DNA of 55,050 nucleotides from assembly GCA_001725155.1 (NCBI GenBank), contig MEFP01000021.1:1-55050 (forward strand), given 5' to 3'. Below the pieces are notes generated by a model. The model was not told the DNA's origin. It worked only from the letters and a program-made list of their open reading frames with translations, and did not search any database. Of this stretch, positions 1-55,050 are shown piece by piece (within the stretch, counting starts at the first letter, position 1; each line of letters opens with the position of its first letter). This DNA is from Lysobacteraceae bacterium SCN 69-320 (GTDB taxonomy: Bacteria; Pseudomonadota; Gammaproteobacteria; Xanthomonadales; Rhodanobacteraceae). The translations under genes and the position numbers were made by a program.

Positions 1-1
1 C

Positions 2-1114
2 GCGTCGGGCAGCGGCAACATTTCCAATACGGTGAACCTGCCGGCCGGCGGCAGCGTGACGTATACGGCGAGCTGCGCGATCTCCGCGTCGGCGACCGGA
101 TCGCTGAGCAACACGGCGACCGTCACGGCGCCGGCCGGCGTCACCGACACGAATCCCGCCAACAACAGCGCCACCGATACCGACACGCTCGGCGCGGTCG
201 CGGACCTGTCGATCACGAAGACCGACGGCGCCACGAGCGTCGTGGCCGGCAGCAGCACGATCTACACGATCGTGGCGAGCAACGCCGGCCCGAGCGCGGT
301 GACCGGCGCCACGGTGACGGATACCTTCCCGATGGTGGAAACCTGCACCTGGACCTGTGCGGGCGCCGGCGGCGGCACCTGCACGGCCTCGGGCAGCGGC
401 AATATCGCCGACACGGTCAATCTGCCGGCCGGCGGCAGCGTCAGCTACAGCGCGAGCTGCAGCGTGTCGGCGGCGGCGACGGGTTCGGTCAGCAATACCG
501 CCTCCATCGCGGCGCCGGCCGGCGTCAGCGATCCGAATGCCGCGAACGACTCGGCTACCGACGTGGATACGGTCACGCCGGCGCCGACGGCCCTGCTTGC
601 CGCGACCAAGACGGTCGCGTCGGTCGGCGGCAGCTACACGCCGGGTTCGGCGATCACCTACAGCGTCGTGATCAGCAATACCGGTACGGCGGCGCAGGCC
701 GACAACCCCGGCGACGAGTTCACCGACACCCTGCCGGCGGGTCTGACCCTGACCTCGGCCACGGCCACATCCGGAACCACGAGCACGACCGGCAACGTCG
801 TGCACTGGAACGGCGCCGTGCCGGCCGGCGGCAGCGTGACCATCACGATCAACGCCACGATCAACAGCACGGCCGGCGGCGCGATCAGCAACCAGGGCAC
901 CGTATTCTTCGATGCCGACGCGAACGGCAGCAACGAGAGCAGCGCCGTGACCGACGATCCGGCTCTCGGCGGCGGCACTGATCCGACGACCTTCACCGTG
1001 GCCGGCCTGCCCGCCGTCATCGTGCCGGTGCCGGGTCCGCACGGCTGGACCTTGCTGCTGCTCGGCCTCGGACTCCTCGGTCTGGCCTGGCAGCGGGGTC
1101 GACGGCTGATCTGA
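2..1114 (+). CDS. DUF11-repeat surface protein, C-terminal part, IPTL-CTERM-like anchor (5' partial)
   Basis: The reading frame is open from the first bases, so the start lies outside the window; 370 residues are visible. It consists of Ser/Thr/Ala/Gly-rich beta-sandwich repeats of the DUF11 (TIGR01451) type, with the hallmark N-A-G-P-S-A-V segment. A 128-residue (384 bp) unit recurs at about nucleotides 2 and 386. The C-terminus has a proline-rich V-P-V-P-G-P-H-G-W motif, one hydrophobic helix rich in Leu/Gly and an Arg-rich end (W-Q-R-G-R-R-L-I). This is the layout of IPTL-CTERM sorting signals, although the usual I-P-T-L is replaced by V-P-V-P-G-P. It is probably exported and anchored by an exosortase- or rhombosortase-like route. 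A strong hairpin terminator follows. Family assignment is solid; ligand or function is unknown. Confidence 0.85.
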   Translation, partial: ASGSGNISNTVNLPAGGSVTYTASCAISASATGSLSNTATVTAPAGVTDTNPANNSATDTDTLGAVADLSITKTDGATSVVAGSSTIYTIVASNAGPSAVTGATVTDTFPMVETCTWTCAGAGGGTCTASGSGNIADTVNLPAGGSVSYSASCSVSAAATGSVSNTASIAAPAGVSDPNAANDSATDVDTVTPAPTALLAATKTVASVGGSYTPGSAITYSVVISNTGTAAQADNPGDEFTDTLPAGLTLTSATATSGTTSTTGNVVHWNGAVPAGGSVTITINATINSTAGGAISNQGTVFFDADANGSNESSAVTDDPALGGGTDPTTFTVAGLPAVIVPVPGPHGWTLLLLGLGLLGLAWQRGRRLI

Positions 1115-1136
1115 CGCGTCCTGCTGTGATTTTTCG

Positions 1137-1165
1137 GCGGCGCCTGCGGGCGCCGCTTTTTTTTT
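1137..1165 (+). terminator. Rho-independent terminator
   Basis: A perfect 8-bp GC stem (1137-1144 pairs with 1149-1156) with a TGCG tetraloop is followed at once by nine T residues. It lies 22 nt after the stop codon of the DUF11/IPTL-CTERM gene. Confidence 0.9.
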
Positions 1166-1375
1166 GTCCGCCGGCGGCGCCGGGGACAGGGCGCCGCCGG
1201 CGGCCGGCCGGCGCGGTGCCAGGGCGGGCGGCTGCCGTCAAAGCGGGCGCGACTGCTGCGGCCCCAGATTGACGCGAATTGGACAATGCGCTTTGATGCA
1301 CATCGCGCAAAACCGGCCGCTGTCGCGATGATCCAGGCCGCCGATGCTTGCGCTTGCAGACGGCTGGGAGGTCGC

Positions 1376-4087
1376 ATGACAGCGTCGGGCGATGCGCCGG
1401 ATTTCCGCCGGATCTTCGAGGCCATCCCGGGGCTCTATCTCGTCCTGGCGCCGACCTTGCACATCGTCGCAGTCAGCGACGCCTACCTGCAGGCGACCAA
1501 GACGACGCGCGACGCCATCCTCGGCCGCCACTTGTTCGAGGTGTTTCCCGACAATCCGGACGATCCGCAGGCCAGCGGCATGCGCAATCTGCGCATTTCG
1601 CTGGAGCGCGTGCTGGCCGACCGCGTGCCCGACGCGATGGCAGTGCAGAAATACGACATCCGCAAGCCCGAATCCGAAGGCGGCGGTTTCGAGGAGCGCC
1701 ACTGGAGTCCGGTCAATACGCCGCTGCTCGAAGCGGACGGCTCGGTGCGCTGCATCATCCATCGCGTCGAGGACGTCACCGATTTCGTGCGCGCGCGCCA
1801 GCACGGCAACGAACAGGCGCAGCTCGCCGAATCCCTGCGCGAGCGCGCCGAGCGCTTCGAGGCTGAGATCTTCCAGCGCGCGACGGAAGTCCAGGAGGCG
1901 AACCGGCGCCTGGAGTCGGCCAATCAGGAGTTGTCGCGGCTGTATGCGGCGAGCAAGGAACTGGACGAACTCCGCACGCGCTTCTTCTCGAACGTCAGCC
2001 ACGAACTGCGCACGCCGCTGACCCTGATCCTCGGCCCGGTGGAGCGGCTGCTCGGCAGCGGCGGCCTCGATGCGGGGCAGCGCGGCTGGCTGGATACGAT
2101 AGCGCGCAATGCGCGCACCCTGCTGCGCCACGTCAACGATCTGCTCGACGTCGCCAAGCTCGAAGCCGGCAAGATGGCCGTGCACTGCGACGACGTCGAC
2201 CTCGGTCATCTGACGCGGCTGACGGCTGCCTATTTCGAATCGCTGGCCGAGGAGCGCGGCATCGGGTTCGAGGTCGATGCGCCGGCGAGCCTGCGCGTAC
2301 GCACCGACGTGGAGAAAGTCCAGCGTGTTCTGGTGAACCTGCTGGCCAACGCGTTCAAGTTCACGCCCGACGCCGGCCGGATCCGGATGCGTCTGACCTG
2401 GGACGACGGACGCGGTATTGTCGACATCGACGATTCCGGGCCCGGCGTACCGCCGGCCCTGCGCGAAGTCATCTTCGAGCCGTTCCGCCAGGCCGAGCAG
2501 GCATCGACGCGGCGCCACGGCGGCACCGGTCTGGGCCTGGCGATCGCGCGCGAATTCCTGCACCTGCTGGACGGCACCATCAGTGTCGGCGAATCCGCGC
2601 TCGGCGGGGCTGCATTCCGCATCGTGCTGCCGCTGCCGCCGGCTGCCGGCCCCCAGGCCGAGCCCGATCTCGCGGCGCTGTCGTCGGCCGCAGCCCTCGT
2701 GCCGCTGGAGCAGCGCCTGCCGGCAGCCGCGCCGCGGCCGGAAGGCGCAGCGTCCGCAGTGCCCGAAGCCGGCCCGCGCGCGCTGCCGCTGGTCCTCGTC
2801 GTCGAGGACAACCGCGAGATGCATCAGTTCATCCGCGACTCGCTGCCCGCGCACGTCGCCAGCATCGGCGCGTTCTCCGGCCGCGAAGGCGTGGAGACCG
2901 CGATCGCGTCGCGGCCCGACCTCGTCATCAGCGACGTGATGATGCCGGACATGAGCGGCGACGAACTGGTCCAGGCTCTTCGTGCCCTGCGCGATTTCGA
3001 CAACGTGCCGATCATCCTGCTCACCGCCAAGGCCGACGACGAGCTCAAGGTCCGCATGCTGCGCGGCGGTGCACAGGACTTCCTGACCAAGCCCTTCCTC
3101 GTCGCCGAACTCGTCGCGCGCGTATCCAACCAGCTGGCCATTTCGCGCGCCCGCCGGATCCTGCAGGACGAGCTGGCCAGCAGCGAGGCCGACGTATCCA
3201 TGCTGGCGAAAGAGCTGGCGGTGCGCAAACGCGCGATCGAGGACGCGCTCGGCGAACTGCGCGGACGCGACGCCGCGCTGGCCCGCTTGAATGCGCAGCT
3301 CGAACTGCGCGTCGCGGAGCGTACCGAGCAGCTGACCGCGGCCAACCGGGATCTGGAGATCTTTTCCTATTCCGTGTCGCACGAGCTGCGCGCGCCGGTG
3401 CGCCACCTGATCGGCTTCAGCAAGCTGCTGCAGGAGCGCTACGCCGACCAGCTCGACGAGGACGCACGATCGTTCGTCCAGTTCATCGCGCGTGGCGCGC
3501 GCCGCATGAACGAGCTCATGGATGCGCTGCTCGCGCTCGGCCGTGCCAGCCGCGCCGACCTGGCCTGGAGCGACGTGGACCTCGACGAACTCGTGGCCGA
3601 AGTGCGCGCCGAGCTCGCACCCGAAGCCGGCCGCCGCATCGAGTGGCGCGTAGCCCCGCTGCCGCGCGTGCGCGCCGACCGGCAGCTGCTGAAGGTGGTC
3701 CTGCACAATCTGCTGTCGAACGCGCTCAAGTACACGCGCAAGCGCGAACTCGCCTGCATCGAGATCGGCGGCGCGGCGACGGACGAGACCGTGCGCGAGG
3801 TCTGGGTCCGCGACAACGGTGTCGGATTCGACCCGCGCCACAGCGATCAGTTGTTCGGCGTATTCCGCCGTCTGCACAGCCAGGAAGAGTTCGAAGGGTC
3901 CGGCCTGGGCCTGGCCACCGCGCAGCGCATCCTGCACAAGCATCGCGGCAGGCTCCGGGCCGAATCCCGGCTCGGCGAGGGAACGACGTTCCATTTCAGT
4001 CTCGATGCGCCGGCGCCGGCGGCATCGCTCGTCGCCGAAGGTCGCAGCGCCGTGGATCCGCCGGAGGGCGGCGGCGAGCCGCATTGA
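1376..4087 (+). CDS. Hybrid sensor histidine kinase, PAS-HK-REC-HK
   Basis: A predicted cytoplasmic sensor of 903 residues with no membrane segment. Domains in order: N-terminal PAS (about 1-125), a coiled-coil linker, a first HisKA/HATPase module with phospho-acceptor His at about residue 208 (S-H-E-L-R-T-P) plus N box and G-T-G-L-G-L, a receiver domain with phospho-acceptor Asp at about 520 (I-S-D-V-M-M-P-D), another coiled coil, and a second, phytochrome-type HisKA/HATPase module with His at about 669 (S-H-E-L-R-A-P) and G-S-G-L-G-L. Both kinase cores look intact. I chose the ATG at 1376 because GGGAGGT lies just upstream and the PAS fold begins there; an upstream ATG at 1286 would add 30 unstructured residues. 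No response regulator is adjacent, so the partner is unknown. Confidence 0.9.
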
Positions 4088-4252
4088 CGCCGGCGGGCCC
4101 GATCCGCGAATCTGCCGCTGTCGCCCGGCGCGCCGCATCTGCGGATTCACGCGGAGCAGCCTCCGCGCACCGTCTTGACGTCGCGAATGTCAGCGAAACA
4201 ATGTCCCGACGGCCGCAGGGTGCGGCTTTACCGGTGCAGGAACCATGGCCCG

Positions 4253-6397
4253 ATGAACGTACCGCGCCAGCTCCATCGTTTCACCGTCCTCGTTGCGCTT
4301 GCGGCAGCCGGTACGTTGACGGTCATCGGCCCGGCAGCTCAGGCCGCCACGCCGGTGCCGGGCGAGTTCGTGACGGTCGAAGCGCTCGATCCGTATCTGG
4401 AGTACCCGGCGATCGCGCTGAAACAGGCCGGGACGACCTATCCGAACGGACCGCAGACGGCTGTTTTCGTCGCCGCGCTCGATCCGACCAATCCGCGCAA
4501 GCAGGTTTTCGTCAGCAACTTCGCGCCAGGCGCCAACCTCTACGGCTTCGACGCGGCAACCGGAACGGGTCTGCCGGGCTTCTCGCCGGCGGAGCAGACC
4601 GGGGCCTGGAGCGGCATCTCGCTGCTCTCGGCGGTGCCGATGCGCGAACCGGGAGAGCCTGTCGCATCCGGCGCGCCAGTGTTGTACCGCCAGAGTCTGT
4701 TCGAGCATCACGGTACCGGCACGACCTCGGCGGGTTCGCTGGCGATCCTCAGAATGCTCGATGCCCAGGGCGGAACACGCTGGAGTTCGTTCCCGACGAA
4801 CACGAGCTACGGACCGTTGCCGTTTCCTGCGGCGGTATCCGGTTCTATGCCGGCCGAATCGGACGGCGTGGACGACGCGGCGCTGTTTCTCGACGAGGAG
4901 AACTACCGGGCGATCGTGCGCTCGGCGAGTCAGGGCGGCATCTTCTGGGACGCTGCCGATCCGTACGGTCAGCAGGTCAACGCGGCGGCGGTAGCCGACA
5001 ACGGAGGGGTTGCCTACCCTCCGGCGTTCGTGTTCTGCCGCGGACGCGGCGTTTGCCTGCTGGAGAAGCGCCGGATCAAGGACGGGACGCTGCTGTGGCA
5101 GAGCAATCTCGGCTCGGCGCACATCTTCAACTTTGTCGCGGCCGGTGATCTCGACGGTATCGCCGGCGACGAGATCGTCGCGGTGCCGCGCCTGCCCGCA
5201 GCGCCGTGGCATGCGTTGATCTACGTGCTCGACGGCGGCACGGGCGCCCTGCGCTGGTCGTTCGATCTGGGCGAAGACGCAGGCTGGGCGCCGGCGCCGA
5301 CGCTCGCGGATCTCGACGGCGATGGATTGCCGGAGGTGATCGTGCAGACCGCTTCGCGCCTGCATGCCGTGAAGTATTTGCACGGCGAATTGCCCGGCTG
5401 GCCGGTCGAGACGTCGACCGTAGTCATCAGTCCCGTGCGGTCGCAGGCCGTCGTCGGCGATCTCGACGGCGACAGCGACCTCGAAGTCGCGATCGTGTCG
5501 AAGGATGCAAATATCGTTGCCTACGGCACGCTCGACATTTTCGATGCGCAGGGCAGGCGCGAGTATTTCGCCGGATCGGTGCTGATGAACGTCGGTGCGG
5601 GCCTGACCCCGGCGATCGCCGACGTCGACGCCGATGGGCACAACGAACTGATCCTGGGATCGTCCCTCGGTTCCGGTTCGCCGAATGTCCTGTCGCCGTC
5701 GCTGTGGACGCTCGATTTCAGTCGCGGGAACACCGCCGTCACGCATGGCGCCATCGCCTGGGGGCAGTACGGAGCCGACGCGCAGCACAGTGCTCGCGCG
5801 CTGTCGCCGACGCCGTCGATTGCGTTCGGCCCGCGCGCGCTGACAGCAGCGGCGCTGCCGCAGGCGACGGCGAGTGTCCGGCTTGCGCTTGCCAATCGGG
5901 GAGCGCGCCCGTTGACCTGGAGTCTGCAGGACGGCAAGCCCTGCGGAATTGCCCAGGCGACCTGGCTGCATCCGACGCCCACGACCGGTGTCGTGCCCGG
6001 TGGCCGCGATCAGGTCGTCGACATGGATTTCGATGCGACCGGTCTTGCGCCGGGACGCCATGAGACGATCGCCTGTCTCACGAGCAACGATGCCGCCTAC
6101 GGCGCGATCCGGATTCCCGTGCGGCTCGACGTGACGGTGACCGGGTATCGGGTCGATGTGAGCGCAGGCATCGGCGGGCGCGTCTCGCCGGCGACCTCGC
6201 AGGTGCATGCGGCCGGCGCGCAGCCGCGCTATCTGCTGGAGCCGGACTCCGGCTATCTGACGCAAGCCGTGCGAGGCTGCAGCGGCACGCTGGTCGCGAA
6301 CGAGTTCGTGCTGGATCCACTTGCCGGCGACTGCGTCGTCGAGCCGACGTTCTGGTCCGACCGGGTATTCGCCGACGCCTTCGAGGCGGTGCCGTGA
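4253..6397 (+). CDS. Secreted VCBS/FG-GAP repeat protein with FxxxFE tail
   Basis: An exported protein of 714 residues. The N-terminus has a basic n-region, an Ala/Val/Leu core and a likely cleavage site after A-Q-A. Between about residues 290 and 510 it carries several D-x-D-G-D-x-x-P/E-hydrophobic segments (D-L-D-G-D-G-L-P-E, D-L-D-G-D-S-D-L-E, D-V-D-A-D-G-H-N-E), the calcium-loop signature of FG-GAP/VCBS beta-propeller repeats. An immunoglobulin-like region follows, and the chain ends D-R-V-F-A-D-A-F-E-A-V-P, one of the recurrent tails in this window. The ATG at 4253 was preferred over in-frame TTG (4175) and ATG (4190) because it has AGGA upstream and begins the signal peptide directly. 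It lies 165 bp after the hybrid kinase on the same strand. Function is unknown; an extracellular or outer-surface role is inferred. Confidence 0.8.
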   Translation: MNVPRQLHRFTVLVALAAAGTLTVIGPAAQAATPVPGEFVTVEALDPYLEYPAIALKQAGTTYPNGPQTAVFVAALDPTNPRKQVFVSNFAPGANLYGFDAATGTGLPGFSPAEQTGAWSGISLLSAVPMREPGEPVASGAPVLYRQSLFEHHGTGTTSAGSLAILRMLDAQGGTRWSSFPTNTSYGPLPFPAAVSGSMPAESDGVDDAALFLDEENYRAIVRSASQGGIFWDAADPYGQQVNAAAVADNGGVAYPPAFVFCRGRGVCLLEKRRIKDGTLLWQSNLGSAHIFNFVAAGDLDGIAGDEIVAVPRLPAAPWHALIYVLDGGTGALRWSFDLGEDAGWAPAPTLADLDGDGLPEVIVQTASRLHAVKYLHGELPGWPVETSTVVISPVRSQAVVGDLDGDSDLEVAIVSKDANIVAYGTLDIFDAQGRREYFAGSVLMNVGAGLTPAIADVDADGHNELILGSSLGSGSPNVLSPSLWTLDFSRGNTAVTHGAIAWGQYGADAQHSARALSPTPSIAFGPRALTAAALPQATASVRLALANRGARPLTWSLQDGKPCGIAQATWLHPTPTTGVVPGGRDQVVDMDFDATGLAPGRHETIACLTSNDAAYGAIRIPVRLDVTVTGYRVDVSAGIGGRVSPATSQVHAAGAQPRYLLEPDSGYLTQAVRGCSGTLVANEFVLDPLAGDCVVEPTFWSDRVFADAFEAVP

Positions 6398-6494
6398 CCG
6401 TCCGGCGCATCGACCTGGGCAGCCACGCGGCCGGCGGATTGCACGCGGCGGCCGAGCTGCGGCCGGCCGGGGAACGGATTCCAAGAGCCCGTCG

Positions 6495-6872
6495 TTGCGC
6501 ATCGTCATCGTCGTGATCTGGCTGGCGGTGGTCAGCCTGGCCTGGTTCGGTATCGGATGCGGATCGGACAGCGTATTCGCGCGCATGCTCGTGGTGGGCG
6601 GATTGCCGCTCCTGTCGAAACGCCGCTGTACCGCGTCGATGTCGCGGCAAGACATGCTCGTTGGGCTCGCTACGGTCGTCGTGCTGTTCGCGCTGATCCG
6701 CTGGAGCGCATGGTCGGGTTTCACCGCGGCGTCGCATCTGACCTGGTTGGATAAGCCCGAAATCCGTGCAATCGGTCTGGCGGCAGTAGCGGTGCCGGAG
6801 CGACGCTCGCTGTCGCCGCGGGGCGTCCGCGCGTCGAAGGTTCACGACATCGGAAGTACCGGCCATGCATGA
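6495..6872 (+). CDS. Small two-TM hypothetical protein
   Basis: A reading frame of about 125 residues with two clear hydrophobic stretches (I-V-I-V-V-I-W-L-A-V-V-S-L-A-W-F near the N-terminus and M-L-V-G-L-A-T-V-V-V-L-F-A-L-I about 50 residues later), fitting a small inner-membrane protein. There is no in-frame ATG before the first helix; a TTG at 6495 is the best guess, and the frame is open further upstream. The stop codon overlaps the start of the next gene by 8 bp, which suggests translational coupling. I do not recognise a family; it may be spurious. Confidence 0.4.
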   Translation: MRIVIVVIWLAVVSLAWFGIGCGSDSVFARMLVVGGLPLLSKRRCTASMSRQDMLVGLATVVVLFALIRWSAWSGFTAASHLTWLDKPEIRAIGLAAVAVPERRSLSPRGVRASKVHDIGSTGHA

Positions 6873-7260
6873 CGACGAACAGGAAATCCGCCGGCTCGTA
6901 TCGAGCTGGCTCGCGGCGAGCAAGGCCGGCGACGTGGAGACCGTGCTGTCGCTGATGGCCGACGATGTGGTCTTTCTGATCGCCGGCCGGCCGCCGATGC
7001 GCAAGGCCGAATTCGCCGCGACGGCCCGGGCGCAGGCCGATCCCGGCGCGCCGGCGTTCGACGCGAGCAGCGAAATCCAGGAACTGCGCGTGCTCGGCGA
7101 CTGGGCCTTCCTGTGGCAGAAGCTGACCGTGACCGCCGCCCCGCGCGACGGCGCCGGACCCGTCGTGCGCAGCGGTCACACCCTGACGATCTTCAACCGG
7201 CACAACGGCCGCTGGGTGCTCGCGCGGGATGCGAACCTGCTCGCGCCGGTCGCAACGTGA
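6865..7260 (+). CDS. NTF2/SnoaL-like protein (SgcJ/EcaC, DUF4440 type)
   Basis: A complete protein of 131 residues. The pattern (E-I-R-R-L-V-S-S-W-L-A-A-S-K-A-G-D, then D-D-V-V-F-L, and a late H-T-L-T-I-F-N-R-H-N-G-R-W-V-L-A-R-D) is typical of the SgcJ/EcaC/YybH branch of the NTF2-like cone fold. Members bind small hydrophobic molecules and some act as cyclases or hydrolases, but most have no assigned substrate. GGAAG sits upstream of the ATG. The gene overlaps the preceding small membrane protein by 8 bp. Family is confident; function is not. Confidence 0.85.
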   Translation: MHDDEQEIRRLVSSWLAASKAGDVETVLSLMADDVVFLIAGRPPMRKAEFAATARAQADPGAPAFDASSEIQELRVLGDWAFLWQKLTVTAAPRDGAGPVVRSGHTLTIFNRHNGRWVLARDANLLAPVAT

Positions 7261-7448
7261 AGCGACGAACGACCCGCTGGCTTCGTGCAGATGCTCCGGG
7301 GCGAGCCGGTGCGATTCGGTGCGGATGAGCCGCGCCGCAGCGTACGCGTCGAAGGAAATTCCCGAACGGTGCGGCGGCAGCCTGCCCGATGCCGCGTGAC
7401 GCGGAGAACGGCCCGCGCCGCGCGGTTGCGGATGGCGCCGGTGCCGGT

Positions 7449-8162
7449 TCAGAGATCCACGTTCCAGGTCGCGTCGTAACCGTCGGAGTAGACGATCTTC
7501 TTGAAGCCCAGCAGGCGGGCCTGCTCGGGCAGCTTGGCGTCGTTCTGGAACTTGTATACCAGCGGCTGCGACATCAGGACGTATTTCAGGCGCAATTGCT
7601 CTTTCTTCGCGCCGGCGGCGGTGATCTTGATGTCCATGCCGCTCTTGATGAAGATTTCCTCGGTCGCCGAGGCGAACACGTCGCGCTGCTGCTGCGAGAC
7701 GCGAGTCATCAACGCGTCGGCGCGTGCGCCGAGTCCCTTTTCGTCCTTCTTGTCGGATTTCTCGTAGAGCCCCTTGATCGCGGCCAGCCTGACGAGATCG
7801 GCCGTGGCCTGCTTCACCTGCCCGGTCGTGCCGTAGTACTTCTTCAGCCGTTCCTCGTTGCTCTTGAGGCGGGCCTCGATCTCCTCGACGGCTTTCTTCG
7901 CCAGGGAAAGCGCCACCGCGGGATCGGCGGCCTTGGCCGGTTCGGCGGCAGCGGCCCGGGCCGGAGCTGGCGCCGCGGCTCTGCGCGGCGGCGTGCTGTC
8001 GGTGCAGCCGCGCCCGAGTGCCGCCAGCGCGATCAGCACGAACAAGCCTGCAACGACGAGCGCGCAGCCGGAGGTCTTCTTCACTTTCGCGCCGCACTGC
8101 GGACAGGCTTCGGCCGTCGTGCTGATCTTCGCCTTACATTCCTTGCAAGCCGTCATTGCCAT
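7449..8162 (-). CDS. Zinc-ribbon membrane protein with coiled coil
   Basis: A protein of 237 residues starting with a zinc ribbon (C-K-E-C, then C-P-Q-C about 12 residues later), followed by one transmembrane helix (A-L-V-V-A-G-L-F-V-L-I-A-L-A-A-L), an Ala/Pro-rich linker, and a Lys/Glu-rich helical region (K-S-N-E-E-R-L-K-K-Y-Y). The C-terminal globular part ends with Y-S-D-G-Y-D-A-T-W-N-V-D-L. The ATG at 8162 was chosen because AGGGGAAT lies 7 nt upstream and the Cys motif starts immediately after; the longer frame upstream is implausible. It is divergent from the VOC gene at 8500. The layout resembles hypothetical zinc-ribbon lipid-facing proteins; no defined role. Confidence 0.8.
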   Translation of the reverse strand: MAMTACKECKAKISTTAEACPQCGAKVKKTSGCALVVAGLFVLIALAALGRGCTDSTPPRRAAAPAPARAAAAEPAKAADPAVALSLAKKAVEEIEARLKSNEERLKKYYGTTGQVKQATADLVRLAAIKGLYEKSDKKDEKGLGARADALMTRVSQQQRDVFASATEEIFIKSGMDIKITAAGAKKEQLRLKYVLMSQPLVYKFQNDAKLPEQARLLGFKKIVYSDGYDATWNVDL

Positions 8163-8499
8163 TCGGTAATTCCCCTGGATGCCGAAGCGGCCGGGCCCGC
8201 AGGGCCTGCGCGCGCGTAGGGCAGGCGCGGCGGTCCTGTCGTCGAACGGTCGGGTTTCGGCCGGACGCTCGAAGCAGGAAGCGTGCCGGCTCGTGTCGTG
8301 GCCTGTGTTCGGCAGCCGCTGTCGCGGCTGGGTCTCGTTCGGCCGGTTGTCCGATGCGTCTGCGCGCTCGACTGCGCTTTCACGGTACGCAGCCGAATGC
8401 CTGCCGATACTCGGCAATCGGCAGCGCCGCTCCGGAGCCCGCCCGACGGCGCGGCCGCGCCGAAGGATTGCATCCATCCGTCACGAACAGGAGAACGAC
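8163..8499. other. Divergent intergenic region
   Basis: This 337-bp stretch lies between the divergent zinc-ribbon (minus) and VOC (plus) genes and presumably holds both promoters. I see no convincing -10/-35 pair, RNA gene or repeat in it. Confidence 0.4.
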
Positions 8500-8979
8500 A
8501 TGGCCGGCAAGAACACGATCTGCCTCTGGTACGACGACGATGCGCTGGAAGCCGCGCAGTTCTATGCGAAGACGTTTCCGGACAGCGCGGTGGGCGCGGT
8601 TCATCGCGCGCCGGGCGACTATCCCTCGGGCAAGCAGGGCGATGTGCTGACGGTCGAGTTCACGGTCGCCGGCATTCCCTGCATCGGACTCAACGGCGGC
8701 ACGGCGTTCCGGCACAGCGAGGCGTTCTCGTTCCAGATCGCCACCGACGACCAGGCCGAAACCGATCGCCTGTGGAATGCGATCGTCGGCAACGGCGGCC
8801 AGGAAAGCGCCTGCGGCTGGTGCAAGGACAAATGGGGGCTGTCGTGGCAGATTACGCCGCGCGTTCTCATCGAGGCGGTCGCCGATCCGGATCGCGCCGC
8901 GGCCAGGCGCGCGTTCGATGCGATGATGCAGATGCGCAAGATCGACATCGCGACGATCGAGGCCGCGTGGCGCGGCTAG
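8500..8979 (+). CDS. VOC-superfamily PhnB-like protein (3-dmu-9_3-mt type)
   Basis: A protein of 159 residues resembling the PF06983 family (PhnB-like, named after 3-demethylubiquinone-9 methyltransferase, within the vicinal oxygen chelate fold). Typical marks are L-W-Y-D-D-D-A-L-E-A-A-Q-F-Y near the start, L-N-G-G-T-A-F-R-H-S-E-A-F-S-F-Q-I in the middle, and G-W-C-K-D-K-W-G-L-S-W-Q-I later. Most members lack proven catalysis and the name is historical. The ATG at 8500 is preceded by AGGAGAA. A methyltransferase gene follows about 100 bp later on the same strand, so the two may be co-transcribed. Confidence 0.9.
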   Translation: MAGKNTICLWYDDDALEAAQFYAKTFPDSAVGAVHRAPGDYPSGKQGDVLTVEFTVAGIPCIGLNGGTAFRHSEAFSFQIATDDQAETDRLWNAIVGNGGQESACGWCKDKWGLSWQITPRVLIEAVADPDRAAARRAFDAMMQMRKIDIATIEAAWRG

Positions 8980-9077
8980 CACCGACGAGGTCGATCTCGC
9001 GGCTCCTCGCCGCTGCATCCGCTCGCACCGCCAACGGCAGCGCCGCGGCGGCGGTCCTGTCCATCGCGGAGGTTGTC

Positions 9078-9755
9078 GTGTCGCCGTTTTCCGATCCGCA
9101 GGCCGTTGCCCGCTATGCCGAAGGTCCGGTCCGTCAGGTGCCCGGTTTCTCTGCGCTGCAGCAGATGAGCGCACTGCTGCTGGCCGAAACCGTGCCCGGC
9201 GACGGCCAGGTGCTCGTGCTTGGCGCCGGCGGCGGTCTCGAACTCAAGGTCTTTGCCGAAGCGCAGCCGGGCTGGCGTTTCGTCGGCGTCGATCCTTCCG
9301 CGGAAATGCTCAGGCTGGCGCGGGACACGCTGGGGCCACTCGCCGCACGCGTCGAACTTCACGAAGGCTATGTCGACACCGCACCGCCCGGGCCGTTCGA
9401 CGGCGCCACCTGCCTGCTGACCTTGCACTTTCTCCCGGCCGAGGAACGCCTGCGTACCTTGATCGAGCTGCGCCGCCGTCTGAAACCCGGCGCGCCGCTG
9501 GTGGTGGCGCATCACAGCTTTCCGCAGGCAGCGGACCAGAAGACCCGCTGGCTGCAGCGCTATGCCGCCTTCGCGGTCGCGTCAGGCCTCCCCGCGGCGA
9601 ATGCGCGCAACGCGATCGACGCGATCGCCCGGAAACTTCCGCTGCTGAGCCCGGACGAGGATGCGGCCCTGCTCGAGGCAGCCGGCTACGACACGGTCGA
9701 ACTGTTCTATGCGGCATTCACGTTCAAGGGCTGGATTGCCCGCAACCCGGCGTAG
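9078..9755 (+). CDS. Class I SAM-dependent methyltransferase (CmoA-like)
   Basis: A protein of 225 residues with a Rossmann SAM-binding motif (V-L-G-A-G-G-G-L-E-L-K) followed by the acidic strand-2 end (V-G-V-D-P-S-A-E-M) and motif IV (C-L-L-T-L-H-F-L). The arrangement resembles CmoA-type tRNA wobble-uridine enzymes and generic YcgJ-like methyltransferases, but the sequence does not decide the substrate. The start is taken as GTG 9078 because GGAGG lies 5 nt upstream and the conserved N-terminus begins there. A 12-bp hairpin lies at 9964-9994, between this gene and the convergent nuclease gene. Confidence 0.88.
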   Translation: MSPFSDPQAVARYAEGPVRQVPGFSALQQMSALLLAETVPGDGQVLVLGAGGGLELKVFAEAQPGWRFVGVDPSAEMLRLARDTLGPLAARVELHEGYVDTAPPGPFDGATCLLTLHFLPAEERLRTLIELRRRLKPGAPLVVAHHSFPQAADQKTRWLQRYAAFAVASGLPAANARNAIDAIARKLPLLSPDEDAALLEAAGYDTVELFYAAFTFKGWIARNPA

Positions 9756-9963
9756 GCGCGGCGGCGGACGCGCCGTTTGAAACCCTCGCCACTTCTTCAA
9801 CGATGGCTTTCGCGGTCCGGAGCGCCGTCTTCGTCGGCAATGGCCGGCAGATCCGTTGTGCTCGACAGGCTGACGGGCGGGCGATGCGCGCTGACGCTTC
9901 GGGTCGCCGACTGGGCCGGCAGCGTCGATTGCGCTTCCCGCAGCGCTGCGCGGGCCGGTTCGG

Positions 9964-9994
9964 GCGCGGAGAGCCAACCGCGGGCTCTCCGCGC
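9964..9994 (-). terminator. Hairpin at convergent gene ends
   Basis: A perfect 12-bp inverted repeat (9964-9975 with 9983-9994, 7-nt loop) begins 10 nt beyond the stop codon of the minus-strand nuclease gene. There is no T run, so this may stabilise the mRNA end or assist termination rather than act as a classic intrinsic terminator. Confidence 0.6.
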
Positions 9995-10003
9995 CGCCGT
10001 CGA

Positions 10004-13000
10004 TCAATCCACTTGGAACGACTGCAGCGACACCGGCGTTGACGTCGTCGCCGTGGCCGTGCCGTTGCCCGGCTGCGGATCGCCCGTCGTCGCGCTGACG
10101 CTCGCGGTGTTCGCGATCACCGTGACCGGCGCCGACGGATTCACGGTGACCGTGAGGCTGAAGGCCGCCGTGCCGGGCGGCAGGGTCGGGTTGCTGCAGC
10201 TGACCGTGCCGGTGGCGCCGACCGCCGGCGTGCTGCAGCTCCAGCCCGCTGCGGCGCTCAGCGCCGTGAACGTCGTGTTGGCCGGGATCGCATCGGTCAG
10301 ATTCACGCCGGCCGCCACGCTCGGGCCCAGGTTGCTCACGACCAGCGTATAGGTGATCGGCTGGCCGTTGATGACGCTGGTCGCCGAGGCCGTGTTGCTC
10401 AGCGCCAGGTCGGCGGACGTGGTCACATTCGTGGTCGCCGATGCCGAGCCGTTGCCGGGCACGGGATCGCTGGTCGCGGACGACACGTTCACCGTGCCGG
10501 TGATCGTCGCGGCCGTGGCGGCCGGATCGACCGTGACGACCAGCGTGATCGTGGAGCTGCCTGGACCGACGTCCGCGTTCAGGCAGCTGACGGTGCCCGT
10601 GCTGCCGATCGGCGGCGTAGTGCAGAACCAGCCGCCGGCACCCGTCGCGTTCACCGAGGCGAACGTCGTGGATGGCGGAGTCGCGGCGGTCACGAGGACG
10701 TTCGACGCATTGCTCGGGCCCGCGTTGGTGACCGTGATCGTATAGCTCAAGGTCTGGCCGGCGATCACGCTGGCCGGTGCGCTGCTCGTGACACTCACGT
10801 CGGCGCTGGCCGTCAGCGGCGTCGTCGCCGTCGCGGATTCGTTGCCGACGTTCGGATCGCTCGTGGAAGACGACACGGTGGCCGTACTGCTGATCGTCGC
10901 AGCAGTCGTCCCCGGGAAGACATCGACGACCAGGGTGAAGACCGCCGTGGAAGGCGCGAGGCTTGCCGTGGTGCAGTTGACGGTACCGGTCGCACCGACC
11001 GCGGGCGTCGTGCAGGACCAGCCGGCGGGCGAGGTCAGCGAGGCGAACGCCGTGTTTGCCGGAATCGGGTTGCCCAGCGACACGTTCGCGGCATTGCTCG
11101 GCCCGGCGTTGGCGACGGTGACGGTGTACGTGACGGGCTGGCCGCTGACGGCCGTGGCCGGCGCAGCAACGTTCGTCACGCTCAGATCGGCCGATGCGCT
11201 GGCCGTGGTCGTCGCCGTGGCGCTGTTGTTCGCCGCATTGGGATCGCCGCTGGCCGAGGTCGCGCTGACCGTGGCGCTGAGCACCGTGCCCGCAACGACA
11301 TTCGGCGCGACCGCGACGGTCAGCGTGAACACGTCGCTGCCGACGGCGAAGTTGGGCTGGCTGCAGCTGACCGTGCCGCCCGCGCCGACGGCCGGCGTGG
11401 TGCAGGTCCAGCCGGATACGGCCGGCAGCGAAACGAAGCCCAGTCCGGCCGGCAAGGTGAAGTTCCAGCTCGCCGCGGCAGCCGGATCCGGACCGGCGTT
11501 GCCGACGGTGACCGTATAGGTCAGGTTCGCGCCGGCCGTGACCGGATCGGGCGAGTCGGTCACGGTGACGCCGAGATCGGCGATCGCGAACAGGCCGACC
11601 ATCACCGGATCACGGTCGCTCGCGCGATACGGCGAGGCCGGCTGGAACACGACGCGCGGCGGCACCAGCGCGGAACCGTCGGGCTTTTCCTCCGCTGCCG
11701 TTTCGCCGGTATCGGCGATCTCGTCGTTGTAGTCCAGCAGCGACGCTTCGTCGGCGTTGATGTGCCAGGCCGCCGTACCGATGAACTGCGGAAGCAGCGA
11801 GGTCGAGAGCAACGTATGGTCCAGATGGCCGCTCAGGCCGCCGGACACCTGGGAATACGCGTCCGGGCCGCGGAGTATCTGCGGGTCGCTGTAGTTGCCG
11901 ATGCGCAGGACCCCCATCGCATCTTCGCCGGTATAGGCGTTGAAATTGCCGAGCAGCACCACGTCCGGATCGCCGGCGGCCGGCAGCACGGTGCCGTTGA
12001 TCCAGCTCAGCAGGCGCGTGGTCTGCGCCGTGCGCGTTGCGCTGAAGCAGGCCTGGCCGTCGTTGCCGTCGACGTCGCTGCCGCTGGCGCCGCTGCAGTT
12101 CCTGTCGTGCAGGTGATTGACGATCACGGTGAAGCGCTGGCCGAACGCCGAGTTCATCGCGTCGACCACGTCGAAGGTCTGCGCGGTCGGCGGACGGTCG
12201 TACACCGGATCGAGGTCCGACAGCGGCGAACCGACCGGCGAGACCACGCCCGTGCGATAGATCTGCTGCACGCGGACCGCGTCCAGGCCCAGGGTGCCGC
12301 CGGTATTGACGAAGGCATACGGGTGCGCGCCGCCGCAGCGCGTATTGACCGCGCCGAGCAGGTCGGTGATGGTCGCCGTCGGCGTGGTGTTCTCCAGCTC
12401 CGTGAGCCCGACGATGTCGGCGTTGAGCGCGCAGATCACCAGCGCGGTGCGTTCGCGCTGGCGGTTGATTTCGGCGGTGCTGTCGGCGCCGCGGCAATCC
12501 AAGGTGCCGGTCGGTCCGCAGGGGCCGCTCGTCGTGCTGGCCGTCGTGTCGATCGTCGTGAAGTAGTTCTGCAGGCTCACGCCGGCGATCCTGATCGCAC
12601 CGCCGAGGACCGGCGGCGTGGCCGGGCGCGGATTGGCCACGGTGAACGTCACCGGCGAGGCCGCGGTCGGGCGCACGCGCCAGCTCGCCGCACTGATGCC
12701 GTCGGGACTGGCGAAGTCGAGCACGCCGGTCAGGCCGTTGACGACATCGCCGGCACGGAAGAAATCGGTGCCTTGCGTGCCGACCGAGAAGCCGCCGTTG
12801 GCGCGCGGGTGATAGGCCGCCTGGAATCCGTCGGCCGACCCGAGATAGGGCGTATCGGCGTTGTTGTCGTCATCCAGCAGCACGCGGCGGCGTGCCACGG
12901 TGTCCTGATAGATCGGATAGCCGGTCACGTTCGGCGTCGTGAATTCGGTGAACGCTCGCGGCCGGCCGCCTTCGCTGAGCACGAGCTGGCCGTAGCGCCC

Positions 13001-15877
13001 GAGATCGGCCGCATCGCTGACCGTCAAGGTGTCGACGAACGTGACGCGCATGCCTTCGCGCGCCTCGTAGTACATGTCGATGTCGCCGACGACGGGCAGG
13101 TCGATGGTCGCCGGCGTGACCTGGGCCAGATTGTTGCCCGCGTCCGTCACGACGACGGACGGCGCCGTGGTCGCGCTGATCTGGGTCATGCCGGCAGTTT
13201 CCGACACGCTGCCGCTCGCGCGCACGCGCTGGCCTTCGGCCACGGGCGTCGGGCAGCTCGAGCAGAACACGAACACGGCCTCGGAGGTGTTCGGATCCGC
13301 ATCCGCGTCGGCGTCCTCTTCCTGCAGGAAAAAGCCGCGCAGGCGGTTGGCACCCTGGTAGTTGCCGACGACGATGCCTTCGACCGCGACCGTCGCGCCG
13401 GGGATCGGCGTCGCCGCGCCGTTGCCCTGCACGTCGTGGATCCTGGTGATGTCGTCGTTGCGGATCGTACCTAGTCCCTGGCCGTCAGTGACGGTCGCAT
13501 TCGTCGCGTTGGTCACGTTGACGACGAAGGTCTCGTCGCTCTCGGGCGTGGTGTCGCCGTTGACGAGCACCGTGAAGCTGTAGCTGCTGCCGCCGGCCGG
13601 GATGGTCTGCGCGGTCAGCGATTTCGCCGCGTAGTCGCCCGGCGCCGTTGCGGTGCCGTTGGCCGTGGCGATGTCGAACGTGACGCCGCTGGTCGGCGCC
13701 GGTGCGGACAGGCTGACCGTGAACGTGAACGTCGTCGTGCCCGCGTTGCCTTCATCGAGCGCGACGTCGTCGATCGTGAGGTTCGGCGCCGTGTCGTCGT
13801 TGCGAATGGTGCCCAGGCCCTGGCCGTCGGTGACGGTCGCGTTCGTCGCGTTGGTCGCGTTGACGAAGAAGGTCTCGTCGGCTTCCGGATCGGTGTCGCC
13901 GTTGACCAGCACCGTGAAGCTGTAGCTGCTGCTGCCGGCCGGGATGGTCTGCGCGGTCAGCGATTTCGCCGTGTAGTCGGCCGGCGCCGTTGCGGTGCCG
14001 TTGGCCGTGGCGATGTCGAACGTGACGCCGCTGGTCGGTGCCGGTGCGGACAGGCTGACCGTGAACGTGAAGGTCGTCGTGCCCGAATTGCCTTCATCGA
14101 GCGAGACATCGTCGATCGTCAGGTTCGGCGCCGTGTCGTCGTTGACGAGGGTGCCCTGGCCCTGGCCGTCGGTGACGGTCGCGCCGGTCACGTTGGTCAC
14201 GTTGACGAAGAAGGTCTCGTTGGCTTCCGGGTCCGTGTCGCCGTTGGCGAGCACGGTAAAGGTATACGTGCTCGCGCCGGCCGGGATGGTCTGGCCGGCC
14301 AGCGATTTCGCGGTGTAGTCGGCCGGTGCCGTCGCGGTGCTGTCGGCCGTCGCGATGTCGAACGTGACGCCGCCGGCCGGCGCCGGGGCCGACAGAGTGA
14401 CCGTGAAATCGAACACCGTCGTGCCGGCGTTGCCTTCGTTGAGCGAGACGTCGCCGATCGTGAGGTCCGGCGCCGCGTCGTCGTTGACGATGGTGCCCTG
14501 GCCCTGGCCGTCGGTGACGATGGCGTTCGTCACGTTGGTCACGTTGACGAAGAAGGTTTCGTTGGTCTCGAGCACGCCATCGCCGTTGACCAGCACCGTG
14601 AAAGCATAGGTGCTGCTGCCGGCCGGAATGGTCTGGCCGGTCAGCGATTTCGCGGTGTAGTCGGCCGGCGCCGTCGCGGTGTTGTCGGCCGTGGCGATGT
14701 CGAACGTGACGCCGCCGGTCGGTGCCGGGGCCGACAGGCTGACCGTGAACGTGAACGTCGTCGTGCCCGCGTTGCCTTCGTTGAGCGAGACGTTGTTGAT
14801 CGTGAGATTCGGCGCCGCGTCGTCGTTGACGACGGTGCCCTGGCCCTGGCCGTCGGTGACGGTCGCGCCGGTCACGTTGATGACGTTGACGAAGAAGGTT
14901 TCGTTGGTCTCCACCGCGGTGTCGCCATTGACGAGCACGGTGAAGGAATAGGTGCTGCTGCCCGCAGGAATGGTCTGGCTGGTCAGCGATTTCTGCGTGT
15001 AGTCGCCCGGCGCCGTCGCGGTGCCGTCGGCGGTCGCGATATCGAACGTGACGCCGCCCGGGCCGGCCGGTGCCGACAGGCTGACCGTGAACGTGAACGA
15101 GGTCGTGCCGGCATTGCCTTCGTTGAGGGAGACGTCGTTGATGCTGAGATTGACCGGGATCGTGGCGCGCGGCGTCAGCGAGAAATCGTCGACGGCCAGG
15201 CCGTCGTCGGCGCCGCTGGCGTCGACGTCGTTCCAGCGAATCCAGAACGTCGCGCCGTTGGCGATGCTCAGGCTCGGAATCGACGCCGACAGCGCCGTGC
15301 GGTCGGCGGCCGCATTGCCGTTCTTGGCGCCGGCGGTCACGGTATCGGGCGTCACGAAATTCAGCGCGGCGACGTTGGTCCAGGTGCCGGTGACCAGGTC
15401 GGTCGCGTTCGTGCTGTATTCGAAGTTCAGCTGGTCCGTGCGGCTGATGGTGCCCAGGCGCCATTCCTCGCCGGTGTAGGCGATGTCGAGGCTGGTCAGG
15501 GTGGAGCCCGTGTTGTTCGTGTAGCAGGCGCCGAACAGGGGAATCAGGGTGCCGCTGCGCAGGCTGCCGAGTGCGCGCTCGGTCGATCCGGCCGCGCCGT
15601 AGCTGTAGGTGTCGCCGGTCGTCGAGGCGCCGGTGTCGACGGCGTATTGCTCGTTGTCGCGCGCGCCGCCGCCGGACTCGGTCATGAACCAGCCGGTGAT
15701 CGTCAGGTTGTTCGTCGTCGAACCGGCGGTGTTGGACAGGGTGTCGAAGTTCTGCGTCGAGGCCGACCCGATCGTGGTCAGGCTGACGCATTGGGCCAGG
15801 CCCAGCGAGGGCAGGCAGAACAACAGGCTGGCCAGCAGCCACGCGCCGAACCGGCGCGGCAGAGCGGGTGAAAACAT
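10004..15877 (-). CDS. ExeM/NucH-like extracellular endonuclease with Calx-beta and DUF11 repeats
   Basis: A 1957-residue exported protein. The N-terminus has a signal peptide (basic start, Leu-rich core, cleavage near L-A-Q), then a beta-sandwich domain. Five near-identical 114-residue Calx-beta repeats cover about residues 237-810, each with S-L-N-E-G-N-A-G and D-Y-T-x-K-S-L. An OB-like region follows (H-D-V-Q-G-N-G). An endonuclease/exonuclease/phosphatase domain of the ExeM family spans about 1095-1400 (L-T-E-L-E-N, V-N-H-L, G-H-L-D-H, W-H-I-N-A-D-E). Four DUF11 repeats follow, and the chain ends S-L-Q-S-F-Q-V-D. The usual catalytic G-D-x-N reads G-N-F-N, with Asn at about residue 1311, so activity may be reduced. 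The ATG at 15877 has CAGGGGAATC upstream. Likely role: extracellular DNA degradation or matrix turnover. Confidence 0.9.
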   Translation of the reverse strand: MFSPALPRRFGAWLLASLLFCLPSLGLAQCVSLTTIGSASTQNFDTLSNTAGSTTNNLTITGWFMTESGGGARDNEQYAVDTGASTTGDTYSYGAAGSTERALGSLRSGTLIPLFGACYTNNTGSTLTSLDIAYTGEEWRLGTISRTDQLNFEYSTNATDLVTGTWTNVAALNFVTPDTVTAGAKNGNAAADRTALSASIPSLSIANGATFWIRWNDVDASGADDGLAVDDFSLTPRATIPVNLSINDVSLNEGNAGTTSFTFTVSLSAPAGPGGVTFDIATADGTATAPGDYTQKSLTSQTIPAGSSTYSFTVLVNGDTAVETNETFFVNVINVTGATVTDGQGQGTVVNDDAAPNLTINNVSLNEGNAGTTTFTFTVSLSAPAPTGGVTFDIATADNTATAPADYTAKSLTGQTIPAGSSTYAFTVLVNGDGVLETNETFFVNVTNVTNAIVTDGQGQGTIVNDDAAPDLTIGDVSLNEGNAGTTVFDFTVTLSAPAPAGGVTFDIATADSTATAPADYTAKSLAGQTIPAGASTYTFTVLANGDTDPEANETFFVNVTNVTGATVTDGQGQGTLVNDDTAPNLTIDDVSLDEGNSGTTTFTFTVSLSAPAPTSGVTFDIATANGTATAPADYTAKSLTAQTIPAGSSSYSFTVLVNGDTDPEADETFFVNATNATNATVTDGQGLGTIRNDDTAPNLTIDDVALDEGNAGTTTFTFTVSLSAPAPTSGVTFDIATANGTATAPGDYAAKSLTAQTIPAGGSSYSFTVLVNGDTTPESDETFVVNVTNATNATVTDGQGLGTIRNDDITRIHDVQGNGAATPIPGATVAVEGIVVGNYQGANRLRGFFLQEEDADADADPNTSEAVFVFCSSCPTPVAEGQRVRASGSVSETAGMTQISATTAPSVVVTDAGNNLAQVTPATIDLPVVGDIDMYYEAREGMRVTFVDTLTVSDAADLGRYGQLVLSEGGRPRAFTEFTTPNVTGYPIYQDTVARRRVLLDDDNNADTPYLGSADGFQAAYHPRANGGFSVGTQGTDFFRAGDVVNGLTGVLDFASPDGISAASWRVRPTAASPVTFTVANPRPATPPVLGGAIRIAGVSLQNYFTTIDTTASTTSGPCGPTGTLDCRGADSTAEINRQRERTALVICALNADIVGLTELENTTPTATITDLLGAVNTRCGGAHPYAFVNTGGTLGLDAVRVQQIYRTGVVSPVGSPLSDLDPVYDRPPTAQTFDVVDAMNSAFGQRFTVIVNHLHDRNCSGASGSDVDGNDGQACFSATRTAQTTRLLSWINGTVLPAAGDPDVVLLGNFNAYTGEDAMGVLRIGNYSDPQILRGPDAYSQVSGGLSGHLDHTLLSTSLLPQFIGTAAWHINADEASLLDYNDEIADTGETAAEEKPDGSALVPPRVVFQPASPYRASDRDPVMVGLFAIADLGVTVTDSPDPVTAGANLTYTVTVGNAGPDPAAAASWNFTLPAGLGFVSLPAVSGWTCTTPAVGAGGTVSCSQPNFAVGSDVFTLTVAVAPNVVAGTVLSATVSATSASGDPNAANNSATATTTASASADLSVTNVAAPATAVSGQPVTYTVTVANAGPSNAANVSLGNPIPANTAFASLTSPAGWSCTTPAVGATGTVNCTTASLAPSTAVFTLVVDVFPGTTAATISSTATVSSSTSDPNVGNESATATTPLTASADVSVTSSAPASVIAGQTLSYTITVTNAGPSNASNVLVTAATPPSTTFASVNATGAGGWFCTTPPIGSTGTVSCLNADVGPGSSTITLVVTVDPAATAATITGTVNVSSATSDPVPGNGSASATTNVTTSADLALSNTASATSVINGQPITYTLVVSNLGPSVAAGVNLTDAIPANTTFTALSAAAGWSCSTPAVGATGTVSCSNPTLPPGTAAFSLTVTVNPSAPVTVIANTASVSATTGDPQPGNGTATATTSTPVSLQSFQVD
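13451..15160 (-). repeat. Five tandem 342-bp Calx-beta-coding repeats
   Basis: Five copies of a 342-bp unit lie head to tail inside the nuclease gene with an exact period: equivalent antisense positions recur at 13653, 13995, 14337, 14679 and 15021. Copies are very similar at the nucleotide level, which suggests recent duplication or ongoing homogenisation by recombination. Confidence 0.9.
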
Positions 15878-16467
15878 CGACGATTCCCCTGAATGCGTGT
15901 CTGAAACGGTCTGCGGTTGCTCGTCCCCGGAGCGGCGCGCAGGGATCCGGCACTTTAATCCTGCGGAGTTACGCAGGTAATTCAGGCTGGAGCCCGGGTT
16001 GCGAGGCAACGGGTCAAGGATGCCGCGACCGGCGCCGCTGTGCTAGCGAAAAAACGCAGGCGGCCCGGTCATGGCAATCGTTGTCCGAGCGGTTGCCGGG
16101 GGCGCGCCGGTGGTCGCGGCGGCGAGGGGGGCGCAGGCGTGGCTTGCGGGGGCGGTGGATGGCTCCGGTATTGTGGGTGTCCTGATCCAGGGCTGATCCA
16201 GGTGGCTGATTTCGCTGGGACCCGCTTCGGAGAGTGGATGTCCTTTTGCCGGCGGGGAGCCGTCCCGGATTCTGGGTGTCCTGATTCCGCCGGATTCTGG
16301 GTGTCCTGATTCCGCCTCCTGCCGCTGAGGAGTCGCCCCGAATTCTCCGGGTGTCCTGATTCGGCACCCGCCGCGTCGCCCCCGGGCCGGTACCGATCAG
16401 CGTGACCTGAGCGCGGCACTGCGCGCCGGCGGCGGCCGTCCTTCGCTGCGAGGACAGGCAGCGTCGA
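15878..16467. repeat. Gene-free gap with GGGTGTCC repeats
   Basis: No convincing gene lies in these 590 bases. Between 16170 and 16365 there are several copies of a short element around GGGTGTCCTGATT: one at 16170-16188, two adjacent near-identical 25-mers at 16267-16291 and 16292-16316, and one at 16340-16365. The same core, often in reverse, recurs elsewhere in the window. The element is probably REP-like or a decayed mobile-element end. Confidence 0.65.
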
Positions 16468-17184
16468 TCAATCCCGGTGCGCGGCGTTCTTGTCGCGTCC
16501 GGCGCCGAACTTCCGGTCGAGCGAGCCGAACAGCTTCTTGAAGAAGCGCGACAGCTTGCCGCGCTGGGTCTTGCGCAGTTTCTCGTCCTCGCTCGTGAGC
16601 CAGGCGATCTGGATCACGCGGCGCTCGCCCTCGTAGGGCAAATGGCCGTGGAACGAGTTTTCGGCGCGGCGGAACACGACGAAGTTGCCGTACAGCGGCC
16701 TGATCTCCGGCGCGGCCAGGTCCTCGATGTCGTCGATGCGGTTGAGGAAGCGCAGGCAGCCTGCGCTGGTGTCGGGCCAGGACGGGTTGAAGTAGAGCAG
16801 GGCGGTGGCGACCTTCGAGCGGCTGTCGGTATGGATCGTGCCGTGGCGCTTGTTGAGATGGCGGCACAAGGTGATCAGGGTCGGGTAGCGGCCGAGATCG
16901 CCGATGCCCAGGCGCGCGCCGACCGCGCTGGCGACGGCGGGATCGGTCAACTGTCCGATCAGTGCGTTGATGCTGGGGCCGCAGTCCTTTTCCTCGTAGG
17001 GAAAGAAGCCGGCGCTCGAATAGTTCGGGAAATCACGCGCCAGTTCCGCCGCCGCCGCCGCCGGCAGCTGCTCGTGCGCGACGAGAAAATGAAACGGCGT
17101 GTCGCGCACCAGCGTGCCGTCGCGGTCCAGACGGGCCGGATCGAACAGCGCGGACGGAGCCGTGGCGGAAAGCGCGTCGGACAT
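16468..17184 (-). CDS. 2OG-Fe(II) oxygenase family protein
   Basis: A protein of 238 residues with the double-stranded beta-helix iron site of 2-oxoglutarate-dependent oxygenases. The H-x-D pair is in G-T-I-H-T-D-S, the distal His in S-F-H-G-H, and the 2OG-binding Arg just after in G-E-R-R-V-I-Q-I. The spacing H-x-D to distal His is about 60 residues, as usual. The N-terminal region has the F-x-x-E-E-K-D-C-G-P segment seen in small bacterial members. The C-terminus is Lys/Arg-rich. The substrate cannot be told from sequence. It lies 130 bp downstream of the Hsp70-like gene on the same strand and could share its transcript. Confidence 0.85.
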   Translation of the reverse strand: MSDALSATAPSALFDPARLDRDGTLVRDTPFHFLVAHEQLPAAAAAELARDFPNYSSAGFFPYEEKDCGPSINALIGQLTDPAVASAVGARLGIGDLGRYPTLITLCRHLNKRHGTIHTDSRSKVATALLYFNPSWPDTSAGCLRFLNRIDDIEDLAAPEIRPLYGNFVVFRRAENSFHGHLPYEGERRVIQIAWLTSEDEKLRKTQRGKLSRFFKKLFGSLDRKFGAGRDKNAAHRD

Positions 17185-17314
17185 GGGGAGTGCTCGTTCG
17201 GAACCGGTCGAACTCTACCGCCATCGCGATGAAGATGCCTGCGGAAGGTGTCATTCTGCGGATTTCACCGGGGCCGGCCGGCTTTGCTTTCCGTGCCCGC
17301 GCCGCGCGATCCGG

Positions 17315-18775
17315 TTACGCGGCCGCCGCTCCATCCAGCGCTGCCGCGGCGGCAAGTCCCGACACCACGCCCAGCGAAGGATCGCCGATGACGAGCGGCA
17401 CGTCCGGGAACTGCGCGCGGATCGCGTGCTGGATCGCCGGCGCGCGCGACGAACCGCCGGTCAGGAAAATGGATTCGGGCTGCTCGCCGATGTCGCCGCG
17501 GGCGCGTTCGAGCAGGGCGTGCAGGCGGTCGAGGAATTCCGCGTAGGCGGCGTCGAGATGCGTGCGGTCGAGGTCGAGCGCGAGGCCGGACTCGATGAAG
17601 CCGAGGTCGACGCGGCCCTGCGCCTGCGTGCCGAGGTGGATCTTCATGCGTTCGGCCAGCCGGTTCAGCTGCGAGGTCGCGCCGAAGCGCTGCAAGGTGG
17701 TCAGGCGCTGCCGGAACGGTGCCGCGGCATTGCGGTAGTCATGGCTGCGGAACTCCTTCTGCTGCGGCGGACTGTGCACGCTGGCCGCCTCGCGGAAGTG
17801 ATGCACCGGTATGCCCGGATCGCCGCGGCCGAACGTCGGCATGAACGCCTGCAGCGACAGCTCGATGTCGATGTCGGTGCCGCCCTTGGGCAGACCCCAG
17901 CTGCCGAAGATGCGCGGCGCGCGTTCGCTGCCGCCGACCAGGGCATAGGCGACATCGGTGGTGCCGCCGCCGACGTCGACGATCAGGCTGCGTTCCGGCG
18001 TCGCGCGCTGGGTGTGGTAGTGCATCGCCGCGGCGGCCGGCTCTTCCAGGAACGTGACTTCCTCGAAACCGGCGGCGTTCGCCGCTTCGGTCAGCATGTC
18101 CAGCGCCTGCTGCGTGCCTTGCGCTCCGAGCGCGCTCTTGAATTCCACCGGCCGGCCGAGTATCGCCGCACGCACCGGCGTTTCCAGCTGCCGTGTCGCC
18201 GATAGCCGGATGTGCTCCAGCACGTGCGTGGCGATGTGCAGGATGATCTTCTTCGCGTTCGGCAGCAGGTTGTAGCCGAGCATCGACTTCGGCGATTCGA
18301 CGAGATGGCCGTAGCCGTCGCCGATGTACGCCTCGATCGCCTCGTCGCCGAACACGGCGTCGTTGACCTTGACCGCGGCGCCGCGCGCTTCGCGCACGCG
18401 ACGGTCCATCCAGCCGGCGCGCACGCTGCGCAGCGCGGCCGCGCGCAGCTGATCCTCGCTGCGTTGCGCCGGTTCCGAGGCCAGCGCAAGTGCTTCCGCA
18501 CGGCGTTCGGCCGGCAGCGCATTCGCTTCGGCGATACGGCGGCGCCAGGCCTCGACGGCATTGCGCTGTGCCGCGCGCGCCGAACGCACGTGCGCCTCCA
18601 TCTGCGCTTCCAGTTCGTCGGTCAGCACGAAGTCGTTCGGGTCGGGCACCGCGGCCGGAAAGAACACGGCCGTGCGGAACTGCTGCTCGTCGCCGAAGCG
18701 GATTCCGTGCAGGCGGCCGCCGATCGACGCCGCGGCGGCGGAATAGCTGGTTCCGAAGTCGATGCCGATCCGCAT
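17315..18775 (-). CDS. Hsp70-family protein, YegD-like (no substrate-binding domain)
   Basis: A protein of 486 residues that contains an actin/Hsp70 ATPase fold: phosphate-1 loop I-G-I-D-F-G-T-S-Y-S at the N-terminus, phosphate-2 V-D-V-G-G-G-T-T-D near the middle, and adenosine motif L-T-G-G-S-S-R near the C-terminus. The chain stops soon after the ATPase domain, so the peptide-binding and lid domains of DnaK are missing, as in YegD. An inserted helical region between the first strands (about residues 55-130) is Ala/Arg/Glu-rich. I chose the ATG at 18775, since all Hsp70 proteins begin just before this loop; the longer upstream frame has no homology. Its client and partner are not known. Confidence 0.9.
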   Translation of the reverse strand: MRIGIDFGTSYSAAAASIGGRLHGIRFGDEQQFRTAVFFPAAVPDPNDFVLTDELEAQMEAHVRSARAAQRNAVEAWRRRIAEANALPAERRAEALALASEPAQRSEDQLRAAALRSVRAGWMDRRVREARGAAVKVNDAVFGDEAIEAYIGDGYGHLVESPKSMLGYNLLPNAKKIILHIATHVLEHIRLSATRQLETPVRAAILGRPVEFKSALGAQGTQQALDMLTEAANAAGFEEVTFLEEPAAAAMHYHTQRATPERSLIVDVGGGTTDVAYALVGGSERAPRIFGSWGLPKGGTDIDIELSLQAFMPTFGRGDPGIPVHHFREAASVHSPPQQKEFRSHDYRNAAAPFRQRLTTLQRFGATSQLNRLAERMKIHLGTQAQGRVDLGFIESGLALDLDRTHLDAAYAEFLDRLHALLERARGDIGEQPESIFLTGGSSRAPAIQHAIRAQFPDVPLVIGDPSLGVVSGLAAAAALDGAAAA

Positions 18776-18990
18776 TGAGGTATGCACCTGGGTCGCAAGG
18801 GCGCGCGAGTGTAGTGGCGGTCGCGCCGCAAAGCGAGTGTCCGGTGAGCGGCCGTCTCTGAGGAAGTCGGCTTTCCGCGCCGCCCTTGGCGTGCCCGGAC
18901 ACGCCCGGCGCTCGCACCGTGCCGGCTTGTCCACAAAGCGAATTATCGTGCTCTAATGCGGCGAGCCACGCTCGCCGAGGGGACGGGGAC
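18776..18990. promoter_or_regulatory. Divergent promoter region
   Basis: This interval separates the Hsp70-like gene (minus) from the cytochrome gene (plus). A weak plus-strand candidate is TTGTCC (18927-18932) with TCTAAT (18952-18957) at a 19-bp spacing, longer than the preferred 17 bp. The assignment is a guess from local AT-richness. Confidence 0.3.
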
Positions 18991-21900
18991 ATGAAGCCGG
19001 TGCGTCATGCAGGTCTTGCGGTCCTGTCGTTGGCGAGCGCCGCGGCGTTCGCCCAGTCCACGCCCGATGCGCCCGTGCAGGGGCTGCCGCCGTTTCCACC
19101 CGGCGCGCCGGCGGAATGGGTCTGCGCCGAGTCGCCGCCGGAGCCCTCGCCGCAGGAGATTGCCGCCTGGTGCAAGGCGCATCCGGATCGCGGGCAGCCG
19201 GCACGGTTTCCGCATCCGCCGGCCGAGATGTCCGATCTCGCGGCGAAGAATCGCTTCGACCTCGCACTGCGCGGATTCCTGCGCGATCGGACCTACCGCA
19301 AGTTCGGCTGGATCGCCGATCGCGACTGGCGCCTGACCGGCCCCTACGTCGGTGATTTTCCGACCGGCAAGAGTTATGGCGTGCATCCGGCCGTGCGCGT
19401 CTGGTACTCGCCCGAAGTGACCGACTGGCTGTGCGGCGGGCGCAACGGCGAGCTGCCGGACAGCGCGATGATCATCAAGGAAATGCGCTCCATCGACCCG
19501 GATGCGCTGCGCATCGACCCGAACGCGCAATGCCTCGTGATCCGCAAGCCGGCCGCGGCGATCGAGCCGGGCTCGTGGACCGTGATGTTCAAGCAGAAAG
19601 GCGCAACGCACGATGGCTGGTACTGGGCCAACCCGACCGCGAGCGGCGACGGCAATCCGCCGATCCTGACCTCCAGCGCGGTGACCGATCCGAAGTTCTT
19701 CGGCGCGAATCCCGAGCGGCCGGCGAACAACCCCTGCTGGTATCCGACCGGCGATCTGTTCACCAACACCGCCTGCGAGCAGCCGGGCAAGCCGCCGAGC
19801 CAGAAGCTCGCCGACGTGGTCACGCCGTACAGCCTGTTCGGCGCGTACTGCATGAACTGTCACGCGTCGGCCGAGAAGGAGCTGACGTTCGCCTCGCTCG
19901 ACAACGTGTTGACGTCCGGACTGCTGTACCGGCATTTCAGCGAACCGGCCGCGCCCAGGACGGCGACGGGACAGCTCGGCATGGTCAGCGTCGTCGATCC
20001 CGGTTTCGACGATCGCGGCGGCGCCGAGCACGGCGATGCGCACAACACCGCGGCCGGGGAGACGAAGCTGCGCGACGCGCAGCGCAGGGCCTGGGCCTTC
20101 AGCCAGCCGCTGCCGCAGCCGGCGCCGCAGTTCGCTGCCGCGTTCGGCACTCTCGGGCCGACGGATTTCGCGACGGCCTGGCGTTTCCACCTGCCGGCCG
20201 AGAGCTTCGACCACCGCACCGCGGGCGCGCTGAAGCCGGGCCTGTTCCTGACCTCGGATCAGTGCCAGGGCTGCCATGACGCGACCGTGTCCAACGATGC
20301 GACGCCGAACATGCTGATCAACGATCCGGAAACCGGCAACGCGATCAACGTGTCGATGTACAGCGAATGGCGCGCCTCGCCGATGGGGCTGGCCGGACGC
20401 GATCCGGTGTTCTTCTCGCAGCTGCAGAGCGAAACCAATCGCCTGCCGCAGCTGACCGAATGCATCGAGAACACTTGCCTGCATTGCCACGGCGTCATGG
20501 GCCAGCGCCAGCTCGCGCTCGATACGCAGAAAGCCGACGCGCGCTGCAGGAACCTGTTCGCCGTCGCGCCGCCGCCGCAGGTGCCGTTCGGCGATCCGTT
20601 CCGGCTCGGCCTGGTCACGCGCTATCAGTCCTCCGACGACCCGCACGGCTACGGCAACCTCGCGCGCGACGGCATTTCCTGCGCGGTCTGCCATCGCATC
20701 GACAGGACCGCGCTGGGCAGCGAGGCGAGTTTCACCGGCAACTGGGTGGCCGGGTCCGACGACACGCTGTTCGGTCCGTTCGACGACGTGATCACTGATC
20801 CGATGAAGAACGCGCTCGGCATCACGCCCCGGCACGGCGAACAGATCAAGAGCTCGGACCTCTGCGGCAGCTGCCACAACATCCTGCTGCCGGTGCTCGA
20901 CAACGACGGCCGGCCGCAGACGGTGCACGTGCCCGGCGGCGACACGGTCACGAGCACCTACGAGCAGACCACGCATCTGGAATGGACCAACAGCGTGTTC
21001 GCGCGCGGCGCGACGTTCCGGTCCTGCCAGGACTGCCACATGCCGCGGCACTACAAGTCGCTGAGCCTGGCCGGCACGAAGATCGCGAACATCGAGTCGG
21101 ACGATTTCGCGCCGACCACGCACCGCCTGCCCATTGATGCGATCACCCTGAAGCCGCGCGAGGACTACGCGCGCCACTCGCTGCACGGCCTCAACGTGTT
21201 CCTCAACGAGATGTTCCAGCAATTCCCGCTGCTCCTCGGCGTGCGCCAGATCGACTACATGGGCGCCAGCACGACCCAGCCGGGCCTGATCACCGCGGCC
21301 GAGTCGATGCTGCGCATGGCGCGGCACGAAACCGCCGACATCGCGATCAAGGACGTCGCGCGCGCCGGCGACCGGTTTGCGGCGACCGTGAGGGTGACCA
21401 ACAGGACCGGCCATTTCCTGCCCTCGGGCGTAGGCTTCCGCCGCGTGTTCATTGAATTCGTCGCCGAAGATTCAACGGGCCGGCCGCTCTGGGCTTCGGG
21501 CCGCACCGATGCGCTGGGCTTCCTGCTCGACGGGCTCAGCGACCGTCGTCTGCCGACCGAGAACGGTGTCGGTCAGCGCGATTTCCAGCCGCACTACCAG
21601 CGCATCAGCGAGAGCAGCCAGGTGCAGATCTATCAGGAGCTGATCAAGGATTCGGCCGGCTATCTGACGACCTCGTTCCTGCGCCGCGTGCAGCCGGTCA
21701 AGGACAACCGGCTGCGTCCGCGCGGCTTCGATCCGAAGCAGTTCCTGGGCAACCCGTCGCCGTACATCCGCCTGCTCGGCGAAACCGAAGGCGAAGCCGC
21801 GAACGATCCGTACTACACCGATCCGGCGCTGACCGGTGCCGACGAGGTGCGCTACGACATCCGCCTGCCGCCGGCCGATATCGCCCGCATCGCGCGCGTG

Positions 21901-22095
21901 CGGGCCACGTTGTATAGCCAGAGCATTCCGCCGTTCTACCTGCAGCAGCGCTTCGCCGATGCCAAGGCCGGGCCGGCGCAAAGCAGCGAGATCCAGCGGC
22001 TGTATTACCTGACCAGCCATCTGAATGCGGGAGCGGGCTCGCGCATCGCGAACTGGAAGCTGCCGCTGGTCACGGCAGAGGTGCCGCTGCGGTGA
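18991..22095 (+). CDS. Periplasmic hexahaem cytochrome c
   Basis: A 1034-residue exported protein with signal peptide cleaved near A-F-A-Q. Six C-x-x-C-H haem-attachment motifs are present: C-M-N-C-H (about residue 287), C-Q-G-C-H (425), C-L-H-C-H (496), C-A-V-C-H (564), C-G-S-C-H (625) and C-Q-D-C-H (679). The first third and last third lack haem motifs; the C-terminal region (T-N-R-T-G-H-F-L-P-S-G, then beta-rich) resembles the beta-sandwich following multihaem modules in hydroxylamine-oxidoreductase-like or octahaem-like families. The ATG at 18991 has CGAGGGGACGGGGAC upstream. Probably part of a respiratory or redox chain in the periplasm or at the outer membrane. The electron donor is unknown; no cytochrome biogenesis genes are in the window. 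Confidence 0.85.
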   Translation: MKPVRHAGLAVLSLASAAAFAQSTPDAPVQGLPPFPPGAPAEWVCAESPPEPSPQEIAAWCKAHPDRGQPARFPHPPAEMSDLAAKNRFDLALRGFLRDRTYRKFGWIADRDWRLTGPYVGDFPTGKSYGVHPAVRVWYSPEVTDWLCGGRNGELPDSAMIIKEMRSIDPDALRIDPNAQCLVIRKPAAAIEPGSWTVMFKQKGATHDGWYWANPTASGDGNPPILTSSAVTDPKFFGANPERPANNPCWYPTGDLFTNTACEQPGKPPSQKLADVVTPYSLFGAYCMNCHASAEKELTFASLDNVLTSGLLYRHFSEPAAPRTATGQLGMVSVVDPGFDDRGGAEHGDAHNTAAGETKLRDAQRRAWAFSQPLPQPAPQFAAAFGTLGPTDFATAWRFHLPAESFDHRTAGALKPGLFLTSDQCQGCHDATVSNDATPNMLINDPETGNAINVSMYSEWRASPMGLAGRDPVFFSQLQSETNRLPQLTECIENTCLHCHGVMGQRQLALDTQKADARCRNLFAVAPPPQVPFGDPFRLGLVTRYQSSDDPHGYGNLARDGISCAVCHRIDRTALGSEASFTGNWVAGSDDTLFGPFDDVITDPMKNALGITPRHGEQIKSSDLCGSCHNILLPVLDNDGRPQTVHVPGGDTVTSTYEQTTHLEWTNSVFARGATFRSCQDCHMPRHYKSLSLAGTKIANIESDDFAPTTHRLPIDAITLKPREDYARHSLHGLNVFLNEMFQQFPLLLGVRQIDYMGASTTQPGLITAAESMLRMARHETADIAIKDVARAGDRFAATVRVTNRTGHFLPSGVGFRRVFIEFVAEDSTGRPLWASGRTDALGFLLDGLSDRRLPTENGVGQRDFQPHYQRISESSQVQIYQELIKDSAGYLTTSFLRRVQPVKDNRLRPRGFDPKQFLGNPSPYIRLLGETEGEAANDPYYTDPALTGADEVRYDIRLPPADIARIARVRATLYSQSIPPFYLQQRFADAKAGPAQSSEIQRLYYLTSHLNAGAGSRIANWKLPLVTAEVPLR

Positions 22096-22351
22096 AGGCG
22101 GCGCGGAGCGTGAGCGGCGCGAGGGCGAGATGCGCTCCGGCGCGCGCGTCGCGGCCGGAGGACGAGTGCGCGGGAATGGTTTCACGTCTTCACTGCCAGG
22201 CCATCCCGCGATTCTCCTGAAGCCGTGGTTCGTACGCCCGGCCTGTGCGGACGGGCCGCCGGGAGCCGGCGGCATTGCCGGACTCGCCGCTCCCATGAGG
22301 CGAACCGCCACGAGTTATCGCTAGGCATCCGGACTACGAGACGAGGTCCCG

Positions 22352-25300
22352 ATGCCCACCGCTGCCAGATTGCCGACGGCGTCCGTCGACCCGCACAGCC
22401 GGAGACATGATTCCGTCGACATCGGCAGGACGCGGCCGGCAGCGGCGGGCGGTATCGCTGCCCGGCTGGCAGCCTGGATGCTCGTTCTTCTCGCCGGCCT
22501 GACGGCGGACAGCGCGTTCGCCTCCGGGTTCATGGCGGCGCCGGCACCGGCGACGGCGCGCTCCGGCCACACGGCCACCTTGCTGCCGTCGGGCAAGGTG
22601 CTCGTTGCCGGCGGCACGGGCACGGGCGGTGCGACCTTGAGCAGCGCCGAGATCTACGACCCTGCGACGAATACCTGGACGGCCGGAGCTCCGATGGTCG
22701 GGGCGCGCGCCAACCACACGGCGACGCTGTTGCGCTCGGGCAAGGTGCTGGTCGTCGGCGGTGTCAACGGCACGACGATCCTCGGTACCGCGCAGTTGTA
22801 CGACCCTGCGACGAATACCTGGAGTCCCGCCGCCGCACCGGCGAGTACGCGCGCCAACCACACGGCGACCGTGCTGTCCTCGGGCAAGGTGCTGGTCGTC
22901 GGCGGCAACAACGAAAGCGTGCTCACTAGCGTGGAAATCTACGATGCGGCCACCGACAGCTGGTCCATGGGGCGCCAGCTCGCCATGGCACGCACGAACC
23001 ACACCGCGACCTTGATGCCGTCGGGCCGGGTGCTCGTCGTCGGCGGCTTCCGCATCGCGGCCCTCGACAGCGCCGTGCTCTACGACCCGGTGACGGATAC
23101 CTGGATCACGGCGCTGACGCTGGCAACGCCGCGCAGCGCGCACACGGCCACGCTGCTGCCGAACGGCAAGGTGCTCGTGACCGGAGGACTCAACGGCAGC
23201 ACCGCGCTCGCCAGCGCGGAACTCTTCGACCCCACGACCGGCTGGAGCGCAGCCCCGGCGATGGGTGCTGCGCGCCAGGCGCATGCGGCGACCTTGCTGT
23301 CGACGGGCGAGGTACTGGTCGCCGGCGGCGCCGCCGGAAACGCGGCGGGCAGCGCGCGGCTGGCCGGGGCAGAGCGGTACGACCCCGCGACGAACCGGTG
23401 GATCTACGCCGACGACCTCGTCGCCGCACGCAGTCAGGCGACGCTGACCTCGCTGCCGAACGGCCTGCTGCTGTTCGCGGGCGGCGCCGATGCCACGGGT
23501 CCGCTCGCCAGTGCGGAACTCTACGACCGTACGACGCCGTACTCCCTGACCTGGGCGACCGGCGGCACGCTCGCGGCGGGGCGCAGGGATCACACGAGCA
23601 CCGCGCTGCCGTCGGGCAAGGCGCTGGTCGTCGGCGGGGGGCTGGCCAGCGACGGCAACAGCGCGCTGTCCAGCGTCGAGCTGTACGATCCGGCGGCCAA
23701 CGCGTTCACCGCCGCGGCGCCGCTCGCGGTCGCGCGCCGCTATCACAGCGCGACCTTGCTGGCCTCGGGCAAGGTGCTCGTGGCCGGCGGCTACAACGGC
23801 ACCAGCATGCTCAATACTGCCGTGCTGTACGACCCGGCCGCCAACAGCTGGAGCGCTGCCGGCACGATGGGCAGGACCCGCGCCCTGCACTCGGCCACCT
23901 TGCTCGCGTCCGGCAAGGTGCTCATCGTCGGCGGCACCGAGAACGGCGGCGGCATGCCCAACACGGCCGAGGTCTACGATCCCGCGACGAACGCGTGGTC
24001 GCCCGCGGGCACGATCACGCGGGTGCGCTTCCATCATGTCGCCGGCCTGCTGGGCTCGGGCAAGGTCATCATCGCCGGCGGCGACAACGGTCCTTCGGCG
24101 TTCGACAGCGTGGAGATCTACGATCCCGCGACGAATGCCTGGAGTGCGGGTCCGCCGATGTCCAGCGCGCGCCAGGAGGCCGTGGGCGTGATGCTGCCGT
24201 CGGGCAAGTTCCTCGTCGCGGGCGGCGCCAACGTCTCGGGCGTCGTCGTCGGCAGTGCGGAGCAATACGATCCGGCGGCGAACAGCTGGTCCGGCGTCGC
24301 GTCGATGACGGCGCAGCGGCGCTGGCACGTCGCTTCGCTGCTGCCGTCGGGCAAGGTGCTCGTCGCCGGCGGCATCGACGCCTATTACAGCTACAACACC
24401 TACGACTGGGCCGAGCTGTACGACCCTGTGCTGGACCTGTGGATGAATGTCGGTTCGTTCGGCACGCCGCGCCAGGGCCACACCTTGACCACGCTGCCGT
24501 CGGGCAAGGTGATGATCGCCGGCGGTACCGACGGCAGCACGTCGTACGCCAGCACGATGCTGTACCAGCCGCAGTCGGCCACGCTGTCGTCCAACGTCGC
24601 CGCGATACCGTCGGCGCGCGGCGGGCACACCGCCACCTTGCTGTCGACCGGCAGGCTGCTGCTCGCCGGCGGCGCCGACGCGTCGAATCCGCTCGGTACG
24701 ACGCACCGCTACGATCCGTCGGCAGGCACCTGGAGCGCCGGTGCCGGGCTTGCGACGGCGCGGCGCTGGCACACCGCGACCACGCTGCCCGACGGACGCG
24801 TGCTCGCGATCGGCGGGCTCGGTACCGGCGGTGCGCTCGCGAGCGTCGAACGCTACGACCCGGCCGCCAACCAATGGAGCGCCGCCAGTCCGCTTGCGGC
24901 GGTGCGGCGGGCGCACACCGCCACGCTGCTGCACAGCGGACAGGTGCTCGTTGCCGGCGGGTTCGGGACCGACGCGATGAACGGCGCGGAACGCTACGAC
25001 CCGGCGACCAATGCGTGGACCGGCGCCGGCACGATGACCGCCGCGCGCTACCAGCACGCGGCCACCTTGCTGCCGAACGGCAAGGTGCTGGTCACCGGCG
25101 GCAGCAGCGCCTCGGCCGCGCTCAATACGGCCGAGCTGTACGATCCGCTCAGCAACAGCTGGACCGGCGCAGGAACCTTTTCCGCAAGTCGCGAATTGCA
25201 TACGTCCACCCTGTTGCCGTCCGGCAAGGTGCTGCTGATCGGTGGGCGCAGCGGTACGAGCTATCGCGGCGCCCTGGTCGTCTACGACCCGGCGACGAAT

Positions 25301-27784
25301 GCCTGGACGACGCTCAACAGCGCACTGTTCTCGGCGACCTATTCCCACACGGCGACCGTGTTGCCCTCGGGCCGCGTGCTGATTGCCGGCGGCGACCGCG
25401 GCGACGGCGCCGGCCATCGGCGCGTCGCGATCTTCGATCCGGTAACGGACGTGCTCACGGCGGTGGCTCCGCTGGCGATCCCGCGCTACGGCCACACGGC
25501 GACCTTGCTGCCGACGGGCAAGGTGCTGATCGCCGGCGGCTTCAACGCCGGCGGACCCGTCAGCGCGAACGAGCTGTACGACCCCGATCTCACGCCGGCG
25601 GCCGCGCGGCGTCCCGACCTCGCGTCGGCCGGCAGCTTCGCCACGGCGACTGCCGCGCTCACCGCCAACGCGACCGGCACCACGTACAGCAGCGGCGCCG
25701 TCCAGACGACGGGCTTCCTGTCGCCGGTCGACGGCAGCAGCGGCAGCGGCACGGCGAGTTCGGCGACGGGCTTGCCGGTGATCCAGGTGCAGCGCCTGGA
25801 CAACGAGCAGCAGCGCTACGTCGAGGGCGATGCGGCCGGCGTCACCGACACGCTCTTCACCGGGCGCAGCACGGCATTGGCCGGCCTCCCGCCGGGGCCG
25901 GTGCTCGTGCGCGCCTGGGTCAACGGCGTGCCCGGTGCCGCGCGCTACACCACGATCGCGAGCACGGCCGGACAGCCGACCGCGGTGTCCGCGGCCGCAG
26001 GCACGCTGCAGGCAACGGTGAATTTCACGGCGCCGGCGACCTACACCGGCGGCGCGCCGATCACGGGCTACGTCGCTACGGCTACGGGCGGCGCGACGGC
26101 TTCGTGTACGGCGCCGTGCACCAGCATCGTCTTCGATCCGCTGCCCGGCGGCACGTATACGTTCACCGTTTCTGCGGTGAACGCGGCGGGCGCGGGCACG
26201 GCGTCGGTGGCCAGCAACAGCGTTTCGATACAGGCGGCCCCGACCCTGAACCTGTCCAGCGGCACGAACCCGTCGACGGTCGGCGACAGCATCACGTTCA
26301 CGGCGACGCTGGCGCAGGCGGCCGCACCGACCGGCACTGTGCAGTTCTGCGCCAATTCCGCGATTACGCTTTCCGGCTGCAGCGGCGGTACCGTGCTGTG
26401 CACGGTGCCGGCGAGCGCATCGCCGGTCGCCTGCACGACGTCGGCGCTGCCGGCGGGCACGCACCTGATTGCGGCGTGGTATCCCGGCGATGCGAACAAC
26501 GGGTTCGCCGCCTCGCCCACGCTGAGCCAGGTCGTCGACAAGCGCGTGCCCAGCCTCGGATGGGCCGAACCCGCGCCGATCAGCTACGGCACGGCGCTCG
26601 GCGCGGCACAACTGAACGCGTCGGCCACCTACGACGGCAACCCGGTCGCGGGCACCTTCACCTACACGCCGCCGGCCGGCACCGTGCTCGGCGCCGGTGC
26701 AGGCCAGATGCTGTCGGCGACCTTCGTACCCGCCGATACGGCCACCTACGCCACGTCCGGCGTGGTCGTCAGCACCACCTTGCTCGTCAACGCCGTTCCG
26801 ACCGCGACCGCCATCGGCAGCATCGCCGGTGCCCGCGCCGGTGTCGCGCTGAGCGTGCCGTATGCGGTCTCCGGCACCGGCGGCGCGCCGGCCGTGCCCG
26901 GCGGCGGCAGCATCGTCGTCACGGCCACACCCGGCGGCGCAACGTGTACGGCGACCGTCGCTGTCGGGCAGTGCGCGATCACCTTGGCCGCGACAGGAAG
27001 CTACGCGCTGACCGCGCAGTACGACGGCGACGCGAATTTCCTGCCCTCGGTCTCCAGCCCCGCAACCACGGTGGCGGTCAGTGCCAACACGACCACGACC
27101 GCGCTGGGCATCGCGCCGGATCCGTCCCTGCCCGGCCAGCCGGTGACGGCGTCCGTATCGGTTGCCGATACCACGGGCGGCCCGGCGCCCACCGGCAATG
27201 TCACTATCAGCGCCGATTCCGGCGAAACCTGCGTGGCGCCGCTGTCGGGCGGCGGCGCAGGGCAGTGCATGCTGATCCTCACGCAACCCGGCACGCGCAC
27301 GCTCACGGCGAGCTACGCCGGAGACGCCGCCAACGCGGTCAGCGCCGGCACGACGACGCACACCGTCAACCGCGCCAGCGTCTCCATCGGCGTCGACGAC
27401 CACTTCAGCTACACGCGCTACGGCGCCGTGCCGGCCTACGTCGTCACGCTGACCAACGCGAACCCGGTCGCCACGCACCCCGTGTTGACGGCGAGTGCGC
27501 CGGGTTCGGGAATCAACCTCGCGAGCGCGCAGTGGTTCTGCACGAGCAACGGCGGCGGCAGCGGCTGCGTCGACGGCAGCGGTCCGTTCACGGCCAACGT
27601 GACGGTGCCGGCGAACGGCGCCATGACCTGGAGCCTGCTCGTGCCTGTCGTGCAGGCCAGCGGCAATCCGACCGTCGAGCTGCGCATCGACGTCAGCGGC
27701 GATGTGAATCCCACGAGCGCCAGCGACATCAATACGCTGGTGATATTCCGCAATGGGCTGGAGGTTCCCGGCGATACGCAATGA
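22352..27784 (+). CDS. Giant secreted protein with 21 Kelch repeats and Ig-like domains
   Basis: An 1810-residue exported protein. The N-terminus has a long n-region of about 38 residues before a hydrophobic core (W-M-L-V-L-L-A-G-L) and a site near A-F-A-S-G. Residues 66-1083 hold 21 Kelch-type repeats of roughly 45-50 residues, most reading H-T-A-T-L-L-P-S-G-K-V-L-V-A-G-G then Y-D-P-A-T-N-x-W; 21 would fit three seven-bladed propellers. A fibronectin III-like domain, Ig-like (Big_3-type) domains and a final DUF11-like domain follow. The tail L-V-I-F-R-N-G-L-E-V-P-G is a variant of the recurrent tail. GAGGTCCCG precedes the ATG. The role is unknown; glycan or matrix binding is plausible. The opposite strand has a 5.4-kb open frame, which is a GC artefact. 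Confidence 0.88.
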   Translation: MPTAARLPTASVDPHSRRHDSVDIGRTRPAAAGGIAARLAAWMLVLLAGLTADSAFASGFMAAPAPATARSGHTATLLPSGKVLVAGGTGTGGATLSSAEIYDPATNTWTAGAPMVGARANHTATLLRSGKVLVVGGVNGTTILGTAQLYDPATNTWSPAAAPASTRANHTATVLSSGKVLVVGGNNESVLTSVEIYDAATDSWSMGRQLAMARTNHTATLMPSGRVLVVGGFRIAALDSAVLYDPVTDTWITALTLATPRSAHTATLLPNGKVLVTGGLNGSTALASAELFDPTTGWSAAPAMGAARQAHAATLLSTGEVLVAGGAAGNAAGSARLAGAERYDPATNRWIYADDLVAARSQATLTSLPNGLLLFAGGADATGPLASAELYDRTTPYSLTWATGGTLAAGRRDHTSTALPSGKALVVGGGLASDGNSALSSVELYDPAANAFTAAAPLAVARRYHSATLLASGKVLVAGGYNGTSMLNTAVLYDPAANSWSAAGTMGRTRALHSATLLASGKVLIVGGTENGGGMPNTAEVYDPATNAWSPAGTITRVRFHHVAGLLGSGKVIIAGGDNGPSAFDSVEIYDPATNAWSAGPPMSSARQEAVGVMLPSGKFLVAGGANVSGVVVGSAEQYDPAANSWSGVASMTAQRRWHVASLLPSGKVLVAGGIDAYYSYNTYDWAELYDPVLDLWMNVGSFGTPRQGHTLTTLPSGKVMIAGGTDGSTSYASTMLYQPQSATLSSNVAAIPSARGGHTATLLSTGRLLLAGGADASNPLGTTHRYDPSAGTWSAGAGLATARRWHTATTLPDGRVLAIGGLGTGGALASVERYDPAANQWSAASPLAAVRRAHTATLLHSGQVLVAGGFGTDAMNGAERYDPATNAWTGAGTMTAARYQHAATLLPNGKVLVTGGSSASAALNTAELYDPLSNSWTGAGTFSASRELHTSTLLPSGKVLLIGGRSGTSYRGALVVYDPATNAWTTLNSALFSATYSHTATVLPSGRVLIAGGDRGDGAGHRRVAIFDPVTDVLTAVAPLAIPRYGHTATLLPTGKVLIAGGFNAGGPVSANELYDPDLTPAAARRPDLASAGSFATATAALTANATGTTYSSGAVQTTGFLSPVDGSSGSGTASSATGLPVIQVQRLDNEQQRYVEGDAAGVTDTLFTGRSTALAGLPPGPVLVRAWVNGVPGAARYTTIASTAGQPTAVSAAAGTLQATVNFTAPATYTGGAPITGYVATATGGATASCTAPCTSIVFDPLPGGTYTFTVSAVNAAGAGTASVASNSVSIQAAPTLNLSSGTNPSTVGDSITFTATLAQAAAPTGTVQFCANSAITLSGCSGGTVLCTVPASASPVACTTSALPAGTHLIAAWYPGDANNGFAASPTLSQVVDKRVPSLGWAEPAPISYGTALGAAQLNASATYDGNPVAGTFTYTPPAGTVLGAGAGQMLSATFVPADTATYATSGVVVSTTLLVNAVPTATAIGSIAGARAGVALSVPYAVSGTGGAPAVPGGGSIVVTATPGGATCTATVAVGQCAITLAATGSYALTAQYDGDANFLPSVSSPATTVAVSANTTTTALGIAPDPSLPGQPVTASVSVADTTGGPAPTGNVTISADSGETCVAPLSGGGAGQCMLILTQPGTRTLTASYAGDAANAVSAGTTTHTVNRASVSIGVDDHFSYTRYGAVPAYVVTLTNANPVATHPVLTASAPGSGINLASAQWFCTSNGGGSGCVDGSGPFTANVTVPANGAMTWSLLVPVVQASGNPTVELRIDVSGDVNPTSASDINTLVIFRNGLEVPGDTQ
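22550..25600 (+). repeat. Kelch-coding degenerate repeat array
   Basis: Twenty-one degenerate repeats of roughly 130-160 bp, one Kelch blade each, lie in tandem inside the large secreted protein gene. The most conserved nucleotide block encodes S-G-K-V-L-V-x-G-G. Divergence between copies is greater than in the 342-bp Calx-beta array. Confidence 0.85.
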
Positions 27785-27932
27785 GAGTGCCGGTGCGTAC
27801 TCCGTTCTGCGTCAATGACCGGTGTACGCGGGAGCGCCACCCCGTCGCTGCGGCGCGCGCGATGGTTCGGAGCGGCACGGCCGTCGCTCTGCCGTGCGCG
27901 ATGCCGTCTCTGGCGCGATGCCAGAGGTCGGG

Positions 27933-27960
27933 AGCAGCACGGCGCCGAGGCCGTGCTGCT
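27933..27960. terminator. Hairpin between convergent genes
   Basis: A perfect 11-bp inverted repeat (27933-27943 with 27950-27960, 6-nt loop) sits between the converging Kelch and collagen-like genes. A smaller 7-bp hairpin lies at 27908-27926. Neither is followed by a T run; together they may work as a bidirectional terminator. Confidence 0.55.
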
Positions 27961-27974
27961 GATGCTTCGAGGGC

Positions 27975-29621
27975 TCAGAGCAGGGTGTTTTCCGGTGTCG
28001 GCGTGACCAGGGTGAACACATAGCCGGCCGTGCCCGGCGTGGCGGCGGTGAACGCCTGGCCTGCGACCGGATTGCCGTTGCCGCCATTGCCGCCGTTACC
28101 ACCGCAGGCACCGCCGCCGCTGCCGGCCTGGTTGGTGCTCGTGGAGGACGCATCCGTGCCCGCCGCACCACCGTTCACGAGCAGTTGGCTGCCGGCGGCG
28201 TTGATCGTGCCCGCGGAGACGAGCTTGATGATGCCGCCGCCACCGCCGCCGCCGCCGCCCGCACCACCCGCTCCGCCGTTGCCGTTGACGCCGGGTCCGC
28301 CGGTGCCGCCGACGGCGCGCAGGAAGCCGTTCACGGTGATGCTGCCTTGCGAGGCGATGAGGATGACGCCGCCGCCACCGCCGCCGGGGCCCGGAATGTC
28401 GGTCGCGCCGCCGGGGTTGATGCCGGAACTGCCGTTCGCGTTGATCGCGCCGCCGGCAGAAACCGTGACGGTGCCGCGAGCGGCGATCGTCAGGATGCCG
28501 CCGCCTTCGCCGCCGTTGACGGTGCCCTGAGAGAGGTTGCGGTCACCGGCGCCGCCGGCCGTGGGCACGGTCGGGCGCAGCTGCGATGCCTGCAGGGCGC
28601 CGAGGCCGATGCCGCCGTGGATCTGTCCGGCCGGTGCGAGCGAGATGCCCGGGTTCGGTGCGCCGTTGCCGCTGTCCGCCGCGCCGGACGCGACGATGAG
28701 GGTGCCGGTACCCGTGATGGTGACGTTGCCGGTCGCGCGCAGCACGGTGCCGCTGGGCACGATCAAGGTGCCGGAGATCGTGATGTCGGTGAACTGCAGG
28801 GTAGCTTTGCCCTGCCCGGAAATGACGTTGAAGCCCGACACCGTCGTGAGATCCAGCGTGTTGCCGAACGGCACGTTGAACGCGCCGGCGCTGCCGTCGC
28901 CATAGAAGCCGAGCGCGCCGCTCGGACCCTGCGGGCCTTGCGCACCCTGCGCGCCTTGCGCACCGGTCGGGCCGATCTCGCCCTGCGGTCCGGTCGCACC
29001 GGTGTTGCCGGTCGCGCCTTGCGCGCCTGCCGGCCCGGTCGGACCGGTCGGACCGGTCGAGCCCTGCGGCCCTGCAGAGCCGGTTGCGCCGACGTCACCC
29101 TGGGTTCCCGTGGCACCCGTCGCTCCGGTGGTTCCGGTCGCGCCGGTCGGTCCCGTCGCGCCGATCTGTCCCGTTGCACCGGTTGCGCCTTGAGCGCCGG
29201 CGGGCCCGGTCGCGCCGGTAGCCCCCGTGGCGCCGGTCGCTCCAGGATTGCCGCTCAGCGCGTACTGCGCGACCGGTGCGGCGGACACGGGCTGGCGCGG
29301 GCTCAGCGGCTGTCCGTCGACGGTGATCTGCAGCCAGCGCTGCTGGCCGTCGAATGCGCCCGGGAAGGCCAGGTCGATCGTGAACAGTCCATCGAGCACC
29401 GGATAGGCGTTCGCCGTCACGGTGCTGCCGACCTGCAGGCCGCCCGTCGCCGCGTCGAAGAGCGCGAACGTCAGATTGCGCGTGCCGGTGACCGGCTGGT
29501 TGTTGTTCCTGAGCTGGCCCTGGTAGGTGAAGCTCTGGCCCTGCGGCGCGGCCTCGGCGGCGGAGACCGCCAGCGCGCCGGCGATAAGTGCGCCGAGCAC
29601 GCGGCGACGTAGCGAAGTCAT
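27975..29621 (-). CDS. Collagen-like glycine-rich secreted protein (cassette A, second gene)
   Basis: A protein of 548 residues. It has an N-terminal signal peptide ([11 protein letters not shown]), a beta domain of about 100 residues ([18 protein letters not shown]), then about 110 residues of collagen-like G-x-x triplets, mostly G-A-T, G-P-T and G-A-Q. A domain of glycine-rich beta repeats follows ([12 protein letters not shown]), resembling beta-helix coils. It ends with P-T-P-E-N-T-L-L and lacks the FxxGFQ tail. Its ATG overlaps the stop of the upstream small gene (ATGA), and the upstream tail codons supply its Shine-Dalgarno. A diverged second copy lies at 32716-34431. Likely a surface fibre or matrix protein. 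Confidence 0.88.
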
Positions 29622-29887
29622 GGTGTGGCCCCCTGAAAACCGTCGATGAAAATGCGATCCGAAACCAGCGGCGCAGCGACCCAGAAGCCGCCCGTGAGCT
29701 GGTAGCCGCCGCCGTCGGAATACCCCGGCGACGGCTGGCCGACCGTGCCGGCCAGCGACACGCCGCCGGCGCTGGAAACGCCGCCGCCACCGCCGATGGC
29801 CTGCCAGTCGATATGAAACTCCGCGAGCGCGGCCGCAGCCGGCAGCAACAGCAGCAGCGCCGCGGCCCGGCGAAGGCGCGGCCTCAT
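29618..29887 (-). CDS. Small secreted protein with FxxGFQ tail (cassette A, first gene)
   Basis: An 89-residue protein with a strong signal peptide (Leu/Ala-rich core ending A-A-A-L-A). The mature part of about 67 residues has [11 protein letters not shown], then [22 protein letters not shown], and ends [13 protein letters not shown]. The start at 29887 is uncertain: another ATG at 29925, with the strong leader CAGGGGAATCC, lies in a different frame. Thus either a 13-residue upstream peptide precedes it, or the signal peptide carries a frameshift. The homologue is at 32396-32713. No known family name; the T-V-G-Q...L-T-G-G-F-W pattern is a small beta module. Confidence 0.75.
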
Positions 29888-29925
29888 CGGGCCGCCTCGC
29901 CGGGCGGCAATGAAGTCAGGTGCAT
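29884..29925 (-). CDS. Possible 13-residue upstream peptide or frameshifted start
   Basis: ATG 29925 follows CAGGGGAATCC, the same leader as at 32396, and encodes [13 protein letters not shown] before a TGA that overlaps the ATG of the small secreted protein (ATGA). This could be a real coupled leader peptide. Equally, a single-base indel may have separated the original start from the signal peptide. Confidence 0.35.
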
Positions 29926-30484
29926 GGATTCCCCTGAGGAATGAGGTGGATGGCATAGCCGGACGGCCGGCCGATCCGTGGCGGCGACGCGATCACGCCG
30001 CCGCGGTCCGCTGTGCGGACTCGGGGCATCGGCGATCGCCGTCGTTGCCGTCGTCGCGTTCCGTCGTGACCACGGCGCGGGTCGGCCGCACGCCGCCGGA
30101 TCGTTGCAGCAGCGGCAGGCCAGTGACAAGACCCGAAGGTTGCGGAAAGCGGGAGCAGCATCATGGGAGCGGTCGGAAGACGGCGAGCAGGTGCCGGCGA
30201 GCAAGTCGCTTGCGATGCCGGCATGAAGCCGATCGGGCTTGTGTCGTCGTGACTGACTGCATGCGCTCCCCGGCAGGCTGCGAGGCGCTGGGCCTTCGGA
30301 GGTGTATGCGCAATTGAGCGTGGAAAACTGTCAGCCGGGATGAGTCAGCCGCCGTTGCGGCTGGCGCCGTCGCTCCCAATGGCCGTGCGCGACACGCGGG
30401 TCTGCATGCCGCCGACGGCGTCAGGCTCACTTCCCGCGAACATGGCAGTAGCGCGCGAAGTGAACCCGATCCCGTGGCCCGCGC
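29926..30484. other. Gene-free interval
   Basis: About 560 bases between the small secreted protein gene and the DUF5694-like gene. The open frames here have low-complexity Arg-rich translations without signal peptides or family marks. I see no RNA gene or repeat; the upstream region of cassette A must contain its promoter. Confidence 0.4.
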
Positions 30485-31546
30485 TTACTTCAGCGCCTGC
30501 TGCGCATCGACGATTTCCACACCCTGCATCTGGCCGAGCAGGCCGTCGAACCAGGGCTTGTGCGAGCTGCCGACGATCGACAGCACGCGCGCTCCGGGCC
30601 GCTCGCGAAATGCGGCGCGGATGTTCGCGACCATGCGCAGGTTGCGCGCCTCCCAGCCGGCGACGTAGTAGCGGCCGTAGTGCTGCGGCGACGGGTCGGC
30701 CATGGCCAGCGCGAAATCGTTCTCGATGCCCGTGCGCAGCACGTCGGGCCGGTTGACGAAGCGATACAGCGCGAGCAGGTCGTCGCCCTGTGACAGCTCT
30801 TCCTGGCGAGTGTGGTTCGCCTTGGCCTGTTTGCTCGCCTGATCCCAGGCGGCGTGGATGGCTTCGCCGTAGGCCTTCTCGTCGTCGATCTGCACGTTGT
30901 CGCCGGTGTGGTCGTCCGTCGCATGGACGCGCGTCAGGCCGAGTCTTGCGGCGAGCCGCGCGGCGATGCTGTAGCTCTCGTTGTTGCTGGCGGCGATCTT
31001 CTGCAGCCGCGCCACGAGCGCCTCGTCGAGACCGTCGCCGGCATGTTGCTCGTCGGCCGGCAGCTGCAGCCATTGCACGAGTGCCGACGGATGTTCGCCG
31101 CCGGCCAGGAATACGGCGGCGAGGCGACGGCGCTGCGCCGCGGTCGGTTGCGCCGGCCAGTTGCGCAAGGTCGTCGTGTATTCGGCAATCGCCGCCGGCA
31201 CGTCCAGTCCGGTCGCTGCTTTCGCCGGTTCGGTGTTGACGCAGTACGGCGCCAGCTCTTCGGCCGGATACACGCTGGGATGGCGCGCGATCAGGTCGCA
31301 CTGTTCGCCGCTGAGATTCTCGATCGTGATGATGTCGGGCTTGAACGCCGCGAGCCGCTCGATCAGCGGCTGCAGCGGCCCGGCGAGCGGGCGCTTGATT
31401 TCGGACAGATGCGGCGTGCCGAGCACCAGCACCGCCGAGCGCGGTCCGGACATTTTCCCGTCGAGGACCGGCAGCGGCCCCTGCGCCTGCGCGCCGAAGG
31501 CGGAAAGGACCAGCAATGTACCGAGTATCGCGTAACGCAAACGCAT
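30485..31546 (-). CDS. Secreted DUF5694-like protein
   Basis: A protein of 353 residues with a signal peptide (L-V-L-S-A-F-G-A-Q-A-Q). The mature part has the pattern V-L-V-L-G-T-P-H-L near the start, D-I-I-T-I-E-N-L-S-G-E-Q-C-D-L about 60 residues later, and a C-terminal I-V-G-S-S-H-K-P-W-F-D-G-L-L, which matches the DUF5694 family as I know it, with a fold like the TraB/GumN type of putative metalloproteases (a G-x-x-H motif and a late S-H). Catalysis has not been demonstrated for it. I chose ATG 31546 because the signal peptide starts there and GGAG lies upstream; the longer frame is Arg-rich and unlikely. It is probably monocistronic. Confidence 0.75.
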   Translation of the reverse strand: MRLRYAILGTLLVLSAFGAQAQGPLPVLDGKMSGPRSAVLVLGTPHLSEIKRPLAGPLQPLIERLAAFKPDIITIENLSGEQCDLIARHPSVYPAEELAPYCVNTEPAKAATGLDVPAAIAEYTTTLRNWPAQPTAAQRRRLAAVFLAGGEHPSALVQWLQLPADEQHAGDGLDEALVARLQKIAASNNESYSIAARLAARLGLTRVHATDDHTGDNVQIDDEKAYGEAIHAAWDQASKQAKANHTRQEELSQGDDLLALYRFVNRPDVLRTGIENDFALAMADPSPQHYGRYYVAGWEARNLRMVANIRAAFRERPGARVLSIVGSSHKPWFDGLLGQMQGVEIVDAQQALK

Positions 31547-31684
31547 GCCGTGCTCCGAATCGAGAGGAAAGGATGCGTTACGGATGCGTCGGCGCGGCCG
31601 CGGGTTTAAACACCGGCGGAAAAACGTGGCGATCTGCCGTGCTTCGAAAGGACCGATCGGAGCGGCCGCTTCAGTCAGGCAGGG

Positions 31685-31715
31685 CCGCCAAACGCTTGCG
31701 ACCAGCGTTTGGCGG
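31685..31715 (-). terminator. Perfect 11-bp inverted repeat downstream of orphan gene
   Basis: CCGCCAAACGC at 31685-31695 pairs perfectly with 31705-31715 across a 9-nt loop. It lies 76 nt beyond the end of the orphan gene ending at 31791 and may terminate it. There is no T run; an operator is a possible alternative. Confidence 0.4.
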
Positions 31716-31790
31716 ACGACGGCAAAGCCGGCAATCCGCCGCGTCGGGGGCACGGTTTCAGACCCACCGACGCCTGCGCGAACGTCTGCG

Positions 31791-32123
31791 TCAGTCGACG
31801 ATCCACACCGAATAGAAGTCGTTCTTGTCGCTGTTCGTCTCGTCGGTCAGCGGCGCCAGCATGATCGTATGTTGGCCGAAATCCATGTTCGCGCTGAAGA
31901 CGTGTGTCGGCAGGGCCAGGTGCATCGAGGTGTTGTTGAAGCACAGCGGTACGTCGCCGAGCTTGTTGCCGTCGAGGTAGACGCTGACGCCGCAGATGGA
32001 ACCGGCAAATTTGCTCCAGCAGGTGCCGGAAAAGGCAATGGTCACGTCGCCGCTGATGGGGGTGTTGAACGGGAGCTTCAGCGGCAGCGGCCCCGGCTGG
32101 TTTTGCGCGATGGGGAACGTCAT
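31791..32123 (-). CDS. Orphan 110-residue beta-rich protein
   Basis: A protein of 110 residues with no signal peptide and a very good ribosome site (AGAAGGA, 5 nt spacing). It has three Cys (F-S-G-T-C-W, I-C-G-V-S-V-Y-L-D-G, and P-L-C-F-N-N-T), many alternating hydrophobic residues and a compact C-terminus (N-S-D-K-N-D-F-Y-S-V-W-I-V-D). The codon use is normal for the window. I do not recognise the family; the shape fits a small single-domain beta-sandwich such as a lectin-like or structural protein. It lies between the two inverted copies of the collagen-like cassette, so a connection is possible but unproven. Confidence 0.75.
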   Translation of the reverse strand: MTFPIAQNQPGPLPLKLPFNTPISGDVTIAFSGTCWSKFAGSICGVSVYLDGNKLGDVPLCFNNTSMHLALPTHVFSANMDFGQHTIMLAPLTDETNSDKNDFYSVWIVD

Positions 32124-32395
32124 GGCAATCCTTCTGCGAGAGAGGCGGCAGGTCGTTGGGCAGGAGCCCGTGTCAGGCGCCGCCGCAGGACGGTCACGGC
32201 GTGATTCGCCGTCATGCAGGTTCCCGCGGGCGTGCAGGAAGCTCTAGCGCGAAACTGCGTGATTTCCTTCGCGGCCGGGTCCTGCCCAGGCGATCGCGGA
32301 TTGACCGGGGGCGCAGCGGTGATGGGCGGATGTCCCGATTCGCGCTATCTCATGCCGTACGTATACTCGATGCGCCGAATCCTCAGGGGGAATCG

Positions 32396-32713
32396 ATGAA
32401 CACCCGTACTGCCCGCGACCGGTCCCGTTCGCGGACCGGCGCATTCGTGCTCGTCGCGCTCGCGGCGGCGCTTACCGTCTCGCCCTCGTCGGACAGCCGC
32501 GCCGGCACAGCCACCTACCGCATCGACATTCACCGCATCAGCGCCGGCGGCGGCTCACTGCACAATGCCTGCTATCGGCTGGACGGCAGCGTCGGCCAGC
32601 CGGCGCCGGGCTATTCCAACGGAGCGACGTTGTCGGTGAATGCGGGCTTCTGGCCTGCCGTCGCCGTCGATCGTCCCGACCAATTGTTCTTCAGCGGCTT
32701 CCAGGGGTGCTGA
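32396..32713 (+). CDS. Small secreted protein with FxxGFQ tail (cassette B, first gene)
   Basis: A protein of 105 residues with an Arg-rich n-region, an Ala/Leu/Val core and a site near S-R-A-G. The mature part matches the small protein of cassette [12 protein letters not shown], then [15 protein letters not shown] and A-G-F-W, ending [11 protein letters not shown]. The start ATG has CAGGGGGAATCG upstream. The tail codons (GGC TTC CAG GGG) place CAGGGG 8 nt before the ATG of the collagen-like gene, so the two should be translated together. One unpaired Cys is the final residue, which suggests lipidation or disulphide attachment. Confidence 0.85.
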
Positions 32714-32715
32714 GC

Positions 32716-34431
32716 ATGAAGAAGCGTCACCTTTCCGCGCTGCTCGCCGCAGCGCTGTTCTGCTGTGCGTCGCACGACACGATCGCCGCGCCGTTCGCGC
32801 CGCAGTCGTCCGCATTCACCTACCAGGGCCGGCTCAACGCAAGCGGCGGCCTCGCCAACGGCACCTACGTCTTCACGTTCGCGCTCTACGACGCCGCGAC
32901 CGGTGGTGCGCAGGTCGTCGGCAGCACGCCGATCCAGCAGTCGATTCAGGTCGTCGACGGTCTGTTCACGACCGATCTCAATTTCGGTCCCGTGTTCAAC
33001 GGCACGCAGTACTGGCTCGAGATCAAGGTCGGCACCACGGTGGCGAACCAGGAAACGCTCGACGGCCGCCAGCCGATCGCGGCGACGCCGGTTGCGCAGT
33101 ATTCGCTGACTCCGGGGCCGACCGGCCCGACCGGTCCCGCCGGACTGCAGGGGGCCACGGGCGCGACCGGCACGCAGGGCGCTATCGGTCCGACGGGACC
33201 GCAGGGGGCCATCGGTCCGACCGGCGCGACGGGGTTGCAGGGGGCGACGGGATCGCAGGGCGTCACCGGACCTGTGGGGCCGACTGGAGCGACAGGGACC
33301 ACCGGCGCGACCGGAAATACCGGCGCAACCGGAGCCACGGGGACGGCCGGTGCAACGGGACCACAGGGATCGGCAGGTCCAACCGGCGCGCAGGGCTCCG
33401 TGGGGCCGCAGGGCCCGACCGGGCCTGCAGGTGCGGCCGGAGCCACCGGAAATACCGGTACGGCGGGAGCTGCCGGCGCGACGGGGGCCACGGGCGCGAC
33501 CGGCGCGACCGGCGCGACCGGTGCCACGGGATCGACGGGAACGCAGGGCCCGGCCGGCGCAGCGAATATCTATGGCGACGGCACCGACGGCGCGGGCACT
33601 TTCGTCACCGTCGACTGGACCAGCGCGCCGCCGGCGAGCACCTTGCAGTTCACCAATCTCACCGTCAACGGCATCCTGACCGTGCCGAGCGGCCTCGTCA
33701 TCCGCGCGACCGGCAACGTCGTCATCAACGGCCAGATCAAGGTCGTGGCCAACGCGGGGGCCGGCATCGGCATCGCCGGCTCGGATGCGGTCCTCGGCAA
33801 CAACGGGGTCGGCGCCGGCGGCGCCGCGACGAATCCGCTGTTCGCCCGCCTCGGCGTCACTCCCGGTCCGATCGGCGGCGGCGTGGGGCCGTACAAGAAC
33901 AACGGCGTATCGACGCCGGCCGGCGGCGGCGGCACGATCGTCATCGTCGCCGCCGGCACGATCACGATCGCGTCCGGCGGCTCGATCAACGCCGACGGTG
34001 CAAACGGTCTCGCTGCGGTCGCGACGACGAGCAACGGCGGCGGCGGTGGCGGCGGCGGCATCGTCGTCCTGGCCTCGAAAACCTCGATCACGAACAGCGG
34101 CACGATCAGCGCCGCCGGCGGCCGAGGCGCCGACGCGCTGGCCGGCGGGACCGGCAGTGCGGCCTCCGGCGGCGGTGGCGGCGGCGTCGTCAACCTGCTC
34201 GCCCCGACGATCAGCTCCGGCGCGATCAACGTCGGCGGCGGTGCGGCAGGCGCCGGCACGAACACGAATTCGAACACGGGCTGGGGCGGCGGCGGCGGCG
34301 GTTCCGGCGGCGCCGGCGGCGCCAGCGGCAACAACAGCACGACTGCGGCCAACGGCGGCGGCGGCCTCGTGTTCCAGAAGATCACCACCGACCCCTCGGC
34401 ATTGTTCGTGGCGCCCACGGTGCGGCGCTGA
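32716..34431 (+). CDS. Collagen-like glycine-rich secreted protein (cassette B, second gene)
   Basis: A 571-residue protein with signal peptide ([11 protein letters not shown]). Domain order is that of cassette A: beta domain ([25 protein letters not shown]), about 150 residues of G-x-x triplets rich in G-A-T and G-P-T, a short Y-G-D-G joint, and glycine-rich beta repeats ([12 protein letters not shown]). It ends [11 protein letters not shown] with no FxxGFQ tail. The start at 32716 is used because CAGGGG in the preceding gene is correctly spaced; an in-frame ATG 9 nt upstream is less likely. Collagen-like triplets suggest a trimeric surface stalk. The GC-rich repeats make slippage likely. 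Confidence 0.88.
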
Positions 34432-34486
34432 GGGCGTCGCGTCAGGTAGCGCCGATGGCGCTCGGCAGCGCCTGACCATCGGCCAG

Positions 34487-34515
34487 GGCGAGTCCGGACG
34501 GATGCCGGACTCGCC
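34487..34515. terminator. Hairpin between convergent genes
   Basis: A perfect 11-bp inverted repeat (34487-34497 with 34505-34515, 7-nt loop) lies between the collagen-like gene and the convergent ferredoxin-globin gene. No T run follows, but the position suits bidirectional termination. Confidence 0.6.
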
Positions 34516-34539
34516 GCTCGCGCAACGCCTGGCAGGTAT

Positions 34540-36075
34540 TCAGATCGACGCGCAGCCGGCGCAGTGCAGCGTGCCCACGCGGTGGTGGTAGCGGCTCGGC
34601 GCGCCGGCAGGGATTTCGTTGCCGCAACCGTCGCAGACCGTGTCGATGTCCAGGTGTTCGACCTGGTGCGTGTGGAAAGGCTGCTCGACGCCGTCGATCA
34701 CCATGCCGCGCGCGAGCGGCTTGACGATGTCGCTGCGGAACAGTTCGTGCAGCGCCTGTATGCGGCGCACGGCCCAGGCGGGCAGGGCGTGTTCGGCCAT
34801 GGCCTGCGCGAACAGGCTTTCGCGGTGGTCGAACAGGTCGTCGGAGATCACCATCCAGTGGTGCGAGTTGAACGGGTTCAAGCCCAGGTAACTGGTCTGG
34901 CCGGACCACACCATCGCCAGGAATTCGTACTGCTTGTCGATCACGCGCGTCATCGGAATGCCCTGGAAATACGGCAGCAGACGCTCGTCGCGATAGACGC
35001 GGGCGTAGAACGATTCGAGCACCGCGCGCAGCCTGGGGCCGCGGTCCAGGGCGGCCCACAGTTCGGGATCGGCTGACAGCGCAGCCACCTTCTGCGCATC
35101 GCGCGGCAACGTGGGAGTAGCCGCATCGAACGGATCGGCGTGGATGCGCGCATTGGATGCGCCGGCCAGGATCGCGCGGTAGCGCGCTTCATCCACCATC
35201 GCCGGACTGCCGCACAAGAAGATCTCCGCAGCGGAAAGATCAGGGTTGTCGTCGAACGCGAACCGGGTGATGCGGCCGGCACGCGCCTCGGGCGAGGCCT
35301 CGCGGCTCAGGCAGGCGACGTAGCGGAAGTTCGCATGCCGCGCGGCCAGCGCCAGCAAGGTGTCGTGCAGGTACAGGCCGGCGCGCTCGCGCGCGCCGTG
35401 GTAGAGCACGATCTCGCCCGCATGACCGGCGGCCAGCGCCTGCTGCGCGATGCCGGCCAGCGCGCCCGCGCCGGAACCGGTCGCGAGCAGCAGCAGCCGC
35501 GGACTGCTTGCCAGAGCGGACGAGTAGTGGCAGTCGCCGCGCGGCGGCAGCATGCTCAGCGTCTGGCCGACAGTCGCATCCCGGCACAGCCAGCGGCTCA
35601 TCGCACCGTCGGGGTACAGCTGTACGTGGACGGTGAAGAAATAGTCGCAGCCGGGCAGGCTGGTCAGCGAATACGGGCGCGCGAGTCCATCCTCGCGCGT
35701 GAGCTGCGCATGCTGGCCGGCCTGGTAATCGAGCTCCTTCATCGGCGCGATGCCGAGCTCGAACACGCCGCCGCCGAGATCGCGGCGCGAAACGATTTCC
35801 GCCGCGATCGACAGCCTTGAAGGATCGGGCAGGTCCAGCGCGAGGTCGCTGCGCGCGTGTGCGACGCAGGGCAGGATGTGATGCTCGTGGACCAGTTCCG
35901 GGTCGATCGCGCGGCTGTGCGCCACCTCGCCGGCATCGCATTTCAGGATGCAGGTGTGGCAGGAGCCCTTGCGGCAGGAGAACGGCATCCGCGCGCCCTG
36001 GCGCAGCAGCGCTTCCAGTACGGTTTCACCGTCGCGCGCCTCGTACTGGCTGCCCAGGTAGGTGATCGTTGCCAT
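34540..36075 (-). CDS. Ferredoxin-reductase-truncated globin-zinc fusion
   Basis: A 511-residue cytoplasmic protein with an unusual combination of four modules. Residues 1-75 form a plant-type 2Fe-2S ferredoxin (Cys34, Cys39, Cys42, Cys70). Residues 90-320 are a ferredoxin reductase-like FAD/NAD(P)H unit with R-P-Y-S-L-T-S at 133-139 and A-T-G-S-G-A-G-A-L at 198-206. Residues 350-455 look like a truncated (2-on-2) globin: F-Y-A-R-V-Y-R-D-E-R-L-L-P-Y-F, then S-H-H-W-M-V-I-S-D-D-L-F-D-H, with the likely proximal His at 405/406. Residues 481-508 are a zinc-binding C-x-x-C ... C-x-x-C. The likely role is NO/O2 detoxification or sensing with electrons from NAD(P)H. GGGAG precedes the ATG. Confidence 0.82.
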   Translation of the reverse strand: MATITYLGSQYEARDGETVLEALLRQGARMPFSCRKGSCHTCILKCDAGEVAHSRAIDPELVHEHHILPCVAHARSDLALDLPDPSRLSIAAEIVSRRDLGGGVFELGIAPMKELDYQAGQHAQLTREDGLARPYSLTSLPGCDYFFTVHVQLYPDGAMSRWLCRDATVGQTLSMLPPRGDCHYSSALASSPRLLLLATGSGAGALAGIAQQALAAGHAGEIVLYHGARERAGLYLHDTLLALAARHANFRYVACLSREASPEARAGRITRFAFDDNPDLSAAEIFLCGSPAMVDEARYRAILAGASNARIHADPFDAATPTLPRDAQKVAALSADPELWAALDRGPRLRAVLESFYARVYRDERLLPYFQGIPMTRVIDKQYEFLAMVWSGQTSYLGLNPFNSHHWMVISDDLFDHRESLFAQAMAEHALPAWAVRRIQALHELFRSDIVKPLARGMVIDGVEQPFHTHQVEHLDIDTVCDGCGNEIPAGAPSRYHHRVGTLHCAGCASI

Positions 36076-36583
36076 CGTGGCTCCCGCGCCGTCGATCCGG
36101 TCCGATCATCTGGCAGGCTTGCGCGATGCGTCAACGCGCTGCGCGTGCAGTGTGCCGGATGGACGATCATTTCAATGATTCAGGTCAAACCATCGGCATT
36201 TCCCGCGGGAAGCCGAATCCGTCATTCCTCGATCTTCCGTGCCGGTTCCTTTCGAAGGGCTTCGGCTCGGGCCCTCCGGTCCGGCGTCAACAGGGCATCC
36301 TGAACCGCCACGGCTTTCCCTCCAGAGGATGCAGCGATGAGAAAGTCAGCGAAGTATTCGGAAGGAGTTCCAGCGCGGGTGGTGAGGGCAGACCCCGCCC
36401 TGGCCGGCCCAGCGGGCGAAGGTGCTGCATGGAGCCGGCTCCTTTGCCGCGGGTGTGTTGTCCACCGCGGCATCGCGAGCCGGCCTTGCTTCTGCGCTCG
36501 CTGGCTTGGCGTCGGGGCCAGTGCGATTCGAACCTGATTCCGGTTCAGGTGCCCGGCCATGCGAGGCGCAGCGTCGGCTTCGG
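36076..36583. other. Gene-poor interval, possible transposase remnant
   Basis: About 500 bases without a confident gene. A plus-strand stretch from 36337 reads M-R-K-S-A-K-Y-S-E-G-V-P-A-R-V-V-R, similar to the start of some IS3-family OrfA proteins (K-Y-S-x-E-V-R-x-R-A-V-R) before it degenerates. GAGGAT precedes it. A minus-strand frame ending at 36222 reads A-L-L-T-P-D-R-R-A-R-A-E-A-L-R-K and has no family I know. Both are weak. Confidence 0.3.
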
Positions 36584-37132
36584 TCAGCGGGTCGCGGCGG
36601 AAGGACTTCCGTCGGCAGCCGGCGCCGCTGCCGGTTTCGCCAGCATGCCCAGCTGTCTCATCAGCCCCAGCGAATCGGCGCAGGTCCATTCTTCAGCGAT
36701 TCGCCCATCCGCCAGCCGGAACAGCGTCGTGCCCGAGGTCTGCACAGCGCGACCGGTGGCCGGAATGCCATTGCCGGTTCCGGTGTTGGTTCCGCGCGCC
36801 GTCCAGCGCACCGCCACCAGATCCCGCTCGGCAACCTGCCTGTCGACCGTGACCTTCAGATCCGGAAACGCGTCGCGCCATCCTCTGGCTTCGGCCATGC
36901 CATCTTCATGGGTGAAGGTTGCCCTGCTGCCGCGGCCAACGAAGTCCGTGGTGTACGGCACTTCGAATCGCCCCTGACTGAGACCCTCCTCGTACACCCG
37001 GCGGGTGATCGACTTGTTGAGCTCCAGCGACTCAGCGCTGACCTCGTCGGACGCATGGGCCCCCGGCGGAATTGCGCCGGTGAGAGCGACGAAGGTTGCC
37101 GCTGCGGACAGCAGGATGTTGGACGTTTTCAT
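36584..37132 (-). CDS. Exported SnoaL-like (ester cyclase type) protein
   Basis: A protein of 182 residues with a signal peptide (A-A-A-T-F-V-A-L-T-G-A, site near A-H-A-S). The mature part is NTF2/SnoaL-like: F-T-H-E-D-G-M-A-E-A-R-G-W-R-D-A-F-P-D-L-K-V-T-V, then V-A-V-R-W-T-A-R-G-T-N-T-G and I-A-E-E-W-T-C-A-D. This D-G-M near R-x-W-x-x-A-F-P-D-L pattern is typical of SnoaL ester cyclases in polyketide pathways, but no polyketide genes are near, so the label is a fold name. An exported form is unusual. It lies 400 bp downstream of the LytTR pair on the same strand and may be a target of that regulator. Confidence 0.85.
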   Translation of the reverse strand: MKTSNILLSAAATFVALTGAIPPGAHASDEVSAESLELNKSITRRVYEEGLSQGRFEVPYTTDFVGRGSRATFTHEDGMAEARGWRDAFPDLKVTVDRQVAERDLVAVRWTARGTNTGTGNGIPATGRAVQTSGTTLFRLADGRIAEEWTCADSLGLMRQLGMLAKPAAAPAADGSPSAATR

Positions 37133-37532
37133 GATCAGCTCCGAAACGCGGAATCGCGTGCTGCGGAGGATGAGTCATCGTGCGGCGCGCTCGCGCCCCC
37201 TTGGTGTCGGTTGGGCGCGGCGCTGGGAGGAGTGGAGGCTGCGCAGTGACGAGAGCGTGCCGTGCATCGGTACGCATGCGCTCTTTCCGTCGGCATGTGG
37301 TTCGTCGTACTCCCGCATGCGAGCTGGAATTCGCGCCGGGGCCGGTCTGCCGCGGTGCAATCGGCGCGCGTGGCCACGCAGATCGAGGCGCGTCCACGGG
37401 CAAGGCCGGGTCTCCTGCAACGGCTGCGCTGGCCGCTATGGGGGCAATGAGCGGTCGAGATCGCCGTCCTGGGTGAAGGCGCGCGGCCTGCTGCCTGGCC
37501 CGTGAGAAAGCGAGCCGCGCGGAAAACGGCGC
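37133..37532. other. Gene-free interval upstream of exported SnoaL gene
   Basis: Four hundred bases between the LytTR regulator gene and the SnoaL-like gene, both on the minus strand. The open frames are mutually overlapping and Arg-rich, without a supported product. This is the likely promoter region of the SnoaL-like gene and where LytTR-type direct repeats would be sought; I could not see a clean pair by eye. Confidence 0.4.
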
Positions 37533-38294
37533 TCAGCCAAGCAATACGTCGAGCGCCGCCCGATAGCGGCGGCTGCCGTTCACCTGCGCGCCATTCTTGA
37601 GGAGAACGACGAAGTCGCCATTGAACAGCGGCTGCACTTCGCGAATCTGGGCGATGCTGACGATGGCCGCCCGCGATACCCGGATGAAGCGTTGCGGGTC
37701 CAGGCGGGACTCGAGGCTGGCCATCGTCTCGCGCAGCCGGTGCTGTTTCGCCCCTGTGTGGATCTGGGCGTAATTTCCCGCGGCGACGATGCGATCGACT
37801 TCGTCGATGTCGATCAATCGAATGCGACTCTCGGAACGGATGGCGAGTCGCGCGGGGTAACGCTGCAGTTCTCCCCGATCCATCGACTTCAACGCCTCGG
37901 CAACGCGATGGACGAAGCCGTCATCGGGATGGGCCAGGTGGGAGCGAGCGCGCTGCAGTGCGCGGCGCAAGCGTTCCGGGTCGATCGGCTTCAGCACATA
38001 GTCGAGCGCCTGCGCATCGAACGCGCGCACGGCGTGTTGGTCGAATGCGGTCACGAACACGACCGCGGGCATGCGGTTTCCGCCGATGGCTTGGATGACG
38101 GCAAACCCATCGAGTTCGGGCATCTGCACATCGAGGAAGACGAGGTCCGGCGAAAGCGCGCTGATCGCCGAGATCGCCGCGCCACCGTCACCGCACTCTC
38201 CGACGACGTCGATGTCCGCCTCCGGCCGCAGCAGCCGCGCTATCCCGCGGCGGGCGATCGGTTCATCGTCAACGATCAGTACGCGGAGGGTCAT
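37533..38294 (-). CDS. LytTR-family response regulator
   Basis: A protein of 253 residues. The receiver domain begins L-I-V-D-D-E-P and has the phospho-acceptor Asp at residue 55 (F-L-D-V-Q-M-P-E-L-D-G), the conserved Thr (F-V-T-A-F-D) and the Lys (L-K-P-I-D). A LytTR DNA-binding domain fills about residues 150-250 (I-D-E-V-D-R-I-V-A-A-G-N-Y-A-Q-I-H and R-F-I-R-V-S-R-A-A-I-V). Such regulators control extracellular-component genes. The ATG at 38294 overlaps the stop of the kinase gene as ATGA, so the pair is translationally coupled; a TTG at 38309 is less likely. Confidence 0.93.
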   Translation of the reverse strand: MTLRVLIVDDEPIARRGIARLLRPEADIDVVGECGDGGAAISAISALSPDLVFLDVQMPELDGFAVIQAIGGNRMPAVVFVTAFDQHAVRAFDAQALDYVLKPIDPERLRRALQRARSHLAHPDDGFVHRVAEALKSMDRGELQRYPARLAIRSESRIRLIDIDEVDRIVAAGNYAQIHTGAKQHRLRETMASLESRLDPQRFIRVSRAAIVSIAQIREVQPLFNGDFVVLLKNGAQVNGSRRYRAALDVLLG

Positions 38295-39412
38295 GGGGCC
38301 GTGCGCCAAGGCAGCTCGATTTCGGCGATGACGCCGCCGTCAGCGGAATTTCGCACGTCGAAGCGCTGCCTGTCCGCATACAGCAAGCGCAACCGCGCCC
38401 GGGTGTTCGCCAGGCCGACGCGTTCGGTCGCCGCCGGTGGCAGGCCTCGGCCGTCATCGACGACGCACAGCAGGAGGGAGTCGCCCTGCCGTTCCGCTCT
38501 GATTTCCACGCGCCCCGGTCCGGCGCGCGTGGCCAGCCCATGGCGCAGCGCGTTCTCGACCAGGGGTTGGAGTATCAGGTTCGGAACCCGCGCCTGGAGA
38601 ACCTGATCGGGAATGAGGACCCGGTAGCTCAAACGCTCGCCGAAACGGGCCTGCTCGATCTCCAGATAGCTCTCGAGAAAGCCGATCTCTTCGCCGAGCG
38701 TCACCTCGTGCGTCTCGGTGCCGTCGAGCGAACGGCGCAGCAACGCGCTGAGCTGCAGGAGGATCCGGTCTGCCGAGTCGACATTCTCGTGCATCAGCAC
38801 CGAGATCGTGTTGAGGGCGTTGAAAAGAAAGTGCGGCTGCAGCTGGAGGCGCAATGTCTGCAGGCGGGCATCGGCCAGCTGTGCTTCGAGGCGGAGTTGC
38901 CGGCGATCCTTTTCCCGGGCGGTCCGCACGAGTCGCTCGACATGTGCCACGGCGACGATCAGCCAATAGACCGGGAGGTTCAGCAGCAGCGTCGTGCCCA
39001 GCAGCCGGCTGAAGGTACCGAGCCAGGTGGGTTCGACCTGGGTCGCACCGACGACGGGCGCCGCCAGCGCGAAGAGCGCCAGGTTGGCCAGGGCGCAGGT
39101 TGCCGAAGCGACGCCGTGCACCGCGAGCGCGCCAGGCAAGCGCGGTCGCTGGAGCGGGAACCGCGCCTGGAGTCGCAGCGCGACCGGCGTGAGCGCCGCC
39201 CAGACTGCGGCCCAGACGAGCCAGATGGCACTGGCTCGTGCCCACGACACCGGTTCGCCGCGCACCTGTGCGGCAACCCAGGCCTGCCCGGCCAGGAGCA
39301 TCGCGACCAGCGTCCACGCTGCAAGAATGGCCATGCTCCGGCGGCCGATTCCGGCTCCGTTCTCCGCCACCGGCCGCGACGCTTCGTACCCTTCTCTTGC
39401 GATCTGTGCCAC
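38291..39412 (-). CDS. LytS/YehU-type sensor histidine kinase
   Basis: A protein of 373 residues with about four N-terminal transmembrane helices (residues 28-155), a coiled-coil linker, and a His_kinase (PF06580) domain. The phospho-acceptor His is at about residue 194 in L-Q-P-H-F-L-F-N-A-L-N, and the ATPase part shows P-L-V-E-N-A-L-R-H-G and V-V-D-D-G-R-G-L. The cognate regulator is the LytTR gene, coupled by an ATGA overlap. The GTG at 39412 has GGAGG about 12 nt upstream; an in-frame ATG at 39334 would still keep the helices, so the start is not certain. The short N-terminal region has no sensory domain apart from the helices. Confidence 0.9.
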   Translation of the reverse strand: MAQIAREGYEASRPVAENGAGIGRRSMAILAAWTLVAMLLAGQAWVAAQVRGEPVSWARASAIWLVWAAVWAALTPVALRLQARFPLQRPRLPGALAVHGVASATCALANLALFALAAPVVGATQVEPTWLGTFSRLLGTTLLLNLPVYWLIVAVAHVERLVRTAREKDRRQLRLEAQLADARLQTLRLQLQPHFLFNALNTISVLMHENVDSADRILLQLSALLRRSLDGTETHEVTLGEEIGFLESYLEIEQARFGERLSYRVLIPDQVLQARVPNLILQPLVENALRHGLATRAGPGRVEIRAERQGDSLLLCVVDDGRGLPPAATERVGLANTRARLRLLYADRQRFDVRNSADGGVIAEIELPWRTAP

Positions 39413-39489
39413 CGGCCGTGCTGCCTCCAGTCGCCGGCCCTGTCGCCGGCGTCGGCAGCATACCGAATTGCTTCATCAGCAATATTCAC

Positions 39490-39722
39490 CTGCACGACGA
39501 CGTGCAGGTGGATTGCTCATGATGGCGCACGCGTGGACAGCGGTGGCGAAGCCCCTGCCAAGTCGACGCAGCCGTGCCCTTGACCCTGGTTTTGCGGTTC
39601 TCAAAGGACAGGTCGGTGTCGCTGTCGACGCTGCAAAGAAACGCTTGCCGTACGCAGCGCTGGATGAAGTGAGAGCAACCGCCGCTGCCTGATGGGAGGC
39701 GGCGGTAACGGATCGTGGTCAT
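39490..39722 (-). pseudogene. Decayed RAYT-type transposase, N-terminal remnant
   Basis: The minus strand reads F-I-Q-R-C-V-R-Q-A-F-L-C-S-V-D-S-D-T-D, clearly related to V-R-R-A-F-L-C-G-V-D-R-Y-T-G of the transposase at 54056-54949. Near the other end, the A-I-M-S-N ... L-H-V-V-V-Q block of the HUH motif survives only if one frame change is allowed. The remaining two thirds are gone. It begins near a hairpin and GTAG motifs typical of REP elements, so this is a dead REP-associated tyrosine transposase. The region up to the LytS kinase start (39412) is otherwise featureless. Confidence 0.75.
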
Positions 39723-39770
39723 GGAGAGAGCGTGGCCAATAAGGCACTGCGGCGCATGCAGGCGGTTCCC

Positions 39771-39884
39771 GTAGAGGCGTCGGAAGAATCCGACTTGCAT
39801 GTCCCAGGGATGTGTTCTGGGCGCTTTGGCGCATGCGGACGCCTCCTGTAGAGGCGTCGCGAGTCCGAATTGTGGGTGTCCTTA
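39771..39884. repeat. REP-like hairpins with GTAG and GGGTGTCC core
   Basis: Two copies of GTAGAGGCGTC occur at 39771-39781 and 39848-39858. The first is followed by a 6-bp hairpin (39779-39784 with 39789-39794); the second is the right arm of an 8-bp perfect hairpin (39838-39845 with 39851-39858). A copy of the GGGTGTCC element follows at about 39868-39884. GTAG-footed hairpins are typical of Xanthomonad REP elements. They adjoin the transposase remnant. Confidence 0.65.
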
Positions 39885-39934
39885 ATGAGTCACCGCAGCG
39901 CCATCGGATCGGCGGGCCCGTCGGCGCGGCAGCA

Positions 39935-40327
39935 TCAGCGCCGCGCCGCCTGCAGCATGGCCGCCATTTTTTCGTGAATCAGCGTGACGGCCTTGAGCGG
40001 GCGCAGCATCACCTTGAACTCCGTGATGCGGCTCGCTGCGTTCCAGCGAATCAGATCCACGCCGTTGATGGCGATACCGTCGAGTTCGAGTTCGAACTCC
40101 AGCGCCGCGTCGTGTTCACCGTAAAGTTCACGTCGATAGCGAAACGAGTCATTGCCGAATACGGCGAGCGCGGCGGCGAGATATGCCTTGGTGATGGGCT
40201 TGCCGAGCTGGGGCGTGTGTATCACGGGCGAATGGAATACCACGTCGTCGGCCAGAAGCGCGTCGAGTCCGGCGGCATCGCGCTCGTTGACGAGGCGATG
40301 CCAGCGGGCGATGGGCTCGGGGGTCAT
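39935..40327 (-). CDS. NTF2/SnoaL-like protein
   Basis: A protein of 130 residues without a signal peptide. The pattern I-A-R-W-H-R-L-V-N-E-R-D-A-A-G-L-D-A-L-L-A-D-D-V-V-F-H-S-P-V near the start and the pattern F-E-L-E-L-D-G-I-A-I-N-G-V-D-L-I-R-W-N later are typical of nuclear transport factor 2-like folds. The ATG at 40327 is chosen because GGAGGAGG lies 6 nt upstream and the fold starts immediately; the longer frame is Arg/Thr-rich. It is one of four NTF2-like genes in the window. Substrate unknown. Confidence 0.85.
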   Translation of the reverse strand: MTPEPIARWHRLVNERDAAGLDALLADDVVFHSPVIHTPQLGKPITKAYLAAALAVFGNDSFRYRRELYGEHDAALEFELELDGIAINGVDLIRWNAASRITEFKVMLRPLKAVTLIHEKMAAMLQAARR

Positions 40328-40711
40328 GCGTCCTCCTCCAGCAGTGATGGTGCGGCGCCGGCTCGCTGGCGCTGTGCCGCGAGCCGGCGGAGTAGTCATT
40401 CGCGGAACGCGCGAATGATGTCCGTTTGTAGCAGGAAGACCCCGGCGCGGTCACGCCGGCGTGATGCCGATCCGCAGGCAACCGCCGGCAGTCCGCCTGC
40501 TCCACGGTCGACCGGTCGGCGAGGACGCGCCCGCAGGGCCGCCGACCTGCTGAGATCCCGGTGTCAGCAGCGCGCCGGTACGCTGGTCGCTCGCAACGGC
40601 GCAATGGAGAACACCCATGAAGGCGCAACAGAGGAAAGGCGCAACAGAGGACACCCATGAACACCGCTCGCAACGGAGGACGCTCGCAACGGAGCGCAAC
40701 GGAGGACACCC
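40328..40711. repeat. Intergenic region with triplicated start-site motif
   Basis: This 384-bp divergent interval includes three imperfect direct repeats of a ribosome-site-plus-start sequence: CGCAATGGAGAACACCCATG (about 40600-40619), CAACAGAGGACACCCATG (about 40642-40659) and CAACGGAGGACACCCATG (40697-40714). The last two are followed by AACACC. Short CGCAACGGAG direct repeats fill the space between. The core again contains GGACACCC. Confidence 0.7.
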
Positions 40712-41082
40712 ATGAACACCACGCCGATTGCCGCCCGGTTGGTCGAGCTCTGCCGGCAGGGCCAGTACGAGCAGCTCCAGAACGAGCTCTATGCAGACGA
40801 CGCCGTCAGCATCGAGATGGTCGGGCTACCGCGGAGGCGTTGGGCGACGTGAGCGGGCTGGCGGCCATCCGCGAGAAAGGACGCCGCTGGGCCGGCAACA
40901 TCGTCGAGATCCACGGCGGCGGCGTCAGCGATCCCGTCGTCGCCGGGGAGTGGTTCAGCGTGGCGATGGGCATCGATGCGACCTTCAAGGAGCGCGGACG
41001 CATGCCGATGAAAAAAATCTGCGTCTTCCGCGTCCGCAACGGCAAGATCGTGCACGAGCAGTTCTTCTACCCGGTGGCGTGA
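40712..41082 (+). pseudogene. Frameshifted SnoaL-like protein
   Basis: From the ATG at 40712 the frame reads L-V-E-L-C-R-Q-G-Q-Y-E-Q-L-Q-N-E-L-Y-A-D-D-A-V-S-I-E, an ordinary SnoaL-like N-terminus, but hits TGA after 46 codons. The conserved continuation (A-L-G-D-V-S-G-L-A-A-I-R-E-K-G, then K-I-C-V-F-R-V-R-N-G-K-I-V-H-E-Q-F-F-Y) is in the -1 frame, so one base appears to be missing near 40818-40830. A frame starting at 40657 reaches the 3' part but has an unrelated Arg-rich N-terminus. The cause may be a real mutation or a sequencing error. Good ribosome site (GGAGG) at 40712. Confidence 0.75.
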
Positions 41083-41357
41083 GACCGGCGCCGTTGCGTT
41101 CGCGATGAGGGCGCCGCGGCCCGCGCCGCAAGTTTTTTCCGAGGCTGAAGCTCTCTCTGTCGAGCGGTGCCGGCTGCTTCATTGATGCCGGTATGCCCGT
41201 GTGCCGCCAACGCCTGCCGACAGTGAGAGCAATGCCGCAAGGCGACACCGTTCGGGACAACCACGTCATCTTCGGAGGAATCGAAAGGCGACGGAATCAT
41301 CGGGCCTGAGTGCTGGTGCGGTCGATCGGTTCGCGACTGGCAGTGCCATCACGCCGG
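41083..41357. other. Short gap with doubtful small frame
   Basis: A minus-strand frame at 41067-41300 encodes about 77 residues with one C-S-H-C and a Lys/Arg-rich C-terminal half. It overlaps the 3' end of the SnoaL pseudogene, and nothing similar is known to me. I see no other feature. Confidence 0.25.
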
Positions 41358-41945
41358 CTAGTCCCCGAAGCGTCGGCCGGCCGAGCACAGATCATAGACG
41401 GCGTTGTCGAGTTTGCTGCGCTCCTCGAATGACAGGTTCATGGTGTTCTTTCGCCGCTCGTTCGCTAACCGTTTTGCTTCGGCACACGCCTCTTTGCGGT
41501 CCACGACCTCTGCGCTGTCGTTCACTCGCCGGGATGCCCCGCATCCGGTTCTGGAATAGTAGACGTAGCCGTTCGGCTTCCTGCACCGGAGCGCAAGTTC
41601 CTTCGGATTGGCAGGAGGCGGCTCGTCCGTCTGCAGCGGCGGCGCGGTAGCGCTAGTCGGCGGAGCGGCATGCGCCTTGTTTCGATCGTCCGACAACAAT
41701 GCCCGCGCTTCGTCCGGACTCAGGCCCGCCTGGTAGGCCGCTGCATTGAATTTCTCTTCGTCGGTGAGTGTGGGCCCAGCGGCGGTTCTGGGGATCTGCT
41801 CCTTGCTGCCTTTCGGGCAAGGGACTTGCTGATAGGTCACCGACCCGTCGGAACCCGTGCATTTGTATGCGCCGGCGATTGCGGGGTCGACAGCATTGGC
41901 CAGGACGAGCGCGCCGATGGCGCCGGTAAAAAGCTTCTTGATCAT
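41358..41945 (-). CDS. Exported DUF4124-like protein
   Basis: A protein of 195 residues with a signal peptide (I-G-A-L-V-L-A-N-A-V, site near A-I-A-G). The mature N-terminus reads Y-K-C-T-G-S-D-G-S-V-T-Y-Q-Q-V-P-C-P, the Cys-pair motif of DUF4124. A Pro-rich linker follows, then a Cys-containing second part (R-C-R-K-P-N-G-Y-V-Y-Y-S-R-T-G-C) that looks like a second, diverged copy of the same motif, and a helical Lys/Glu-rich end (A-C-A-E-A-K-R-L-A-N-E-R-R-K). Members occur widely in proteobacteria; none has an established role that I know. Periplasmic location inferred. Confidence 0.8.
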   Translation of the reverse strand: MIKKLFTGAIGALVLANAVDPAIAGAYKCTGSDGSVTYQQVPCPKGSKEQIPRTAAGPTLTDEEKFNAAAYQAGLSPDEARALLSDDRNKAHAAPPTSATAPPLQTDEPPPANPKELALRCRKPNGYVYYSRTGCGASRRVNDSAEVVDRKEACAEAKRLANERRKNTMNLSFEERSKLDNAVYDLCSAGRRFGD

Positions 41946-42424
41946 GTGAGTCCCAGAATGCGGCAGTCGATGTACGAATCTGCCGCCGGGGTGCGAGGCC
42001 TCTCATGAGGCGTCGGGCGAGCAACCTGAGCTCCGGCCCGGGGAAATTCGGGACACCCACAATTCGCCGGGCGGAGGGAAATTCGGGACACCCACAATTC
42101 GCCGGGCGGCGGAAATTCCGAAATTCAGGACACCCACAATTCGCCGGGCAGGGAGGACGGAAATTCAGGACCCCCACAATTCGCCGGGCAGGGAGGACGG
42201 AAATTCAGGACCCCCACAATTCGCCGGGCAGGGAGGACGGAAATTCAGGACCCCCACAACTCGCCGTGCAAAGCAGCTGTCCATACGAGCCGTCCGGTAG
42301 ACGCTGGTTCGAGCGGATTCCACGCGCGGTCCGATACCTGGTCGCCCAGCTGCCGCTCGGCGAGCCTGTCATCGACGGTGCCCTTCGGGTCCGGAAGCGC
42401 TTCGCGAAAGCCATGCACTTCGGT
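41946..42424. other. Gene-free gap with tandem repeat
   Basis: No gene is supported in these 479 bases. The first half contains the GGACACCC tandem array (see separate entry); the second half is ordinary sequence. The translation of the array gives long, low-complexity frames that should not be taken as genes. Confidence 0.5.
42041..42274. repeat. Tandem GGACACCC/GGACCCCC repeat array, about 40-bp unit
   Basis: Six copies are visible. The first three are of irregular length and carry GGACACCCACAATTCGCCGG. The last three are separated by exactly 40 bp, include GCAGGGAGGACGGAAATTC and have GGACCCCC in place of GGACACCC. There are no unique spacers, so it is not CRISPR. The pattern is that of a minisatellite made from a REP-like element. 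Confidence 0.85.
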
Positions 42425-45136
42425 CTACTCGAAGGTGCCGGCGAACAGGCGGTCCACCGCCGGGCAGCCCGCGTCGTAGTCGCTCTGATATTTCGCCAGA
42501 TCGGCCGCAGTGATCGTCGGCAGTCCGTTCGCCGACAGGGAATGGTCGTAGTTGGCGCGCACATTGCCCGCGTCGTACGCCGCGGTGAAGGCGGCGAGAT
42601 CGGTCGCGTCGAGCACGTGGTCGGCGTTGAAGTCGGCGCGACAGAACCCGGCCGGCGTCGAGCCGGCGTCGTCCGGCCGCGCCGCGTTGTCGCGTTCGTC
42701 GCGATCGAAGTAGCCGTCGCCGTCGCGATCCACGCCCATGCGGTATTGCGCACCGCCCGGCACCACGGTGAAGGTCACGGGTTCGGCCGCGCTGGCGGCG
42801 GCCCGCAGCGCGGCCGGCGTCGTCGGCGCGTTCTCGCGGTCGCTCAGCATCACGGCCTGGGTCGCATACACGTAGCCGCGGGTAGCGCTGTGCGCGACCA
42901 CGCCGGCCGAACCCGCATCGGACTGGGCGAGATAGGCATTCAAGCGCGCGATCAGCGCGGAATCCTCGTTGTTCGCACCGTTGAACGTGATCTGCTTGCC
43001 GACGGTGGCGAAGGTCTCCGTGTCGAACGTCAGCAGGAAAGCCTCGACGTCGCGGCGGGCCTGGGCCGCCGTGGCGGGCGGCCCGAAGTTGAAGCCGACC
43101 TGCAACAGCGCGCCGAGCGAGTCGAACTCGGAATCGCTGTTGAAGCCGAAGCCGCGCAGATTGGTCTGGCTGGTCCTGGACCAGCCCAGCTTGTCCCACA
43201 GCCCGCGCAGCTGCACCGCCTTCATCGGCTGCGGCGCCAGGGGCAATTGCGGATTGTCGACGATGTTGCTGGTGCCCAGCGGCAACGCATGGCAGACCGT
43301 GCAGGGGCCGCCGCCGAGCGTCGGCTGGTTCTGGAAAATGTTCCTGCCATTGGCCGGATTGCCGTTGCCCCCGGTGACGGCGAGGCTGGCCGGCAGACTG
43401 CCGTCGGCGGCGTGGTTCGGATTCGGCGGATAGGCCACGAGCGCGAGGAAGTTCTGCAGCTTGGTCATGTCCGCGGCGCTCGGCTCGGTGTCGCGGCCTT
43501 GCAGGCCGACGAATGCGGGCGAGAACGCGGCCACGTCGTGCCGGTCGCCGCGCCAGTGCATGGCGCCGGCGTTGACGATGCCCTGCAGGCTCTGGGTCAG
43601 CATCGGTCCCTTCATCGGATGCCAGACACCGCAGCTCTGTCCCGGCGGGCAGGGAAGATCGACGGCCTTGAGCGCTCCCTGCGGATCACCAAGGTCCCAG
43701 GCCAGGAAATCGGATTTCGCGTCGACGTGGCAACTGGCGCACGCGATCTGGCCCAGGCCGCTGCTCGTGTGCGTGCCGTACAGCAGAGGCCGGCCTTCCC
43801 TGATCGCCTGGGGCGTGGGATCGAAGAATGCCGTGCGGCCGAGTTCCTGCTGCGCGGCCGTGTCGATGCGCGAGATCGTCGCATCGAAGCGATTGAGCAC
43901 GTACAGGCGCGAACCACTGGCGTTCAAGGCGAGGCCGGTCGGGCCCTGGCCGACATTGATGCGTGCCGAGCGCGCGCCCGAGGCATCGGTCACGATGACG
44001 TTGTTCGAGCCCATGCCGGAGACGAAGGCGCGCCCGTCGGCCGGATGCCAGACGATGCCGCGCGGATCGCCGAGCGACTGCTCGCGCACGTCCTGCGGCA
44101 CGCGGCGCACGGTGTAGTCCAGATGCGGGTTGAGATCGGCGACCTGGGTCAGTGCGACGTTGGCCGGGTCGAACGAGCCGATCTGAACACGCAGGAAAAT
44201 GCTCTGCACCTGGGGTTCGAAGCGCACCTGATTGAGCGCCTCGGTGCCGACCGCGGCGACGCGGCCGTCGGGTTTCACGGCCAGCGCCATGACGGTCGTC
44301 ATCAGGCGGTCGGCGTAGCTCACGGCGAGGCTGCCTGTAGCGATGACGGCGACGTCGTGGTCGAGCACGTTCCAGCCGACCAGGTTCGACCAGTTGCGGT
44401 TGTTGCCGTCCAGCCACTGACCGGCGGCGGTGCGGCGCACGATCTGGGCGACGCGCGGCGCGGCGCCATTGGCGGGGAGCTGCGGCGGATCGAACGCGGC
44501 GCCGCTGTTCGGCGGCGGATTCTGTCCGGCGTAGGGCCCGGCCGGATTGGACACGGCGGGAATGTCCACGACGCTGGTGGCGTTGCCGGATTCGAAGAAC
44601 GCGACATAGACCCGGCTGCCGTCCGGCGCCAGCGCCAGCGCCCGCGGGCGGCGTCCCTGCAAGGCCACGACGGTCGGTGCGGCGCCGAGGTCGGCCGGGT
44701 CGTAGCGCTTGACCTGGTTCGCTTCGGCAATGCTGACAAAGGCGCGTTGTGGATTTCCGGCAAACACCACATCGCCGGGTTCGTCCCCGACGTCGACGCT
44801 GCGGGTCACGCGCAGGGTCGTCAGATCGACCACGCTGATGTTGTCCGACAGGGCGTTGACGACCCAGGCCTCGGCATTGCCGCGCGCACGCACGCTGACC
44901 GGTTCGATGCCGACCGGGATCGACGCCAGCGGAGTCAGGCCGCCGTCGGCGGCGGCGACGCTGAAGACCTCCAGGCGCTGGTCGGCGGTGTTGACTGCCA
45001 GCAGGCGGCTGCCGTCGGGCGTCAGCTCCAGCGGGTGGACCTGCGCACTTTCCCAATCGACGACGCGGTTCTGCGCCATCGCAGTTCCCGCCGCCAGCAC
45101 CAGCGACAACAGCCCGCACGTCGTGCGCATCCACAT
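42425..45136 (-). CDS. Beta-propeller, dihaem cytochrome and dockerin-like protein with FxxTFE tail
   Basis: A 903-residue exported protein with a signal peptide (site near A-M-A-Q). Residues 25-440 form a YncE-like beta-propeller (L-E-L-T-P-D-G-S-R-L-L-A-V-N, D-N-I-S-V-V-D-L). Two C-x-x-C-H motifs (C-A-S-C-H at about 465 and C-T-V-C-H at about 611) lie in a cytochrome c peroxidase/MauG-like region, with Met- and His-bearing segments nearby. The C-terminus (about 790-895) has the calcium-loop pairs D-R-D-G-D-G-Y-F-D-R-D-E and A-D-F-N-A-D-H-V-L-D-A-T-D-L-A-A-F, similar to dockerin type I, and ends D-R-L-F-A-G-T-F-E. Start could be 45136 or 45130. It is divergent from the BaeSR-like pair. Confidence 0.88.
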   Translation of the reverse strand: MWMRTTCGLLSLVLAAGTAMAQNRVVDWESAQVHPLELTPDGSRLLAVNTADQRLEVFSVAAADGGLTPLASIPVGIEPVSVRARGNAEAWVVNALSDNISVVDLTTLRVTRSVDVGDEPGDVVFAGNPQRAFVSIAEANQVKRYDPADLGAAPTVVALQGRRPRALALAPDGSRVYVAFFESGNATSVVDIPAVSNPAGPYAGQNPPPNSGAAFDPPQLPANGAAPRVAQIVRRTAAGQWLDGNNRNWSNLVGWNVLDHDVAVIATGSLAVSYADRLMTTVMALAVKPDGRVAAVGTEALNQVRFEPQVQSIFLRVQIGSFDPANVALTQVADLNPHLDYTVRRVPQDVREQSLGDPRGIVWHPADGRAFVSGMGSNNVIVTDASGARSARINVGQGPTGLALNASGSRLYVLNRFDATISRIDTAAQQELGRTAFFDPTPQAIREGRPLLYGTHTSSGLGQIACASCHVDAKSDFLAWDLGDPQGALKAVDLPCPPGQSCGVWHPMKGPMLTQSLQGIVNAGAMHWRGDRHDVAAFSPAFVGLQGRDTEPSAADMTKLQNFLALVAYPPNPNHAADGSLPASLAVTGGNGNPANGRNIFQNQPTLGGGPCTVCHALPLGTSNIVDNPQLPLAPQPMKAVQLRGLWDKLGWSRTSQTNLRGFGFNSDSEFDSLGALLQVGFNFGPPATAAQARRDVEAFLLTFDTETFATVGKQITFNGANNEDSALIARLNAYLAQSDAGSAGVVAHSATRGYVYATQAVMLSDRENAPTTPAALRAAASAAEPVTFTVVPGGAQYRMGVDRDGDGYFDRDERDNAARPDDAGSTPAGFCRADFNADHVLDATDLAAFTAAYDAGNVRANYDHSLSANGLPTITAADLAKYQSDYDAGCPAVDRLFAGTFE

Positions 45137-45298
45137 ATCCTGACTCCCCCGATTCGTCGGCTGCGGACACTGGGCTGCGAAATGGAAGGAAATGCGCAGA
45201 CACTGTGGAGATTGCCGGGCCCTGCGGAATCGTGAAGAAATCGCGGAACTTCGCCCGGTGCGGTTTCGCGCCGCGGCATCTGCCGCTACTGTGCCGGC
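45137..45298. promoter_or_regulatory. Divergent promoter region
   Basis: This 162-bp interval separates the dihaem-propeller gene (minus) and the BaeS-like kinase gene (plus). It must carry both promoters, and a regulator site for the two-component pair may lie here, but no clean motif is visible. Confidence 0.3.
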
Positions 45299-46819
45299 GT
45301 GCGCCTACGACTCTGGCATCAGCTGTTCCTGCTCAACGCGCTCCTGGTCGTCGCGGCGCTGGGCGGTGTGCTGCTGGTGCAGCAGCAGGCGTTCCGGCGC
45401 GGCCTGGCCGATTATCTGAATACCCTGGACCGGCAGCGTGCGACGGCGGTCGCCGGTGTGCTCGCCCGGCACTATCGCGAAGCCGGCAACTGGGAATCGC
45501 TGCGCCAGCGTCCGCGCGTCTGGCTGGCGCTGGTCGGCGCCGGCCTGGAACGCGAAGGCGTCGTGCCGGGCGAGGACGGCCCGCCTCTCCGTGAAGACGT
45601 GCTGCCGCCGCCGCGGGCCGGCGATCCGCCGCCGCGCGCGAATGAGCGGCTTGCATCGCCGGACGAATTCCTGCCGGGTCGTCCGCCGCCGCCCGCGGAG
45701 CGTCCGCCACCGCGCCGCCCGGGCGGCATGGACCTGCCGGCGCGCCTGATCCTGCTCGATCTCCAGGGCCGGCACGTCGGCGGCGGCGGCGTGCTCGAAC
45801 ACGCCGATTTCGACGTGCCCATCGACGTCGACGGACGCGTCGTGGGCCACCTCAAGCTGACGCCGCTGCCGCGCCTGCGCGGCGAGGAGGATGTCGCGTT
45901 CGTGCGCCACCAGGCCTGGATTGCCGCCGGCGCCGGCGGCGTCGCGCTGGTGCTCGCGCTGCTGGCGTCGGTCGCGCTCGGCGCACGCGTGCTGCGTCCG
46001 TTGCAGCAGGTGACCGACGGCGCGCGCCGGCTCGCCGCGGGCGACTTCAGCGCGCGCGTGACGGCCGGCGGCGGCGAGATCGGCGCGCTCGCGCACGATT
46101 TCAACCGCCTCGCGCTGGCGCTGGAACAGGCCAGCCAGGCGCGGCGGCAATGGATCGCCGACATCTCGCACGAGCTGCGCACGCCGCTGGCCGTCCTGCG
46201 TGGCGAGATCCATGCGCTGGAGGACGGCATACGTCCATATACGCCGGCGGCGATCGCCTCCCTGCGCGGGGAAACCGAGCGTCTCGGTGCGCTGATCGAC
46301 GATCTGTACCAGCTCGCGCTGGCCGATGTCGGCGCGCTGGCGTACCGGCACGAGCCGGTCGACCTCGGCGAACTGCTGCGCGAAGCGGCGGCGGCCCATG
46401 CGGCGCTGCTGCGCGAACGCGGGATGGACCTGCAGCTGCAGCTGCCTGACGAGGCGATGCCCATCGAGGGCGACGCGCAGCGGCTGTCCCAGCTGTGGAG
46501 CAACCTGCTCGCGAACGCCGCGCGCTACAGCGATGCGGGCGGCTGCGTGCGCGTGCAGGCACAGCGTCTGCCGGCGTCCTGGCTGATCCACGTCGACGAC
46601 ACGCCGCCGGGTGTCGCCGAAACCGATCTGCCGCGCCTGTTCGATCGGTTGTTCCGCGGCGATGCCTCGCGCAGCCGCAGCAGCGGCGGCGCCGGACTCG
46701 GCCTGGCCATCTGCAAAAGCATCGTCATAGCGCATGCGGGCAGCATCGTGGCCGCGCCGTCGCCGCTGGGCGGACTGCGCATCAGCGTGTGCCTGCCCCG
46801 TAGCGAGGATTCCCGATGA
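45299..46819 (+). CDS. BaeS/CpxA-like sensor histidine kinase
   Basis: A 506-residue membrane kinase with one N-terminal helix (about residues 6-28), a periplasmic domain of about 185 residues with a strikingly Pro/Arg/Gly-rich central stretch (P-P-P-P-A-E-R-P-P-P-R-R-P-G), a second helix (W-I-A-A-G-A-G-G-V-A-L-V-L-A-L-L), a HAMP-like linker and a HisKA/HATPase core. His is at about residue 291 ([10 protein letters not shown]), and the ATPase shows L-L-A-N-A-A-R-Y and G-G-A-G-L-G-L-A-I. The start is GTG (45299). The stop overlaps the regulator start by 4 bp (ATGA), so the two are co-translated. The neighbouring Spy-like gene supports an envelope-stress role. Confidence 0.92.
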   Translation: MRLRLWHQLFLLNALLVVAALGGVLLVQQQAFRRGLADYLNTLDRQRATAVAGVLARHYREAGNWESLRQRPRVWLALVGAGLEREGVVPGEDGPPLREDVLPPPRAGDPPPRANERLASPDEFLPGRPPPPAERPPPRRPGGMDLPARLILLDLQGRHVGGGGVLEHADFDVPIDVDGRVVGHLKLTPLPRLRGEEDVAFVRHQAWIAAGAGGVALVLALLASVALGARVLRPLQQVTDGARRLAAGDFSARVTAGGGEIGALAHDFNRLALALEQASQARRQWIADISHELRTPLAVLRGEIHALEDGIRPYTPAAIASLRGETERLGALIDDLYQLALADVGALAYRHEPVDLGELLREAAAAHAALLRERGMDLQLQLPDEAMPIEGDAQRLSQLWSNLLANAARYSDAGGCVRVQAQRLPASWLIHVDDTPPGVAETDLPRLFDRLFRGDASRSRSSGGAGLGLAICKSIVIAHAGSIVAAPSPLGGLRISVCLPRSEDSR

Positions 46820-47499
46820 GCAGCGCGCGCATCCTGATCGTCGAGGACGAACCCAAGCTCGCGGCGCTGCTGCGCGACTATCTGGTCGCCGACGGATTCA
46901 GCGTCGATCACCTGGCGCGCGGCGATGCCGCGATCGCGTGGATCCGGCAGAACACGCCGGATCTGGTCGTGCTCGACTTGATGCTGCCGGGCCTCGACGG
47001 ATTCGGCGTCTGTCGCGAGCTGCGTACGTTCTCGACCGTTCCGGTGATCATGCTGACCGCGCGGATCGAGGAAATCGACCGCCTGCTGGGGCTGGAGCTC
47101 GGCGCCGACGACTATGTCTGCAAGCCGTTCAGCCCGCGCGAAGTCGTCGCCCGCGTGCGCGCGCAGCTGCGGCGTGCGCAGCTCTGGCAAGGCGGCGGCG
47201 CGCCCAGGCCCGAGATCGAACTGCAGCCCGAGCGCTTCGAGGCGCGCGTGCGCGGCGCGCGGCTTCCGCTGACGCCGGTGGAGTTCCGCCTGCTGCAGGT
47301 GCTGATCGCGCATCCCGGCCGGGTGCATTCGCGCAACCAGCTGCTGGATGCGATCTACGTCGACCACCGCGTGGTCAGCGACCGCACCGTCGACAGCCAT
47401 GTGAAGAATCTGCGCCGCAAGATCGCCGACGCGGCCGGCGGCTACGATCCGATCCAGTCGATCTACGGTATCGGCTACAAATTCGACGAAACCGCCTGA
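46816..47499 (+). CDS. OmpR-family response regulator, BaeR-like
   Basis: A protein of 227 residues with a receiver domain (I-L-I-V-E-D-E-P; phospho-acceptor Asp54 in L-D-L-M-L-P-G; Thr and K-P-F later) and an OmpR/PhoB winged-helix domain (L-T-P-V-E-F-R-L-L-Q-V-L-I-A-H-P-G-R-V-H-S-R, then R-T-V-D-S-H-V-K-N-L-R-R-K-I). It is coupled to the kinase by an ATGA overlap. BaeR in enterobacteria controls spy and multidrug efflux; here the Spy-like gene lies convergent just downstream. Confidence 0.94.
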   Translation: MSSARILIVEDEPKLAALLRDYLVADGFSVDHLARGDAAIAWIRQNTPDLVVLDLMLPGLDGFGVCRELRTFSTVPVIMLTARIEEIDRLLGLELGADDYVCKPFSPREVVARVRAQLRRAQLWQGGGAPRPEIELQPERFEARVRGARLPLTPVEFRLLQVLIAHPGRVHSRNQLLDAIYVDHRVVSDRTVDSHVKNLRRKIADAAGGYDPIQSIYGIGYKFDETA

Positions 47500-47521
47500 G
47501 GTCGCGCTGCCGCTGTCCGAA

Positions 47522-47545
47522 CCGCATTGCCGGGGGCGAATGCGG
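47522..47545. terminator. Hairpin at convergent gene ends
   Basis: A 7-bp inverted repeat (47522-47528 with 47539-47545, 10-nt loop) sits between the regulator gene and the convergent Spy-like gene. It is weak and lacks a T run. Confidence 0.35.
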
Positions 47546-47568
47546 GTGACGGAACGGTCGATGGCGCC

Positions 47569-47955
47569 TCAGTGCCGGTCCGCAGGGGCTGCGTCGCGCT
47601 CGTGTTCGCGCGGCGGTGCTCCCGGCGGCCTGGGACGTAGCTGCTCGAACCGGGCCAGCTGATCGGCACTCAGCACGCCGCGCAGGCGCGCGCGGGTCTC
47701 CTCGTGCAACGCGTCCATCTTCTGCCGCATTGCCGAATGATCCGCATCCGCCCGTTCCTGCAGTGCGCGGCGCTTGGCGTGCTGATCTTCCAGGATCTGC
47801 ACGAACGGCGGCACCTGCGCAGCGTCGAGGCCGAGCTCGCGCGCCAGGTCGGCGGGCGAGGGCGGGCGCCGGACTCCGCGTCCGGGTTCCTGGCCCATCG
47901 CGTTCGACACGGCGATCGCGTTCATCAGCATGAAGACCAGATGGCGGTGCTGCAT
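47569..47955 (-). CDS. Spy/CpxP-like periplasmic protein
   Basis: A protein of 128 residues with a signal peptide whose core is unusual in starting with His/Met residues (M-Q-H-R-H-L-V-F-M-L-M), cleavage probably near A-M-G-Q. The mature chain is helical and charged, with the pattern L-A-R-E-L-G-L-D-A-A-Q and L-R-G-V-L-S-A-D-Q-L-A-R-F-E, typical of the LTXXQ (Spy/CpxP/CnrX-like) group, here with L-S-A-D-Q. Such proteins are ATP-independent periplasmic chaperones or stress-sensor partners. The ATG at 47955 has GAGGAGAAGC upstream. It lies convergent to the BaeSR-like operon and is likely a regulon member or signal partner. Confidence 0.85.
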   Translation of the reverse strand: MQHRHLVFMLMNAIAVSNAMGQEPGRGVRRPPSPADLARELGLDAAQVPPFVQILEDQHAKRRALQERADADHSAMRQKMDALHEETRARLRGVLSADQLARFEQLRPRPPGAPPREHERDAAPADRH

Positions 47956-48246
47956 GCGCTTCTCCTCGTTCCACGCGGCGACAGTGCCCGAGCCCCGGAC
48001 GCAGGATGACGTCCCAGAATGCACGGAGAATGGAGAAATTGAGGAGACGGGGACGCTATCGGTCGGATCCGGTCAACGGATGCAGGGGGCCGAAGCGATG
48101 CGAAGATGTCTTCCGTGGGCCGTTGTGGGCGCCGGGGGAAATCCGGAGCGCATCATTCGCGCAGCCGGTGCTCAAACGTTCCTCGTCATTGGCCGGGTGC
48201 CTGCCTCATGGCGAATACCTCGTTTCGTTCAGGCCACAGCTGCCGC
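47956..48246. other. Intergenic interval upstream of truncated lipoprotein
   Basis: A gene-free stretch of 291 bp. Frames that cross it (for example from 48106) extend into the lipoprotein but show no protein-like composition before 48247. It should include promoters for the divergent Spy-like and lipoprotein genes. Confidence 0.4.
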
Positions 48247-48630
48247 ATGAGCCAGCCAATCCGGTGCAGAACTTTCGTGAGAACCGCCGCTCCTCGGATG
48301 CTGGCGCTGCTCCTGGCCGGTTGCGCGAATCGGACCGTCGCTCCGGATGATTCGGCGAGTGTCGACGCCAACGCGTCATTGATGGCGGAGCCGACGCCGT
48401 CGGAGTGGACGACAGGGCCGGTCTGGCATTTCGTTCAGTCGCGGCGTGACGGAACGATCGAGCGCGAATTCAGGGTACGCGTCACTGACCAGCCCGAGCA
48501 GGCCTGCAGCTCTGGGGACTGGCGGGCGCCGGGTGCGCTGAGTCTCGCCGCCTTCCAGTCGATTGCCTCAGGCATCACCGGCACCGTCACGACCGCTGCG
48601 TGCCTTCGCGCGACCCGTACGTGGAGTGCG
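48247..48630 (+). pseudogene. Truncated lipoprotein in frame with the next gene
   Basis: From the ATG at 48247 the frame encodes a lipoprotein signal (Arg-containing n-region, then M-L-A-L-L-L-A-G-C lipobox at about residues 18-26), followed by about 100 residues (E-W-T-T-G-P-V-W-H-F-V-Q-S-R-R-D-G-T and D-Q-P-E-Q-A-C-S-S-G-D-W-R-A) that look like the N-terminal part of a small envelope protein. There is no stop codon; the frame runs straight into the beta-propeller gene starting near 48631. I read this as a lipoprotein gene that lost its 3' end, but a single long fusion of 681 residues starting at 48247 is possible. Confidence 0.55.
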
Positions 48631-50289
48631 ATGTCAGGTTTCGGCGGCAAGCACGTACGCCGGCGGGAAGGTGCGGATGTCCCGCGCCGGAGCCGTGCCG
48701 TGTCCCTGTCCCGATCCGTTGGTCTCGCTGTCGGTGTGCTCGTGTCTTCCCTGCTGCCGTCGGCGGGCTTCGCCCAGGTCGACGGCAGTCTCGATCCGGC
48801 CTTCGGCAGTCCCGCCGATGCCGGGCGCATCGCGTTCTCGATCGTCTCGCGCGATCCGGCGGATACGCCCGGTTCGTTGAACTGGGCGCAGGTCACGCCG
48901 TTCAAGGTGCTGCCGCGCCGCGACGGTTCGGCCATCGTCTGGTCGAACGCCGCCACGCCCTACGACCTGCCGATCAGCGCGCCGACCGTGCCGGTCGCGA
49001 TACGGATCCGGGCCGACGGCACCTGGGACACCACCTGGGGCGCCAGCGGCGGCGGCCGCACGGTGATCTACGTCGGTGAGGATTACAACTGGCGTGCCGC
49101 CGATGCCGTGACGACGGCCGACGGCGGCATGGCCGTCGTGGGCACCATCGACAACCCCGACGGCAGCAGCGACATAGCGGTCTGGCGATTCCTCGAGAAC
49201 GGCCAGATCTTCGCCGGCTTCGGCACCAACGGCCTGCGCCGGCTGCGTCGCGGCGGCCTGCCCTCGGACGCGGGCAAGGTCCTGCACCGGGCCGATCTGG
49301 ATCTCCTCGGCCAGGGCTTTCCGTCCCCGGACCTGCTGATCGTCGGCGCCAACATCCGCGACGGACTGATGGGCGTGCACGACCTCGGGCTCATCATCCT
49401 GGACGAGCTGGGTTCGGTCTGCCCGTCGTCGGTGGCCGCCTGCGGCAACGTCGTCGGCGGCAACGTGGGTTCGCCCAGCGAATGGCGCATGCTGCGCCTG
49501 GGCAGCGCGCTGTGTCCGAACGGCGGCGACGTCGACGTGGCGGACCTGACCAAGTTCGACGCCGGAGTCTCCGACGCGATCCCGGTGCTGATTCGCGGCT
49601 GCGGCGATACCGCCGTCGTCAAGCACACGATCATCGGCAACGTCGGCGGCAGTAGCTGGGGCTGGACCACGAATACGGGCTACGCCAACAGCGGCCGTTC
49701 GCTCGTCACCTTCGGCACGGGCTTCCGCGTCGACGGCAACGCGATCGTGCATGCGCCGCTGCCGGGCGTGGCGCTGGGCAGCGAATCGCTCGTCATCGCC
49801 GGCGCGCGCGCTCAAGCCGACGGCAGCCAGCCGCGCCTGATGGCCGCGCGGCTGGACCGCACCTCGTTCACCGCGGCGACCTACGACGCCGATCCGCCCG
49901 GCGATCCGTGGACCAGTCCCGGCGCCTACGCCGATGCGCTGCTCGTGCAGCCCGACGGCAAGCTGATCCTCGGCGGCGGCGGCGCGCTGTCGTCGTGGAC
50001 CTTCGGCGACGGCCTGCTGATGCGCCTCAATGCCGACCTGTCGCCGGATGCTGCGTTCGGCAACCTCAGCGTGAGCCTGCCCGGGCGGCAGCTGTACGGC
50101 TACCCGATCGGCGGCACCGACCGCGACAACCGCGTCAACGCGATGGCGCTCACCGCCGACGGCAAGCTGCTGCTCGCCGGCTACGTGTACGCGAGCAACG
50201 ACGGCAACTCGCGCTACGGCTCGGTCATGCGCGTGCGGCTGCAAGGCGACCGCCTGTTCACGAACGGGTTCGACCCCGTGCCGCAGTAG
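48631..50289 (+). CDS. Secreted beta-propeller protein with FTNGFD tail
   Basis: A protein of 552 residues from ATG 48631, with GGAG just upstream. After a Lys/Arg-rich n-region of about 30 residues there is a good signal core (S-V-G-L-A-V-G-V-L-V-S-S-L-L-P-S-A-G-F-A-Q). The mature chain opens D-G-S-L-D-P-A-F-G-S and carries several repeats around L-N-A-D-L-S-P-D-A-A-F-G, L-T-A-D-G-K-L-L-L-A-G and V-Q-P-D-G-K-L-I-L-G-G, which is the delta-60 (TIGR02608-like) propeller motif. Four Cys pairs may form disulphides. The chain ends D-R-L-F-T-N-G-F-D-P-V-P-Q. It shares a frame with the upstream lipoprotein remnant; a GTG at 48700 is another start option. Confidence 0.82.
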   Translation: MSGFGGKHVRRREGADVPRRSRAVSLSRSVGLAVGVLVSSLLPSAGFAQVDGSLDPAFGSPADAGRIAFSIVSRDPADTPGSLNWAQVTPFKVLPRRDGSAIVWSNAATPYDLPISAPTVPVAIRIRADGTWDTTWGASGGGRTVIYVGEDYNWRAADAVTTADGGMAVVGTIDNPDGSSDIAVWRFLENGQIFAGFGTNGLRRLRRGGLPSDAGKVLHRADLDLLGQGFPSPDLLIVGANIRDGLMGVHDLGLIILDELGSVCPSSVAACGNVVGGNVGSPSEWRMLRLGSALCPNGGDVDVADLTKFDAGVSDAIPVLIRGCGDTAVVKHTIIGNVGGSSWGWTTNTGYANSGRSLVTFGTGFRVDGNAIVHAPLPGVALGSESLVIAGARAQADGSQPRLMAARLDRTSFTAATYDADPPGDPWTSPGAYADALLVQPDGKLILGGGGALSSWTFGDGLLMRLNADLSPDAAFGNLSVSLPGRQLYGYPIGGTDRDNRVNAMALTADGKLLLAGYVYASNDGNSRYGSVMRVRLQGDRLFTNGFDPVPQ

Positions 50290-50628
50290 CGCGGCGCCGG
50301 GTGCTTGTGCGAGCAGCGTCTACGGCGCAGCTCCGCCAAGGCGGTTTGCGTCGTTGGCCTCGACAAGCCTGTGATCAGGACCGGTCGGAACCCTCTCCCG
50401 GTAGAATCGCGGATCGCTTTTCCACGATGTTGCCTGCCGCTCAGCCGACCGCAACGGAAAGCGGCAATCGCGAGCATTACACGGCTGAGTGAGTCGTCCC
50501 CGGCTCAAGGCGGTCAGCCCGGCCAGGGTGATCAGCTGCAGAAAGCTCAAGCACCGGTGACGACACGCGGGGCCGCGATTGGCCGGCTGCAACGCGGCCG
50601 TGAATAAGGCGCGACTCCCGACAGCCGG
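50290..50628. other. Gene-free interval between convergent genes
   Basis: This 339-bp stretch lies between the convergent beta-propeller (plus) and beta-helix (minus) genes. A plus-strand TAGAAT at 50402-50407 in a C-C-G-G context resembles a -10 box, but no good -35 or downstream gene exists. No hairpin with a T run was found. A small RNA cannot be excluded. Confidence 0.35.
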
Positions 50629-52878
50629 CTAGAAATCGTAGCCGTTGGCAAACAGTACATCGCCCCCGGCAATGGCAACGACGTTCGAGTATTCCGACGT
50701 GTTGTTGGCGTTGCAGGCCGACAGAATGATCCCGTTATTGCCAAGGAAGCACTTCAGCTGTCCCTGCCAACCGCTGCCGGACGGCACGTTGGTCAGCGGC
50801 GTGATGTCGGTGGCAGTCATCACGATACGGCGCCCGTTGGATACGGGCGGCAACGTGGCCGTGCAACGCGCTCCCGAACAGGCGCCGCTGCTGGCAGGCC
50901 TGCCAGTGCCGTCGGTGGTGATCAGCTGCTCGCCCAGAAAGACCATCGACGTTGCCGCGGTGGTCGCGGCGGCATTGATCGAATAGAACTCCATGCGAAA
51001 GTTGGCCGGGCCGTGGCTGGTGATCGTCCAGCGCGCCAGGGTGTTCGCACCCGTGTTGCTGGGTGCAGCGGCGCCGACGCACGGTCCGGACAGTTCGGTG
51101 CCCGTGCAGATCTGCGGCGTGTTCTGATCGCGGTTGGCGTAATTGGGGGGGAATTCGCCGTGATCGAAGTCGGCGGCATTGGGGCTGTGCTCGAGATCGA
51201 TGTCCACTCCGGCCAGCGTTTTTGCATTGCCATACACGCGGTTGCGCTGGAACAGGTTGGCCCAGCCGCTGGTGTCGCCGCCGCCGTTGTAAAGCTTGAT
51301 GCCATTGCGCTTGTTCGCGACGACCACGTTGCGGTCGCTCGCACCGGGGCCGCCCACCGTCGTGGAGGCGGCCGTTTCGATATGGATGCCGTCCACGCCG
51401 TTGCCCAGGGTCGTGGCGTTGGCGAATTTCGCGCTGATGCCCACCAGGTTCTTGGTGATGGTGGTGCTGTTGGTACTGCTGCCACGTACCGTGATGCCGT
51501 GGCGTGCATTGGCCGAGACGGTGTTGCCCGTGATGGCATTGCCGGTGGTGGTGACGATGATGCCGTCGCCCTTGTTGCCGAAGGCGGCGGAGTTGATCGG
51601 CGTGCCGGTAGGAAACTCGGCCAGGCCGATGGTGTTGTAGAGCACCTTCACGCCGTTGCTCGCGCCCGTGATCATGACGCCGGCATAGTCCGCCCCTACA
51701 TCCGGGAAGGCATTGTTGTTCGCCCCCTTGTTGTCGGAAATCAGATTGGCCGGGCCGATGACGGCGGCGGTGAAACTCGGGTTGAAGCTGGTGCCCGACG
51801 TATCGGGCCTGGAATCGACATAGATGCCGCTCAGGGCGTTGCCGACGTGCACGGCCTGATTGGCGGCGCTCAGGCCGATACGGTTGCCCATGATGAAGTT
51901 CGGCAGGAATACGGCACCGGAGGCGTCATTGATGCCGTTGCCATTGTTGCCGCTGATGACATTGCCCGGACCGATCATGTTGCCGAAGGTCGTACCGGTC
52001 AGGTTGACGCCGTTGCCGCCGTTGGCGATGGCGATGTTGCCGGTGAGGTCGGTGCCGATCATGTTGCCGCTGACGAATACCGCCGCGAGATTCTGGCTGA
52101 AGATCTCGATGCCATCGCCGCCGTTGCCGGAGATGACGTTGCCGTTGACGAACACCGGCTGCAAGGAGGCGAGCGTCGTGGCCAGCTGGCTCTGGAAGGC
52201 GTTGACCGCGGACGCATCGACCGGCTGCACCGGGAATTGCGAGTACAGGTTGGACAGGAAGCCGGAGCTGGTATCGGGATAGACGCGCGACGCCGACAGC
52301 GAGATGCCGTCGCCCGTATTGGGCATCGCGACGGCGCCGGTCGCGTTCACGCCGATGTAGTTGCCACTGAACGTGTAGTTGTGGCCATTGGCGCTGATGC
52401 CGTTGCCGTTGCAGTTGCCGATGTTGAGATTGAAGATCTTCGAACCGGTGGCGCCGTCGGCATGGCCCAGCGCGGCGGTGCCCGAGTCGGTAAGATCGAA
52501 GCAGCTGCGACCGTTGCCGTTGATCGTCACCCGGTTGCCGTTGATCGTATACGGCGCACGCAGCTGCGGCAGCCCGCCGTTGACCACGGTGATCGAGGTG
52601 ACGCCGACGAAGTTGATCGTGTGCGAACCGGAGCGATTGTTGCCGAACATGATCGCCGCGCGCAGCGAGCAGTGCGTCGTATCGCCCTGGGCCGCGCACT
52701 TGGTGGTGGTGGCCGGATCCTGCGGGGCATCGCTGGACACGTTCACGTTGTAGATTTCGGCGTGGGCCTGCAGGCCCAGCCCGCCCAGCAGGGCGCCTGC
52801 CAGCCACAGGGTGCGCAGGCGCTGCGCGCCGGAGTGAAACCGCTGGCCGCGCCGGTGCGCGGAGTGCATCGTGTTCAT
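50629..52878 (-). CDS. Secreted right-handed beta-helix protein with FANGYDF tail
   Basis: A 749-residue exported protein with a signal peptide (L-W-L-A-G-A-L-L-G-G-L-G-L-Q-A-H-A). Near residue 70 it has C-S-L-R-A-A-I, the C-S-L-R-E-A-I-like start motif of bacterial cell-surface beta-helix proteins (CSLREA type). From about 110 to 600 it contains many parallel beta-helix turns with N-x-I-S-G-N-x-G-N-G-I and G-N-x-I-G patterns, as in pectate-lyase-like or NosD-like folds. A beta-sandwich follows, and the chain ends D-V-L-F-A-N-G-Y-D-F. The ATG at 52878 has AGGTAAGG upstream. Likely surface-exposed, adhesin-like or polysaccharide-active; no catalytic site recognised. Confidence 0.87.
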   Translation of the reverse strand: MNTMHSAHRRGQRFHSGAQRLRTLWLAGALLGGLGLQAHAEIYNVNVSSDAPQDPATTTKCAAQGDTTHCSLRAAIMFGNNRSGSHTINFVGVTSITVVNGGLPQLRAPYTINGNRVTINGNGRSCFDLTDSGTAALGHADGATGSKIFNLNIGNCNGNGISANGHNYTFSGNYIGVNATGAVAMPNTGDGISLSASRVYPDTSSGFLSNLYSQFPVQPVDASAVNAFQSQLATTLASLQPVFVNGNVISGNGGDGIEIFSQNLAAVFVSGNMIGTDLTGNIAIANGGNGVNLTGTTFGNMIGPGNVISGNNGNGINDASGAVFLPNFIMGNRIGLSAANQAVHVGNALSGIYVDSRPDTSGTSFNPSFTAAVIGPANLISDNKGANNNAFPDVGADYAGVMITGASNGVKVLYNTIGLAEFPTGTPINSAAFGNKGDGIIVTTTGNAITGNTVSANARHGITVRGSSTNSTTITKNLVGISAKFANATTLGNGVDGIHIETAASTTVGGPGASDRNVVVANKRNGIKLYNGGGDTSGWANLFQRNRVYGNAKTLAGVDIDLEHSPNAADFDHGEFPPNYANRDQNTPQICTGTELSGPCVGAAAPSNTGANTLARWTITSHGPANFRMEFYSINAAATTAATSMVFLGEQLITTDGTGRPASSGACSGARCTATLPPVSNGRRIVMTATDITPLTNVPSGSGWQGQLKCFLGNNGIILSACNANNTSEYSNVVAIAGGDVLFANGYDF

Positions 52879-53097
52879 GGCCTTACCTGTTCGTTGACGT
52901 GTTGGCGGATGTGACCGGCGCCTTCTATCCGGCGCATATCCTGTTCAACGTCCAACGGAGGTAAAGCCGAACATTCCTCGGCGGCAAAGGAAACAGGGCG
53001 GGGGCCGCCCATTGACCGGCTTCGTCGCTGTAAGCCTCTGAACCGTTGCTGCAACCGCCGCCGGTGCGCTCGCCGATGACTTGCTGATGGCTTGCCG

Positions 53098-53724
53098 TCA
53101 GTCGATGGTGAAACTCTGCAGCCCGACCGGCGTGAAACCTACGGTGATCGATGAGCCGTCATTTTCATAACAGTAGTTGATGATGCTCGCCGGGAATCCG
53201 GCATTGGCACCGGTGCCGTTGCCCGAACTGATTTGTACCCAGGCGTAGTTGAGGCTACCCGTGTCTTCGTTGAGGAAACGCATGCCGAGGTAGCGAACGC
53301 CGGCCGTCTGAAAATTCGTGCCCCGCGTGATCGCGCGGTTGTAGAAGCCGGTGACTGGGTTCGTTGGCACGGTCGCTCCAAGCCATAGGTCTTGTGCTAC
53401 CGCCGTGTTGCCCGGTGTGCCTGTCGCCAGGATGCCCACGAGCGACGGCGGCGGGTCGGGAACGAAAAAGGCCAGCGCGTAGTTCGTGCTGGAGGAGGAG
53501 TAGTTGAAGGGATTGAAGTCCCAGCCGGGAACGTCCCGGGGCGTCGTTGCCACAGCGCCGGTGACGAAGTTGACGTAGAGACCGTCCATCGTGCTGGGAA
53601 TGGCGATGGGCTGCGGCGGAAAACTGCATCGCATAAACGCCGTCGCGGGCTGGGACATCACCAGTAGGGCCGCGCACATCAGGGGCGCGCGGAAATGCGT
53701 CGAGGCATCGAGTGGGAGCGACAT
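53098..53724 (-). CDS. Small secreted protein with GLQSFTID tail
   Basis: A protein of 208 residues with a signal peptide (M-C-A-A-L-L-V-M-S-Q-P-A-T-A). The mature part is beta-rich with many aromatic and Gly/Ser residues (W-D-F-N-P-F-N-Y-S-S-S-S, Y-L-G-M-R-F-L-N-E-D-T-G-S-L-N-Y-A-W-V-Q-I) and two Cys; the Y-A-W-V-Q-I segment resembles a jelly-roll or PEP-CTERM-type beta-sandwich. It ends P-V-G-L-Q-S-F-T-I-D, matching the L-Q-S-F-x-(V/I)-D end of the nuclease. The ATG at 53724 begins the signal peptide; a TTG at 53760 is an alternative start. I do not recognise a named family. Confidence 0.78.
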   Translation of the reverse strand: MSLPLDASTHFRAPLMCAALLVMSQPATAFMRCSFPPQPIAIPSTMDGLYVNFVTGAVATTPRDVPGWDFNPFNYSSSSTNYALAFFVPDPPPSLVGILATGTPGNTAVAQDLWLGATVPTNPVTGFYNRAITRGTNFQTAGVRYLGMRFLNEDTGSLNYAWVQISSGNGTGANAGFPASIINYCYENDGSSITVGFTPVGLQSFTID

Positions 53725-54055
53725 GGTCAGGGCTCTGCCGATGAAGACGGATGGAGGCAATCCTACCGCAACTCGTCATGGCGGCGCGTCGACGGCTCGA
53801 TAAGCGATCCGCGGAAATCGGGACACCCATCGGAAATGGAAATCGCCGAAATGGAAATCGGGACACCCACTATTCTTTTGCCGATTGCCCGAATACTCGC
53901 CTGAGGGGCGTCGACATAGGCAGATTTGCTCCGGAGGCTTCGTCGTACCGGCGCAGCTATCTACTGCGGATAGTCTTCGACTTGACCGGTTCAGTGGTAC
54001 TGCGGAGTGGCGCTGCCGACTTTTTTCGGCATGGCGCACATCTCTGGATGTGCGC
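53725..54055. repeat. Gap with two GGACACCC elements
   Basis: No gene is supported in these 331 bases. At 53816-53871 two copies of GAAATCGGGACACCCA lie 36 bp apart, the second beginning with an overlapping GGAAATGGAAATC direct repeat. They lie between the small secreted gene and the transposase, as expected for REP-like elements mobilised by it. Confidence 0.6.
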
Positions 54056-54949
54056 TCAGCGAGAGGCCAATTGCAGCGCGAACCGTATTCCCTTGAGCCA
54101 GCGCTGACCAAGCCGTTCCGCCCAGGCGGTCAGATCCTGCACTGAGCCTGCAGCTCGAGCCCAGCCGGAGCGGTAGCCGCGAACGCGCATCGCCCAGCGG
54201 TCCGGTGTTCCGTCGAACGTCGAGAGCAGGGCGGGCGCCTGTTCGGCGATGATGCCGCGCTTGCCTGGGGCAAGAACGCGTCCTGTCCAATCGAGAATCT
54301 GCAGATAGTCGGCTGTACTCAAGGACAAGGCGAATGGCAGCGTGCCGATGACGGGCCGCAGCGATTGGGCCAGGCTTTCCGGCGTCGCGTGCGATGCGGC
54401 GATCCGTTGGTGCACGCTGGTATGCGTGGAAGCGTCCAGGCGTTCGGTCAGGCCGGCACGGACCGGATTGAGGTCGACATAGGCCATGGCCGCGAGCAGT
54501 GCGCGTTCATCGCAGAGCAGCTGGCACTTGTAGCGCCCTTCCCAGAATCGTCCCTTGCAGCCGTCCTCGCGGTTGGCACGGCGCGCGATCGGTTCGGCCA
54601 GACAACGCATGAACCAGGACAGGTCGCCGAGCCGTTGGCGGATGACGCCGAGTCGAGCGGGGTCGGCCAGCAAGCACTTGCGCTTGAATTCGACGGCGTT
54701 TGCCTCAGGATCGGCGGGCGGGAATAGCCCTAGCCAGCGCGCCGCCACCTCGTCGTCGCTCCAGGCCAACGCGGCGGTCGGGTCGATTTGCACGACGACG
54801 TGCAGGTGGTTGCTCATGATGGCGTAGGCGTGAATGGCGATCGCGAAGCACTCGCCGAGTCGGTGAAGCCGTTCCTCGACCCAGGCTTTGCGATGCTCGA
54901 AGGACTGGCCGGTGTAGCGGTCAACACCGCAAAGAAAGGCGCGCCGCAC
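54056..54949 (-). pseudogene. REP-associated tyrosine transposase (RAYT, Y1/HUH), 5' end cut by IS3-family element
   Basis: The visible 297 residues start V-R-R-A-F-L-C-G-V-D-R-Y-T-G-Q-S-F-E-H-R and include the HUH-type metal motif H-L-H-V-V-V-Q, W-F-M-R-C-L-A-E-P-I-A-R-R-A-N-R-E-D-G-C-K-G-R-F-W-E-G-R-Y-K and Y-V-D-L-N-P-V-R, all hallmarks of the Xanthomonad Y1 transposase group that handles REP sequences. Related proteins have about 20-25 more N-terminal residues (the Y-Y-H-C-x-S-R-C part); here the reading frame joins sequence of an IS3 element at 54952. The catalytic core is present but the native start is lost, so it is probably inactive unless GTG 54949 is used. Confidence 0.85.
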
Positions 54950-54951
54950 AC

Positions 54952-55050
54952 TGATCTTGCCCCTGGATTTCGGACACCCGTTTAAGCGGCGTGTGCTCGC
55001 TCGAACTGCTCTGGGCTGAGGTAGCCGAGCGTCGAGTGAAGGCGGTTTCG
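54952..55050 (-). mobile_element. IS3-family insertion sequence, one end (partial)
   Basis: The element starts with TGATCTTGCCCC at 54952, consistent with the 5'-TG terminal dinucleotide of IS3-family ends, and it continues beyond the window. Its inner part contains ATTTCGGACACCCG and the end of an orfB. It interrupts the RAYT gene just upstream of V-R-R-A-F-L-C. Confidence 0.8.
54982..55050 (-). CDS. IS3-family OrfB transposase, C-terminal 22 residues (partial)
   Basis: Read on the minus strand from the window edge, the codons give R-N-R-L-H-S-T-L-G-Y-L-S-P-E-Q-F-E-R-A-H-A-A then TAA. The N-R-L-H-S-T-L-G-Y-L-S-P-E-Q-F-E block is a signature of the C-terminus of DDE integrase-type OrfB in the IS3 family. 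The gene begins outside the window, so the completeness and activity of the element cannot be judged. Confidence 0.9.
   Translation of the reverse strand, partial: RNRLHSTLGYLSPEQFERAHAA

Follow-up and report, generated by a model that had tools for sequence, protein, structure and literature searches.

A large C-terminal tag system of Lysobacterales with a second T2SS locus as candidate machine

The window analyzed here, the whole stretch of 55,050 nucleotides, encodes seven exported proteins ending in versions of one short tail, and this tail belongs to a real and large C-terminal tag system of Lysobacterales, for which no name was found and for which there is a strong candidate machine. 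It is near certain that the tail is a C-terminal sorting tag. Across genomes, the tag is strongly correlated with a second T2SS locus (T2SS-B), followed here through its GspC protein (GspC-B), and we consider it probable that T2SS-B uses the tail as a linear C-terminal sorting tag on periplasmic proteins exported by Sec or Tat. The earlier note on this DNA had read the tail as a sorting, secretion or processing tag; enrichment on exported proteins, the many folds that carry it and the co-occurring secretion locus all support that reading.

The tail in the window and in its genome

All seven tail strings listed in the earlier note were present at their positions in the window, as follows (strand in brackets):

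4253..6397 (+): exported FG-GAP protein; tail DRVFADAFE-AVP at 6359-6397, a variant with A for G
22478..27784 (+): exported Kelch / Ig-like protein; weak tail LVIFRNGLE-VPGDTQ at 27737-27784
29618..29887 (-): small exported protein; tail of 13 residues at 29618-29659
32396..32713 (+): small exported protein; tail of 11 residues at 32678-32713
42425..45136 (-): exported beta-propeller protein with YVTN-type repeats; variant tail DRLFAGTFE at 42425-42454
48298..50289 (+): exported delta-60 repeat protein; tail DRLFTNGFD-PVPQ at 50248-50289
50629..52878 (-): exported protein, a beta-helix according to the earlier note, without a Pfam match; tail DVLFANGYD-F at 50629-50661

Four of the tails (29618, 32713, 50289, 50629) agree with the consensus across the genome, D-x-[ILV]-F-x-[NDS]-G-[FY]-[EQD]; those at 6397 (A for G) and 42425 (G-T instead of the usual N-G) are near variants, and the tail at 27784, in which D is missing and L replaces F, is the weakest case, just as it had been described. 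The carriers had also been called seven unrelated proteins. Their folds are indeed diverse, but the small proteins at 29618 and 32713 look related to each other and share a module (..GQP.PGYS.G....GFW.., recognized by eye), hence six kinds of protein are represented, not seven. In the beta-propeller protein, a GC-type dockerin model matched below its cut-off just upstream of the tail.

Several other genes in the window were also noted. A collagen-like-repeat protein of exported type (27975-29600, -) adjoins one of the tagged small proteins, and Scl/Lcl adhesin models matched it below their cut-offs. The proteins at 10004-15877 (-) and 53098-53589 (-) have another tail in common, ..P-V-[SG]-L-Q-S-F-[QT]-[VI]-D, which was found in only these two among 734 sampled genes; the former is an ExeM/NucH nuclease (match above the curated cut-off), and the second ExeM-like protein of the genome (L083) ends in a D-x-I-F tail, not in one of the P-V-[SG]-L-Q-S-F type. 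A DUF11-type protein (32-1114, +) ends in a hydrophobic helix and basic residues, where a PEP-CTERM model matched below its cut-off; C-terminal sorting in this genome may thus involve more than a single system.

In the genome of the window, the pattern [ILVMF]F..G[FY][DEQH] was found at 98 sites, and its reversed form at 4. An in-frame stop followed within 12 codons at 66 of the 98 sites, all of which end frames open for at least 80 codons, while at the other 32 no stop lay within that distance. Because the window variants at 6397, 27784 and 42425 escape this pattern, the real number of tails is above 66. A total of 734 genes were then called from 1.03 Mb with a simple gene caller, which misplaced some start codons; this sample was centered on tag sites, and the frequency of the tag in it is not the genome average. 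The strict pattern ended at most 10 residues from the C-terminus in 57 of these genes, with 0.47 expected from the density of the pattern inside the same proteins (16 hits in 276,442 positions). A chance origin of the tail is thus excluded.

Among 55 complete tagged genes, the column counts were D 51, F 55, G 52, F 52 and E/Q/D 52, giving the consensus D-x-[I/L/V]-F-[A/R/x]-[N/D/S]-G-F-[E/Q/D] followed by 0-9 residues, often P. The 66 tails yielded 64 different 18-mers, the peptide IFANGF was encoded in 12 different ways in 12 of 12 instances, and AT-rich relatives encode the same peptide with other codons. The tail DNA hence varies freely at third bases, which points to selection of the signal at the protein level.

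Tagged proteins and known C-terminal signals

By a crude rule, a signal-peptide-like start was present in 44 of the 55 tagged genes and in 246 of 627 others. Combining such a start with the absence of any further membrane helix gave 42/55 against 182/627 (Fisher p 6e-12), which bears out the expected enrichment of the tail on exported proteins. Several of the starts in the 11 tagged genes without a signal-like start look miscalled or resemble weak signal peptides. Tat-type starts (RR-x-F) were seen on a few tagged proteins, namely in the window's genome (L078), in relatives (L208, L217) and at L166, suggesting that the tag, like T2SS, can work on folded proteins beyond the inner membrane. Pfam domains identified in tagged proteins include Endonuclease_1, Exo_endo_phos, subtilase, M14 carboxypeptidase, M12B reprolysin, phospholipase C, Kelch, delta-60 and FG-GAP. 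Since the best matched stretches of many domain types stop before the tail, it is not a piece of one ordinary domain. No Pfam or NCBIfam match lay over the tail in the seven window proteins or in the further sets of 10 and 9 proteins scanned, and a PDB search with a tagged nuclease returned no match. That no named family is known for the tail agrees with these scans and with searches of open-licence PMC papers, in which none of the titles and abstracts listed named it.

PEP-CTERM, IPTL-CTERM and MYXO-CTERM signals each have many targets per genome, with diverse folds, and stand at the very C-terminus as a motif, a helix and basic residues; in PEP-CTERM these are the PEP motif, a membrane helix and an Arg-rich end. 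GlyGly-CTERM is likewise defined by a Gly-rich motif, a membrane helix and a basic C-terminal end. The tail behaves as a CTERM-type sorting tag, yet it fails the GlyGly-CTERM and PEP-CTERM features that were tested. Direct reading of the C-termini of the 55 tagged genes upheld the earlier observation that there is neither a hydrophobic helix nor a basic end; the tail is instead one soluble block of about nine residues plus a short, often P-rich end. The succession of motif, helix and Arg-rich end typical of PEP-CTERM was absent, and no NCBIfam CTERM model matched the tails of the window proteins and of nine further ones. Two tagged proteins matched, below the curated cut-offs, the NCBIfam GlyGly-type ExeM model and the model of a MYXO-CTERM-anchored family (MXAN_5453), the latter in one protein, so the tail seems to be placed where other bacteria have a CTERM anchor. 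ExeM-type nucleases carry either GlyGly-CTERM or this tail.

Other C-terminal signals compare as follows. The outer-membrane protein beta-signal is a last beta-barrel strand ending in an aromatic residue, whereas here the second F/Y/L is followed by E/Q/D in 52 of 55 cases, often with a P-rich extension, and the Pfam hits are enzymes and propellers. The T9SS C-terminal domains of Bacteroidota are folded domains of about 80 residues that serve the outer-membrane passage of Sec-exported proteins; the tail resembles them as a C-terminal signal on Sec-exported proteins but has no folded domain model, and the NCBIfam T9SS C-terminal domain models gave no match at the tails in 16 proteins scanned. 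A classical C-terminal PDZ ligand needs a terminal free carboxylate; the tail runs to the last residue in 18/55 genes and has 1-9 extra residues behind it in 37/55.

The likeness to GlyGly-CTERM and rhombosortase lies in a short C-terminal sorting tag, in the exported nucleases and proteases that carry it and in a tie to T2SS (PMC13393428). For T2SS substrates, the determinants described in PMC12369372 and PMC7949064 include loop 3 of PelI/Pel3 and the Ig-fold of VesB, with the PDZ domain of GspC implicated. Like these, the tail is a signal on folded periplasmic proteins; theirs are structural and specific to a protein, in contrast to one linear motif in dozens of proteins.

Distribution of the tag and of T2SS-B

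Among the 147 genomes of the window's family, a scan with D..[ILVMF]F.[ND]GF[DEQH] found 10-169 sites in 34, a single site in 4 and none in 109; the distribution by genome is near all-or-none. In a set of 121 genomes from the order, 58 had at least three tag sites. A further 299 gammaproteobacterial genomes from outside the order gave 28 sites in 26 genomes, with at most 2 each, against 15 in 14 for the reversed pattern. The counts in other genomes are pattern counts, and C-terminal position was checked by gene calls on stretches of six few-tag genomes; in the stretches of one of these (G100), no called gene had the tail. A recurring D-L-V-F-x-G-G-F-Q match (G088, G100, G524) was set aside, being absent from the called tagged genes in the stretches examined and probably internal. 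Scanning for D-R-I-F-A-[ND]-G-F-[EQ]-stop revealed 29 loci, with the motif ending a called gene in 28 of them; these came from Tahibacter, Dokdonella, Rudaea, Pseudofulvimonas, Pseudolysobacter, other Lysobacterales and MAGs of Lysobacteraceae/Rhodanobacteraceae, five being labelled only "Proteobacteria". Lineage variants of the pattern were also seen (from G462, G453 and G502), F-x-x-S-F-E in f181 and F-x-H-G-F-E in G502, and such variants would be useful for testing co-evolution with GspC-B.

The co-occurring secretion locus that had been suggested as a search target was found in T2SS-B, the GspC of which tracks the tag. In a GspC-B profile search, with p values that ignore the kinship of the genomes, the protein was found in 32/34 tagged and 9/113 untagged genomes of the family (Fisher p 7e-22) and in 53/58 tagged and 16/63 untagged genomes of the order set (p 3e-14); joining the sets gave 82/89 and 25/160. 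The contrast recurs among close relatives. Within genus g9, the tag and GspC-B are both present in four genomes (G075, G088, G100, G121) and both missing in five (G008, G032, G061, G111, G131). In f2, which may be the Xanthomonas family, the tag occurs in a single genome of 18 (G524), and no other member has a strong GspC-B (399 bits in G524; G499 scored 55 bits), and in f183 one genome (G464) lacks a tag, GspC-B and a GspD match alike.

The exceptions are of several kinds. Both tagged family genomes without GspC-B are assembled in many pieces (680 contigs for G065; 770 for G037, which is 85% complete), and three tagged misses of the order set (G488, G498, G546) are 90%, 77% and 94% complete in 150-460 contigs. 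In two others, G501 and G529 (97 and 98% complete), the GspC-B search found nothing, and tails stand at called C-termini of 2 and 10 genes in the stretches read; each has only two GspD-model matches, which we read as the main GspD and PilQ. On the untagged side, the nine GspC-positive family genomes are G141 (78% complete, gspC in two pieces) and eight of genus g25, whose GspC scores are low (80-119 bits). In the order set, 4 of the 16 untagged GspC-B genomes show candidate tails, patterns flush with a stop that the first pattern had missed: 7 sites in G452 (2 reversed), 7 in G453 (0), 15 in G462 (1) and 11 in G502 (5), of the form F-x-x-[GS]-F-E in G452 and G453/G462 and F-x-H-G-F-E in 8/11 sites of G502. 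The same search gave 12 sites against 16 reversed in eight untagged genomes negative for GspC-B (G013, G010, G022, G464, G481, G528, G454, G463), and no sites in two g25 genomes. Family f184 has GspC-B in 18/18 genomes, at least three tags in 8 and fewer in 10; a looser pattern gave 33 sites against 6 reversed in its nine g268 genomes, hence some f184 tags may be diverged. Family f182 is mixed, with both traits in one genome (G545), the tag alone in two, GspC-B alone in one (G517) and neither in 14.

The T2SS-B locus is compact, consisting of gspC-gspD-gspE and often gspF, with an FtsE/FtsX-like pair after these genes in several genomes, and it adjoins rhlB, trxA and rho in many of the genomes read (L246, L326, L335, L337, L340). 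Gene names were assigned by eye, except for the proteins scanned with Pfam (GspC-B and the main C-like protein of the window's genome, and the G026/G004 pair below). In the window's genome, T2SS-B lies outside the window, on contig C3 near 167.8-172.4 kb; its GspC-B contains PF11356 (T2SSC domain) and a PDZ domain, and the C-like protein of the main system had no Pfam match. An extra, higher-scoring GspD was found in G000, G004 and G026, the three tagged family members of the order set; the untagged genus g11 has extra GspD matches too, but without GspC-B. No pseudopilin or GspL/M genes were seen by eye at the locus in the tagged genomes read, and T2SS-B therefore probably borrows those of the main Xps-type system. 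The PDZ groove has a basic residue (R/K) in 40/42 GspC-B sequences and M or V in three g25 GspC, an observation on which nothing was built.

Tagged genes also occur at or near the locus. In G026, one is divergent from gspC; its homologue in G004 has the variant tail I-I-F-R-Y-G-H-E, and a tagged homologue in G044 lies about 2.5 kb from the locus. Homologues of the same neighbor stand beside gspC in G057, G099, G030, G072 and G129, with tail ends outside the DNA examined, and G508 has two tagged genes within about 6 kb of T2SS-B.

Clustering of 1125 proteins from the few-tag genomes revealed three families that lack the tail themselves but recur close to tags, each in three or four genomes, two of them sigma-factor-like and the third a protein of 814-961 residues. 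The sigma-factor-like and large kinase-like genes (10 and 7 members in G000, G088, G524 and G529) recur 1-4 genes from tagged genes, as at L248 (13141-16630), L250 (13652-17192), L044, L055, L083, L244, L226 and L218. The pair beside the tagged-gene neighbor at the gspC locus of G026 and G004 was identified by Pfam as an ECF sigma factor and a protein kinase with TPRs. In light of this identity, the recurring neighbors were set aside as linked machinery and are read as regulators; a regulatory link of the pair to the tagged proteins is possible.

Rhombosortase (TIGR03902) scored above its 84-bit cut-off in 11/147 family genomes, none of them among the 34 tagged, unlike what co-occurrence with GlyGly-CTERM would entail; two tagged genomes, G016 and G037, came within 4 bits of the cut-off (80 and 83 bits). 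In the order set it was above cut-off in 8/121 genomes, including one of the 58 tagged (G529), and tagged G471 and G542 scored just under (83 and 82 bits). Eight g25 genomes have rhombosortase above cut-off beside gspC, with 80-115 bases between the matches (L323, L324, L325), an arrangement that, to judge by gene order, links GlyGly-CTERM sorting to a T2SS locus in Lysobacterales. Rhombosortase had been predicted for f184, with its GspC-B and few tags, before looking, and was not found there.

Proposed route and competing explanations

In the route that we propose, Sec or Tat would deliver the tagged protein to the periplasm, where, after folding, a flexible end would expose D-x-[ILV]-F-x-[ND]-G-F-[EQD] to T2SS-B, comprising a GspC with HR and PDZ domains, its own secretin GspD, the ATPase GspE and often GspF. 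The protein would be recruited by GspC-B, with the PDZ domain as a possible point of contact, and would reach the cell surface or the medium by way of GspD-B. Transport of the tagged proteins by T2SS-B and recognition of the tail itself are what we infer. Of the features expected of T2SS substrates, the Sec/Tat signal peptide is present in most tagged proteins, a few being Tat-like, and co-occurrence with a specific T2SS holds with the exceptions of G501, G529, f184, G517 and g25. PMC12369372 describes the Vibrio GspC PDZ as needed for VesB, the Ig-fold of which holds PDZ-dependent information, and this makes the PDZ domain of GspC-B a natural candidate for the reader of the tag. The extra residues behind most tails argue against a strict mode of PDZ binding to the terminal carboxylate. 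A wider claim, to which we give slightly less than even odds, is that of a portable linear T2SS signal: one nine-residue motif, present in each genome on unrelated proteins that number from tens to over 150, would be recognized by a GspC with a PDZ domain in a satellite T2SS (C-D-E-F) relying on the main pseudopilus, with a sister genus using rhombosortase and GlyGly-CTERM instead at a similar gspC locus.

The main rival gives the tag a role in anchoring or processing: another enzyme or an outer-membrane receptor would recognize it once the protein has been exported, with T2SS-B lying on the same route, as for GlyGly-CTERM and rhombosortase in Vibrio. The sub-cut-off matches of two tagged proteins to GlyGly-type ExeM and MYXO-CTERM models, the g25 gspC beside rhombosortase and the tags of G501 and G529 in the apparent absence of GspC-B speak for it, as does Vibrio GlyGly-CTERM, which according to PMC13393428 mediates membrane association, a separate signal being required for outer-membrane translocation. 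Without a membrane helix or basic end, however, the tail is a misfit with known intramembrane sortases, rhombosortase above its cut-off is all but missing from tagged genomes, and no candidate enzyme was found; we regard this explanation as unlikely. Shared ancestry alone, in which tag and GspC-B would both date far back in Lysobacterales and have disappeared independently of each other from the same lineages, appears improbable. Joint absence does cluster in f2, most of f182 and part of f1, the statistics take no account of kinship and f182 is mixed, but the joint contrasts recur inside f1 (g9), f2 (G524) and f183 (G464), and tagged genes stand at or near the locus in several genomes.

Slightly less credible still is a reading of the tag by the main Xps-type T2SS, with GspC-B a mere passenger. 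GspD (TIGR02517) was matched in 120/121 order genomes, 115 above the curated cut-off and G501 and G529 among the matches, as that explanation would have it; untagged family genera and untagged f2 genomes also have GspD, however, so the presence of the main system cannot explain the near all-or-none pattern. Finally, the tail might play no part in sorting and be a structural cap or the remnant of a repeat, as would suit the many repeat proteins among its carriers. Nucleases, proteases, a carboxypeptidase and a phospholipase carry it too, however, exported proteins have it in excess, and the near all-or-none distribution by genome had already disfavored this idea, which we consider highly implausible.

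We therefore retain the reading of the tail as a sorting tag for T2SS-B. How T2SS chooses its substrates is an open question: PMC12369372 states that there is no linear universal T2SS signal, and PMC7949064 that common linear sequences are apparently absent. A linear tag together with a candidate machine would make this question testable in simple environmental bacteria. The tag is a helix-free counterpart of the CTERM tags and has some protein families in common with them; it could serve as a fusion tag for the export of folded proteins, and with it much of an order's secretome becomes predictable.
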